Assembly (NCBI GenBank): GCA_963969365.1
Contig: OZ017753.1
Span: forward strand, 992,001-1,056,000
Direction of reading: 5' to 3'
Origin: Asterochloris sp. CNOR1
Lineage: Eukaryota > Chlorophyta > Trebouxiophyceae > Trebouxiales > Trebouxiaceae
Length of the DNA stretch: 64,000 nucleotides
The position numbers were made by a program, and so were the translations under genes. Positions 1 to 64,000 of this stretch are shown piece by piece. How positions within the stretch are numbered: position 1 is the stretch's first letter; the number at the start of each line of letters is the position of its first letter. Below the pieces are notes generated by a model that was given only the letters and a program-made list of their open reading frames with translations, did no database searches and was not told where the DNA came from.

Positions 1-3000
1 CAACCAGCTGGTGCCATGGCCTCTCAGCAAACATCAGTATTCTGCGGGGCCACACCTGCATGTGCTGCTGCTGCTGGTCCTGGCGCCGCCCTGCCTGCTC
101 AGCAGCCAGCTGAGCAGCCTGCAGGCGCTCCACAGCAGCAGCCCTGGCCGCCTCCGCAGCGGCCACCTGCACAGGCAGCAACCCCTCATCGGCTTCACTG
201 CGAGCTTGAGTCAGCAAATTCCCACAGTTTTCTGGCAGCGTTAAACAGAAAGGTGTTTTGCCTCCAGCCAGTGTAGCACCGCATTGCTTCCATAATGGTG
301 CAAAGCTGCACTTTTACTAGCCTTATCGAAATGGCTGATAAACTCTGAGTGACAGCTACTGATCTCAGCTTGGCCTGCCAACCCCCCTGCCTTGCATCCA
401 CAGCTTTGCTTGAAAATTCCTCATTGACTCACCTGGTCGACTGCCTTCTGGGCAACTGTGAGCGAGGCCAGATGGGCCTCTGTGCGAGCCGTGACCACCT
501 CTGGGGACCCATAGTGCTGCCGCAGTGCATCCAGCTCATGCTGCAGCGTCTTGCAAGCGGCAGCGCCCTTATCCAGACTGGCCTGCAGATCCTCAGCCTG
601 CATGGCCAGCAGCACTCATCACGAAGGGCACCGCCGCTGTGGAGCGTCCATGCTGGAGTGTTCTGCAGATTGCAGCAGCCCTGTCCTGACTGGCTTGCAG
701 GTTTCCAGCCTGCAAGGGCGCTACCACTGTATCCTTGTAGAAACAACCTGTAGTATGCACTGCTACTGATCTGCCAGCTGCACGTGTCCAGCAGTCAGCT
801 CATGAACAGTGTATTGAAGCAGAGTGCTGCAATCTCAATGTACCGCAGCGCTCCACAACATAGCGAGCACAGGGGCACCAACATTTGTCCTGTGAGCAGG
901 CAGCACAGCTTTTCGTGTGTCTGATTGCCCCACCACAAAGCAGCATGGGTACAGCTTGCAGCGGGCAGCACCTGTGCCCGCCATGAGGCCGCCTCCCGCT
1001 GGGCTTCCAGCTGTGCCTGCTGGGCATGAGTAACCAGCTCGTCAGCTGCCACCTGCGCCTCCCGAATCTGGGCCTGATGTCCCTTGGCGGCATCCACAGC
1101 AGCTGCCTGGCTGTCCAGGCGCGCCTGCAAGTCCAGTCTTACAGGTTGTGAGGGGCTCTGACTGCAGCTGTGCTCAAGTGCTTGGCTGCTGAGGCTCTGA
1201 GCACTGCTCTATGATGTCTGCAAGGCTGCATGACTGCACACTGCATGGGGCGGATTGCTTGATGCATGTGAAGGACTTGAATTGCACCTCATCTCTGCTT
1301 TCAAGCCCATGACTGCATCTGCACCCACCTGCAGCTGGTGCACAGCTGCCTCCAGATCTGCATCGTGGGCCACCAGGGTGTCCCTGGCATGGGCAGCCTC
1401 CTCAGCTGCCCCTGCTGCCTCTCTCAAGCACTGGTACACCTGCACGCCACCAATGGCTGCTCAACATATCTGCAGTTGCCCTGCTGAAATTCCCTGGAAA
1501 AGTATGGGCCCACCAGTTCTTGGGGCCTGAGAGTGAGGTTGCTCAGCCAGCTGCTCTGCTGTGCTACCAGGCATTGCCCACTAGGGGTGCGAAAAAGGCC
1601 GGTTATTAGCCTGGCAGAGCGCTTGACAGATACCAGAGCTCTGCCAAGTTAGTGCCGAGACACACTACACGTTCCACCTATGGAGCGACGCTGCAGGGCA
1701 TCATCCAGCAGGGCAATCTGCCTGGGGTTTTTCTGCCGCAAACAGCAGACCACTCGCCTGCTCGTGCCGCCGGTCAGCATGCAGCAGGGCAGCCTGACTG
1801 GCCTGCAAGGCCTCCTGCAGATCCTTGGCCTCTGCTGTGACAGCTTCAGCTGCAGCGCTGGCCTCCTGCTGTGCACGCTGAGCATTAGTCAGCTGTGCAC
1901 GGCATCTGTCCAGCTCTGCCTGCTGGCTGCCGTGCTCATGCTGCAACCTGCTGTGAGCGTCCTGCATGCAGGGAAATGCAGTCACTGCGCAATGCTTGCT
2001 CTGTACAGCTCAAAGAACACCAAGGGCAGTTGCAAGCCGTCCAATCTCTACCAGCCCTGCAAGCTCCTGCTACACGCTAGCCCCGCCACAGCCTCAGCAT
2101 TCAACAAAGTGCAACCTGCACCAGGCCACTGTAGCCCACGCACAGCCCCTTAAGCTCACCTGCAGCCTCTCAAGCTCCAGCTGCACCCTCTCCGCCCCCG
2201 CCACAGCTGCAGCCGCCGCCCCCTGCTCCTCCTGTAGGGCCTGCTGCAGCTCTGCAACCTGGCTGCTCAGCGCTGCAGCCTCCTGCTGAGCCAGGTCCAA
2301 GGCCTGCGTGGCTGTCCTGTACTTGCTGGCAGACTTGGCTGCAGCAGCCTCCGTCAGCTGCAAGCGCTCTGCTGCCTCCGAGAGGTCCCGCGCCATGGCC
2401 CTGCTGCCAGCTGCCTGGGCCTGCAGAGGTGACAAGAAAAGGTGACAGTCAAAGTTGGTGACTCAGACAGGTTCTAGACCTTCGCGCATTCAGCATGCTG
2501 CTTCAGACATGGTTCCAACCATGGCGCAGGTGGTGGAGGCTTTGCAACAAGCCTGCAGCGGCAGCAAGAGGCTGTGCAGCAACAGCCACGGCCTGTGAGT
2601 GGCATGCCCAGGTTGCAACATGATGAGGTGAATGTCCAGTGCCTGGTCCTGCCTGTGCAGGGTGGGGCCCAGGGCTGCATGAGCTTGTCTGCTGAGGATG
2701 AGCTGCATGTGGCTGCACATAGACTTCCCAGCATGCCTGCACTGTTGACTTCAAAACCAGGGACACAGCAGGGGCACCTGACACCAGGCTCAAGGGTCCC
2801 GGGGAACTGCAGGCACGCAAGGCTGTTACTACCCCCACACCTGCACTGTCTCCCGCAGCTGCTGCAGCTCCCCATCAGCCTGCCGCTGCTGCTCCAGGAG
2901 GAGGTCGTTCTCCTCCCGCAGCAAGGACATCTGCTCAGCTATGGCTGTGCTGGCGCCCGCCCCCGGCTCCGCAGACTGCTGCGTGGCGGCCACCAGGCGC

Positions 3001-6000
3001 TGCAGGGCACCCTCCAGCTGGGCATGCAGACGAGCATTCTCGTCAGCTACCTGATCCACCTGCAGATGGGGCACGGGAGGGCAATGATTGCAATGTGCAA
3101 GCAAGAAGTTTCATCAGCTGCCTGGTCCACCGGGAAGAGGGCACTGGAGTGTCGCTGCACTTCGACATGTTTGATGAGGTGTGGGCTTGTTTTGATTGCA
3201 GGAGAGGCAGCTATTGGCCTTCACAGACAGTGACTTCAGCAAGGAGTGAGCCCAGCTTGGGTGAGCCAGTAGCTGGGAAGTTGGCAGCTGTGCCTGCCAG
3301 GCATCAGGTCAGGCCAGCTGAAGCAGTCACCACTGCGTTCCATGTCAGGAGCTGGCCAGATGTGAGCTGTGTACAGGCCGAGGCCGCAGCAACTCCCCAG
3401 CTGGCAGCAGAGCCCACCTGCTTGTGCAGTGCCTCTGCCTCCCTGGCAGCTGTGGCCATGTCTGCCTCCTGCGCAGCCACCCGGTCATCATACGCCTTCA
3501 GGAGAGGGGTCAGCATCTGCTGGTCTGTCAGCCAGGGCGCTGGCGGGCCAGGGGTGACCGTTGCAGCTGCAGCTGTGGTCACTGCCTGCCCCTGGGCACT
3601 GGGGGACTGCACCGCTGCAGGGCTGCTGCCCTGAGCCAGCTGCGCTGCTGCCAGCTCATGCGACAGCCGCGTGACCAGACTCTCCAGGAACGTCACCTGC
3701 ACCACCAGGGGCAACTAGGTCCTCCAGTTGAGGGCTCCCCTTTCCAGAAGCCAGATTGTGCAGACTGTGCGGCTTACTGGTGTGGCAGACTCCAACAGAC
3801 ATACTTGGCTCAATGCAGCAGCAGCCGCATGGCATCTGCTGCAACAGAGTTGCAGTGATCAGCCAGTGGCATCAAAGGCCTAAAACGCCACTGAAAACCA
3901 GCTCACATGGACATGCAAGGCCATGGACTCCAAGCTGACTGCATCGAGCAGAACAGGCTCTCTGGTCCTGCAATATGGTTTCATCATTAGTCAGCCCACC
4001 TGACTCTGAGCTGGAGCAGGGCTGCTACTGACTCCAGGCTGCAGCGTTGCCAGCATGGGCACGGTTGCACTGCTGGCCAGTAGACTGGCCCTCTGCAATG
4101 CTTCTGCAGCTGCTCCCGGCGCTGCCACCTGAGCAGGGGCTGCCCCTGCCTGACGCACATCAGCCCCCTGTCCGCCAAGATCTGCTCCTGATGCACCGGC
4201 CAGAGCAGCGGGCAGATGCCGCTCCGCTGCAGGCTGCTGTGAGGGTGCTGCAGCAGGCTCAGGCAGCTGACCCACAGCTGGCCGCGCATTCTCTGCACTT
4301 CCCTGCAGGCTGCTGCCCCCCCATCCGCCAAGGCCTGCCCCTGCCCTGCCAGCCTGGGCAGCAGGTGTGTGCTGCCCAGCTGCCACCTGTCCACCCTGGC
4401 TGGCAGGCGCTGCCGCTCCTGGCTCCATGTTCAGCTGCCTCTGGACTTGGGCAGGCCTGGCAGCCTCCAGAGGATGTGGTGCAGCACCCACACCCGCCTG
4501 CTGCCCAGCATCTGCACCTGCCCGCTGCCTGGCGTCCTCACCCTTCTGTTCCCCGGCCTGCTCCTGGGCGAGAGGGGATGCAAGGTACTGCTGCCTGGCA
4601 GCCTGGGCAGCACCACCAGACCTGCTGACTCCCTCTGGTGCATGCGGTGCCTGCAGCCCCTCATGAAGGCCCTGCTGTGTCTGCAGATGCGCCTCCTGCT
4701 GCACTGGCTCCCCGTGCACCAGCCTGACGGACTCGACAGCATCGGGACGTTGCTGCAGCAGCGGCCCCTCCCCTTGATCACGAGCATCTGCAGGCTGCTG
4801 CTGCCTGCCTGTCACCTGCCCAGCTGACTCATCCAGTGCACCAGCCTCAGGCACCACCAAATGAGTTTGCTGGTCTGCTGTGTCGAGCTGCATGCCAGCG
4901 TCTTGTGTTTGCTGCTGGGACTTTAGGGATGTGGCCCGCTGTGCTGCAGCGTGCTGCCCAGCAAGATCGTGCTGCATGCGCATCTGGGACTGGGCGCTGA
5001 ACTGGGACCAGGTGCGGCTTCCGGAGGGGCTGGCTTCCACCTGCAGTCGGCACCAGGTACATATGCACAAAACTATGAGGGTGCAGGTGCACAAGGCAGG
5101 AAACGTGGGCGGCACACAACATGCTGGACGCTATGGCTGAGTAAGTAATCTGCGTATCCACTACACATTTTGGCTTGCTGACAACTTATACGTGATGGCA
5201 AGACTGCACCCCATGGCAACTTGGCCAACCAGACTGCTTGGCTGATTTGAGATGTATACCTCACAGAAGTTTTGCAGCAACAGCCCAGCATGCTCACCCC
5301 AAAGTCAGCCGAGGTGTTGCGCATGGTGGGCGATGTCGAAGCCCCAGTCTCCAGAGGAGCGTACACTGCCCTGTGCTCCTCCAGCAGCTGGCTGCCTGGT
5401 GCATGCTGCAGGGACCAGTCACTTGTCCCATTTGCTGGGGAGTCCTGTGCCAGGGGTGCCTGCCGCACAGGGTCGTCCCGGCTGGACTGCACCTGCAGGG
5501 TAAGGTCCCATTTGCTGGTACGCCGCTGAGAGCTTGGTGGGCTACCCTCCAGGGCTGACTGCAGGAGGCAGGAAGACAGCAATCAGCAAACAACAATCCA
5601 CCTCAATCGCTGTTGTGGCGACTGTATGGGATATAAAGGGAGGCAGGCTCATATCTGCTTCTGGCTGGCAGCGCAGGTGCTGGTGGAATAAGGTCAGACA
5701 GGTGCACATGTGCAGACATGCATGCTCACCTGGGCATGGGCTGGCGCAGCGCCTGCGCTGCTGCGGCCCTGTCGGGGTGCCTCAACCAGGCTGCCGTCAG
5801 CAGCTAGCTGCAGGACCCCCCTGCTGTTGCTCCTGGCCATGCTCCCTGCCTCAGCTGATCTGCCGTGCCTGCTGCCCTCAGCAGACCCCCGCTCAGCCAC
5901 CAGCACCGCCTGCGGCCCTGCAGGTCCAACTGCCAGCACTCCCCTGCCCTCTCCAGGACCAGCTCGCTCCCGCACCCCACTGCTGCTGCTTGCCCCCTGG

Positions 6001-9000
6001 GAAGCAGAGGCCTGCTGCCCAGATGTGTTGCCCTCCTGACCAGCGCTGCTGGATGCCAGCCTGAGGGTTCCAGCGGTGGCAGGCATGGTCGGTCCGCCAG
6101 AGGCTGTGCGGGCTGCCCTGGCACCCAATGGCCCTGGCGAGGCAGTGTCATCGGGCACCTGCAGGGCAGCAGAGAGCGGGCTCTGCATGTGAGGCGTGCG
6201 GGGCTGTGGGCAGCTCCAGGCCGACTCACTGGACTGTGCCCGCCCTGGACACCTGCCAGCAGCCAGGCAGTGGCCCCTCAGTTGCTGTGAGTGCAAGGCC
6301 ATGCAGTCCACGCCAGCCATGCAGCTGAGACCTGTGGGCAGACAAGACGTGTGGACTGCATGCCTGCCTGGAAGGAGCCTTGTCGGGCCTCCTGGCTCGT
6401 CTGCAGGCTCTTGAGCATCTGATCGGCTGCTGCGTCACTGGCAGCACTGCTGGGTGTCGGCTTCAGGGTCAGCGACCCTGATCGGCTGTCAACCTGCAGC
6501 AGACATCCTGGCCGCTTTGAACCAAGCACTGCTGGCCTGCGACACATATTGCGGGAAGTGACAGGTATGAGTGGTCGAGGGGCTGTGCAATGCGATTGTG
6601 CCCAGCCAGACCACAGGTGCCAGGTGCACCAATGTTGCTGCATGCCTGTGGCAGACAAAACTGGTCACCCTGCAGCCTGCAGCCCCCTTTCATTGCTGCA
6701 CTGCAGCCCTGCAAAATGCAGCTCGCAAACAGTCATGATGTGCACCTGCAGCTCACGGCGAGACCCGCCAGCCTTCAGCTTCTCCAGACGTTTGGTCTCG
6801 GCAGCCTCCAGGGTCACTAAGCGCTTCTGCTTAGCGGCTTCCAGCGTAGCCTGGCGCTTGCGCTCAGCAGCCTCATCCTTAAGCCGCCGCTGCTCCTGCG
6901 CCGCCTCCCGCTTGTGCTTGGCAGCCTCCTCTTGCAGCTGACGCCTGCTCTTGGAGCCACCTGCCAGCCCCTGCACAACGACTGCCAGGCTTAGCAGAAG
7001 AGCATGGATAGGCTCAGCAGCCTCCTCCAAATGTCAAACATTGAGGCCACCTGCGAGCCCTTGTACACTCACAGCACAGCAGTGGACTCAATGGCTTGCA
7101 TGCTTGCTCTTGTCACAGCATGTGCACCTCACTGCTTCGGCCTCATTGTTGAAGTTTGGGCGAGTTGCAGGGGACTGCTGAAGGCACAAAGTGTCACAGA
7201 AAGCAGCTGACATTGCTTGAGGCAAGATGAATAGCAGGAAGCAGAGGGTACACATTGTGAGAGAACAGCAGAAAGCACCTGAAGTTGCTACTTCCTGCAG
7301 AGAGGAGTGCAGGCAGCCCAGCATGCTGGGGCCAGGAAGCTGCACGGAAGAAGCATCTGACCTACCTGGGACCCAGTGCTGGCGCGCAGCGTGCCTGGCG
7401 CTGAGGCTGCACTGCCCTCTGGCATGCCCTCGGCCGTGGAGGCAGCGGTGGCCAGCTTGCTGGGGGAGGATGAGCGGCGCATGCTGATGCGCCCCAGGCT
7501 GCGGATGGGCGCCAGCAGGGCTGAGCCCATACGCTTCATGGGAGACCGTCCCCGCTTGGGGGAGGCCTGCACGCCCTGCGGAATGGTACTGCATCACTCA
7601 ATATGAGCTGCCTCACACTGAGCGTGGGCGGATTTGAGCCCATGCACTTGATGGGAGACCCTCCCTGCTCAGGAGAGGCCAGCGCACCCTGCAGGTGGCG
7701 GGGCAGCTGCTCAGTGCAGGGCACTGCCTGCCTACAGCAGGAGTGTGGATGATGGCTGGCACAGTGTGTTGCATGGGAGCAAGCAGGGCTGAAATGTGCG
7801 CTTTGTAATGACCGTCACCAAAAGAAATAACTGCACCCTGCAGCCCATCAGTCATTGCCGGCTAGACACTGACCACTGGCAATAACTGGGCAGGGCTGGT
7901 CAGACATTTGTTTCACCTTGCAGCGACTCAGTGGAGATGTCCCCTGCTGTGGCTGCTGTACAAAGCTAAGAGCCGCCTGCCTATACATGGACAAAATGAA
8001 ACTATATGTGCAAGGCACCTGCCCTGAGACACCAGATTGCCATGACAGCAGGTTCTTGGCGGCGCTTGCTTGCTCGCCAATGGTGCTAGTGGGACCGGCA
8101 ATGGATGTAACCCCCTGATACATTCAAGTCGACACCAGCAGTACTTGCCTGCTCGCCCATGGTGCTGGTGGTGCTGGCGCCAGACGCCTCAACACCCTGC
8201 CGAGGGGACTGCAGGCTCAGGCGGCTGGGTGTGTCTAGACTTGACCGCTGGCGTGTGCGGCGCGGCTCCTCCGCCGGGGACTGCAGTGCATGAAGCTGCA
8301 GACCTGATCCAGGACAGTCTTTTGGGTGTGCAGCATGACACCACTGTCCCGGCCCAATGCAAAGCACATAGTAAAAGTGCAGAGCATTGGGCCACTGACC
8401 CAGTGCAGTAAAGCCACATAGGCTGCGCTTAGCAACCCGTGTCGTAAGTTGGGCTCTGCGGACAATGCCACAGGAGGCAACCCTCGGAGCGCCGTCCTGC
8501 TTCAGGCCGACAGCACATGTGGTTGTGCTGCTCATGTAAACTATCTTCAGCACCGCCTTGATTGTCTGTGCATCTCTCCTTGCTGCTGCTGCTGCAGGGA
8601 CTCCACCGGCGTCTGCACGGCTGCATAAAAGTGCCGCAGCACCAGCTACACCCTTGCAACCTCTGCAGGCCTTGGCGACGGAGGCACAGTATTCCAGGGT
8701 GCCTCCTGCCGGCAGCACCCTCCCTGACCTGCTGCCTGGACTCCACCACCCGCTGCACAGCCGAGTTGAGCTGCCGTAGCATCAGCTGCACGGACTCGGG
8801 GCCAGAGGCTCGCAGACGCAGCTCGCGGGGCCCCTGCGTCGTCTTGATCTGGACATCCAGGCAGTCTGGGGTGCCCTTAGTGGTCGTGCGTTGGTCTGCT
8901 GGCAGCCACTTGATGATGCCCTCATACTGGAAGCGCTCCAGGTGCTGTAGGGCATGGCAGAGTAAGAGCAACTGCATGTTTTGCATGCTTTGATGGAAGG

Positions 9001-9167
9001 CACGACCTCAGTATTGCTCGAGTCTGCCATGAACATGTAGTTTTGGGAATCACCTGCTTGGCCTCAGTCAGCAAATGGATGCCAGTGTCCTCGATGCTGA
9101 AAAGGCAGGGCTGTTCCTGGCCTGCTACCCCAACAAGTCGCACTGCATGGGTTGTGGAGTCAGCCAT
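1..9167 (-). CDS. Long coiled-coil protein with N-terminal PH/FERM-like domain (3' end outside window)
   Basis: Multi-exon minus-strand gene. The proposed ATG at 9165-9167 has a good context (aacATGgc). Exon 1 (9054-9167) and exon 2 (8729-8944) join in frame and give a compact beta-rich N-terminal segment (..CLFSIEDTGIHLL.., ..FQYEGIIKWLP.., ..CLDVQIKTTQGPRELRL..) ending in a helix, which resembles a PH or FERM-F3 fold. Next come Ser/Pro/Arg-rich exons (7290-7570, with repeated SPK/SPM motifs), a Lys/Arg/Ala/Glu helix (about 6740-6950), Ser/Ala-rich exons (5700-6230), a Gln/Ala-rich exon of about 1.05 kb (3991-5040), and then long heptad-type coiled coils (3300-3710, 2830-3060, 2160-2430, 1700-1960, 1330-1445, 970-1130, 430-610). 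The C-terminus lies beyond base 1. A cytoskeletal or centriolar scaffold such as a CEP89-type protein is possible, but that is only inferred from its shape. It could also be two adjacent genes; I see no clear stop and restart. Confidence 0.55.
7521..7700 (-). repeat. Duplicated exon-edge segment in coiled-coil gene
   Basis: Two related segments, from about 7521 and from about 7634 on the plus strand, share the order tgagcccat, a run ending catgggagacc or gatgggagacc, and gaggcc..gc.ccctgc. They are about 113 bases apart. On the minus strand each reads as an acceptor-like tract followed by a Ser/Pro/Lys-rich peptide (SPKRGRSPMKRMGS against SPEQGGSPIKCMGS). The 7521-7573 copy continues into the long open reading frame, so the other is probably a decayed duplicate of the exon start. 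Confidence 0.6.
8064..8191 (-). repeat. Duplicated exon-end segment in coiled-coil gene
   Basis: The stretch beginning near 8064 (cttgcttgctcgccaatgg..) is repeated near 8142 (cttgcctgctcgcccatgg..), about 77 bases apart. On the minus strand the two encode related peptides, TSTIGEQAS and TSTMGEQAS, each followed by a tract that could hold a donor site. The copy at 8142-8191 continues into the Ser/Arg-rich exon upstream. The other copy lies in the intron and looks like a decayed duplicate of the exon end. Confidence 0.6.
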
Positions 9168-9447
9168 GTTAGCTAGCCAACTTGTCACAACTTCCAGGTG
9201 CAAAGGGCTCCGAGAGCCCTTCGCAGCACTGGGCCACAATCAGGTATGAAATGCGGCATCATGATGGTCCCGAGGCCATCATGAAGGTCCCGAGAAGGAG
9301 AAATGAACTGAAAGAATGCAAGATTGAAGTGTGTGTTCTGAGCAAATCATTGCTGCAGAATTCACTTCAGCGGGACCACAGCACGCTGCATTTCATCAAG
9401 GCTGAGAGAGGCCCGATCGACTTCAAAGCCCTTGAGATCAGGGCACC
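9168..9447. promoter_or_regulatory. Shared upstream region between coiled-coil gene and ATP6AP2-like gene
   Basis: These 280 bases separate two divergent start codons, so they should hold both promoters and both 5' leaders. I see no TATA box at a convincing position. The one local feature is a short tandem repeat at about 9256-9294: a unit of about 19-20 bases (catcatga.ggtcccgag) occurs twice in direct orientation. Whether it binds a factor cannot be judged from sequence. Confidence 0.4.
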
Positions 9448-11843
9448 ATGTTGCGCTTTGTGCTGGCACTGTGCCTGAGCTTGGCAGCAGGCCAGCCACA
9501 GATTTTCTACAGCGAGCCAGAAGGTCTGGCCTTCCTGCCAGCCAAGTCACCCAAGCTGATAGGTGCTGATGGCGTCACTGCAATGCTGTCTTCCCTGCTC
9601 AGCATTCCCGCAGACAGCCTGTCACGTGAGACAGGCAGTCAGGTGACCATGCATGCTTCCCAGCATTGTGCATGCTGGCATCCTTGCAGTCCATCCTGCA
9701 TCTCGCAGGGCCATTTCAGGCTGCTGCAGCATGCGCCATCTGACCCTGGTGACCCTTGCTGCAGCTTGCAGCTGTGCTGCAGCCCAACCTATTCTCCCGG
9801 CCACGAGCCGTGATGGCAGTGCAGCTGGCAGGCGTCAGCTCAGGTGCGCAGGCCTGCCATGGCTCTTGCATGACCAGGCACTCAGTGATGCAAGCCAAAT
9901 GATCACAAGCAGGGTCCTTCTCTCGAGCATCCCCTGGAGCAGACCCTCTCGTCTCACGTCTCCCACCTGCCCCGCCATGCAGTGTGAAGACTCGCGACCC
10001 ACATGTGTATGCCCTGCAGACAACTCTGCCACCCAGTTGCTCCTGAAGAACAGCCTGGCATCCGCAGCCAGTTTTGAGCTGTCATCGGCCAGCAATGGCC
10101 TGCCAGCCTCCCAGCTGATGAGGGCGGTGGAGTCAGTCGTGACAGAGGCACAGCAGAGCATCACTCATGTTCCCCTTGACCAGAGCGGGCTGCTGGACTG
10201 CAGTGATGCATGTCTGGAGGAGAGTCTCAAGGTGCGCACTGCTCCCTCAGGCAACAGCGGTCATGCTTGGCATGTGCTGAATGGGCAAGGGGCCTCTGTG
10301 GCGTCGCTTGCCCCAGCAGGAGCTGAGGTTAGAAGTCAGAGGGTTCCATGGTGCCCAGCCTAGGCAATGATGGAACTGATTGACAGCTGACGAGCTGACT
10401 GGCCTTTGCTGTCAGGTATGGCTGCCCACCAATGGCTGGTGGTCCAAGGCTGATGCTGCTCACCTGTGCCAGTCAAAGAATGCCACATTGTGTGCCCCTG
10501 CCTGAGCTATCACCTATGGTGACATCTTGGCATGCAGGCAGCGCTGAAGCAATGCTCAACAGGTGGCTATACCCCTGGCAGCGGCAGCCTACAGGGCGTC
10601 ATCTCCCTGCGCAGGGCCGACGGGACCAGCGCCCAGCTCTCCCTGACAGAGGCATCCATCAGGCTGTGGGCCAACGAGCTGGCTGCCCTGTACCAGACGG
10701 GGACAGACGCTGCCGAGGAGCATGAGCGCAGGTACTGCTGTGCAGGCTTTGCAGAACTTTTGCTTTGTCACTCTGCGCTCAGGACCCTGGCAGCACCGGA
10801 TCAGCTGTTCTTCTCTGCTATTCAAAACTCACTCATCTGCAAAAGTTCCTTCCCCAAGGCAAAAGCACTTCAGAGAGATTCAAGGGCAGCAGATGTCCTC
10901 CAGGCTCGCTTGAAGAGGGGAAATGCAAGTGATGTTGGCTGGACAAGCAGCGAGCAGCATCGGTCTGGCAAATGGTAGCAGTTGTCTGGCAGGGCTGCAT
11001 GCTGAGCAGGAGAGCGCTAATGGCTGCAGGGTCGCCCAGGGAGACGCAAGGGCAGACGACCCCATTCTGCTGGAAGCCACCCTGGTCAGTCTGCAGGCCC
11101 TGCAGGGGACGCCGGAGTACCATGTTGCTTTGGAGGCCACTGTGGCCGTCCTGCGCTCCCTGCAGCAACAGTTGGCCAGGACATATGACAACAGGTCAGC
11201 GTGGCGTGCGCTCGTGCTAATTCGATGCCCTGCCTGTCGCTAGATAGCCACGGCTCACATTGTCCTGCTGTGTTTCCGACTGTCTTGCCTACTTGGGCGA
11301 TCCTCTACTGACGGTATCCAATGTCGTTCTGGCACCTGCTGGACTGTGTTGGCCCATGCCAATATCTCAGCAGTCATGTAACGCCTTGCAGGGTGGCCAC
11401 CCAGATCATCCTCCTGGGCCGGGTGCCCCAGGCAGCCACAGGCCTGAAAGGGCTGGCAGTCTGGAAGCAGACCCACATGCAGAGGAGGACACTGCTGCAG
11501 TCAGCCCCGTCAGGTATGTGCTCCCTGTGCTTGATTAGGAGCCTCTGTCTCAATGCACCAACTGTACTGAGCTGCCTGTATGTACAGCTGCAGAGGCCTC
11601 TTCTGTCACATGGTCATACATGGCAGCCGCCGTGCTGACCTTCATCATCCTGGCGGTCTCCATCTATGCAGCGGTAAGGCTCTATTTGTACATTCCACAT
11701 GCATGTTGCGCCCCAGTTAATTCTCTGCATGTGCACTGTAGGGTATCTAAGCTGAGCGCTTCTCTTGCATGCAGATCCACTGTCTTGTGAACATGGATGC
11801 GTCACGCGACAGTTTGCTTTATTCTGGTGCCAAGACTGATTGA
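9448..11843 (+). CDS. ATP6AP2 / renin-receptor-like V-ATPase accessory protein
   Basis: Single-pass membrane protein of a family that in animals helps assemble the vacuolar proton ATPase. Eight exons join in frame: 9448-9642, 9783-9843, 10020-10231, 10538-10731, 11030-11194, 11392-11513, 11594-11673 and 11775-11843, giving 365 residues (human ATP6AP2 has 350). It starts with a hydrophobic signal peptide (MLRFVLALCLSLAAG). Residues about 66-85 contain NLFSRPRAVMAVQLAGV, which matches the family's NLFHRPRA..MV.GV stretch. The middle is a helical lumenal domain. One membrane segment (AAAVLTFIILAVSIYAA) precedes a short cytosolic tail, NMDASRDSLLYSGAKTD, that closely matches the family's NMDPGYDSIIYR end. 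This conserved tail and the unbroken reading frame make the call strong. The role in V-ATPase assembly is inferred from animal members. Confidence 0.88.
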
Positions 11844-12180
11844 CTCAGTGAGGCTGAGCCTGCATCCCTGAAGAAAACAAATTGAAGTTCGACTAAGTCT
11901 CTTTGTCTGCTGTAAGGACATGTAGATCCTGCTAGTTGAGCTTTTGCCCTGCATGTCAGCCATGATGGTTGAGCCAGCAGTGGCTCACAGAGCTCCTGTT
12001 CGACCAAGAATTGTTCCAGGCTGTCCATGGACAGGGAGCTTTGCCAACGTTGCGTTAACACGGCCCACATCAGCACAGCAACAAGACAGGGGACCCCAGG
12101 AAGGACAAGCACATGTGTCTGGCGTCACCAGGCCTCAGCAGGCAGTTTGACACCCCCAGATGAGGCATTGCTGAAGGCTC
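11844..12180. other. Intergenic, nothing recognised
   Basis: Spacer of about 340 bases after the ATP6AP2-like stop. It should include that gene's 3' untranslated region. Small open frames are present on both strands, but none has splice context or a recognisable peptide. Confidence 0.5.
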
Positions 12181-13879
12181 ATGGCAGAACCTGAACTGAT
12201 GAGCATTCAGCTGGAGCACACCATAGCTGATGCCTGCCTGCATGCCTTAGCAGAGATGTGGGGGCTCCGGAAACACCTGGATGCAGGAGGTGACGCCAAG
12301 CACAGGCAGCTAGTCCTGGACATGCGCTTTGCCCTTCACCAGACCACCCTGGAGTCTGAATTGCATGCCGGGAAGGAGCTGGTGCAAGCTGGTGCGTGCT
12401 CCAGAGCTGACCATGCGTTGTTGCCAAAAGCACCTGCTTTCAAATCTGTACAATGCTGCCAGTATTCCTCTGCCATGAGGTGACACAGCTAGATGTAGCT
12501 GCCACATGCCTAATGACCTCGAAAAGCCCAGGTCCACAGCCAGCACTGATGGGGTTGGTGTATAGCCGAGTGTTGACGCTTCCTGGCACATGCAACTCAT
12601 CATGAGAGGTTTCTGGATGGTAAGTTGAATTTGTTGAGGAGGTCAGGTTGTTCTGGCTTTTGCCCTGCAGAGGATCAGCCTCCGCAACAGGAGGCCACAA
12701 GCTGAAGTCTGCTCAGGGTGAGGATGTTTGGCAAGTCGAATCTGTGCAGTAGGTATGGTTTCAATGCGCCCTTCAGCAGAGTCATGTGCAACAGGACTGA
12801 ATGCGCCTCACATGGGCCAAACATCACCGACACAGAAAGCCACACAAACAGCCGAGCACATCCCAAATGACATCACTAAGACTACGCAGTTTGCCCTCCA
12901 TCCATTTCCAGTGGCGAGTGCTTTTAGCTCCTGCAGATAGCCAGCTGTGCTGAGATCTGCTCATCATGTTGCCAATGACAGATATATGAGACTCAGCGCC
13001 ACCTCAAAACCCACCTCAAAAGCTGAGGAACTGCTGCACTGACAGCCTGTTGACTCCTGTACTGACTGACCTCTTCTTCTGTGCTCAACGCTGCATCCTC
13101 ACGACTGCAGCATGATCACGAAACAGTACTCCCAGCGTGCAGCTTCTGGGTGCAGGGGGGTGCTTGCAGGCTAATCAGTGGCATCTGTCAAGGTCCAGCT
13201 CCCAGCTCAGCTTTCTGCAGAATGGCGCATGGCAGTAGCTGGCAAGGCTTTGACTTGCAGCATCAGATCACCTGATACTTATGGTCTCTTTGGAGGCTTC
13301 AGACCCTGTTGCAGCCTGTTCCATCAGAGCGCTGTCAGCTGCGGCGTCATTCCCTGCCAGTCGCTGGCTGGTGATGGCTGGACCTGCCAACTCGGGCCAC
13401 TAGGCTGACATCACAAACCTGCAGCAGCGCAAGGCATTAAGGCAGGCTGGCAAGCAGCAGGCTCGAGGGTAGACCGGCAACAGGCATCTTTGTGGGGAAA
13501 TTTGGAGTCTATTGGACCTCTTTGCAGTCACCTGGCTGGCATTGCTGCATCAGACAGCCCTGCCAGTCTAGACTACCCCTGCTGAAGTGCCTGCAGGCAG
13601 CGCTGAAATTGGTCAAGCAGGCTCATACCTTCTCGCTCAAAGTTGCAGCATCACCACAATGCTCTGCTGAGGTTCCTGCTTCAGAGATCGGTGGGGCTGG
13701 CCCCCAAGCAAGCCAACTGATCCCACCTGCAGAGGAGAGACGGCCATAGCTGGCCAAGCTGATGGCGGGACAAACCAGCTTGACGCCATGTGTGAAGCTG
13801 CTAGTGCTGCGTTTGCTGCAGACCAACCCACCAGGCCCTTGCTCAAGGCCCTGCTGCCACAGTCTGTGCCCAAGTAGCA
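12181..13879 (+). CDS. Possible small hypothetical gene (two coding-like segments)
   Basis: The segment at 12181-12390 opens with ATG (an in-frame TGA lies just upstream) and encodes a helical, Leu/Ala/Glu-rich peptide (MAEPELMSIQLEHTIADACL..., ..TLESELHAGKELVQA) that ends at a plausible GTGCGT donor near 12391. A second coding-like segment follows a CTGCAG acceptor near 13731 and runs to a stop at 13877-13879 (..NQLDAMCEAASAAFAADQPT..LPQSVPK). A third candidate lies at 13590-13750 in another frame. I do not recognise the protein. The linking exons are not resolved and the phases are untested. It could be a real small gene on the same strand as the ATP6AP2-like gene, or remnants of one. Confidence 0.3.
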
Positions 13880-14402
13880 CCACTTACAGTCCATGTCTGC
13901 AGTCAACCCTCGCAGGGAGAGCAGGCTCCCTTGCCCTGGGTTAACGTTCACTCGGGCTGTTGGCTGGCTCTGCACAGGCAAGGTGATGTATTGGTACATT
14001 TGCGAGCCTTATCCTGCCTCTTGTTCAACTACCTGTACTGTCTGAGAGGTAGAGGGTGACTCGATGCTGACTTCCTGCCTCACGCCGTGACTGTGGCCCT
14101 CTCCAAAGCTTATTGCTACATTCTCATAACTGCAACACATCAGGGAGACCACAGTCACTGGAGAGCAGACTGCTGGTTGCAGAGAGCTGCAAGGCAGTGG
14201 CCAGCGCAGCAGCTACGTGGTGGGTGGGCCATGCCACACGAGCCCACCGCGTGATAGCCTGCGAGGCTGCACTCGCAGCAAAGTGCTTTACAGTGCCATC
14301 TGCGCTGGCAATGCTGGCTGCCACAGGCTGACTGTCCTGCAGGCTCTGCTGTGTCTGGCAGTATGGCTGCCGATGCCGTCCACGCAGAGAGACCCCCCCT
14401 TG

Positions 14403-16818
14403 TCATTGGCGGATGACAACCGAGGAAGCCAAAGGCAAGTGCAGAGCAAGATCAATCTCCACGCTGATGTGCACCGGTTCTGTATCGAAAGCCCACCTGG
14501 TTGTGGGTTCGTGATTGGGGAGCGCTGCAGGGGGCTGTGGCAGTGGAAGGGGTCCTGGTGGAGCAGTCACAACAGGCTCCTTTGAACTTGCCCGAGCACT
14601 GCAGTGCAGCTGGCAGCGTCAGGCAGGACTGCAAATTTGTAGACACATGCAGCTGTGTTGATGCAGGCGGTGCACTCTCCCGGCAATCTTCATATTGGGA
14701 GGCAGGGAGCTGCTGCCACTGACCAGCCTGTGCACAGGAGCATGCGGCAGACACAGGAGAACGTAGGCAGCAATGACTCACCCTGGGTCCGACTGGTCCT
14801 CTGGCACCAGTGCAGAATTGGCCAAATGAGCATGGTCGATCTCCGTGTCAGCAGGAGTGACAATTGCCTCAGGGTTGTCGCCAGGGTCCCAAGTGGCTGG
14901 ATGCTGCAGGCATTCAAGCATTCAGGCAGCAGGTCCAGCTTGAGACGTCGCACACAACTTCAGATGCTGCTGACTTGTGGCATGAAGCCCAATGTAACAC
15001 AACAGCAGCCAGCACATTCTGAGACTAAGCGAAGGGTGCCTCACCTGTTCCCTGGAGCATCCCACTGTTGAGGAGCTGGCGACTGGGCTGGCCTGAGGGG
15101 CTGGGACCCATGCAAGGGCGCTCAGGATGGCCATGAGCACTGCACCCAGCATGAGCAGCCATCTGAGGCTGCACCAGCTGGGAATACCCGGTGCGAGCCA
15201 GAGAGTTGCATGCTTTGCACTTGTTACCGTTCCCTCATTGCTGGCTGCCCTGTGACAGTTGCTGAGAGGCTGCCCAGGAGCAGCACGTCCATTGCCAGGC
15301 TGCTGAGCATCGCTGACAAGCTGTCCGACAGCAGCAAGCAACAGATTGCTCAGCCCTGCCTGCCTCAGCCTGGACACTGCTGATGGCTGCACCTGCGGCT
15401 GGCAGCACTGCTGCAGCATTGGCAGGCTGCTGAGAGCTGCGTCCCTCAGCCTAGACACTGTGGCTGGCTGCCCCTCTCTTGACAACACTCCAGCGAGCCC
15501 ATCGACAGGTTGCACAACCCTCTCAGCGTCACTGCTGCCAGTTGCAGTCTTGCCTGTGAGCACCGCAGAGTATGCATGGGCTGAGTCTCCGTGCTGCTGC
15601 TGCTTGGAGCTGGCGACCCCATGCATGGTGGCAGCTGCAGGCCGTGTACTCTCTAGGGCAGCCGAGCTGGTCTGCGCGAGAAGTTGGCCAGGGGCCAGGT
15701 CAGACAGCAGCGTGGGCAGAGCCCAGGAGGCTGCCCTGACAGGAGGCGCTGATGGGCCATCCTCCCTGGACACAGCAAGCAGCTGCAGTAGGCTGTGCTA
15801 CCATTGGTCTCACTTCTCTCAGCCCGTCTGGCATTGCGCTGTGGCAGCGCTCCACCGCTGCTGCTGGCAATAACATTGACAGTACCAGCAGCAGACTCCA
15901 GCTGGCCCTGGCTGCCAGCAGTCCCACTGGCCTTAGCCTGTGCCAGGGGCTCAGCAGCAGCACTGAGCTGTGGCGTCAAGCCAGTACTACGGCTGGCGGC
16001 TGCAGCAGCGGCGGCTTCGGCTGGCTGCTTCTCTGAGGTTGCAGCAGCACCCAGCTGCTGCAGACCAGCCCCACCACCTCCCGAGCTCAGCGGAGCAGCT
16101 GGCTGCACGTCTGATGGGGCATTCTCAGTGCTGGAATGTGCTGCACCACCACCCAGTGCCTGCTGTGCGCTGGCATCACTGCCTCCAGACACTGAGGAGC
16201 ACTGCAAGAAGCCATTGCTGCCACCCTCAGAGCAGTCCTGGCCAGGCTGCTGCTCCAGTTTCAAAGCAGGCTGGTTGCCTGCCCAATGTGCAGTGCTGTT
16301 CCTGAGGTTTTCCTGAGCCTGCTCCACAGGAGGCTTGCTGCTCTTCTTGCCTCCGGAGCAGTCGGCCACCTCCACAGGCTGTTGCTCAGGCTGCTGCTCC
16401 TCAAACATGGGATTTTCATAGACCCTGGGCTGGCCGCAACCAAAGCATGCCAGCAGGGGCGGTATTTGCTTGAAGGCGCCCTGTCGAGGGTCTCTGTGCC
16501 CGCCTGGCAGCTGAGCGGCTGCCTTGAAACTTTCCCTATAAGGCGCAGGATATCATGCTGCGTCACGATATCAACGTATGCTACCACAGCAGTGCCTTTC
16601 AGTATTGTGCATGGCAGGCCTGAAATCGACGACCTGCTTGACTTGACCCTGATGCGCAGCAGCACTGCACCAATGCAATGCGTCACATCTGGTTCTGGTC
16701 ATCACCTCTCAGATTCGATCTCGTGCCAACAACTCTCCCCAGCCGGCAGTTGCAACGCCAGCTGAGCACGCTCCATCAGGAGCTGCTCGCTCCAAGCCGC
16801 ACACTGAAAACTTGTTGC
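14403..16818 (-). CDS. Low-complexity Ala/Ser/Gln-rich protein with one C-terminal membrane segment
   Basis: Unrecognised minus-strand gene. The most 5' exon I can support (about 16705-16818) encodes CAAWSEQLLMERAQLALQLP and ends at ESER before a GTGATG donor. A later exon follows an acceptor near 16430 (VYENPMFEEQQPEQQP...) and runs for about 600 bases as Gln/Ser/Ala/Gly-rich sequence. After an intron near 15800 the protein continues (..SREDGPSAPPVRAASWALP..) through Ser/Ala/Gln-rich sequence to a strong membrane helix, SLRWLLMLGAVLMAILSALAW (about 15110-15175). A Pro/Asp-rich tail follows (HPATWDPGDNPEAIV, 14780-14900), and the stop is at either 14452 or 14403. The start codon is not identified. 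The order of disordered region, single transmembrane helix and short tail suggests a tail-proximal membrane anchor. No function can be assigned. Confidence 0.5.
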
Positions 16819-16869
16819 TGGCGGACTGCTGAGGAGATCGCCTGCCCTAAATGTCGTACCTGACTGATT

Positions 16870-17350
16870 GACTCCGTGATGCAGCAGGCAGAGGCCATCT
16901 TATACCTAGCTCTTTGCACGATCCTGTGGCTACTTACAAGCCTGAGCCAGAAGAGCAGCCGGTTGGGCAGGTCGATCAGGCGAAACTTGACAGGCTAAAT
17001 GCTGACCCACATTCAAGCTGACTGAATTCCATCCATGTAGGCTGCCCATGGCACCGCTTTTGAAAGTATACAGAGGGAACTCTGACGAGGTGCTGACAAG
17101 GGTCAAGCCTGGCGCCCCAGAGTCAGAGCTGTGGCTGTGGTCGCGCCCGGCAACACCAGCCGCCTGGAGGACAGCGATGGCGCCCTCGTCATGCAGTCCA
17201 GCACGGACACCGCCAAAGGCGATTACCGCCTCTTTGAGCACCGCCTCTTTTAGCCTGAAGCAGGAGCCAGTGCCGCAGGCAAACGTGCATTGTTCCGCAT
17301 TCAGTGGGGTGCAACTGGGGGACGGCTGGGGGTGAGGGACTGAGTGCATG
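16870..17350 (+). other. Coding-like fragment with an in-frame stop, unassigned
   Basis: Between the membrane-anchored gene and the kinase-like gene there is a plus-strand frame (about 17115-17335) with protein-like composition: VAVVAPGNTSRLEDSDGAL followed by VMQSSTDTAKGDYRLFEHRLF. It meets a TAG at about 17251-17253 and then continues in the same frame (PEAGASAAGKRALFRIQWG) to a second stop. I found no clean splice junction that removes the TAG. It may be a decayed exon, an upstream exon of the kinase-like gene read past its donor, or chance. The rest of this stretch shows nothing recognisable. Confidence 0.25.
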
Positions 17351-17910
17351 ATGAGCCCTGGTGCATGTCAATGGCAACAGCTCCTCATTGCCGGCTGTGT
17401 ATGGCTGGCATTCAGCAAGCATGTTGTGGGCTGGGACAAATGCAGATGTGCTGTGATGAGTGGCTGCACAGCTGCTTCACTCAAGCACACAGAAGCCTGA
17501 AATAAGCTGTGCAAGACTGCCAGTCTCAATCTTACTGTGAGATAGTTGCGCCGGGTGACTACCAGTTTCAGAGGAGCCTGCAAACAAGGCTGGCATATTC
17601 TCTGGTCCGCCTGTGGCTTGTCAGTGGTGGCAGACAGCAGGGCACCGCCTGCTGGTTCAAGCATCAGCAACATGCAAAGTGGTTCTTTGCATAGGCTGCA
17701 GAGTGCTCTGTAGAAGACGCTGTTCATGAAGCCCCGCACCTGTGAAGCGCCTGACCAACACAAACTGTTGGGAGCATGCAAGGGCTGCTTTCCATGCTGT
17801 GCAGCAGCATGTGCTGCAGCATGCCTGTTGAGTTGCGCTGCTGGCCATGGGGACGCCGACAATCAGTCACACGCTGAGCTGTGCCTGACATAGTGGCTGC
17901 TTGTTTGTAG

Positions 17911-20209
17911 GTTCCAGAGGCAATGTGCCAGACCTGTCTGCTCAGCGGGTGCAGGAGCTTGTGCAACAGCCACTTGAGGCCTTGCCGCCATGGAAAGAGC
18001 TGAAAGAAGTTCTATTTGAGCTTCCTGTCGCCAAGCTGCCAGTGGACCCAGAAGTGCTGACTGGCCTCAAGGGTGACACGCAGCTGACCAGCATGTGTGA
18101 GCTCGACAACGGCAGCCACAGGCAGCTGGCTCGGCGGCTCACAGACGCCATGACAGCCTGCAGCTACCCTGGCACACAGCCTTTCACCAGTCACCTCGTC
18201 AACAAGTACCTTCTTGACCTCTTGCTGGGCGGACTGGAGACGCTGCTGCCACATGAGCAGCAGCTGGGGCTGACAATGCATTGGGATGTGGGTGATGATG
18301 ACAGCACCATGACACAGACCTCAGCCAAAGGCAAGAGCCTGCGCCCAGATGGCCAGCTACGCAGCAGTGACGGCCTGCGTCTGCTGTTCAAGTAAGAGGA
18401 GATGGCTGCCGGGGTGCCTTTAAGGGATGCCATGAAAGACTTAAAAGGTCAGGACCTGCAGCCCTGAGGTAGCACCCGCATGTTTGCAACCTATCCCTTT
18501 ACTGTGCCGGCTGTAGCAACATCCACGTTCCCTCATGGGGACGAGCAGTGTCCAGAAGCTCTGTGTACTTGCAGTATGTGTATTTGCAGTGTGTGTGCAT
18601 GTATATTCTTGTGATCATGTGTCCTCTTCAATCTGCAGAGCAGCTTGTGGAACCTTGCTGATGCATCAGGCCTGCCATGTCTTAGCTGATCTGTGTCAGC
18701 CGAGCGCTCGGTTGTCAGTTGTGTCCTTGGCTGACTGCAGACAAGATGGTGTCCTGGTCTCGGCTGTACTACAGGAGCTGCCCTACCTCCTAACAGCTGC
18801 TGTTGCTGGTACTAAGTTCCAGTTCTTTGCCATGGAGCGCAACAGCCTCTCTGAGCCCCTTGCAATTGGTCCCCGCCTGCGGCTCAACTCACCCAAAGCC
18901 CGGGCATTGCTCACCATTGCAGTCATCAACCTGCACCGCCTGCTGCGCGCCACACAAGCGCTGCTGCCAGGTTATGTGCTTCCTGTAGATATGGTGCAGA
19001 AGGTCACGCACCAGGAGGGCTACACGCGCACCTTGTGAGTGTCCTGCTCTCATTTGTAGTCGGCCAAGTGGGTCACACCACGATTGAAACATTTCCCAGG
19101 GAGGCTGATGCTGTCCTGGGCCCGCTCTGCTCGTAATGATGCTGCAGAGGAGGGCATGCAGAGTGCACTGTGAAGTTGCACTACAGCAGCCTGCCAAGTG
19201 CTGCAGATCCCCTGCCCATGGGTAAGGCAACCCGCCCTGCCTTCCAGCACCGTGCTGCCTGCCCTGCAACCACATGCTTGTGATTTGGCTGCAGGTGCTT
19301 CAAAAGCGATGTGACCGTGCACAAGACCATCACCATGTGGAGCAAGTTCAGTGCCGCATGGACAGTGGACTTTGCAGAGCTGAAGCAGGTCAACATTCGC
19401 ACTGCACGCTGTGCTGGCCTCGTGCATGCTGTGAGGGGTCCAACGCTGGACCCAAAGGAGGACACCTACACTGTCTCCTTGGCGCCAATTGGTCTGCAGC
19501 GCGGCGATGCACAGCCTTGCAATGAGCAGCAGGCAGCAAGCGCAGCTCATGGCCTGCTGCATGGCCTGGCAGCCCTTCACAAGGTGCGTCATTCATTTCT
19601 GGAGATCAACGAGGGTGTGCTGTTTGCTGGCTCAACTGCAGGATGCCTGGTGCATGACAGTTCTGCAGCAGCCCAGTCCCACAACTCTTCTGGCTGCAAT
19701 ATGGTTCACAGCATCACTTTGATACCTGAAGTCAGTGCGCCACACTAGAGGACTTCTTGCTGGTCATTGTTGCAAGCATGCTGCCAGCGCACCAGGGGCA
19801 AGACAGCGACCACCAACTACTTCTGCAGGCCGGCTACACCCACAGAGACTTGCGCTGGAACAACAGACCTTGCAGCGAGGACCATCGCTACTTTCTGCTG
19901 GACTTGGAGCTGTGTGCTAAGCCTGGCAAAGCCCCATTCAACATGAGAACCTGGCCCGAAGGCATTTTGCAGGGCGATGGCGACTACACTGAGACATCTG
20001 ACATCCTTGCGCTTGGACACATGCTTAGCGGATTGAACATTGTCACAAGCCCAGGGGGTCGTGTTTTCCTGCAGCAAATGTGGCCTGGTGTTCCTGACCA
20101 AGCTGTGCCCACAGCTGAGGTCTTGCTGTGCGATGCTTGGATCACTTGCACTGGGAACTCGTGCAGGGCTGCTGGGGCACACCCAGACACCAAGTCGCCT
20201 ACCGTCTGA
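17911..20209 (+). CDS. Divergent protein-kinase-like protein (5' exon not found)
   Basis: Four exons join in frame: 17911-18391, 18741-19034, 19295-19583 and 19829-20209. The first begins one base into a codon after a TTTGTAG acceptor, so at least one upstream exon is missing from this model. The C-terminal half carries a catalytic-loop-like motif, YTHRDLRWNN, with HRD and the Asn five residues on, followed by YFLLDLELCAK, where DLE stands where kinases have DFG. The upstream segment includes ELPYLLTAAVAGTKFQFFAM and a probable N-lobe. The HRD...N...D order resembles the divergent FunK1/crinkler-type kinase-like proteins of fungi and oomycetes, but that is from memory of motifs only. Substrate and activity are unknown. 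An ATP-binding lysine was not pinned down. Confidence 0.6.
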
Positions 20210-20771
20210 AACCTGCCAGTGCCCAGCCTGGTCAAGCAATATTACTTTTTCATGTGGACAATACTTTGCATAGTCCTAGTGCAAGATCATTGTAAGCGCC
20301 TGCCAACAGCGCCCCATGCGTACATGCTATGACTGCTCATGTCGCCGCTGTCATCACACATGACATGCCTGCTGTCTGTGCTGCCCGGTCTGGCCTGCCT
20401 TATCCACAGCAGAACCACATCGCTACTTGGTTGACTGTGCTCTGATGCCTGACCTGGCTCTTCACCAGGTGGTTGTCATGAAACACAGTCAGTAACAGGC
20501 ATATCAATAGGCTCAAGCAGATGTGCTGCCTGGGGTGAGGGGTAGCAATGCTGAGCAGGCCGGCCCATGCAGGCCTGGACATCTAAAGAAAAGGGTGAGA
20601 AAAGGGATGGCGCTGGCATCAGCTCAGAATAGACTTTATTCCCCTGTGAGGTCACCATTGACTGGTCCCTCGTCCAGAAGTCGAGAACTCTCATGTGTCC
20701 ACAGGACTGGAGTGCTTGCATTGTGCCAGCTTGCTTTTGAGTTCAGCTTGAACCAGTCCTCCAGTCCCGAG
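20210..20771. other. Tail-to-tail intergenic region
   Basis: About 560 bases between the stops of the kinase-like gene (plus) and the histone deacetylase (minus), so it should contain two 3' untranslated regions. No open frame with splice context or known domain was seen. Confidence 0.5.
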
Positions 20772-23700
20772 TCACTGGGGAGGAAGCGTTGTGGGCAGGA
20801 TATCTACAGTGCTGGCCACAGCCACAGAAACTGACACTTTACCGCCCTGTGCCTCCTCAGCTTCAAGACGCTTATTGAGAGCAACATAGTCCACTGTGGT
20901 GCGGCGCCGCTTCCGTTCCCCAGACTCGGGGCTGCTGAGCAGAGGCGTTTCACCTGCATTATAAAGGAGTGTGCTTGGCTGTCCTGGGCAGGATGCCATG
21001 CTTTGCTTTGCAGCATGACAATTGAGCAGCATCTGCTGAGCCGAAGTGCTGCCTGTCCATCATGAAGGTAACTGCCTGTCCAGGGAGCAGAGCTGTTTTT
21101 GACCATGTGCTATGCTGTGCTTTGCACCAGCACAGCAGTACAGCACACATCTGCCGAGTGCAGGCTCACCCTCAGCAAGCGGGTCGGCGCCAGCAACGAC
21201 CCCTGCTGCGGCTGCTGCAGCATGAGCAGCTGCCAGCGCAGCTGCTGCCTCTGCTGCCTCCCGCTGGCGCTTGGCTACTGCACTCGCAGCCTACACAGGC
21301 AGCACGCAGACTGACTGCCATGCTGAGGCGCAATCTGGCCGCGGTGTGCCTCATGCCCCCGACGCAACATGACAGCCCAGTTCAAGCGGAGCGCAAACCA
21401 ACTTGTGCAGGACCCAGACACCGGCACAGGATTAGAGAAGCTAGGTTGTGTAACCTTGGGACGCATGTCAAAGCATCTCAACAGGGTCCAAGAGCCATAC
21501 CAGGCAGGCAGGTCCGCTACTGAAGCAGATCTGCCAACAACTAGCCTGGGCAAGCAGCAGGTGACCCCACGCTCCTGCACCCCTGCAACAAATGCCTCAG
21601 AGAATGCCCTCACACTGAGTGCCAGGCAGCGCTGCTGTGCAGCCCACATAGCTGCAAAGCACCAGGCCTGTATGCTGTGGTTTACTTGAGAGGGGCGCGG
21701 GCACATACAACTGCACATGAGCAGCTGACGGGCACGTCCACACCACAGCCAAGCCAGCACACCACCAAGACAAGAAGGCCACTGCTCCTGCAGCTTTGCC
21801 TGTTGCAGCCACGCTGCCCAAACGCTGCTGCAGGGCTGCAGAACCACCTCAGCCATCACTTGACAGGCTCAAGGGGACGTCCATCCTGGGCATCTTTGTT
21901 ACTGCATGGTCACAATGTCACATTGAGTGCCAGCCCACCTGCTCCCGCCGCCGCTGGGCCTCACGCTGCTGCTCTATCCGCACTGCTGCAGCACTCCAGG
22001 ATTGCCCGTGGGGGTCGGCCAGCGCAGCCACATGAGCCGCCACGCTGCGCGAGAAGGCTGACACAAGCCCCCCCTGGGTGCGGTACCCGCCCTCCAGCAC
22101 ACTCACAATACGCCCAGCGCAGCACTTGTTGGCTACCTGCAGGCCACAGGATGTGGCCATCAGGTCAGGCTTCCAACACAGGTGCCGCACAAGTGCAGGC
22201 CATCACAATGTGACTGCTCAAGCAGGTTGCAGGAGGTGGGAAGATGGGATGATTTCTGGCAGCGCTGCTTGCTGTGCATGTCTCACACCGTAAGCCAGCT
22301 GCAGGAGATGTGGCCCACTCGTGTGGCTGTGGCACAATGCCCCATGCAGCATGCAACACCCCCATCCACTGCCCCACCTGCACGACATGGTCAGCCAGGC
22401 ATCAAGCAATCGAACCAACCAGGAGAGCTAGCACCCTCCATGCAAAGCAAGCACATACCTGCACGATTTGGTCAGTCAGCCACTCGTAGTCCTTCTCCTG
22501 GATGCCAATGTAGCGGAAGTTGATGTCGTCCTTGCGATGGGCGTCAAACCCAGCAGAGATGAAGATCAGGTCAGGGCTGCAGGCAAGAATGGCATTGGCA
22601 TCACACTGAGAGAGCAGCACCAAGACAGGAGGCCCAGCATCCCAGCTGTGTATGGGATGATCGACAGGGTGGGGCTGCAGGTGGTCCTGCCAAGCAAATG
22701 AAGCTAGTCAGATCCACTGGGGGCTGGGGCAAAGCCCAGCAGATGATACCATGAGGTCAGACAGCCATGCTGACCCAACAGTACCAGGGGGTCCTGCATG
22801 AGGTCTCATGGAGCAAGGTCAGGTCAGGACTGCAGGGATGTCACATCTGAGCAGCGTCTCCCCAACAGACTGCAGACCAGGCTCCAAATGGCCCCCTGTC
22901 ACTGCAAGGATGCCAGTGCAGGCATGACGCCCTGATCACTCTGCTGGGGAGCTGCTCACCCACTTGTGCCAGGCAGCAGCCAAGAAATGTGATGTCTCAC
23001 TTGAAACGCGCAAGCGCAGGCAGGATCTTGTCCCGCCAGCTGCGCCGCCAAAGGGGGACGTTGGCAGCAGGGCCCGGGATGCCCACGTCAATCACCCGTG
23101 GGTACTGTGCGGGGGAAGGCCCGGGGGCAGGGGTGAACTCCCCCTCAGGGTCCTCCGCCAGCAGCTCCTGCAGAAGCAGGCAGGGAACAGTTTTGGTCAC
23201 TTGCTGGGGCATGTGCTCTGTGAGGGTGCCCTCAGGGGCCCCTGCCAGCAGCTCCCGCAGGGCCGGGCAGGAAGCGGATTCAGGAGGGGTGCAGGGCCCC
23301 ACTGTGCATCCAGGGTCCCCTGCCAGGAGCTCCTGCAGGGGCAGGCAGGGAACAGTGATGGTTGGGCGCGTCCCCTTCCAGCAGCTCTGTATATGATATA
23401 TGAGAGAGAGGGTCCTGGCCCCAGCACATTCCATCAAAGTTTCCTGCATAGACAGGGAGCCCATACTAAGCAAGCAGGGGGGAGGCATGGCCAGCACGGC
23501 CGTTGCTGTCAGGTGTGCAGGTTGATGGCATCTCATGCTGCTGCATGGCTCCACGAGCAATTTGACGTTGCAGGCCCCATGTCATTGACGTTGTGGAGGC
23601 TGACCACAAGCAGCGTTCCTGATGCAAGGGCCTGGCCAGCACAATCGATGTGCACACCTGCACCCACCTATTCCTGAACCTGCTGAGCAACTGCTGCCTG

Positions 23701-26700
23701 CTGCAGGCTCCTGCCAAATCCCAGCACACGCTGCATGCAGCTGCACTCACCTCATCTTCAACCTCCTGGGCAGCCGCCTGCTGCTGACGGCTCTCCTCGC
23801 CCTCTGGCGCATTGATGCTGCCAGCCTCCGTCGCCATGAGCTCAGAGGCCACAGCTGCCGCCATGCCAGCCACTGCCGCAGCTGTGGTGCTGTCAGCTGC
23901 CCCACTGGGAGCAGAGGCTGCCGGCGCGCCTGCTGCAGCCTCCACTGTTGCCCTGCGCAGGGGTGGGCGGTTGTCCTTCGTGTCCCCTGAGCCGGGGTAG
24001 ACATAGCCCACGGCGCCCTCCGTCTTGGGGCCCACCCCTTGCACGCTGCAGCCAAGGCCAGAACAGTTGTGCAGTCGAAACACGTAAGCCCCTTGTGATG
24101 TGGGTGCAACATTGACGACAACAGTGAACAGGGCACGGCAGGTGCTGCAACATCTGGGCTGGGCCCCACCACATCATTGCATGCCCCATGCGCTCAGCAG
24201 TATGTGACGAGCTAGCGGGCATGGCTGCTGACGCTTGCACCCAGAGCTCAGCCCTACTTGAGACTTAAGCACCTGGCAAAGAGGATATTATCTGGATCGT
24301 CAAAGCCCAGCCAAGGCCGGAAGACATGGAAGATCTGGGTGCCCTGGCTGAATGGGGTGCTGAACCGGTGCTGCTGGGATTCTGGCACTGTAGCCTTCAC
24401 ACAGGCCTCTGTGCCATTCCCTGCGAACAGCGCTATGCCCTGTGAGGATCAATGGCAGCGCTGCTGGGGTGTTCTGCAGCATACCTGCCTATGGAATGCA
24501 AGGGCTTCAGCTCACATGCGGCACCCTGTCCTATGTAGACCAGGGTGATGCGAGGGTCTTCCGCAGCAAGCATGCCTGTAGGGAGCAATCCTGAATGCTG
24601 AATGCATCCACTCAGGCTGCACTCACCATGGTGGACATCAAAATCCAAGAGGGCCACACGCTTGATGCCTGCAGCCAGAAGAGGCCCTACGACATGTAAA
24701 CAGCTTGGAGAACCAGGCTGTGAAGCCAAAGCACCATGCTACCTGAGCATGCAACCTGCAGTCGAATCAACAATGCACTACTTTCAAATGCTGCAGGTCT
24801 GGCCAGGCTTTTACAACTGAGGAGCCATGGGCAACCTTCTTCTTGCATGGCGGTGGACATCTGCAGCACGTGCTGCCAAAATGTAGCCAAAGGCCAAGCG
24901 CAGTGCTTCAGCTTGCCTGCATGCCGGTGGGCATTTACTGCATATGCTGCAGCAATGGCCAGGTTGTTGAGCAGGCAGAAGCCGTGGCTGCCGATTGGGT
25001 CCCGCTGACTGGGCACCTTGCCCGTGGGACCTGCGTGATGCCCCGGGGGGCGCACGGCACAGAAGACATTGCGAGCCTGCAGGGGCACAGCATTGGGCAC
25101 AGCAGGGACTGAGGCAGGCAATGCTGTGGCAGGAGCTGTGGCATCAGCTGTCTCATCAGCAGGCAAATAAGTCAATCCACATTGCCACATGCCCGACACG
25201 TCACCCTACTCAAACCTTGCCAGCCAAAACCTGGTCCACAGCACAGCAGGCAGCCCAAGTCATCAGTTGCGACATCATCTACTCGTTGCCTCATCCCAGC
25301 TCCCACTCAAGCCCTGAGCCCGCACCTTGCCAGCCACAACCCGGTCCACTGCCTGGCAGGCGGCCCCCGCAGCCACCAGCGCCACATCGAAGCTCTCCCG
25401 CCCCAGTCCCGTGTCAGGGTCCAACTCCCCCACAACTGCAGGGTCGTCCAGCAGCTGCTCGCAGTAGCTCTTCAGGTGTCGTACATAGGTCCACTCGTGC
25501 ACGCGCAGCACGTCCGAGGCCTCCGCCGGCGGGGCCTCATGCTCCCAGGCCAGGCTGGCAAAGTCGCTGGACCGCAGGATGCCGCAGTCTGCACGCAGGG
25601 AAGAAGCACTGTAGCAGACGAAGGCATACAGCACGTGAGAGGGTACCAAGGTGACCCCTGGCCGAGCCCGTGGAGTTGCTCAAGTGCAGGAAGGCACAGT
25701 CTGCAAGAAGGCATTCTGGGCTGTCTCGAGGAAGGACACGAAGGCAGAAGAGCTTGGACTGGTGCACTTGCAGTTCGGTGAAGTTGTTCAAAGCTAGACT
25801 GTTCTTGGCAATACGATCCAGGATGCCACCTGCACTTCATGGCTCCTCTCCTGTCCAGCACAGCTGCTGCATCCATTGAGCGGCTGAACTCACCGGGATC
25901 TGTCAGGACTTTGAGCCGGTCAGGGTTCTCAGGCGGCCTGTCGATGCCCCGCGCCGTGGGTTCGGGGCAGGTCCTGTGCTGCAAGCACACATGGGGTGCA
26001 ATGACCAGCGTGGGGGCATGGGCCAGCCCGTTGCTGGGCAGGTCGCCCACCCTCCCTAGCTCAATTGCCTTTGCCAGGGCCTGCATAAAAGGGAAGGCAG
26101 GCTTCTTTTCTGGCTGTGGGCCAAGGGTCAGATGCTCTTGGAAGTCTGCTGTGCATGAGAAGGCTGAGCAAGTCGGGCAGTGGATAGCAGGGTAAGAGTG
26201 AAGCTGAGCACTGGCCAGCAATGTAGAAGTCGAGCAAGATGGGCAGTGCAGCCTCTCACATGGTGCCCTCTCATCTGTGCCGCCTGTGAAGGCGTGGCCC
26301 CGCGCTTATCCCTGCTCTGCAGCGCTGCAGGAGCCGCAGCCGCCAGAACACGACAGCATTCTCCGCAGCCCCTCAGCGCTGCTAGGTGCAGAGGGAGCTG
26401 CCCAGCCCTGTTAGTGCCCAGCACCACTGCTGCCCGCTGCTCAGGAGTTCCCCGCTGCAGCATGGCTGCCAGCACCTTGCAGTGGGCCCCCTTGGCTGCC
26501 AGGTGCAAGGCCATGTTGCCCTGCTTGTCCTACAGACAGCAGAACATCATCACTGAACATGGCAGCGGGCATCCTTGCCTGTCAGGTGCCCCCTGGCTAT
26601 GCAAGCACACCCCATACTTGCGCCACCCAGTGACACTCAGCCTGGGTGTTAGAAAGAAAAGCAAGTCCGACAGGCAGGTATGCAGAACATAGAGCAGCTG

Positions 26701-28372
26701 TCCGCATCTGTATACATACATAGACATTGCAGGAGGGACCTGCAAGGGTCCCACTCAGTCCAGATCAGCAGCTGGCATGTGCATGCAATGCACAAGCCTT
26801 GGTGGGACACAACTTCGAACCTGCTGAGGCTGAGACAAGGAATGTGCACCTGGGACACATAGGGTCGCAGGGGTGGTGCACCTGTGTCTGTACCGCATGG
26901 CTCTGAGTGCTGCCGCTACTTACGCCTCTCTGTGCGCTCCACCTCCAGCTCCAGGGTGGTGGCATATGCACCTCAAGGAGCACTGGAGCATAAAGTCTGG
27001 GCAAGTCCGGCGCACCTCTAGCTCTAGCAGTGGTGGCGGCACATGCACTTGGTCCAGGTCCCCAGAGCTCGCAGACGTCTGCATGGAGGTCATCTGGGCC
27101 TCCGCGTTGCTGAGCAGCTGCTGAGCAATGTCGGCCAGGCCGTGGGCAGCTGCCCAGTGCAGGGCAGTGCGCAGAGAGTCGTCCCTGCAGGCGCAGCATG
27201 CCGTTAGCTGCGGCTCAGAGACACTGCCAGACCAAGCTGCAGGATCTCTTCACTGGACTGAGCAGCTCACTGCATGGCGCCCCTTGCAGGAGGCATGCCA
27301 GTGCGCACTTGTGGGGTGTCGGAAGGAGGCCTTGCTGTCAGCAAAGCTTGAAGGCATGCAGGCTCATGTGAGGCTGCAGCTGCAGGCTGCGGTGAACGCA
27401 GCTTGGGCTGCAGTCTGCAAACTCAGCATGTTTGCTTGTCACTGCTCCAGAAGGACACCTGATGAGGTGGGCCCACTGGCTGCCTGCGTCCAGCCCACCT
27501 GCTGTACGCCAAGGCCCCATGCTCCAGCAGCAGAGACACGGCCTGTGCTGCAAAAGTGTGTCTATGTGCCATCTGCCCCTGAGCAACGGCGATGTGCAGT
27601 GATGGGGAGCCCTCACAAGCTCGGTCTACATCACTGCCTGCCTCCAGCAAGACTTGCACGCACTGCAGGTGCCCTGCAGTAAGAGATGAAACCCATTGCT
27701 GCCAGCATTCAGCTGATGACGTGCAGCAGTAGGCAGTGACAAACACACTCCCCAGCGCTTGGCAGTGCCTGAGAGGTTTGCAGGTGCTTGGCAGTTGCCT
27801 CCTCCTGACAGGCTGCAAGTGCTGGCGAAACCTCTGCAGCGCAGGCCTCACCATGCATCAGTGCCAGGTGCAGCGGTGTGCACGACTGGTTGTCCTTCAG
27901 GTCCAGCGCCATGCGCATCTCATTGAAAGCTGGGTCTGCCTCCTGCATGGTCACCTCCCCCTGCAGCAGCCAGCCATCAGATGTTAGCCAAGAGCAGTCG
28001 AAGTAGCTTGTACCACAGCGTTCTCAAAGCTGGTCAGAGTGATAAATTATGTGCAGCTGGGGCAATCCAAAAAGGGCATGCAGTTTCAGTCAGCAGGTGG
28101 GCTCTGCTGCCTCGCGAGCTCAGCAACAAACCCTTTGCGAAGCCCTACCTCTACTGCTGGCTCAGGCTCTGGCCTGCTGAGTAGCATCTTCAGCAGCTCC
28201 ACATCTCCCCTCTCTGCTGCGTTGTGCAGCTCACTGCAGGGGTGCAAAGCATCTTCTGGCACATCAAACCTTGCAGCATCCTTGAGATCTGAGGTGGCAT
28301 GTGAGCTTACAAGTTCCGGAGGCTCTCCCCATAAGGCTCATCGCTGCTCCCAGAGAAGGCGTCAAAATCCAT
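20772..28372 (-). CDS. Class II histone deacetylase with N-terminal ankyrin repeats
   Basis: Zinc-dependent lysine deacetylase fused behind ankyrin repeats. ATG at 28370-28372 has a good context (atcATGg). Exons 28311-28372, 28149-28233, 27852-27960, 27499-27673, 27016-27184 and 26260-26529 join in phase and encode ankyrin-like units (ELHNAAERGDVELLKMLL, CTPLHLALMHG, HLQCVQVLLEAGSDVD, TALHWAAAHGLADIAQQLL, MALHLAAKGAHCKVL, LPLHLAALRG). The catalytic part follows: PPENPDRLKVL (about 25900-25950), RPPGHHAGPTG and GSHGFCLLNN (about 24965-25050), VALLDFDVHHG split by an intron from NGTEAC (24660, 24410), SAGFDAHRKDD (about 22530) and VLEGGYRTQGG (about 22080), so the His pair, zinc ligands and catalytic Tyr region are present. 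An Ala/Ser-rich insert (23760-23960) interrupts the domain. The tail is KRQREAAEAAAAL then KRRRTTVDYVALNKRL. The basic tail suggests nuclear location. A few exon joins, such as the one after 26260, are not resolved. Confidence 0.85.
23142..23390 (-). repeat. Tandem copies of a splice acceptor and exon start in deacetylase intron
   Basis: Three clear copies and one partial copy of a segment of about 48 bases occur at 23142-23191, 23229-23277, 23309-23356 and about 23369-23388. On the minus strand each reads as an acceptor tract followed by (Q/R)ELLAxxPxG: ELLAEDPEG in the copy that continues into the real exon, ELLAGAPEG and ELLAGDPGC in the others. Spacing is about 80-87 bases. The copy nearest the coding exon appears to be the used one and the others lie in the intron. 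Copies differ by point changes, so they are not a sequencing artefact of identical units. Confidence 0.8.
25210..25395 (-). repeat. Duplicated exon-end and donor in deacetylase
   Basis: The exon end at about 25323-25395 (plus: ccttgccagccacaacccggtccact...) has a decayed copy at about 25213-25275 (ccttgccagccaaaacctggtccaca...), about 110 bases away in the downstream intron on the minus strand. The real copy encodes AACQAVDRVVAGK of the catalytic domain. The duplicate keeps the order but not the frame. Confidence 0.7.
26934..27048 (-). repeat. Duplicated donor region in deacetylase ankyrin exon
   Basis: The exon end at 27010-27048 (plus: gcgcacctctagctctagc...) is repeated at 26934-26971 (gcgctccacctccagctcc...), about 77 bases away. 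On the minus strand the real copy reads PPPLLELE then a GTGCGC donor; the duplicate keeps LELE then GTGGAG, so both could act as 5' splice sites. Confidence 0.65.
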
Positions 28373-28676
28373 GATTCGAGCCCTTTCGAGGTTGGAAGGT
28401 AAGCCAGCGTGAAGTTGGGGACCTGCGTGCTAACTGCAACTCAATGGCGACTGCTTTACACAAGGTCAAAGTTTTGCAAGTGACTTAGGTCACGAATGAC
28501 TGTTCGATTCTTTACCATTCAAGGCACGGACTCCAAATATAATTCAATCAATTCATTTGAAATGAGGAAATTTCCCCAGCAAACGCCCGACATGTGTCAT
28601 CAGGAGTGCCTCCAAACGGAGTCACTTTCCCTGGCAGCCGAGTGACATCTGTTGAGGGCAATCGCTTGTCAGTCAG
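28373..28676. promoter_or_regulatory. Divergent upstream region with a short inverted repeat and AT-rich tract
   Basis: These 304 bases lie between the deacetylase ATG (minus) and the ATG at 28677 (plus). They contain a perfect 5+5 inverted repeat, GTGAC-TTAG-GTCAC, at 28480-28493, and an AT-rich tract at about 28532-28570 that stands out from the GC-rich surroundings. The inverted repeat could be a dimeric factor site. This is inference. Confidence 0.4.
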
Positions 28677-29976
28677 ATGAAACAGTCGGGATTTAGATCC
28701 ACTCAGCAGCAGCAGGAGTCAGCCTTCCGTACGCTCGCTGTGCCCTTGGCTTGCAGAGTGATGCTCGCCTTGCTGCCCCAAGGTGGGTGCCAAATTTACA
28801 GCTGCAGTTCAATGCTGCTCACCATCAGAACTACTGCACTGGGCGCATTGGGGGAGGCTGGCTCAGGCTGCAAAGCCGTGTGATTGGGGCAGCATCCGAT
28901 CATGTCATGCGGTGATGTAAGCGCGAAGTACTGCACCTCCTGATACAGGCCACGCACAGCAGATGCTCAGGGACTCAGCCACCAGCCGTGCCTGCTGCCC
29001 CGCAGGTGCTGATGCAGCAAGTCTGCCTCCTGAGGCCCAAGATTGATAAGCTGGAAAAGTGAGTTCAGCCTGAGCATTGTCAGGCTCTTGCCATGGCTGC
29101 AGAAGGGCACCTGCATGTATGTTCTTGTGTGCTGACAGGCCCTGCTCTGTGGTGCTGCAGTGACTCTGCCACGCACAGTCCGTGGTCAAGCGCTTGCAAC
29201 TGGCTGTCGAAGGATATGGTTCCATTGACCTGCTTGCCTATGACTCTGACTGCACAAGGTCAAGCACCAGCCAGAGGGGCTCTAAGAGGCTGCAGGTGCA
29301 GCTGAACACCTGCACTCAGGAAGGTTCTGTTGGACACGCTGAGTTGCCTGCCATTTGCGCCCTTGTCAGAGGGGCACCTGCAGCCAGGCTGAGCTGCTGC
29401 CGAAGCTGAGGTGCCTGCCATCTGGGCTCTGTTGCGGCTGCTGCTTGACACCTGCAGAATGCCTGTTTGGCCTGACTAGTGCTGGCTGGTGCTGCTGCAG
29501 GGGCTCTAACACCTGCTGCGTCATGACTAGGCTCTCAAGGAAGCCTGCAGAGGGGTGCCTGCATGCGGCTGGTCTTGCAGCAGCAGCTGAGGGCAGCTGC
29601 CATTGTGGGCTCTCATCATGCCTGCAGCGCCAGCCACATGAGCCTGTCCGCCACTGAGGTAGAGTGTCTCTTGGCCTCAACAGCCGCTGTGCCTCAGCAT
29701 CTACAGCATGACATGTCTCATGTCGGTCGTGCTGCAGGCATGATGACCAAAGTTGACCTAAGCATCGTGGAGGGGCAGGGGGGAGATGTGCAGATGCTGT
29801 GGGCTGTCAATGCACCTAGCACAATAGCTAGGTCAAGCTGCTGGCAGATCCTGACTGGCCCCTGTTGCCTTCCCATGCAGACCATCTGCCAATGGACGAC
29901 AGCGTTGTCCTAGGCCTGTGCCATGTGTTGACAGTGCAGGGCCACATGGCCCTTTTGAGGAGACTTTCTGCCCATG
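28677..29976 (+). CDS. Unrecognised multi-exon gene
   Basis: Several coding-like segments lie on the plus strand with good splice context. The first (28677 to about 28781) opens with ATG and encodes MKQSGFRSTQQQQESAFRTL, ending at LALLPQ before a GTGGGT donor. Later segments are VLMQQVCLLRPKIDKLEK (29006-29060), SVVKRLQLAVEGYGSIDLLA ending YDSDCTR (29178-29259), QQLRAAAIVGSHHAC to SLSATE (29580-29659), and MMTKVDLSIVEGQGGDVQML (29740-29848). The last exon starts near 29880. Its frame is uncertain, so the stop is at about 29976 or 29998. The peptides have no motif I know. The segments between them were not all phase-checked. The gene is divergent from the deacetylase across 304 bases. It may be a small soluble helical protein. 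Confidence 0.45.
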
Positions 29977-31267
29977 AAGGCACAAGCGTTCCTCTATGAG
30001 CGGTTCTGCTGCATTTTCAGCATACTGTCTCAGACCCACCTGCAGGTGAGATGCGCCTGCCCCACACCATGCCTGGCTTGAAGTTGCTGAGCTTTGCCGT
30101 GTTGAGTGAATATGCTGTTGCTGTTGCCTTCGGCACCTTTGGCCTGCGAAGTGCTTTGCAGCGAGGTTGCTTAAGTGTTCTTGTAGTGCTGCACCCAAGC
30201 ATGTGGTGCCAGCATTGCTGCAGATGGGGCTGCGTCTTGCCTGCTGTGGGCTGCGTCTGAGCTGCACCATTGCAGGCTGCGTTGTGCTGAGGCCAGGCTT
30301 TGACAGCCTGGGACAGCTGTGCCTCATTGCCTTGATAAATTGATCATGTGGTAACAGGCCCATAGCACTGCCACCTAGCCTGCTGATGGTGCAGCAGCAA
30401 TGGCCTCTTACATTGTGCCTTGTGTGCACAGCCCTTTGTAAGTATCCACATCAGCGCAGCAGCTGCGCCGTCATTGCGTCAACATTCGCAAATTTGCTGC
30501 TTGCAGAGACAGGGACTAGCTGATGATGGGCAGACAGGTCTAGGCCAGAAGCAAACACCAGCAGCATTGCTGTGCAGCCCTGCACATCTATCTGTGTGCG
30601 TCCGCGCCTTGCTCTGCATGTTTGATGATCGTATGTAAGTGTGCTGGGCTCCTGTACGTCTGGTGTGGGATGCAGCCAGCTGGTAGCCAGCCAGCACTGC
30701 ACGGCTTCTTGGCCTGCCCAAGAGGCCTGGCTGGGCTTTAGCCTGCAAGGGGCGCTGGAGTGCACACCGAGGTCCTAGCCCAAGTGAGCTGCTGCAATCT
30801 GGTGCTGATGCAGTGTCCAGCCTTCCTGGTGGGTGTCGCTGTTCAATTGCTCACAATTGCTGCTCATGATCGCTGCTTCGGACGCAGCTGACAGCCCGGC
30901 TCAACTCCGCACAACTTGCCCAGCATCCCTTTAGAACAGCCACTGCCAGGCTTGGTGTTCCCATGCCATGCTGCCCCTGAGCTGCTGCACACCGGAGCTG
31001 CTGCAAGCAGATGAATCCTTGGTGCAAAAGATTGCCCAACAGGTTTATCAGCCACTGAGGACCATAAGCTACCCTTCCTTAGCCCAATGTTCCACTTCCT
31101 TTACTTTGTCACACCTTAAGAAAGGAAATAAGTTATGTCACTGACAGTGTCATTTTCTGAACTGTCTGGTGTCGCCCACTGCTTGGGCGGCCTGTTCACT
31201 TAGAGATCGAGCAGTGCATTCAATTGCAGGCCACAAAACGGCCCCTAGGCATTGACCCTCTAACACC
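29977..31267. other. Intergenic region before the urea transporter
   Basis: About 1.3 kb. It should contain the 3' end of the preceding gene and the promoter of the urea symporter. The stretch at about 31080-31160 is AT-richer than its surroundings. Open frames present on either strand lack splice context and recognisable motifs, so I do not call genes here. Confidence 0.45.
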
Positions 31268-34200
31268 ATGCCTGCTGGTGAGCTTTTTCTCAAGCACAGA
31301 TGCCTCAAATCGTGTGCCACCAATGACCAATCTCTGCCAGTATGCTATGCTCAAGCTCATGATCAAGCTCAGCTGCTGGTGCGCCAAAGTGGCCCCATTA
31401 AACCTACCACACTCCATGCAGGCGCAGAAAATCTGTTTTGTGGGGTCAACTCTAAGCTTTGCCAGTACAATTTTGCCGAATCATTCTTTGGTGGTGTAGC
31501 GCCTTTGGTGAGGCACCTGCTTTCAGACACAAAAGAGGTTTTTGGCCTCGCACCTCGGGCACTGCCTCTGCAGGACATGTAGCTGCCAATGTCCTGCCTA
31601 GGCCTGCGCCGCTGCAGCTTGCAGTGCGCAGCAGCCCAGAGGCAGCTCTGTGAGTCATGTCCTGTGGCAAAAGCTGAAAACATCACATGGGCCCCACCTG
31701 CAGGAGCAATGGATCGGCTACGTCCTGGTGTGCTGCTTTGGCATAGTATTCACAGCCATCACCATGAGCATGTTGTGGTGAGCTGAAAATGCCTTGGAAG
31801 ACTGGGGCACATGGTCAGCACCCTACAGCGTTCTTCGGCGGCTGAACACCCTTTCAACCCCTCTGCAGCAGGCACATCTACAGGCTGTGCCTCGCTGCAT
31901 TGCAGGGTTGATCGCCGCTTTGGGGGTGGCAAGAACAACTCTGAAGACTTCAATACCTGCGGACGAACGATCAAGACTGGGCTCATTGCTGTCGGTGAGT
32001 TCAGAATCGCAAATCAGAGATGCCGCAGTCGCAGTGTGTATGCAGCTTGCTGGTCTATCCCCATGCCTAGACACTGGGCCTGTTCAGTTGACTCATGGGG
32101 TTGCTCACCTCTTTGTCCTTCCGGCTGCAGACATTGTGAGTCACTGGACATGGGCAGGTGAGCACCTGGTGGAGGCTGGCAGCTTATCTGCTGCAATGCT
32201 TGAGGAGGCGATTGCCCGACAGAAGTTCCTCGCAGATGATTCACATGCTGTTGCCCCTTGGTGTGCTGATGCTGCTGCACAGTGTGAAGCCACAACCCCT
32301 TTGCATCTGCTAGGACTGTCGCAGAGTCCATCTGCAGCAGGCCCCGGCCATGGTTGTGTAGAGCTCTACCTTCTGGTCTCCCCTGCCTCCGCAGCCATGC
32401 TGCTGCTGGCCAGCTCTCAGAGCACCTGGGGCATTCAGTCAGGCCGCCCCAATGCCTGCCTGCAGCCACCCTGCTACAGAGCTCCAACCAGGCCTACCAG
32501 CACGGCGTGTCTGGGCCCTTCTGGTATGCAGCCGGTGCCACCATTCAGATCATCCTCTTCGGCATCTTGGCTGTTCAGATCAAGATGAAGGCCCCCTCAG
32601 CCCACACAGTGCTGGAGATTGTGCATGCCCGCTGGGGCACTGCGGGCCACCTGGTGTTCTTCTTCTTCTGTTTCCTCACCAACATCATCGTCAGCGCCAT
32701 GCTCATCCTTGGCGGTGCCGCTGTGATGACCGCCCTCACTGGCATGAACACAGTGGCAGTGAGTGCTGCTGCTCTGGCCCAAGCTCGTTCTTTGCAGTCT
32801 GCTCGTTCAAGGTGTTGCAGCAATACTCATCCTTGCTCATGTTGCCTTCTCTTTCACTCACATGAGGCCTGCCATGGTTGCTTGCCGTGTGCAGTGAAGG
32901 GCACTGCTTTTGACAGCCTGCTGCTGCAGCTCCAGTGTATCCAGCAGCGCTGCACTTGCTTGCCAATACAGTCTAGCCCCTGGTACTGTCTGCGGTGTAT
33001 CAACCACTGCCCAGCTTGGCGCTGACTTCCAGCCTGTAAAGTGTTGTATCTGTTGCTGGACCCCTGGCTGCGCTGCAGTGCTCCTTTCTGCCTGCATGCA
33101 GGCTGCCTTCTTGATTCCTGTCTCCGTATGCATCTACACTGCGACGGGAGGCCTCAAGGCCACCTTCCTGTCCTCCTACATTCACACAGTCATCATCTAC
33201 GTCGCCCTCTGCATCTTTGCATTCACGGTGTACGCCACAGGACCCGACCTGGGCAGCCCCAAGAAGGTGAGGGGTGCAACATCTTGGCAGCAGCCTTGAG
33301 CTGTGCGCCTGCAGGCTGTATCAGTGGCCCTCAACTCGCCATTCAAGGTGGTCGCTCAAGGGCTGAGCACAATGCAGCAGCTCAGGCTGCTTTGCCGCCA
33401 GCAGGAGGAAGGTACACTGACTGCCAAGCAACACCTGACGGCACAATTGCTGGGCTCCACAAGTTGAGACTTCCTGCAAGCGTTCTGTCCCACACAGGCG
33501 GGTTTGTCCCCTGCAGCCACGCCACTGCAGCACTGCAGGCTCCTGCACACGCCTGCGTTGCACTCTGCAGATCACCGCACTGGTGACAGGCCAGGGGAAC
33601 ACCCGGCTTGCCCAGCTGCTTTGTAGATTGTCATAGCAGACGCATTCACCAACTGGCTGCAGGCATTCCCATCATCGCCCTGCCCACTGCTGCAGGTGTT
33701 TGACCACCTGGTAATCAAGTCGGCAGCCAGCCCTGTGGCTCAGAATATGGGGGGATCGTACCTGACCATGTTCAGCAAGGGGGGCTTCATCTTTGGCATC
33801 ATCAACATCATTGGTGGGTGCCCACTGGGAGCCAAGCAGGCTGGCTGGCTGGCAGCAGCAGCATGCTTCCCTTGGTGCCTGTTGGGAGGATGGCAGCCCC
33901 TACTTGCAGCCTGTAGAAGCAGCAGCAGATATCTGCTTGAGTTGGCCAGGGTGCCTGGGCCCTGAGGCCTGTCACTTGCTGCAGTGGTCAGCTCTTAAGC
34001 TCTACACCTGCTGCCCTGCAGGAAACTTTGGCACAGTGTTCTGTGACCAGGCCTACTGGGTGAGCTTCCCAGCATCCTGTGTGTATGGCAGCATTCCTGT
34101 GTTGACAATGTGCTTCAGCATCTGCGGCCTCTGACTCACATTTCCTTGCTTACTGCAGCAATCTGCCATTGCTGCCCGCCCCTCAGCTGCAAACCGTGGC

Positions 34201-37200
34201 TACGTCCTGGGAGGCGTGTTGTGGTGAGCAGAGCAGCTTATTAGTGTACTCAGGCTCGCATGTGGCTCGACTGTGTTTGAGCCCTTCAGGCATCACAGCT
34301 GCCCTGCTTACTTCCACTGCCCAGCTGTGCTACAGCACTGGTTCTGGCCTGCTGCCAGGTATGTAGCCACGCAGCCAGTGCCAATTCGTTGGCCTGATCA
34401 ACCTTTACATGCATCCCCTCACTTTCCTGTGGCTGCTCACCTGCTGATTTTGCATCAATCCATGGTGAGCCTTGGGGCTTGTCATGCATGCATGCAGTCA
34501 ACCGCCTGACTTGGGTTGTAGTCCAAGTCTGCATGTGCCCATGTGCAGGTTCTGCATCCCCTTCACTCTGGCCACCTGCCTTGGCCTGGCCGCGCTTGCA
34601 CTGGACCTGCCCGTCACTGCGCTGGAGGCAAACGAGGGTCTGGTACCCCCTGCCACCGCCTTCTACCTGCTGGGCAAGGGCGGGGGCATTCTCATGACGG
34701 TCATGCTCCTCATGTGAGCCATGGGGAAGGGGCTCTGGCCGCTTCTGCTGCCAAGGGAACTCCCAGCTGGCCTTCAAGCTGGCTGCTGATCAAGTTGACT
34801 CTGGTGCCCCCTGTACCCCCTATACTCAATTGGCAAGCACAGCACGGTGAATGTGATGTGTCTCATGTGATGTGCTGCAGGGCTGTCACCTCTGCTGGCT
34901 CAGCTGAGCTCATTGCGGTCTCATCTCTGTTCACCTACGATGGCTACTGGCACTACATCAACCCCCGCGCAGGTGGCAAGCAACTTCTCGTTGTGTCCAA
35001 GATCATGGTGCTAGTGTATACTGTATTGGTGAGTTTGGTGCTTTCAAAAACTGCTTAGAAACCCAACAACAGGGCAGCAAGAATCTGGCAGCCTGGTCTG
35101 CTTGCAGTGCGCAGGAGAGGCGGACAGCCTGGCAGCAGCAGCAGCAGATGCGCTTGCTGTTGCTTGTTGAGGTGCTTTGTTCTGCCTGCACCATCATGAA
35201 CCACCTGAGACCAGCCCCAGCTGGCAGCACATAGCAGCGTGCTCATGAGTTGCCACAAAAGCAGCAAGGCGCCTCTTCATGCTCTTAGCCGCTTCTCTGC
35301 TGCAGATGGGAGTCTTTGCCGTCATCCTGCAGCAGCTCAATTGCTCCCTTGGCTACGTTTATGTGAGTAATGCCGTGTTTCTCATAGCAAGTGTGCTGTT
35401 TTGCTTCTTGCTGCAATCCTCTCATGCTGGGGGACTGTCAGCTGGAGCCTGTACTGCTTTGCTGGGGGCATCTGCCCTGCATGGCTTCTTTGCTGTGAGC
35501 CTTGCAATACTTTGCTCACCACTTTGGTGCTGAGTTTCCGCTCCGATGATGCCGAGGCATTGTGCTCACCCTTTTCTGGCAGCTGGTGGCACACTAACTG
35601 ATGCTCACCAGCAGCCTGAATCTGCAGGAGATCATGGGCGTCCTGATTGGCTCCGCTGTGGCTCCCATTGCCTTGTGCCTGGGCTGGAAGAAGACCAATA
35701 AGTATGGTGCCATGTGTGGCGCCGTCCTGGGGCAGTGGCTGGGTCTCATGTCCTGGGTCGTCTTCGCCAAAGTGAACAGCCACCATGCCCTATCTTGCTG
35801 ACAGCCAGAGTGAAGCCTGCACAGCTGGAAGGCTTTTTGGTGGCTCCTGCATCTTTCATCTAGGTGCCTGGCCACCTTGAAGGCTCATGTTGTGCGACTT
35901 CTTGGCCGGCCCAGGTGGCTGGCATGCACCTCTGTCAGTCCTGTGCTGCCATGTCTGCTGCCATCTGCTGCACCTGCTGCACATGCGTCACTGCACTGGC
36001 AGCCCGGCGTATCATGATTCTAGAGGTGCTGCATTGAGGACTTACCTCCCCCGCCAAGCCTTCACACTGTGCATCCTGCTGCAAGGTGCAGGGTGCCTGC
36101 CCAACTTATAGACTTGGCAGCAGTGTTGCAACATAGACTTCATACTCTCATGCTCATCTGCAGCACCAGCTCACTTTCTTGACTGCCTTCCCCGGTCTTC
36201 AATCTCCAGCAATTGATCAGCACTTGACTAGCTAGGAGTGAGCAGTGTTGTTGCCCCTCTCTGCAGGCCAAGTATGGCGAAGTTACGTACAACACAACCT
36301 TTGAGGACTACACCATGCTCACTGGCAACGTCGTGTCCCTGATGATGGGGGGTATCATCTGCGTCGTGTGGTCCTTGTTCTCCCCCGAGGACTACGACTT
36401 TGTCTCCATGAGGCAGATCAAGATGGTTGACATGAAGGAAGACGGCGACATGGGCTTTACCAAGGTGAGACTTTCAGTGTCGGGCATGCGCTGGTGGATG
36501 TGTGGTCTGTGAGCTCGCCAAAGTGGTGAATGCGCCTGTGGCTTTAGTGGTGTGTGGTTTCAGCACAGGGTCTGGTGCCTCAGGTGAGAAGAGCAGTGCA
36601 TCTTGCCCTTGGAGCTTTCACAGCTAGCTGTTGAAGCCACAACAGGCCTGCTTGAGTTCTGCCATTTGCTGGCAGGTCAGCTGGTGTGAGGCGCAGCCTG
36701 CAGGCAAGTCTGTTTGCCCACTGCATGCAGCCTCAAGCAAGCCATGCCTGCCCTGTGCTGCGGCACAGCAGGCTGCCAAGGCTTTATGCTTTTGCAGCTC
36801 CATGTGCACCCTGCCATCCAGCGATGCCTTGATGGCATGCAGGCTGCTCTGACATCTATGCTTTGCTGCGCCTTCCTGGACCCTCCAATCCAGCACTACC
36901 TGCCCTGTACTGCAGCAGAACCAGGTCATGTTGGCTTTTGGGTGATCCAGTGCAATGCCACATGCACCCTCCAATAAAATGGCCCAAGCTGCCGGATTGC
37001 AGCTCAGACATGGCTGCTCCTATGTGGCCCCACCCTCCACACAGACACTGCCTGCCCTGTGCTTCAGGAGGGCGAAGACAGCATGGAGGCCATGAAGGCC
37101 GCCCTCCACTTTGTGCTCAAGTGGGGCTCCATCCTGGCCTTCATTCTCATCCCCATCTGGCCCCTGCTTGCGCTGCCAGCCACTGTCTTTGACGAGGGTG

Positions 37201-38099
37201 AGTTCTGCAGTTGTATCCTGCAGCCAGCTGCCCACTAGGGGACTTCCTGTTGGAGGTCAGCCCCTTCCTGTCACAGTCTCAGTCAGCGCAAGCTCTGTGG
37301 CCACAGAGCTGGCATTTTGGGGGCCACGTTGATCCATGTGCAGAGGGCCTGCTGGTCTCATCCCAGGCCTTGCCTGCCGTGTCTCCAGAAAGTGCGCCTT
37401 GCGCACTCCACTGCTCTGTGGCTGTCCTCATGTCCCCATCTGGTCAGGGCCAATATCTACAATATGTTTGACGCCCTGCTTGCCTGCCTGTCAGCTCAAG
37501 CCACTCTCCGGCTGCATTTCCTGCTGTAACCTGCCTCCCAGGGCGTGCTTTGCCGCCACTAGCGTGCCTTCTGTTGTGTGACTTGTCTGGGCAGCCTGAT
37601 GCCTATCAGGCACTGTGTCTTCCTTGTACATGTTCTGTTTGGGGATGTTGAGTTCCTATGCCAGCATATTTGAACACTTAAGTCTGCCAGCCTACTGCAC
37701 CCAGCCCTGACATGGGCACCCATCCTTTTCCATGCCTGCTTGCGCAAGGCGGCCCCTTGGGCTGCCAACGTCACCTCCCCTGCAGCCCTGCATGGCATTG
37801 TTGACCAGCACCTGAATGTCATCTCGCCCACTCTGCCTGCAGGCTACTTCACCTTCTGGGTCATCCTGTCCATGACGTGGGGCCTGATTGCTGCCGTGAT
37901 TGCCACCCTGCTGCCCATCTGGGAGTCTCGCGCAGCGTTGACCAACATGTGCTACCATCTGGTGGGCAAGGGCAGCAAGATCCCCAGCACCGGGGAACCT
38001 TCCCCGGTGCCGGTCGATGATTTCAAGCCTGCCTCCAAGGATGTACAGATGGGCACCCCAGCTGTCAACGACGACTCGGCGCACGCCTTCCGAGTCTGA
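31268..38099 (+). CDS. DUR3: DUR3-type urea/cation symporter
   Basis: High-affinity urea symporter of the sodium:solute symporter family, acting at the plasma membrane. Exon 1 (31268-31507) ends with [16 protein letters not shown], equivalent to the N-terminal CQRQSSFFGG of plant DUR3. Exons 31704-31777, 31906-31994, 32131-32157, 32466-32758 and 33102-33266 join in frame. They carry [71 protein letters not shown] and [16 protein letters not shown]. Later exons give [70 protein letters not shown] and a C-terminal exon from 37843 to the stop at 38097-38099. About 14-15 membrane helices are expected. Order and spacing match the family throughout. The ATG at 31268 (accATGc) is the best start, but a shorter N-terminus from a later exon start is possible. 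Confidence 0.93.
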
Positions 38100-38746
38100 G
38101 CGGGCCCCAGCTCAGCTGATGCCATGTTCAATTGCAGCCCAAATGCTCATAGCAGGCCCCCAGGCCACTCTGATGTAATCTCTTCACCAGAGCAAGCTGC
38201 CAGGCTGCCCTCCTGTGCCTCTTCTCACACCTGTCTCGCTGTCATGCTCACCTTTAGTCCCAGCTGCTACTGCTTGTACACTGAACTCAGCAACACATCA
38301 AAGTAGTAGAGTCCCTGTCACATGCCCTGTTAGTATTTATTGATTTTGCGCAGCTGCTGGTTTTGTGAAGACAAAGTCAGGCTGCCATCTGGCATTCTTG
38401 CAGTTACAAATACACATTCTTCATAATAATTGCTGGGAACCTGACGCTGCTCCCTTGGCTTACTGACGTAGTTATGTACAATGTGACATCAGCACTGATG
38501 TGACTTGTGCTGATGAATACTTTTGTCTGTTTGGCTGCCTTGTTCAGGAGCATCCCCTTGTGTAAGCCCAAAGTCCCCCAAGTTGCAATTGCCACAACAG
38601 AGCAGTCTTTGCAACCTGTCTAAATGACTAGTCACTCTGATGTCAGTGCTGTGCCAGGTCCTGGCAGCAGACGGGTGCTACATGGCTGCAGCACTTGATT
38701 TTACACAGCTTGACAGCAATCAAAACAGGCAACAGTTTTAGTACAA
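38100..38746. other. Tail-to-tail 3' region
   Basis: About 650 bases between the stops of the urea symporter (plus) and the kinase-fold gene (minus), expected to hold both 3' untranslated regions. It is somewhat AT-richer than the coding parts (for example 38330-38350 and 38400-38430). No gene recognised. Confidence 0.5.
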
Positions 38747-41700
38747 TCAGGCAGCAATCAGCTTGGGGTGAGGGACCGGTCCTGTGCTGCTGGGAGACTG
38801 GCTGAAGGAGGCATTGACATCATGCGGCTGCACAGTGGCTGCAGCACGGGCAGAACCTGGGACCCCGCCAGATGCCCTGCGCTGCAGCATGTTTCTGATC
38901 CACTGCTTGGAGCTTTTGGGCGGGGAGTCCTGCGCAAACTCCTGGCCCTGCATCAACCATGGCGGCAGGCTGTCAGAACAATGTCGGTGAGGCCTTGTAG
39001 ATGCTAGCCATGAACAGAGACCCAATGGTGCTCGGCAGCATTGTGTCAAATTTGGCTGAACTCTTTCTGTCGGCACTTGTACGGCAGGGGTGGAGACACA
39101 AGAGACATGGTGGGTTTTGCTTGGACATGCCTGAACGGGGAGCTTGCAGAGCTAGTGTGAAACAGAGCAGGGCTGATGCCACCAGACAGAGCAACCTCTG
39201 CAGTCAGGCCCGTTTGCTCAATGCCCGCCTTCAAGGTGCAGCTGCAGGTGGCCAGTAGTGCACCCAGGGACAAGAGGGACAGTCAGTAAGCGCTTCCCTT
39301 GACCTGCTGTCAGGCAGCCTCAAGCAGCTGCGGAGGCGGGCTCAGCGGTGGCCCCTAGCCTTCTGTCTGACAGCCCAGAGCAGCTGCGGGCATATGATCA
39401 GCACTGGCCCTTGGCCTTGTGTCTGCCAGCCTCAGGCAGCTGCCGGCATGGCACTGGCAACACACCTCAGGAATGCCCAGGGCGTCTGCCCTCTGCTCCA
39501 CACGAATCCAGTCATGCTGCAGCAACGCATCGGCGCTGGGGCGCTCATGTGGGTCTTTGGTCAGGCAGGCCTGCATTGCACGACATCCACTCTCCATTGT
39601 CGCCTAACCAACCAGGCAGAGGCAAGCAATGCCCCGCCACCAGGCTTCATCAAGCTGCTCCAAACAAGCTGGAACCCCAATTCTCTATTCGAAAGAAGGT
39701 CCCCCAACAATGGGGCATGTAGCCTCCAGAGGCCCCACCATGCTGCTTCCCTATACAGTTCATGCCAGGTGTCACGGAGGAGAGCACCAGCTGCAGCAGT
39801 TGCATGCATGGAGGGCGTCAGGGCTACAAACTGGGTGTGCCAAGACTCTGAATTGTCAAAACAGGGGATGGACCTCTAGAAAGGTGCGACACTGCTTGGA
39901 GAGCTTCTCAGGCCAGCTCTCCACCTCGCCCCACATGATCAGGGACCAGGTCAGCTCCTTGTCCTGCGCTTCAAAAGGGGGTGCACCTGCAAAGCAGCGG
40001 GCCCTCTGCACTGCCCACCACTGCTGAGTGCGCTGCTTCTGGGCATCCTCACACACACTGACGGCAACAGGTGCTACCCACCATGAGGGACACTGCTGCT
40101 GGCTGCGTCACCTGCGAGGCTGGTGACTTTACTGCTTGCAGGCAACCTGGCCCCACAGCTCTGGGGCCTGCTGCTGCATAGAGTGCATCTCTGTGGCGGC
40201 TTGCAGCAAGCTCAGAGGCAGACCAGCGTGTGAGGCTGCAGGGTGGCTGTGCATGCACCCTGCAGGCATGCCCGTCAGGTGTCAGCAGCAGGGTTGACCT
40301 CCCTGCTGCCTCAGGGAAACTTGTTGGCATCCAGGCCATGGCCAGCGCTCACCTGTCGGTAGCATGTGCATGGCCACACCAATGCCATAAAAAACATGCT
40401 GGTGGCTCACATGCTGGGCTGGATTTTGCTTGCACATGACTGGGGTCAGGCATGTCAACAAGCATGCAGCCCTCATGGATGGGTCACCTGTCAGCAGCTC
40501 ATGAACCAGGCACCCCACCGCCCAGATATCCACCTTGCCATCGTAGCCTAGGTCTGCTGGGCTCTGGGCCGCCTCCTGCTTAGCCATGAGCATCTGCAGG
40601 GCACAAGCTGAGCATCCACATGTCCCTGCTGGGCTTCAGTGGCAGCCTTGCCTGTGCCAGCAAGCATGTGTACGGCAGGGGAGATACTGTGACCTGTCAG
40701 GGCTGTGCAATGCTGGTCGCACTGCCACCACGAGCCCCCTGCCTTGGCCAGCCCTCCACAACCTGGAGAGGGCCTGAAGCCAGGCAGCAAGGCAGCGCCA
40801 GAGAAGCTGCATGCTTGACAATGTCCCAGCAGCACCAGAGAGGCAGAGCTGTCACCTCTGGGGCTGTGTAGTCCAGCAGGGCTGCCTTCTGAGGGGGGAT
40901 GGGGTACAGCGCCAGGTTGGCTGCCTGGGGGAAGTGGCCCAGCTTGAGCTTGAGGTCCTTGTCAAAGTACAGGTGCTCCGGCTTGATGTCCCTGCAGAGG
41001 TGGCTGAAGCTAAAGGCGCAAACACTTGCTGACCAGGGTGACCTCTGGCCCAGAGCTGCATGCCCTTGCTCTGTTGCAGGCAAGCTGCACAGCCACAGGA
41101 TTGCCAGCATGCTGCAACGAGCTCAAGGTGTGGTGACGCCACATCCAGGCTGCCTCCCAAAACAAGATAGACAAGGCACAGGCATAGCACCGGGTGCATA
41201 TTGTAGGCTCCATGCTATACAGTGCAATGATACCATTTGGAGCAAGGAGGGGGGCCAAGCAGCCCGCCAAGCTCAGCGTTTGCACTGTGCTGTAAACTTG
41301 AGGGAGCACACTAGGTGACTGCAACATGAGGGGTGCAGCAGGTGTGACAAAGTGTTGTGGTCAGACCCCCATGGACTGCACAGGGAGCAGCTTGCACGGA
41401 TGTAGCAGGGATGTGCTGCACGATGCCACGACGTGATGCTGCATCAACTCTGCAGGGGCGGATCGATTGGGCAGAGTGCAGCAGCACTGACCTGTGGATG
41501 ATGCGCTGGCTGTGCAGGGCGCACAGGCCCTGCAGGAGGGGAGCCACAATCTTGCAGGCAACAAAGCGCTCGCTCAGGCGTCCCCTGCAGCATGGCCAAA
41601 ACATGTGAGAGGCTCACGTGGGGCACAGATCCAGCAGCCAGCAAGGCCGCATGGCGTTGCGTTGCCCTGCCGCGCCAGCAGGGTGCAGAGCCAGTCTGTG

Positions 41701-44700
41701 CAACAAAGGTGCTGATGGGTTCAGGCTACGCTAAGCCCACCTCAGCCATGGTATCACTCCATTGAGCAGCCTCTCTGGACCCACCGCCACAATGGCAGCC
41801 GCCTCTCCCCTGGCAGCCCACCTCATTGAGCCCCACACCAGCACAACAGCCACCTCTCCCGCAGAGGCCTGCTCCCCGCAGCACATCTTGCCATTGGATG
41901 TCCCCTCAGACAAAACATCTCCACAGGTCAGTTGCCCAGCCCAGCACCTCCCAATTGTGGCGAATGCTGTCGTCGGCACAGCCCTGTGCAGAGGGCCGCC
42001 CACCTCTCTGGTGTGGTCCCCCCTCCCTCGGCACATGTGCAGAGTGCCCACCTCTCGGAATACATCTCTGTGAACAGGTCCCCCCGGATGCCGTACTCCT
42101 CCACCGCGCACAGGCGCCCATCAGCCTCCGTCCAGGCGCCCAGGCAGCGCGCCACCGACTCGTGGGTGACACCCATCAGGATGTTCACTGCGCCCTGCAC
42201 CCGCGCCCGATGCTCTTCATCCATCTTGCCTGCAGGCAGATGTGTGCTGTGCACAGCAAGACTGCGGGAGGCCGCTCCTGTGCGCACCTTCTACCTCTCT
42301 CTTGCCTGCAGGCAGAAGCCCCAGAGCGTAGTGTACTGCAGGGTAGGCATGGCAGGGTCTTGCACGCGGTTTGCTGCTCTCTGTCTCTTCTGCTCCAAGC
42401 AGGGATCAAACAGGCTTGAGGCGGCCTCAGGCAAACTGCCTCTTACACACCTCGTCTACAAGCAAAGGTCTGGACAGTCTGCATCCGGACACTATGAGGT
42501 TCGTGTACCCTGTCGCACAGGCGCTCTGCTGTTTGTGCAACTCATCTGAGGCAGGGGGTGCATTTGCGAAGGATGCCTTGCAGCTAGGCTCAGCAATGAT
42601 TTGGAAGCGCGTCTCGCTGAGGTGCACAACGGCAACAGAACGGCCAGACCTGATGCTGCAGTGCAGATCCCTAAACCTAGACAGGACAGTGAGAAAGCTG
42701 CTGGCGCACTGACATCCATGCAGCTGGCTAGGAGGTGTGTCAGGTGCGGAGAGAAGCTGTGCACTTTGCGGATCACAAGCTTACCGATATCATAGGCTTT
42801 CAGCAGCACCTTCAAGCCTGTGCTCTTTGCCGTTGCAATGTAGATTGTGAAGTGCTTGCCATGGTGCAGCACATGCACAACCTCCGCCAGATCCTCCCGA
42901 CCCTTGAACTGCTCCCGCAGGTCAGCTACCTGCACAGGGCCAGTCATAGCATTTGGTGGTGCTGACAGCAGCTGACATTCAGCAGCTGTATGGTGACAAT
43001 CAGCAGCAGGTGACACTTGGCAGCAGGTCGGCCAGAGTCAGAAGGCTGCCGCTGTTAGCACCCACCACCGTCCACCTGCCGCGGGGATTAGTAGGGAACC
43101 AGCATGAGGAGTGGTGCATGCTATCCTTTGGTTGGTGTATGCTGCTGGTGAGGCAAGGACTAAGCAGGGCTCCATGCTGCAAATCTTGCACTGCAGACGT
43201 GGGTGTCTGCCAGCGGTACTGTCAACCCCCTCTGAAACCCCGGCAGCCAACTCACGGACTCAGGCTGCTCCGGCTTGCGCAGGGTGCTGCGCAGGTTGGC
43301 GATGGACTTGACCAGCAGGCTGGCGGGGCCGCTGTCTGCAAGGGGCCCCACAGCTGCTGCCTGACTGGAGCCTGACGGGGTGCGCTGCCCAAAGAGGTTC
43401 AGCAGGGTTCTCACGCTGGAGGTCCTGGGCGCCTTGGCCAGGGCAGCCTGCAGGCAGGGGCACACCAGCTCCTCTGGGGGAGGTGCATGTGACTCCTTGA
43501 CCAGCTGGATGAGCTGTCCCACAAGCAGCCTCACGGCCTCGTGCTGCTTGTGCAAAGTGTCCACCGTGAGCCTGATTATTTCAGCACGGCTGCAATGCTG
43601 GACAGGGCTGCCAATTGCCCTGCAGGCAGCGCCATACACTGTGTCAGGAGCACAGTGGACTGGGACCTGTCTGGCACTGGGACGTCGGGGAAAAGGAGAC
43701 ATGATGCCTGGGCCCACCTGCAAGCGGGAGCACAGCAAGAATGAAATGCTGAACGCTTTCTGAAGCATGGCCAGCCATGCCATGTGGGGAAGGGGCCCTT
43801 CTGAGACTGAGCGCTGCAGCAGCTCTGTGACCGTGCCCTGCAGTCATGGCACTCACGTGCAAGCAAGCACACAGTAAATCAGCCCTTGGCCCAGTGCAGG
43901 TTTGACGTGGTCATGATGCCTTGCAGCTGAGCTACTTCCGCGATTGTCCAGTCCTTAGGGTCAGTCAGGCTGCGGCACACATGCAGGTGCTGCAGTGCCG
44001 GCAGGTGAACTCACGGGCGGCGGCCCAGGGCTGCCTCTAGGCAGCAGTCCTGTCTCAATGTCTGCTCCCTGCTGCTGCATCACCCCGCCGCTGCCGCCTG
44101 ACTCCATGCTGCCTGCTGACTTTTGCAGACTGCGAAGCCCTGCGCCTGGAACCAGCACTGAGGCCTGCGGGAGCCTTGGCGAAGCTGCTGCTGCGGTGGC
44201 ACCAGAGGCCCCATGCCTGGCTGCCAGCAGTGGTGCAGGTGTGCCATCACTCGGGAAGTCCCAAAGCACTGCCAGCGGCGCTGCTGTGAGCCCAGCAGGT
44301 GAGGCCTCCTGATTGACAACTGCCTCAGGAACCAATGCATCCTGCCTGCCCCTTAGAGGCGCTGCTGCAGGCCCAGCTGGTAAGGCCTCCTGCCCGGCCT
44401 CCAAAGATGCTGCTGTCAGGCTGGTGCCTGAGGTGTTCTGCCCGGCACCTGCCAACGCTGCTGCAGATTGAGCACCCAGGTGCCTGCGTTGTAGGGGGGT
44501 GGAGCTGCTTCCTCCCACCATGCTGCGGGTTGCCCCAACATCTCTGGCGCTCGTGGGGGTAGCGTCAGCCTCTGAGGTTGGCTCAAGCGCCGCACGAGCT
44601 GCAACTATATGGGGTTCCTGGAGGGGTTGGCTGGGGGGCGCAGGATCCTCAGGGGCACTAAATGGCTGCAAAGTGTCTGTGCTGGTGCTGCCTGCAGGCT

Positions 44701-44875
44701 GTGCAGCAACTGCTAAGCTTGGCTGCTGCCTGACTGCTGGCTCTGGCTGCTGCAGCCAGCCCTTAGCTGGTGATGCTGGGCTGAGCCTGGTGGGTGCGAT
44801 GTTGCCCAGCCTGCGCCCAACATCTGTTGAGGAGGTCTGGGAAGGAACAATGTCCCTGGTGGGGCCTCCCTGCAT
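38747..44875 (-). CDS. Kinase-fold protein with degenerate metal-binding motifs and disordered N-terminus
   Basis: The N-terminal exon (44875 down to about 44010) is Ala/Pro/Ser/Gln-rich and probably disordered. A helical region follows (..EIIRLTVDTLHKQHEAVRLL.., 43440-43580), then a protein-kinase domain. N-lobe (42800-42930): VLHHGKHFTIYIATAKSTGL then KVLLKAYDIGKL, keeping the VAIK-type lysine. Hinge region: GRLCAVEEYGIRGDLFTEMY (about 42055-42130). Catalytic loop, split by an intron between R and D: RIIHR (41490) and DIKPEHLYFDKDLKLKLGHF (40935-40990). Then DYTAPEV, KVDIWAVGCLVHELLTGD (40490-40545), CLTKDPHERPSADALLQHDW (39490-39560) and a C-terminal extension ending ..GPVPHPKLIAA. HRD is intact, but the Asn that binds metal is His (KPEH for KPEN) and DFG is replaced by GHF. 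The protein may be a pseudokinase, or a kinase with unusual metal use. APE and the F-helix Asp (DIWAVG) are present. Confidence 0.8.
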
Positions 44876-45446
44876 GGGAACTTGACAAGAACTTAGCAGC
44901 CATTCCCTTCAAGTATGCAGAGTAGCTGCTCACCATTTGTCAAGGTGCCCAGCACATCTGCATGATTTGGCCGTTATAGCTATGTCGAAGAGGGCATCTC
45001 GAAGTCTGCCTCTGGACAGTCACCCCCAAGGATAGCGGAGATCAGCTGGGCAGTCTTGCAAGTTCTGAATGAATGAAAGGCTCATCAACTTTCACGTTGG
45101 GGGCCTATCGAGTGTGCATCAATTGACTTGAGACATAAGCTGCACAGGCGAGAACGATCATCCCTACATCTGGTGGCAGCACGCCAGCTTCAGTGGCACC
45201 AGATCAGCCTTATCGCTCATGCACATTGATCTGGTGAGTTGGCCAGCTGCCAGCACTCTATGCAGGCTGCATGCACATGCATGCCATTCGCACAGCACCA
45301 GCTGCATATTGCCTTCAGTGCCCAGCAGCTGAGCAAATGAGGCATGCCTCGCACAGCAAAAAGCTTTCAGTGCTTCAGCTGCAATGCCATTGCTGTGTCT
45401 GGCTGCAGGGCAGGACCACATGCCAGTCCACACTTGAGCAGAGTGC
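44876..45446. promoter_or_regulatory. Divergent upstream region between kinase-fold gene and zinc-ribbon gene
   Basis: About 570 bases between two divergent starts; expected to contain both promoters and leaders. No clear TATA box, repeat or open frame with splice context was seen. Confidence 0.35.
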
Positions 45447-45521
45447 ATGAGCTTGGCCAGGGTTGCACTGCTGCCCAGCAGCTGCAGCCAGCACCTAGTG
45501 AGACACCGCCCACTGGTCTGG

Positions 45522-45908
45522 ATGAGCACTCTGAGGAACGAGACCCCAGAGCAGAGGCTGGACCGCAAGCAGCAGAAAAAAGATCAGAAAGCACAAAAGC
45601 GAGCCCAGAGGCAGGGCCATGGGGACCCCCTGTATGGCTCCAAGAAGTGCACTCTGTGCAGCCGCGACAGGCACCTGCTGATCAGGTGCCAGATAGACAA
45701 GACAGAGCACTGGCACATGCTCTGCGGACGCTGCTGGAAGGAGCAGTCTGGCAATACGATTGATGGCGACAAGGCCCACCCCTATTACAGATATGGTGGG
45801 CTGTGGAAAAATCGAGTGCGGCAGGATGGGCAGAGCGAACAGGAGGACAATGAACTTGCGCAAATGCACAAAGACAATGGGCAGCAGGAGATATCGGACC
45901 CTGACTGA
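45522..45908 (+). CDS. Small zinc-ribbon-like protein
   Basis: Single-exon frame of 128 residues from the ATG at 45522. An upstream in-frame ATG at 45447 would add 25 residues rich in Leu, Ser and Arg that could be a mitochondrial presequence (MSLARVALLPSSCSQHLVRH). The N-terminal third is highly basic and charged (RLDRKQQKKDQKAQKRAQRQ). The core is KKCTLCSRDRHLLIRCQID then HWHMLCGRCWKEQSG, with two Cys pairs (CTLC and CGRC) about 30 residues apart, plus the extra Cys of RCQ, suitable for one zinc ion. HPYYRYGGLWKNR follows, and an acidic Gln/Glu/Asp-rich tail ends the protein. The basic arm plus zinc ribbon suggests RNA or ribosome contact, but I cannot name the family. It is tail-to-tail with phosphoserine phosphatase, 71 bases between stops. 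Confidence 0.7.
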   Translation: MSTLRNETPEQRLDRKQQKKDQKAQKRAQRQGHGDPLYGSKKCTLCSRDRHLLIRCQIDKTEHWHMLCGRCWKEQSGNTIDGDKAHPYYRYGGLWKNRVRQDGQSEQEDNELAQMHKDNGQQEISDPD

Positions 45909-45979
45909 CAGGCCTGATTTGTACTCAATGCGTGGATGTCAGTATGAAGCAGGGCCAATGCCAGACTCACAGCTGGGCG

Positions 45980-48168
45980 TCACAGCACGTCCAGGAGCTG
46001 TTGTATTTTGAAGACATACCAGTCTGCTCTGGCTGCCACAGAGGGGCGGTGCACGACACCGCCGTACCTGCAGACCAGAAGCTGTCACTGCAGGGCTGCC
46101 TGGAGGCAGAAGCATGAGCATCTGGTGCACGCCTAGTCTCACCCAATGAAGAGGTCTGCACCTCCAGGCTGTCTCGCCTCGGAGTCTGTGGCGCCATCTC
46201 CCACCATCACCATTGGGCTGTACCCATGCTGAGCCTGAAGGAGGCAGACACACATCAGGGCAAGGCACCAGCAGATGGCAGACCCATGCTGGCAGCAGGT
46301 AGGGTGCCCACAACAGACGCTGGCTCACGGCCTTCTGAGCAAGAGTGGGCACCATGAGCGGGGGGAGGTGCATGACCACACCGACCTTGATGGCTTTGAT
46401 GGCCTCTGGCTTGCCCCCACTTCTGGAGGTGAACTCGTGAGCATCAAAGCCAGAGTACGCTCCATCCTCCTGTGTGCAGGAAAGAGCAGCGTCTTAGCTG
46501 GAGGGTGCTGCACTGAGACAAGCCTTTGTCCACTGGGAGCTTCCTGCACTGCTGTGAGGACAACAAGCAGTGCCTGCCGCTGCCATCTCACTATCAGCTG
46601 TGAGCACCAGGATGCCTTTTGCGCACAGATGATGCCGCTTGTCACTGGCAGCCAACTGATATTGGTATCAAGGGCAGCTGTGCGGGCAGCACACCTTGTA
46701 CAGGATGGTGTTGGCGTAGACATGGTCACGAGGAATGCTTAGCATGTCTGCTATGGGGTTGATGATGGAGCGGAAGCCGCCTGACACCAGGTAAACGGCC
46801 GTGCCTCGCTCCTGCAGGCGCTTCGTCAGCTCCCTGATGCCTGCAGCACAGGGAGATTTCTGTCAACGCAACATACTGATAGCCCTGGATGAGGCATGTT
46901 GTGTTGGAGGATGCCTGTGAAAACGTTCCTGTGCTTGGTGGCAACCTGGTCTGGGGGGATTTGCACCTGCATGTTGCAACTCCAGCCCAACAGAGCAGTG
47001 ACATGTCTGGTGCAGCTTAAACAGACGGCCAGGTAGCGCGAGCCCCAGCTTGGCTGGGCCTGGGGCGCCTGCGGCGCTTGGTCAGCAGAGATGGTGCCCC
47101 GTGTAGTCACTAGGCTGCAATGTGAGTCAGGCACTGCCGAGCCAGCTTCTCTGGGCAGAGCCTGGGAGGCATTCCAGGCGCATGCAAGCATGCAGGGACA
47201 GGGCCTGATGCTCCGGCTCACATTGCACTGCAGGCAATAGCACTGCTCAAGCCCAAGCAAGCAAGTGAACCAAGCGTTTGTGCCCAGTTCAGGCTGACGT
47301 GCAAGCAACACGTTGCAGTCCCAAGCTCGCCTGGGCTGAGCCTGGGAGGGTGTTGCTGTATAAATTCCTCCATCTTCTCGGAAGTGACTTGCATCAGGGT
47401 CAGTCGGCTGGCCAGGGCCTCTTCAAACTTCATGCCCCCACTCATAGCACTGCACAACAGGTGGTCGTCCAGCTGCAGGGGATGTCATCATAGCCAGCTG
47501 CAGTGAATCTGGCACACGACTGCAGGCCATAAATAGAAGGAGGGCTCACTCAGCTGTCAGCGCTGCCACCTCTGCCCCCTTGCCCAGGTACTCTGCGAGC
47601 TCATCAATGGACTCATCCTCACACCTGAGGGCAGGCACTGGATGATTTAGCAGGCATTGCCCCTCCGAGGGCAGGCCAGTCAGCCTCAGTGAGGCCAGCT
47701 GCCAGCTCAGGAACAAGTGCTCGATAAAGAGCATGCATGGCGGCATGCTGGCTGTCACCCACAGTGTGCTGTCTACGTCAAAGCAGACGGCCTGCAGCAC
47801 AAATGCAGTGTGTGAAGGGGTCTGCATCATAACATGCACGGGCGACCTTCACTTGGACATCGTGGCCAGCGGGCCACCTGTGCTGTGTGCCAGATGTGCA
47901 AAACCTCCTCAGATGCCTCCAAATTTGGCGCTGCAGAGATCAAAGGCATCTTGAGGCGCCAAAGAAGGCCCAGATGGCAGCTCAAGCATCTGACCCCACC
48001 TGCAACGCCTGCACCCTGTGCATCAGAAGCTGCCATGGCCTGTCTGCTGCGCTTCCGATTGGGTGGCACAGGTCTCTGGCATGCAGCCCTGTGCAGCAAT
48101 TGTGGGAAGTTGGCGGCAGCCTGACGTTGGCTCAGCGATCGGACTGGGCGACACTGGCCAACATGCAT
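45980..48168 (-). CDS. Phosphoserine phosphatase, plant type (likely plastid)
   Basis: HAD-family enzyme that removes phosphate from O-phosphoserine, the last step of the phosphorylated serine pathway. The first exon (from the ATG at 48168) is Arg/Ala/Ser-rich, like a transit peptide, and ends EASEEVLHIWHTAQ, matching the plant SQEILDLWRNVE before the catalytic core. Motif I: AVCFDVDSTL (about 47760-47795), with nucleophile Asp and acid/base Asp. Then CEDESIDELAEYLGKGAEV, AMSGGMKFEEALASRLTLMQ, PPRLSPG, motif II AVYLVSGGFRSIINPIADML (about 46740-46800), SGFDAHEFTSRSGGKPEAIK (about 46390-46460) and motif III MVMVGDGATDSEARQPGGAD (about 46145-46200). The last exon ends ADWYVFKIQQLLDVL with TGA at 45980-45982. 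All catalytic motifs are intact. The N-terminal Met is the first in frame; later Met residues could also start it. Confidence 0.92.
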
Positions 48169-48428
48169 GATCTCAGCCTAGATTGATCTCCGACCAGTCA
48201 ACCCTTTTTGCCATCTGTGGCTGATTGGTCGTGCAATCAAGTCGAGACAAGTTGTGTCCGTACAGGTTCAGGTCTTCAATGAGGACATCACCTGGAACAC
48301 TGGTCCAACATCAATCTGGAGTTCCGCAGCTGGGATGTACAGCACAGCAACAGAGGCGATCTTTCCATCTGATGGTAGGCCACCAGATGCTATTGAGCAT
48401 CGCATGATTGCACAGGCAGGCTTTGCCC
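48169..48428. promoter_or_regulatory. Divergent upstream region, phosphoserine phosphatase / isoamylase
   Basis: 260 bases between the two proposed start codons, expected to hold both promoters. No TATA box stands out. A short plus-strand frame runs through 48254-48451 but has no splice or domain support. Confidence 0.35.
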
Positions 48429-51400
48429 ATGCTCTGTTCGCCACTTCGTGAACAGCCAACAACAAAGGCGACACAATACAAGGTGGTTGAAATCTCAGCA
48501 TGGCAGGCTCTGAATGCCGCACTGCAGGCCCTTACAGCCAACAATCGCCCACCAAGGCCTGCACAACAGGTGCAGGTGCAGGCCAAGTCAGTGGCTGCTC
48601 CTGCCAAGCAAACCAAAGCCAGGAAGGCGCCGGAAGCGGCCAATGCTGACTTGGCACTGCTGCGAGGTGACAGCATTCAGCATCTGTTTCTGAGCAAGCC
48701 AGGCATATGCAGCCTTGCATCCTACCTGCATGAGCAGTCATGTCTTTTATGCTGTCAGCAGTGCAGAGTGGCATCACAACCTGCAGCCATGATGCCTTCT
48801 CCTACAGGAGCGCTCAGCCTTTGCATCAGACCCTTGGCCATGCAGAGCACCATCCACTGTGTGCCCTTGTGTGCCTTGCCTCCCGCTTGTAGGAGCGCCC
48901 TCGTCTGTGGGGTCCCAGCCACCCTGTGCAGCGTGATTGCTGACTCCACACATTGGTTGGTAGCCTTGCCTGCCGCCTGCAGGAGCGCCCTCGCCCCTGG
49001 GGCCCTCGCCGGTCCAGGCTGGTATCAACTTTGCGCTGTACACGGAGCACGCAACAGCCGTCACCCTCGTCCTGCAGACTGCCGTATCTGAGCCCCCTCA
49101 GGAGTTTGCCCTGACCGCTGAGCAGCACCGCACCGGCAACGTATGGCATGCGCTGGTGGAGGGGCTGCCCAGGGCTGGGGTGCTGTATGGATTCAGGGTG
49201 GATGGCCCAGGCGGGTGGGAGACAGGCAACAGGTGAGGCCCAGCGTGGCAAGAGATGATGGCAGGCTACCCCTGGTCGGGGTGCAACATGGCTTCAGCCA
49301 GGAGTTGAGCTAGGCAGATGGCAGACAGCAGCAGGTCAGCTGTGCTGCTGCCCTTAACGAGTGCTCAGGGCCAGATTTATGTGCTAAGCCAGGAGCAGCA
49401 GCAGACCTGTAGCCCCATGTGCAGCAGGTGCGCAACACTGCCCATTGCTTGGGAAATGTTTCAAGAGAATGAGCAGAGTTGAGAGTCAGCTGCAGGCATG
49501 CTACCAGCCAGAGCCCCTCCTGTTCCCAGCGCATTGCTCAAGAGCGTCCAATGGCAGTGCGCTTCTCTCAGAGCCCAAGACTTGAACGGTGCTTGTGCTT
49601 GCAAAGGCATTCCAGCTGTGAACAAGCACACCTGTGTTGTGCACGCCGCTGGTAACATAGCAGGTATTCCCTCACCCCTCAGCAAAAGGATGCTGCTGCT
49701 CACTGAGCCAGCTGTCATGCGCTCATCTGCAGATGGTACCCTGAGAAGGTGCTGCTGGACCCCTATGCCCCTCTCATTGCTGGCAGGCAGCGCTTTGCTC
49801 AGCGTGATCAGGTGGAACAATTCCACGAGAAGGTGGGTGGACCAAAGCGCATGCCTCTTAGCAGGAAGTTTTCTTGAGCACAGCCCCATGGACACAGTCA
49901 AAGCAGCGACGCAAGTCAGCAACGCTGCCTGCTGCTGAGTGGTGGGCATGCATGTCAACCACATTGCTGTCCTCAGCTCTGCTGCCGAGGCTGCCCCTGC
50001 ACCGCAAACACCTCCTTTGGGAGATTTGCCTTATGAGGAACATTTTTGGTGCCTGATTCCCTGTCGTCTGATCTGCTGACCCCCAAGCCTGTAAGGGATC
50101 CGCCCCTCTGGCAATGCTCACTGGCATCAGACAGCTCTGCTGCCTGTTGAGGATGCCTGGTGGGCGCCGCTGACAGCTGGCCATGCCCCGGCTGCCTGCT
50201 GCGATTGCCTGATGGGCGCTGCTCACACTCGCTGTCTCCCCATTGACCCTGCCGCTCCTTGCTGGGCACCATGGGCATCCTTTCATGCAGCGCTGTTGTG
50301 GTGTCTTCAGGAGGGCAGCGTATTCAGGGGAACATTTGATTTCACCTCAGAGCCATTTGACTGGGGGACGGACTACCACCGCCCCAATCTGCCCTGGCAG
50401 GACCTGATTGTGTATGAGATGCCCATCCGGTCCTTCACTGCCGACCCCTCCAGCGGAGTGGGAGAGGGCCTGCAGGGCACCTTTGCTGGCGCTGCTGCCA
50501 AGGTGGGCACTGCTCCTGTCAAGTACCTGTTGCAGCCCTGCTGTTGGGAAGGAAGGGTCCCAGGCAAGGTACAGGGGCAGAACCCAATGTTGGTGCTGCA
50601 ATGCATGCTAAGGAGGCATGTTGTCCATCCCTAAAGATGCATCTAGAAGCCTGGGCAGGGGACGGCAGCCCTATGCTCCCGCAGCGGGGTGTCGTGTCCC
50701 GCAGGGTGGGCAGCACCTTTGTGCGGGCAGCTGCCAAGGTGAGCACACAAAGGAGGCCTGGGGTGATCTCCTGCACACGCCTCCAGTGGGCTGGACAAGG
50801 CATTCCTGTGTCTTACGCAGCAGTGTGCCAGCCTGCAGTGTGGGTGCATCCAATGGGTGCAGGCGAGGGCCTGCAGGGCAGCTATGCTGACTTGGCTGCC
50901 CCAACAAAAGAAAATTTGAGACTAATCTGTTGCAGCCCTGCTGTTGGGAGGGGCCCAGGCAAGGTGTCTTTGCAGGGGCAGCCTGCACAGGTGGGCAGTT
51001 CTGTCACAGTGGGCAGCAAATTTGCTGTGCAGGGCTTGTTTGGAGGCCAGCAAGCAGGTGTTGATTTGCTCCGCATCTGCAGAAATGGCTCATGTTCTCC
51101 TGCAGCAGAGGAAGCAGCTACTGCACAGCTGCCCCGACTGGTTACCAGCCCCAGCAGTGCGTACACCCGGCAAGTATGGAAGCTGTACTGTGCAAGTGCA
51201 CGCCTGGCTTCAGTCCCCATGCACCAGTGGGAAGTGGGTCCTGCACAGCTGCCCCACCGTACCACAACCAGGCTGGCACAGGCCTCCTGCCACACAGGAT
51301 CTTGTCAGTAAATGCTGTCCATGCAGATCCCTCACCTGAAGGAGCTGGGCATCAATGCAGTGGAGGTTCTGCCTGTGTTCGAGTATGATGAGCTTGAGTT

Positions 51401-54400
51401 TCAGCGCAGCCCCAACTCGCGGGACCACATGGTCAATATCTGGGGCTACTCTCATATCAACTTCTTTGCCCCCATGTGAGTTGGCCTGCACTTCATGCAG
51501 CACCTTGCACTTGAACAGCCCATTTGGCGTTGGTGTCTGCCCTCATGCAAGCTTGGCTGCAACTGCGCATGTGGACGGTGGTGCACATGCAGGTGTCCAT
51601 TAAGTTTTGTGCACCTTATGACTCTGGCTCAGCTCTGCACATGCTGCTCATGCAGACTCCGTCAGGCATGGCTGCACACCTCCTGCAGACATGCAGGCTG
51701 TGCTCAATTGCACCTGCCTTGTTGCAGGAGCCGCTTTGCAGCCGATGGCGGCGGCCCGGCTGCTGCTGCTCGGGAGTTCAAGCAGCTGGTCAAGCAGCTG
51801 CATGAGGCTGGCATCGAGGTCATCCTGGATGTTGTTTACAACCACACTGTGGAGGGTGCGTCTCTTGTGTCCACAGAAAGCACGAGAGATATTTCCTGGT
51901 GTGTTCACAGGTTGTTGGAGTGCATTTGGTGGTGGAGGTTGTGAGTGGTCAACCTTGACATGCAGCTGAAGGTCTAGTTGCAGGCATTGCTTAGACAGGC
52001 TTGAGGCATCTCTGGACTTCCAGCAAGCAGATGCTGTGCAATGAGGCATCTGCTATGCTTGTTGGGCACAAGAGCGTACCACTCACATGCAGCCTTCGGC
52101 CTGTGCATTTGATTGGTGGCCATGCTGTATGTCTAGAGTAGCCCCTTTTACCTGGCGGCGCCTCAGTGACAGACTGGGTCCTGAGTTGTGGAACTCCTGC
52201 ACCCACAGGCGGTGACGATGACCCCTACACGCTCTCCTTCCGGGGTATTGACAACAGCACCTACTACATGCTGGACAAGGCGCAGTATGTGCAGCTGCTC
52301 AACTACAGCGGGTGTGGCAACTCCATCAGCGGGAATCACCCCCAGGTCAAGCAGATGATCATCGACTCTTGCAAGCAGTGAGTGACCAGTTTGGGAGGCA
52401 TGCTTGGGGGATCGCCATCTGTGCTGCCCTGCGCAGGCTGCTGTTACTGACATGCGAGCCTCTCGAGCGGTGAAAATGGTGGCAATCCCTCTCTCCCTTT
52501 GCAGACGTTGCCCCCCAGGCCAGGCACATGGTCATGGGGGCCTGCAGGCCGCAAGTTGCTTCCTCTCTGCCTGCCTGCTTGTCCTCTGCTGTACTGTGAG
52601 GGTCTCAGCGCCTGATCAAGACCCTGCTGGAGCTCTGCAGCCTTCTGAGCATCTGTACACATCATGGAGGTGCCTTGCGCTGAAGCTGTGACTGCACAGA
52701 CACAACTTGCTGGTCCCGCTGCGACTGGGGGCGGGGGGCATCCCACTCTGCCTGCTTAGCCCCTGGCTGTACCTCTTTTACACACAAAATCTATTGTCAC
52801 AAAATCTATTGGTGATCCCCCGGATCCCAGGCGCTTCAAGGACATTAGCTGTGCTGACCCGCAGCTGGGTGGAGGAGTATCATGTGGATGGCTTTCGCTT
52901 TGACCTGGCCTCCTGCCTGTGCCGCGACCCCCAGGGGCACCCCCTGGCAGCGCCGCCACTGATCCGGGAGCTTGCCAAGGACCCTGTGCTGTCCAAGGTG
53001 AGGGCTGGCAGCAGCGCTGCTGCGCCACTGTCAACACATGCAGGTGACAGGGAAGCTGTGCAGAATGCCAGGGCACGCTGTGCTTAGCTGGCAAAGGACA
53101 CTGTGCTCGCCGCAGTAGGGACGCACTCAAGTCCTACCTCTGCAGCGACCCCTCCTTTCAGGTGCAGCGCCCAGCAGAATGTGAGTGAAAGTGCTTGCTT
53201 TGTGATTTGCACGGCAGGTGAGGAATAGGGCTGTGGTGCTGTGGGAACCACCAATCTGCTGCGCTGATGTAGGGCTCTGGCAGACCTGACGCTGACGTGT
53301 TTCAGTTGGCAACCTGCCTGTTCGCACATGCTGTGGCCAGGCAGTAGGGCTATTTCTCTCTGGTGCAATTACATGCTTGTCATAGCTGCTCAGGTACAGT
53401 CTGCATGCCTTGTAGCTCAGTCTTAGTGGCAGCCTTGCACCTGGGGGTCCATGCTCATGATGCAGCACATGTGGGCCCAGGCCGATCATAGGGAGCTCTA
53501 TAGCTGCTCAAGGATGCTGAGGCTGAGATGAAGGCTCCTGCCGTGTTCCGCCTGGCCGTCAATTCCCTGAGATTGTCCAGGTTGACATGGTTCCACTGCC
53601 CGCCAAGCCAATCTGATCATGGATCCCCAGGGGTGCCTGACACACTGAAGCCCCTGTCCCTGCATCTTATTCATGCAACCTGGACGCGCTGTGCAGTCAA
53701 GCGCTGCCAGGCCAAGCTGATCAAAGACTCCATGGACTGTACTGGCCTGCAGCAGGCTGGGATGTGAAGATGGGAGCACACGACATGCTGTCGGCTGCCG
53801 AGGGTCTGTGAAGACTGCTTGTTCCTGCCCTTTCAGGTCAAGCTGATTGCAGAGCCCTGGGACTGTGGGGGCCTCTACCAGGTGGGCGGCTTCCCCAATT
53901 GGGATGTCTGGGGGGAGTGGAACGGCAAATTCCGCGACGATGTGCGCCGCTTCATCAAGGGGGACGCCGGCGTCAAAGCAGCCTTTGCCACCCGCATTGC
54001 TGGCTCTGCAGACCTGTACAACGTCAACAACCGGTGAGGCATGGGGGTGCCACCTGCATGGCAAAGCTTGGGCCAGGGAGAAACTTCCAAACCTGTCAAC
54101 AAGCTGATCTCTGTAGCAGCCTGGCCTGCAAGCTGCGCACACGCTGCCAGATGCCCTGGCTGCGACTTCGCACAGCAGCTGTGAGTTTCGCAAGCAGCTG
54201 TACCTGTACAGAGCATGAGCTTCCTGCAGACTCACGGCCTGGGTGTGCCCTGACGCTCCAGCTCCCTCTCTGCCCTTGTGCAGGAAGTTCCACCATGGCT
54301 TCCACTTTTGCATTGATTGCCTGCACCGGCCTCACCCTGTGAGACATTACATCTGCCTTTGCCCATCTGGCTCACACAGAAAGCTGCAACATGGCCTCCA

Positions 54401-56623
54401 AATGGGCACAACTGGCTGGCAACCCAAGACCTGCTGGCTGCCCTGCAGGAAGCCCTACCATGGCACCAACTTTGTGATCGCCCACGATGGCTTCACCCTG
54501 CATGACTTGGTGGCCTACAACGACAAGCACAACGACGCCAACGGGGAGCAGAACCGCGACGGCAGCAATGACAACTTCAGCTGGAACTGCGGGGTTGAGG
54601 GAGACACGCAGGACGCGGGGGTGCTGGGGCTGAGGCAGAGGCAGATGCGCAACCTCATGGTGGCGCTGATGATGGCCCAGGGGACGCCAATGGTGCTCAT
54701 GGGTGAGCAGAGGCAGCTTGAGCCTCCTCCTGGCGCTCTGGTCTGTCAGGCTGGGCAGGATGCGTAAGGGCAGCTTCTCAGAGCTTCCATGGGCCAGGGC
54801 TGACCACTAAGAGTGGCACAAAGCCTTCTGGGTGTTGCTTGAGCATCGGCGCTGATGGTAGCCCAGGAGACGTGCATGGTGTGTAGGGGTCATGGCAGGC
54901 TTTGTAAGGTGATCTTGAGCTGTTGTGGTAGCAGGTAGGCAGAGGGCGCATGGTCCCTCCTGGTGCATCTCAGGGCGACTGGGGCCCAAGCCATGCTGAG
55001 GGGAAGCAGTATGAATTGCTGATGGTGGCACTGAGCAGGCTAATAATCCAACAGTCATGTCCATGGCCTCTGCTGTCCAAAAAATGTGAAGGCCAGATGG
55101 TAGCATGGTGAGTGCTGGCATCTGCCTGCTGCAGTTGCTGCCAGATGAGGCACCCCTCGCTTGTGCTGGCACATTTTGCTGGAAGAGCAGCCTGCTGCTG
55201 GCGGGGTGGCAAAGCAGCAGGCAGATGCCAGATGAGGCACCCCTCGTTTGTGCTGGCGCCATTTGCTGGGGGAGCAGCCTGCTGCCGGCAGGGTGGCCAA
55301 GCAGCAGATAGCCTTTGCAAAGCAGCCATGTGGCTCGCGCACCTGTCAGAAGCTGAATGGCCGCCTGCGCAAGTGGGTGATGCGAGCCGTGCAGAGGATG
55401 GGAAGGAGCAGTCATGGAGGGCGACAACAATAGCTTGGTGTCAACTCTGCTCAGCTTGCAGTGCACAGGTTTGAGCAGCAGGCCATGCTTGCACTCCAGG
55501 TGATGAGTATGCGCAGTCCCGCGGGGGCAACAACAACTGGTACGGCCATGACACGCGAATGACGCGCTTCGAGTGGGACCAGCTGGAAAAGCAGCGGGGC
55601 ACCTTCTTCAAGTTCTACAGGTGGGCTTGCGGGGACAGAAGCCTTGGTGTGCTTCATATGCTAAGTATTAATGAATCTGTCAGGGGGCAAAGCAGACCTG
55701 AATGCTGGTTTTGCTTCTGCTTTTGCAGTGAAGTGCTCTGCTTCAACCCCAGCTGTGCCATGATTCACTGACTTTGCTGGCACCCCTGCTGAGCCTCAAC
55801 AAAGCCTGCTGACCCTTGTCCTGGCACCCCTTGCCGGGCATCAATATAGCCTGCTAATCCTTGTCGTCCCCGCACTAAGCGCCATCACTTGCTGATTGAG
55901 CAGTGCTCCGTTATGGAGTCATCAAATCTGTCCCTGCTGCAATGGCCTCACCCACTTATGGCAGCATAGCTGCAGAAGCAGAAGCTTTGGAGGTGCATCA
56001 TGCTGTTTTCAATTTGCCCATGCTCGTGCAGAAGAACCCCTGCTGTGGCCCAGCATTGCTGTACATGCTCAGGCAGTGGCTAGACTCATTGATGACCCCT
56101 TCTGCAGTGGCTAGACTCGTTTAAGCCCCTCCTGCTGTGGCCTGATCAGTTCCAGCCACAGCACCTGTGCAGCTCCTGAGATGTGCTCACCATTTTCACC
56201 CGCATTGGCAGTGGCACCCCAGCAGGGGCTCACAGCATTGCTCGGTAAACAGTCAGCTCTCTTTCCTGTAGTGGCCTGATCCACTTCCGGCGGCAGCATC
56301 CTCTGCTGGGGCGTGCGGAGTTCCTGGGCCCTGGCGACATCACCTGGCATGAGGACAACTGGGACAACCTCGACAGCCGCTTCCTTGCCTTCACCCTCCA
56401 TGACAATGGGCAGGGTGGGGGCAGCCTTTATGTGGCTTTCAATGCCCACACCTATGCTGTGAATGCCTGTCTCCCAGAAGCCCCCAGTGGCAAGAGGTGG
56501 AGCAGAGTTGTGGACACCAATTTGTGGGACCAGGGCAAGGATTTCACTCCCGGGGGCAATGCTGGTGTGGACGCAATGTACAATGTGCAGCCCTTCTCTA
56601 GCATAGTCCTGATGGCAAAGTAG
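48429..56623 (+). CDS. Isoamylase-type starch debranching enzyme
   Basis: GH13 enzyme that hydrolyses alpha-1,6 branches of glucan, expected in the plastid. The proposed exon 1 (48429 to about 48667) starts [18 protein letters not shown], is Ala/Gln/Lys-rich and fits a transit peptide. It joins in phase to the exon at 48983 ([20 protein letters not shown], the CBM48 start). Later exons carry [48 protein letters not shown], region [36 protein letters not shown], region [14 protein letters not shown] (nucleophile Asp), region [23 protein letters not shown] (acid Glu), region [22 protein letters not shown] (stabilising Asp), [19 protein letters not shown] and the C-terminal exon from 56272 to the stop at 56621-56623. 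All catalytic residues are present. The sequence does not by itself decide between ISA1 and ISA3 type. Several introns hold decayed copies of neighbouring exon edges. Confidence 0.92.
48790..49020 (+). repeat. Three tandem acceptor/exon-start copies in isoamylase intron 1
   Basis: Acceptor AGs at 48806-48807, 48891-48892 and 48981-48982 are each followed by gagcgc. The last two copies share cctc.c.ctggggtcc or ggccc after it, and both are preceded by ttgcct.ccgc.tg. Spacing is 85 and 90 bases. Only the third continues into the long conserved frame ([13 protein letters not shown]). All three are formally usable 3' splice sites. Confidence 0.8.
50454..50990 (+). repeat. Copies of an exon end and donor within isoamylase intron
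   Basis: The exon end at 50454-50508 (..[14 protein letters not shown] before GTGGGC) and its following intron start recur at about 50855-50951: gagggcctgcagggcagc..., and later the same ttgcagccctgctgttggga. A third partial copy at 50705-50744 keeps gcagctgccaag followed by gtgagc. The outer copies are about 400 bases apart. Confidence 0.75.
53700..53890 (+). repeat. Decayed copy of isoamylase region III exon start
   Basis: The real exon start at about 53836 (caggtcaagctgattgcaga..) has a degenerate copy at about 53707-53760 (ccaggccaagctgatcaaag.., then gactgtactggcctgcagcagg against gactgtgggggcctctaccagg). They are about 130 bases apart. The copy lies in the upstream intron. Confidence 0.7.
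54660..55130 (+). repeat. Copies of exon end before the MGDEYAQ exon in isoamylase intron
   Basis: The exon end at 54660-54708 (gtggcgctgatgatggccca.., donor GTGAGC) recurs in the same intron at 54846-54890 (atcggcgctgatggtagccc.. gagacg.. atggtg). Shorter partial matches occur near 55018-55040 (gctgatggtggcactgagcag) and 55088-55115 (agatggtagcatggtgagtg). Confidence 0.65.
55138..55325. repeat. Two tandem copies of about 95 bases in isoamylase intron
   Basis: Copies at about 55138-55225 and 55226-55320 share gccagatgaggcacccctcg.ttgtgctggc, ttttgctgg or tttgctggg.gagcagcctgctgc.ggc.gggtgg, and caaagcagcag or ccaagcagcag. They are near-identical, so this duplication is younger than the others in the same gene. 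Confidence 0.85.
56030..56300 (+). repeat. Copies of acceptor and exon start before isoamylase C-terminal exon
   Basis: The real acceptor is at 56270-56271, followed by tggcctgatccacttcc. Related segments occur at about 56132-56151 (gctgtggcctgatcagttcc), 56082-56110 (gcagtggctagactcattg) and 56104-56120 (gcagtggctagactcg), plus a weaker one near 56036 (gctgtggcccagc). Confidence 0.7.
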
Positions 56624-56979
56624 TGCTGAGAAATGCATCAGGTTGCGCAGGACACGTCAATCAGGGAGCAGGCAGAGCTGCCACCACCGCTCCATTGCCT
56701 TACTGGACCCCCTCACTCTTGTGACAGGCGCAGCACACAACAATCTGAACCTCTGCCAATTGATTGACATGACCCTGCCCTGTGTGACTGAAGATGTGCA
56801 TATGCATGCACACATTCGAATTGAGGTGTATACAACTCCGTGTGTCATAGACAGGAACGAGTACACCATGAAAGTCTCCCCACATGAATAATCTGCACAT
56901 GGTCCAGGCCATGGAGGCTAACATCTGCCAGCCTCCATGGCCAGGCTGAATTAATGCCCTTGTCTCAGCACCAGCTGCT

Positions 56980-59046
56980 CTATTCAGCGGCAGTCTCAAG
57001 CCGCCTGGAACCTGTTATCTTGACCACAGGAGTGATGTCATCCTGCACAACAACAGTGCGTGTCGCCAGCCAAAGTGTAGCAGACAAGGCACACATTTTG
57101 TTGTCATGCAGGGCATACGCAGATGCCACTGCTGAGAGCTATGGAGCAACGTTGCTGGCTCCAAGCAGCTGGCCCTACAGGCAGCACGCAACAGTCCTGC
57201 TTGCCACACACTCACAGTGCAGTGGCATCTAGCAGCAGAGCGCATGCAGGTCTGCATGTTGCACCTGTGAAGCCATCTCAACGCCAGCTAGGGGCTGCAT
57301 CTGGGGCAGGGTGATGCGCTGGCCGATCTTGAGACCTGTGATGTCCACCTCAATGTGGCCAGGGATGCTGTCCCCGCGTGCAAAGATTGGCAGCTTCTTC
57401 CTCAGGATTGAGGGGAAGCCCCCCTGCTTGATGCCTGGGCAGGCGTCCTCCCCCACCACCTGCAGGTAGCGGGGCAGCTCTGTCACCATGGCAGGAGCAG
57501 GGAGAGCCACCAAACTCTCATGCGCCCCACACAGGCTGAGGCATCAGCACTGCAGGATGCAGTGCTATCTGGGGCCAGGCAGGTATACCCCCGATTCCAT
57601 CAGCAGGAATTCAGGCGCTGCATCGCTTCAAAGAACAACAGAGATGCACACAGCCCGTCACACAGCTGCATCCACATGATGGGGTCACAGGTGCCTAGCG
57701 ACCCAGGAAAATCTGCCAACACATGCCCTCCTTGAGACGTTGTCGGTGCAGCAAAATTGAAGCTCACCCGCACTGGGACGTCCACCTGCACCCGCCGATC
57801 AGGTGGGCAGTGAAGGAAGCTGATGTTCTCAACAGCCCTCGTGGCAGCGTTGACATGCACCAGCCGCGGCTGCAGCAGGCAGCAGGCCTTAACACGTGCT
57901 CACTGCTCCACACGGTGCAAAATCCACCACGCATCAGCAAGCAACCTCTGATTGTGAGGTCTGAGGGCTACTCCCTGCCAATCACACTAGAGCCTGACAG
58001 CATGAGCAAGCAGTGGCACTTGCACTGAGCCGTTGTCGCGCACCAGGCCAGGGAACATGTCCTCCCCAACTTGCAGGTTGTACACGCGCGATTGCAGTCC
58101 ACTGCGCCCATGTAAACGCACCTGCACCACTGGTCTGGCACGATGTGATATTGAGAGCACGACAGCCGTCAAACATGCCTGAGCACTGGCCTGCTGCTGC
58201 TGCAGTGTGAGGTTGCTGCAGGCCAGGGTGTGCCAGGGTGAGGCACAGCTGCTTCCGGGCTGCAGAAGCCCATGGCCAGCGCAACACCACATGGCACAGT
58301 GGTGCATGGTGGGCCAGCTCTGGCTGCTGGCTGCCCTGGTGGCCTTTGAGCAGCTGAGTAGCCTCCAAAGTCAAGTCGGATCTACGGGTGCATGTGCAGG
58401 GTGGCAGGGCCCTCAGATCCCTCACCGCCCTCTCGACTTCCTTCAGATTCAGAGACAGCAGCCAGACGCCGTTGCCCGCCAGTCCGTGCAAGCAGGCGGG
58501 TAGACGGCCTGCCTGCAGCAAAAAAACACAGAACTGTTAGCAGGCAGGGAGCAGGGGTGGTCGAAGGGTAGTCTGCCTTGCAGAGGTCTGTCTGTCATAC
58601 ACTGGACACTGCCAGCAGAAGCAGGGCTGGCCTCTGACTTCAAGCGGCACAGGCCTCTCAGAGAAGGAGCAAGTGATGCCAGAGGCACCCTGAGCATGGC
58701 TGGTCAGCTCTGGGCTGACCTTGCGCATCTTGGCTGCTGCTCGCTTGCCACTGTCCACCCGTACCTCTGCTTGCAGCACATCCATGGGATCCCTGGCTTC
58801 CCCTGCACCTACACTGAGAGGCATGCTCTCAGACTAGCAGCACGGCACGCATCTTCACAGCACCAAATCCGTCCCACATGCTGACTGATCCACAACAACT
58901 CCGTCACCTGAAAGGGCATCAAGTGCAGCCTCAGCATAGCCCCTTGTGTGGCAGGTGATCAAGCTGGCACAACAGGCCACATGTGCACTCCTGCCACCCT
59001 GCTCTATGCCCCTGACAATGTGAGTAGCTCCTGCCAGACGCAGCAT
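56980..59046 (-). CDS. Ribosomal protein bL25, likely mitochondrial
   Basis: Large-subunit ribosomal protein of the L25/TL5 (CTC) family. The first exon starts at the ATG 59044-59046 (MLRLAGATHIVRGIEQGG..), an Arg/Ala/Ser-rich, acid-poor presequence typical of mitochondrial import. The L25 core follows: VLQAEVRVDSGKRAAAKMRK (about 58725-58785) joined to AGRLPACLHGLAGNGVWLLS (about 58450-58515) and LKEVERAVRDL. Then come VQVRLHGRSGLQSRVYNLQV (about 58065-58125), VENISFLHCPPDRRVQVDVP (57770-57840) and the TL5-type C-terminal domain, ELPRYLQVVGEDACPGIKQG, IPGHIEVDITGLKIGQRITL (about 57300-57490). The last exon is DDITPVVKITGSRRLETAAE with TAG at 56980-56982. The family assignment is clear. The compartment (mitochondrion rather than plastid) is inferred from the presequence. 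Confidence 0.85.
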
Positions 59047-59109
59047 GGTGCCCAGATCACAGATGTGAGCTCAGCTGTCAGGTAGGGGAAGCCTCACCTA
59101 GCAAGGGTT
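59047..59109. promoter_or_regulatory. Very short divergent gap, bL25 / ABA4-family gene
   Basis: Only 63 bases separate the two proposed start codons. If both models are right, promoters and leaders of the two genes must overlap each other or the coding parts. The ABA4-family first exon is uncertain, so the real gap may be wider. Confidence 0.3.
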
Positions 59110-59942
59110 ATGCAGCAAACTGCGTACATTTTCTTTGTCCTCCTGCTGCTGGCATACAGCATCTACCTCAGCCTGCGCATGATCGATGTTCTGTTGAGTG
59201 CTTGAAACGCTATCCACTTGACCCTCCTCTCTGCACGATCTTTCAGGTAAGAACGGGCTCCCCATGATAGGATGGTTCTGCTGTGCCACCCATTTCCTGC
59301 TCAAGATTCTGCATGTGTTTTGTCAGCACAACAGTGTGTCGCCACGCTGCAGGCTTCCACCATGTTTCAACGCCACCAGAAACATTTTTATGTCCCAGAC
59401 TTCCCCATGCAGCACAAAGGTCTGGATCTGCTGGCTCCAAATGCAACAGTTGCCCCCGGGCTAGCCTGTAAGGCCGCCATGCCCATCCGCCTGCAGATGT
59501 GTTCCCCTTCCTCAATATCTTCCTGCTAGCCTGGGCGGCGCTGGTGTTCCTCCCACGGTGGACTGGCACGCGCGTGCTGTGCTACCTGACAGCGCTGGGA
59601 GGCAGCATCGTCTACGTCTGGCTGTGCGCCATCCAGGTGGAACGGGCAGACCCCACCTGGGACTTCCAGCAGCTGACCACCTGGGATGGCGTGCACGAGC
59701 TACTCAGCCACAAAAATGTGACGCTCCCAGCCTGGCTGCACTACTTCTGCTTCGACATCCTGGTTGGGCTGGTCATTGTGCGAGACAGCCAGTCCAATGG
59801 CATCTGGCACCTACTGGTGGTGCCCTGCGTGGTGCTCACCTTCCTGGCGGGGCCTTCAGGCTACCTGCTCTATGCCCTGCTGCGGACCACCAAGCTGGTC
59901 ATATTTGGGGCCCCCAGCCCTGCCAAAGACAAGTCGCAGTGA
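59110..59942 (+). CDS. ABA4-family (DUF4281) membrane protein
   Basis: The main exon (about 59497-59942) encodes about 148 residues with four membrane segments: VFPFLNIFLLAWAALVFLP, VLCYLTALGGSIVYVWLCAI, WLHYFCFDILVGLVIV and HLLVVPCVVLTFLAGPSGYL. The pattern W.HY..FD..VG..I..D and P...LTFL.GP.G.L matches the ABA4 family, whose plant member is needed for neoxanthin formation in plastids. No plastid transit peptide is seen in this model. The proposed first exon (from the ATG at 59110, MQQTAYIFFVLLLLAYSIYL..) joins in phase through a GTGCTT donor near 59199, but the donor is weak. An alternative upstream segment, MFQRHQKHFYVPDFPMQHKG (59362-), is in phase but leaves only a 29-base intron. The 5' end is therefore uncertain. 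Confidence 0.72.
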
Positions 59943-60604
59943 GCGCCGAGGTCCTCTCCCAGGCAGCCAGCGTGTTCACCAGCTGAATTGACCAAGTCTA
60001 CCCGCTCTTGTGCGCCATGCATCATCTCTGCAGTGAGCGATAAGCCCCTGATTTATGGTCCTCTGAGTATGTTTTGTGCTGGAACATGAGCAGCATGAAG
60101 AGATGTTGCTTGAGCCTGTTGCCAGCGGACCTTAGTGCATGACTTCAGTATCTCTTCGAATTGTAAAATGCTAATCAGCAACATGCAGCCCAGATCGGAC
60201 AACTGATGTACCTCCAGGAAACTTGAGGCAGACATGCCCAGTACCATACCAGAAGACGGTATCGGGCCTATCGGCACAGGCACAGGGCAGGGCAATTATA
60301 GATTCAGAGACGTCCAGACCAATGGCCAAAGCACACCCCACAAGCCGGGCAGACAACACAAGAGTCGCAGAGCTCAGGAGTCGTCCAGTGGCAGGTGCTT
60401 TCCTGCATTGAACCCACGCCTGGTGCAGTCTGCACCAATGCCCTTGCATGGCCTGCATGTGTGGGTCACTGGCACAGCGCGAGGCAGCAGGCTAATGCCA
60501 GGGCCCAGGTGAGTAAGCGACAAGCTGTCCGCCGGTCAATGGTCAGGATGCATGAGCTCTGCCATGAGCCCATCACCCTGTCAAAGCCGAGGTAAAGGAC
60601 AGCC
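59943..60604. other. Intergenic, nothing recognised
   Basis: About 660 bases between the ABA4-family stop and the proposed start of the methylesterase-like gene, on the same strand. Frames at 60223-60512 and 60395-60595 lack domain support; part could be 5' leader of the next gene. Confidence 0.45.
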
Positions 60605-63600
60605 ATGAGCCTTAGCTGCCCGGGCATCGAGGCACGCTCCCAGCGTGTTGACAAAGGGCATGCCGTGCAGCCAGGATCTGCACAGACACTCGTTGTCCCC
60701 TGCAGCTCTCTGCAGAATGGGGCTGCCCCGCACAAGGCGCCGCCAGCCTCCCCGTCCCGCATCTTTGACATCCAGGCAGTGAGCAGGGAGATCAGCCGCC
60801 GTTTCAGCCTGGACGACTATGATTTCAATGCCGCACAGGATCGAGTTACCAGGATCGACCAGATACAGGTACGGGGCCTGTTTGCGTTGCTGTACTGCTT
60901 CAGCATGCTGCCCTGCCTCATGGATGAGCCAATGCTCGTGTTTTAGGATTGAACAGACACAGGTGGGGCCTGGACATTGACAGCGCAGGATGCTGCCGTC
61001 TGTGTCACCGTCACCGTCATTGCTGCACCACTGTTCTGGTGTAAGTCAGGATCGAAAGCAAGCCTGTGCTGCATAGCTAGCGCTGCTTACGGCTGCTGGC
61101 AATGACAACTGCTGAGACGGCCCAGCCAGTCTTCCAGTCGGGGCCTTTTGTCAGCCCAGCTGCAGGCGATTGCACCTGCTGACTCTTCGCTTGTCCCCCA
61201 CGTCCCTCAGTGGCCTCGATGTGTGTAAGCAGAAGCCAGTCGCAGCTTCTGTGCATCTTGTTGTTACCCTGCCCTTCATGCAGCTGGAGGGGGGCGGCAG
61301 CTCCACTCACAGGCTCTGCGCCAGCCCCTGAGAGATGCTGCCACTGTGCAGCTTGAGGAGGTGGGGTCCCTCCCTCGGGTGCAGACCAGGATGCGGAGGA
61401 CATGGGACAACCTCCTCAGTGGCCTGGCAGACACCTTCACAGTCATCAAGCTGTCCACTAGACTGGCAAGCTACCTGGGCGTTGGTGAGCAGCCTCTGAA
61501 ACTTTGTTTGTGGGCTGCACCGCAGTGCTGCGCTGCGGGCTTGCTGTTGAGCATCTGGTTGCAGGTCAGCAGTCGCTGCCAGTCAGCTTGCATGTTGCTT
61601 TGATGGTATCTGCGCAGCCCCATCTTGCCAACCGTCAGTGAGAGCGGGCTGATGCTCAAGGGCACGCCCAGTGCTGCTCTGCTGGTTCACTCAAACAGAG
61701 CAGTGCGACTGTCCCACGTGCAGGTGGGGAGTGGATGAAGAAGCTCTTCCAGCTTCTTACCTACACCATGCTTCTCATGCCAGGCTTTGCACAGGTCAGC
61801 CCAGCCTCAACAAGCTGCTATGACTGCCTCATGTGCACATTCCCACCAGCACTGGGCTATGTTGCACTGGTGCCTGTGATACCAAGCCTCAAAGAGGAGC
61901 ATGCAGTGGCAGCCTGCAGGCTGCATGTTGCCAGCATCCACCCTTGCCACACGCAACCTGACAGCTGCTGAGGATGTGCCCTGCATGCGTCCTGGTGTCT
62001 GCCAAAGCGTTTTGGAGTGCTGCAGATGGTGCTGTGGTCTGTGCACTGCACTGCATGTGCTGCCTCCCTGGTCAAACTGGTTTCTGGTGACTGCAGATGG
62101 TGCTATTTTACTTCCTCTCCCACCGCGTGATCCGCAGCGTGCAGTATGGGGAGAAGCCCCGCAACCGGCTCGACATGTATGTGCCTCGTAATCACTGGAG
62201 GATGCAGAAAGGGCTACGCCCTGTGGTCATCTATGTCACAGGTAGGCTGCCTGAGGTCACTCCTGAGGGGCCTGCAGGAAGCCACATGGTGGAGGGATAT
62301 AGTGCCATCGCTGGGGGTCACCACTCACGGGTCTGCAGCGGCTGTGGACCGCAGAGGCGCAGGAGCCCAGAACTTGGTCACAAGCATGTAGCGTGCATGC
62401 GGCCTATCGCCCATTCTAGTGTCACAGGCTCGACTGCACCCACAACAGCGTGCCTGTCAGTAACACTTTGAGGGTCCACAGCAAGCATTGAGGCGCTTTG
62501 TTACACTGCAGGGGGTGCCTGGATCATCGGGTACAAGGCCTGGGGCTCCCTGCTGGGACGGCGGCTCAGCAAGCAGGGGGTCATCGTGTGCTGCCTAGAC
62601 TACCGCAATTTCCCACAGGTGAGTCTGCCACATTCAATGAGGACGGGCCATTTGTGTGCCGCTATGGTGACCGCAAGGTGGGTATGCCGCGTGCAGCAAG
62701 CTGCTGCTGCACTAAAACCGTTTGCACATCCCACAGAGAGGTCTGCCTCAGTAGCAGAGAGTCCCTGTAGAAAAGCTGCCTAGACCACCCCGACTCCTCG
62801 CAAGTGGGTCAGCAGGCCTAAGCAAGCACCACTTCGCTATGTCTCCTGCCTCAGTCACGTCAAGCTGTCATAGGCAGGTCTTGATGGGAGGGTTGTCTCA
62901 AGCAGCCTGCAGAGCCATGCTGAAAGCGCTGTCTGGTGCTTGCCTGTCATGCAGCAGCTTGAGCTGAGCGGAGGTGCAATGGTCGATGTGTGCCTGCAGG
63001 GCACAATCATGGACATGCTCACTGACGTGAACACTGGCATCGGCTGGGTCATGGAGAAGATAGGGCAGTATGGAGGTGGGTGGTGTCATCCAACCACCTG
63101 CCCCAATGAGCAAGATCCCAGCCCGCCCATCAGCATTGCTGCCCCCTGTGCAAGCTGCCAACAGCTTGGGATGGCCTGAAGTGGCCTGCCTGGCCAGTGC
63201 AGCACCTGTTGACAGGCGGTGTCCCCCAGCAGAGCAGCACTGGTCCAGCAGAAGCTTGTCAGATTGTCATGGGGTGCCCAAGCAGATGGATGTCCAGTGG
63301 GGTCATATATCTGCATCGATGCTTCCCTGATCTCTGGAGCCCAGGTCCCCAGATGTGTGTGCACCACCCGCAGGTGACCCAGACGACATCTACCTGGTGG
63401 GGCAGTCCTGTGGGGCCCAGCTGGCCACCCTTACGACCCTGGTGCAGGTGGGCACTGATGGGTGACAGCAGGAGGCAGAGCCTTTATGTCTGCCTTCACG
63501 TGCAGCCCAGCACCTGCATCTGCAGCGCAGCATCTACACCTGAGTGGGTCTGTCGCATAGTCGGGCGATCAGCACTGTGCTGCTCAATGTCCCTGCTTCA

Positions 63601-64000
63601 ATGAGCTGATCATGCTTGCAGGCCAGGGTGGAGCACAGCATCATTGAGCCAACGCCCCTGGCTGTAGGTTGAAGTGGCACACAGCAGCAAGCCTGTCTGA
63701 CTTGACTGGTTTTGGGCTGCAGCTTCAGATCTGCACCTGCCGGCAGGCCGAGGTGAAGCACCTGTCCCACCTGATTGTTTTTGGGGCTGCCCCTTTGAGA
63801 CCTTCCCCTGCCTGTAGGCCAAGGCGGAACACAGCCACCATCCCTCTACAAACCTGAGTCATGCTGGAACTGCTGCAGAAAGTCCCCTGCCTGTGCCTGC
63901 AGGCAAAGGCAGCGTACAGCAACAAGCCCGCCCTCTTACAGACTTGAGCTAGGCTTTTGACTGCTGCAATCCTCAACCTCGTGCTCGTGCCTGCAGGCTG
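60605..64000 (+). CDS. Isoprenylcysteine methylesterase-like alpha/beta hydrolase (3' end outside window)
   Basis: Membrane alpha/beta hydrolase like plant ICME, which removes the methyl ester from prenylated C-terminal cysteines. The proposed ATG at 60605 (agccATGag) leads to [20 protein letters not shown] and later [20 protein letters not shown], ending LASYLGVG (61327-61483). Then [20 protein letters not shown] (membrane helix, 61730-61795), [20 protein letters not shown] and NRLDMYVP (62097-62240), [21 protein letters not shown] with the GGAW oxyanion motif (about 62220-62550), [33 protein letters not shown], and [20 protein letters not shown] (about 63375-63430), where GQSCG holds the catalytic Ser. 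The catalytic Asp and His lie beyond base 64000. The last intron seen contains five decayed acceptor copies, and the next exon starts at about 63997. Confidence 0.85.
63610..64000 (+). repeat. Array of six acceptor/exon-start copies in the methylesterase-like gene
   Basis: AG dinucleotides at 63620-63621, 63666-63667, 63745-63746, 63816-63817, 63901-63902 and 63995-63996 are each preceded by a CTGCAG, TGTAG or GGCAG tract. The first five are followed by a related segment read as [36 protein letters not shown] or AKAAYSNKP. Spacing is 46-94 bases. Several copies run into stops soon after. The sixth is cut by the window end and is the most likely real exon start. Confidence 0.8.

Follow-up and report, generated by a model that had tools for sequence, protein, structure and literature searches.

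What lengthens introns is the question raised by a 64,000-base stretch of the Asterochloris sp. CNOR1 genome, in which edges of exons recur, splice site included, inside the adjoining introns. The window (this whole stretch, bases 992001-1056000 of contig C8, from a genome of 56.38 Mb in 21 contigs) has a GC content of 55-64% in 2-kb steps; for Asterochloris glomerata, the available text of PMC6652019 gives 56 Mb, 56-62% GC over 98% of the genome and a mean of nine introns per gene. The DNA analysed, 314 kb, comprised the window, the adjoining 200 kb of C8 and 50 kb from C1, C4 and C14, while C2 and C10 (10 kb each) entered only the comparison of rates between contigs. Gene models were made ab initio, from DNA alone, by a semi-Markov gene finder with fixed length laws that was trained on the sequence itself. 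On the 314 kb it returned 42 genes and 604 introns, with predicted median lengths of 262 bases for introns and 146 for exons, and a predicted splice consensus of CAG/GTGAG at donors and CTGCAG/G at acceptors (the slash marks the junction). Homology backs several of the models in the window, namely an ankyrin and histone-deacetylase protein, a sodium-solute symporter family protein, a protein kinase, a HAD-like hydrolase, ribosomal protein L25 and isoamylase, and it identifies the methylesterase-like gene as an alpha/beta hydrolase. The name "coiled-coil-like gene" is the label of the original prediction.

Ungapped self-comparison of the window at offsets of 20-600 bases gave 50 segments scoring at least 16, against 0, 1, 2, 0 and 0 in five dinucleotide-preserving shuffles. 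In 264 kb of C8 such self-similar segments peaked at offsets of 80-130 bases, and their excess was near background at 600-1000 bases, at 8-9 kb and at 20 kb. Slightly more segments than background were also seen at 1-4 kb in the same DNA.

Junctions were examined directly by comparing 30 exon plus 20 intron bases with the junction's own intron on the same strand, using length-matched other introns as the permuted control; junctions with too short a flank or intron were left out, so that the 604 introns contributed 587 donors and 596 acceptors. At a score of at least 14, a copy in the own intron was found for 51 of the 587 donors (permuted introns 1.3, reverse complement 2) and for 55 of the 596 acceptors (permuted 1.8, reverse complement 1). 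Together this is 106 of 1183 junctions on the 314 kb, against about 3 permuted and about 3 reverse-complement. Nearly one junction in ten of the studied stretch has a decayed copy in the adjoining intron. Exon edges alone, with the splice site excluded, also recurred (40 of 562 on the donor side, permuted 0.55; 23 of 580 on the acceptor side, permuted 0.40).

The original prediction had spoken of at least ten places with imperfect junction copies, and they proved commoner than that: 26 of 239 window junctions had a copy in their own intron at a score of at least 14, in 23 introns (permuted 0.6), with 19 junctions at 16 or more (permuted 0.2) and 7 at 18 or more (0.0). A second search with longer exon edges (score at least 15) found 33 window junctions, with the splice site within the match in 26. 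The four genes that had been named account for 8 (coiled-coil-like), 7 (deacetylase), 9 (isoamylase) and 4 (methylesterase-like) of them, and five lie elsewhere. Spacing in these 33 cases runs from 48 to 256 bases, where the original prediction gave about 45-130; the single case that it put at about 400 was found as well (50461-50552 and 50862-50952). The second search listed 123 copies in total, 99 of them with the splice site within the match, and half of these 99 junction-spanning copies lie 92-164 bases from the real junction. At a score of at least 13, 126 of 1114 junctions on the 314 kb had at least one copy (permuted 9.4), and 23 of the 1114 had arrays of two to five copies (permuted 0), in agreement with the one to five copies per edge that had been described. 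The copies catalogued in the window are as follows.

537-616, minus strand: real acceptor edge of the coiled-coil-like gene, junction 597/598 (gene model; segment score 27.2; copy at spacing 112)
649-728, minus strand: decayed copy of acceptor edge 537-616, within intron 598-971 (self-comparison, junction search)
7522-7579, minus strand: real acceptor edge, junction 7575/7576 (score 33.8, 81% identity)
7635-7692, minus strand: copy of acceptor edge 7522-7579, spacing 113, intron 7576-8148 (self-comparison; the intron matched one genome place)
8065-8099, minus strand: copy of donor edge 8144-8178 (8148/8149), spacing 79, intron 7576-8148 (score 21.8)
8589-8651, minus strand: copy of donor-side exon edge 8729-8791, spacing 140, intron 8281-8728 (score 25.6)
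23142-23362, minus strand: deacetylase array of three imperfect copies, 23142-23197, about 23226-23280 and 23304-23362 (scores 25.6, 36.6, 28.4)
23655-23710, minus strand: copy of donor edge 23738-23793 (23750/23751), spacing 83 (score 23.0)
25214-25256, minus strand: copy of donor edge 25324-25366 (25325/25326), spacing 110 (score 27.6)
25656-25711, minus strand: copy of acceptor edge 25544-25599 (25588/25589), spacing 112 (score 16.4)
48873-48920, plus strand: copy of isoamylase acceptor edge 48963-49010 (48982/48983), spacing 90 (score 28.2; two copies counted at this junction)
50461-50552, plus strand: real isoamylase donor edge and intron start, junction 50502/50503 (self-comparison, homologue; copies at +236 and +400)
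50713-50746, plus strand: copy of the donor edge at 50502, spacing 236 (score 20.8; partly modelled as the end of an extra exon, 50685-50738)
50862-50952, plus strand: copy of the same donor edge and intron start, spacing about 400 (scores 23.6, 23.8; intron part 96% identical over 26 bases)
52512-52556, plus strand: copy of donor edge 52339-52383 (52377/52378), spacing 173 (score 16.4)
53701-53756, plus strand: copy of acceptor edge 53827-53882 (53836/53837), spacing 126 (score 18.6)
54848-54890, plus strand: copy of donor edge 54662-54704 (54702/54703), spacing 186 (score 21.0)
55139-55307, plus strand: intron-internal tandem duplication in isoamylase, unit 87, 89% identical, arms nearly abutting (one genome place)
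62775-62813, plus strand: copy of methylesterase-like donor edge 62590-62628 (62618/62619), spacing 185 (score 17.0)
63613-63929, plus strand: array of four imperfect acceptor copies, 63613-63639, 63724-63761, about 63795-63844 and 63886-63929 (last copy scores 26.6)

The duplication at 55139-55307 is an event of this kind that does not touch a junction. The array at 63613-63929 precedes the predicted acceptor 63996/63997; its second copy overlaps a predicted 30-base exon (63723-63752), and two of its copies were counted at the array-count threshold. In the deacetylase array the first two copies lie inside the predicted exon 23001-23332 and the third spans that exon's predicted acceptor, in a stretch that has no counterpart in the best-matching solved chain (gap between query 149 and 364). 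This stretch may be an intron or a protein loop.

Isoamylase offers a check through homology. Three extra exons modelled there (50685-50738, 50936-50990 and 51106-51233) encode exactly residues 216-294, and the best solved chain (Isoamylase 1, chloroplastic) runs gap-free across them, query 215 corresponding to chain 229 and query 295 to chain 230. Residue 215 ends at base 50502, and the donor edge ending there recurs at +236, as the end of the first extra exon, and at about +400. The gap-free homologue therefore fixes the real donor edge and marks the copies as spare. The pair 50461-50552 and 50862-50952 is absent from the 33 window junctions because the gene model takes part of it as exons; the junction counts likewise omit pairs modelled as exon-exon, for example in isoamylase and in the deacetylase.

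A coding function of the copies was considered and rejected. In 81 aligned exon parts the mismatch rate at codon positions 1, 2 and 3 was 0.176, 0.158 and 0.233, the synonymous share of changed codons was 0.283 against 0.270 for random changes, and spacing modulo 3 was even (31, 27 and 23). Such an even frame and near-random synonymous share indicate that the copies are not coding, and as sequences they look neutral.

Their ages were read from the identity between copy and real edge in 64 exon-edge cases (an offset limit of 60 cost none of these). Identity bins starting at 0.70, 0.775, 0.825, 0.875, 0.925 and 0.975 held 7, 19, 24, 7, 5 and 2 copies, where a constant rate would give about 2, 6, 13, 16, 18 and 9, with two other settings giving similar values. 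The original prediction had described copies from near-identical to barely readable, taken as a sign that duplications arise continually. Graded decay is indeed seen, near-identical copies are rare, and continual origin is not supported: 7 of the 64 copies exceed 92.5% identity, against 23-27 expected under a constant rate. A steady process should leave at least as many young copies as old, so that either duplication has slowed or the assembly lacks near-identical copies, whose collapse during assembly may mimic the shortage of young ones. Judged by identity, copy ages are skewed old. The suspicion that the copies are themselves assembly errors is answered by their divergence: 50 of the 64 depart from the real edge at 7.5-22.5% of positions, too much for plain assembly noise. 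The scarcity of young copies also prompted the idea that the copies had been hypermutated; it was rejected, as transitions (162) and transversions (165) are balanced and the elevated CpG transitions (0.22 per site against 0.05 elsewhere) look like ordinary CpG decay.

The copies are probably the remains of old, randomly placed local tandem duplications across junctions, which lengthened the introns. Duplications in head-to-tail order, most with units of some 80-230 bases, would have struck genes locally and at random positions. Those wholly inside exons would mostly have been removed by selection, while those spanning a junction would survive, as the outer splice site could still yield the old mRNA, and would leave a spare exon edge and splice site in the intron; duplications wholly inside introns would survive as well. 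From then on the spare copy would drift neutrally, whereas the real exon edge is kept by its role in the protein; junction copies should for this reason stay readable longer than intron-intron copies. Repetition would produce arrays and longer introns, the long introns having presumably grown from ones of about 160 bases, at a duplication rate that was probably higher in the past. Break repair with fill-in is a candidate trigger at the DNA level. The observations beneath this reading are direct: an excess of copies, on the same strand and local, noncoding decay, and a tie to intron length.

The sharp edge of the similarity at first read as junction-only copying, in which a process copies only the last or first 40-50 exon bases and the splice site into the intron, without adjoining intron sequence. 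For donors (n=42), real edge and copy share 0.73 identity immediately inside the exon, 0.32 at +6 to +12 and 0.25 at +12 to +20; for acceptors (n=22) the values are 0.70, 0.39 and 0.31, so that identity is at or near background within 12-20 bases of the junction. No similarity beyond the aligned block was seen in 32 extended cases, kept from the 123 by score, span, offset, gap and identity; the arms are separated by more than 10 bases in 87 of the 123 junction pairs and by 10 or fewer in 36. Simulated unequal decay explains most of this, because intron sequence is free to change on both arms but exon sequence on only one, and similarity therefore seems to stop near the splice site. Plain tandem duplication (a unit of about 110, with indel ratio 0.25 and exon constraint 0.2, the results being weighted to match the observed identities) yielded nearly the same profile, with 0.72, 0.37 and 0.32 at the same places and an intron part detectable in 0.31 of cases. 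Over four settings, with indel ratio, exon constraint, unit length and ages all set by hand, identity was 0.32-0.44 at +6 to +12 and 0.30-0.38 at +12 to +20, and the intron part was detectable in 0.29-0.45; a fifth run (ages 0.4-1.2) gave only 19 detections and is left out of these ranges. When ages were drawn evenly between 0 and 1, the fit failed, with profiles too conserved and an intron part recognisable in 0.55-0.66 of cases, so the tandem-duplication fit needs old ages. In the real data an intron part beyond the splice site was detectable in 16 of 64 cases, where about 3 are expected by chance, which speaks against copying confined to the junction; the resulting 0.25 is below all four simulated values, the other 48 cases having no significant intron homology, slightly more than simulated tandem duplication gives. 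Also against it, among junction cases with a long match the one of highest identity (C8 stretch 74116-74232) is nearly a whole tandem unit, with an exon part and 36 intron bases in the match, and duplicated pairs lying wholly in noncoding DNA exist at 31 loci, 7 of them at 90% identity or more and some, such as 55139-55307, nearly abutting. Uniform placement over genes approximately reproduces the junction-centred hit profile on the donor side, the side simulated, where a residual junction focus remains: donor windows at -50 and +12 reach 0.32 and 0.36 of the peak, against 0.49-0.62 and 0.60-0.92 in simulation. Pair classes, after 39 of 199 segments had been removed beforehand as low complexity, were compared with 60 circular shifts: intron-junction 37 against 22.6 +- 5.2, intron-intron 35 against 52.8, exon-intron 39 against 36.1, exon-junction 1 against 11.7 and exon-exon 37 against 19.0. 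Unequal decay and selection would give all of these deviations except the exon-exon excess, which includes coding repeats; exon-exon pairs above shifted placement imply that exons keep some copies. In these models random placement, selection and unequal decay would give most, not all, of the junction focus; a special junction-directed process does not appear to be needed, and we regard it as unlikely.

Three further explanations carry less weight. For the copies as functional decoys or alternative splice sites kept by selection, slight support comes from acceptor copies, which keep AG at 0.75 (44 positions; the simulations covered donors only), and from the isoamylase copies, which are exon-like enough to serve as exon ends in the gene finder. 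Donor copies, by comparison, keep GT at 0.56, within the 0.46-0.66 of four neutral simulations, and together with the neutral synonymous share of their exon parts and the random frame of the offset this makes selective maintenance quite improbable. That the introns themselves were born by duplication would account for the 4 of 604 introns in which donor matches acceptor at a score of at least 14 at an offset equal to intron length (permuted 0.05), but all four adjoin a predicted exon of 18-50 bases and look like junction copies mis-modelled as mini-exons, and 80 of the 99 spanning copies are nearer to their own junction than to the other intron end. No secure intron birth by duplication was found among the 604 predicted introns, and we consider this origin very improbable. 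Introners, which occur in the green alga Micromonas (PMC3879977), or other mobile elements that landed beside junctions have a vanishingly small chance of being the source: all-against-all comparison of the predicted introns revealed no shared intron family, and of its 16 cross pairs six belong to a single pair of paralogous loci (C1 and C14) while the rest are short matches. Three window stretches, moreover, each matched one genome place, in a search that skips common words and so falls short of proof.

Local tandem duplication also bears on intron length. The original prediction had claimed that introns are lengthened, and copies do go with longer introns. The fraction of junctions with a copy rises over intron-length quintiles as 0.009, 0.013, 0.059, 0.130 and 0.235 (quintile means 117, 197, 265, 347 and 573 bases), and median intron length is 418 with copies (n=86) against 256 without (n=472). 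A junction-spanning duplication should not grow likelier merely because the intron is longer, although very short introns lack room for a detectable copy. In the best of five forward simulations (starting introns of median 160, 0.009 duplications per base per unit divergence, ages 0.15-0.45) the corresponding fractions, binned at nearly the same lengths, were 0.000, 0.023, 0.080, 0.123 and 0.214, with a mean intron of 254 against 296 observed and a hit rate of 0.067 against 0.090. Simulation without duplication gave no hits, long starting introns with few duplications rose only to 0.059, a base of 180 with a rate of 0.006 stayed low (up to 0.125), and a base of 160 with a rate of 0.009 and ages of 0.12-0.40 overshot the middle bins. 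From the rise over quintiles and the fit of the simulation, we infer that introns owe much of their length beyond some 160-200 bases to local duplication. Possible, though doubtful, is a stronger proposal: that nearly all intron length beyond about 160-200 bases is fossil duplication from a past wave, since slowed several-fold, and that exon edges are a built-in clock by which duplications can be dated and counted from one genome without relatives.

The pattern extends past the window and is uneven between genes and contigs. Copies accompany 100 of 962 junctions on C8 (26 blocks of 10 kb) and 10 of 214 on the other contigs together (seven 10-kb blocks), made up of 4 of 27 on C10, 3 of 38 on C2, 2 of 66 on C4, 1 of 51 on C1 and 0 of 32 on C14; before C2 and C10 were added, C1, C4 and C14 gave 3 of 165 (permuted 0.4). 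Of the genome-wide process that had been proposed, this much is supported, that at least one copy occurs on five of six contigs sampled. Raw segment density, at 4.7 per 10 kb on C8 and 3.1 on the other contigs, differs less than the junction rates do. Spread from gene to gene goes somewhat beyond the effect of intron length, being reached by 45 of 1000 permutations.

Several known systems resemble parts of this pattern. In the available text of PMC4974935, a tandem duplication across an intron-exon boundary created a new intron in the potato RdRp gene, a single case placed by comparison with relatives, with splicing signals mostly inherited from the parent structure. Both there and here the tandem duplication spans an existing junction, and the four candidate introns described above resemble the potato case in layout (PMC4974935); the difference from that case, as far as the available text describes it, is that duplication here has left spare junctions in decay, for about one junction in ten on the C8 stretch, and no secure new intron. 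Mammalian cells likewise make short head-to-tail copies, small tandem duplications arising there by break repair with fill-in at broken ends, with insertions under 100 bp being mentioned (PMC8355091, available text); for this alga such repair is a possible trigger. Micromonas introners (PMC3879977, available text) share with our case large-scale intron change in a green alga, and differ in that here introns lengthen and are not invaded, with no shared family seen. The general duplication model of intron gain shares the local duplication of exon sequence with splice signals, but it requires copies at the opposite intron end, and here they are mostly not there. Internal gene duplication in eukaryotes, reportedly the subject of Gao and Lynch in 2009, shares short duplications inside genes; here, by contrast, the duplications are recognised by means of decayed exon edges and related to the length of introns. 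That 2009 work is cited in PMC4974935 as showing how common such duplication is.

Open-access literature searches found no earlier account of such copies at genome scale. Duplications of this kind are known. New, to the extent that these searches can tell, are how often they occur here, the arrays, the skew towards old copies and the link with intron length. For annotation there is a warning, in that junction copies can pass for exons. Where mobile elements play no part, the growth of introns is difficult to follow, since both arms of a noncoding duplication change until neither resembles the other. When one arm is an exon edge, only the other should drift, and the pair should be recognisable over a longer time; in any genome with an annotation, such copies would then offer a simple, testable measure of the rate and age of duplications. 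Here they suggest that ordinary tandem duplication accounts for long introns.

Decayed same-strand copies of an exon edge and its splice site within the adjoining intron (junction copies) were found at 6 of the 30 junctions of the predicted isoamylase gene (window 48404-56623), as against 1/32 in the symporter gene (window 31268-38099). Block L031, a 10-kb sample of contig C10 (C10:1000001-1010000), contained 12 local duplicated segments per 10 kb, placing it joint top among 33 blocks.

Contigs C1 and C14 of the same genome have in common a segment of ~3.8 kb with 87% identity, as well as two shorter matches, located in the following sampled blocks:

L023 (C1:510001-520000), about 115-5288: common segment, C1 side
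L026 (C14:700001-710000), 1-4341: common segment, C14 side

The introns of the predicted gene in this segment are unusually short (72-87 bases vs a median of 262), and no junction copies were detected there (0/15).

Repeats were also observed within predicted exons:

C8:1083151-1083561, in block L004 (C8:1076001-1086000): repeats in predicted exons
Window 6766-6874, coiled-coil-like gene: one predicted exon holds a degenerate 33-base repeat

The former is probably a coding repeat, since every offset, over a range of 42 to 408 bases, is a multiple of six.

In the exon-edge copies found over 314 kb, a transition had altered 35 of the 160 CpG sites present in the exon edges (0.22 per site), compared with 58 of 1112 other C and G sites (0.05). 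This excess may reflect CpG methylation.
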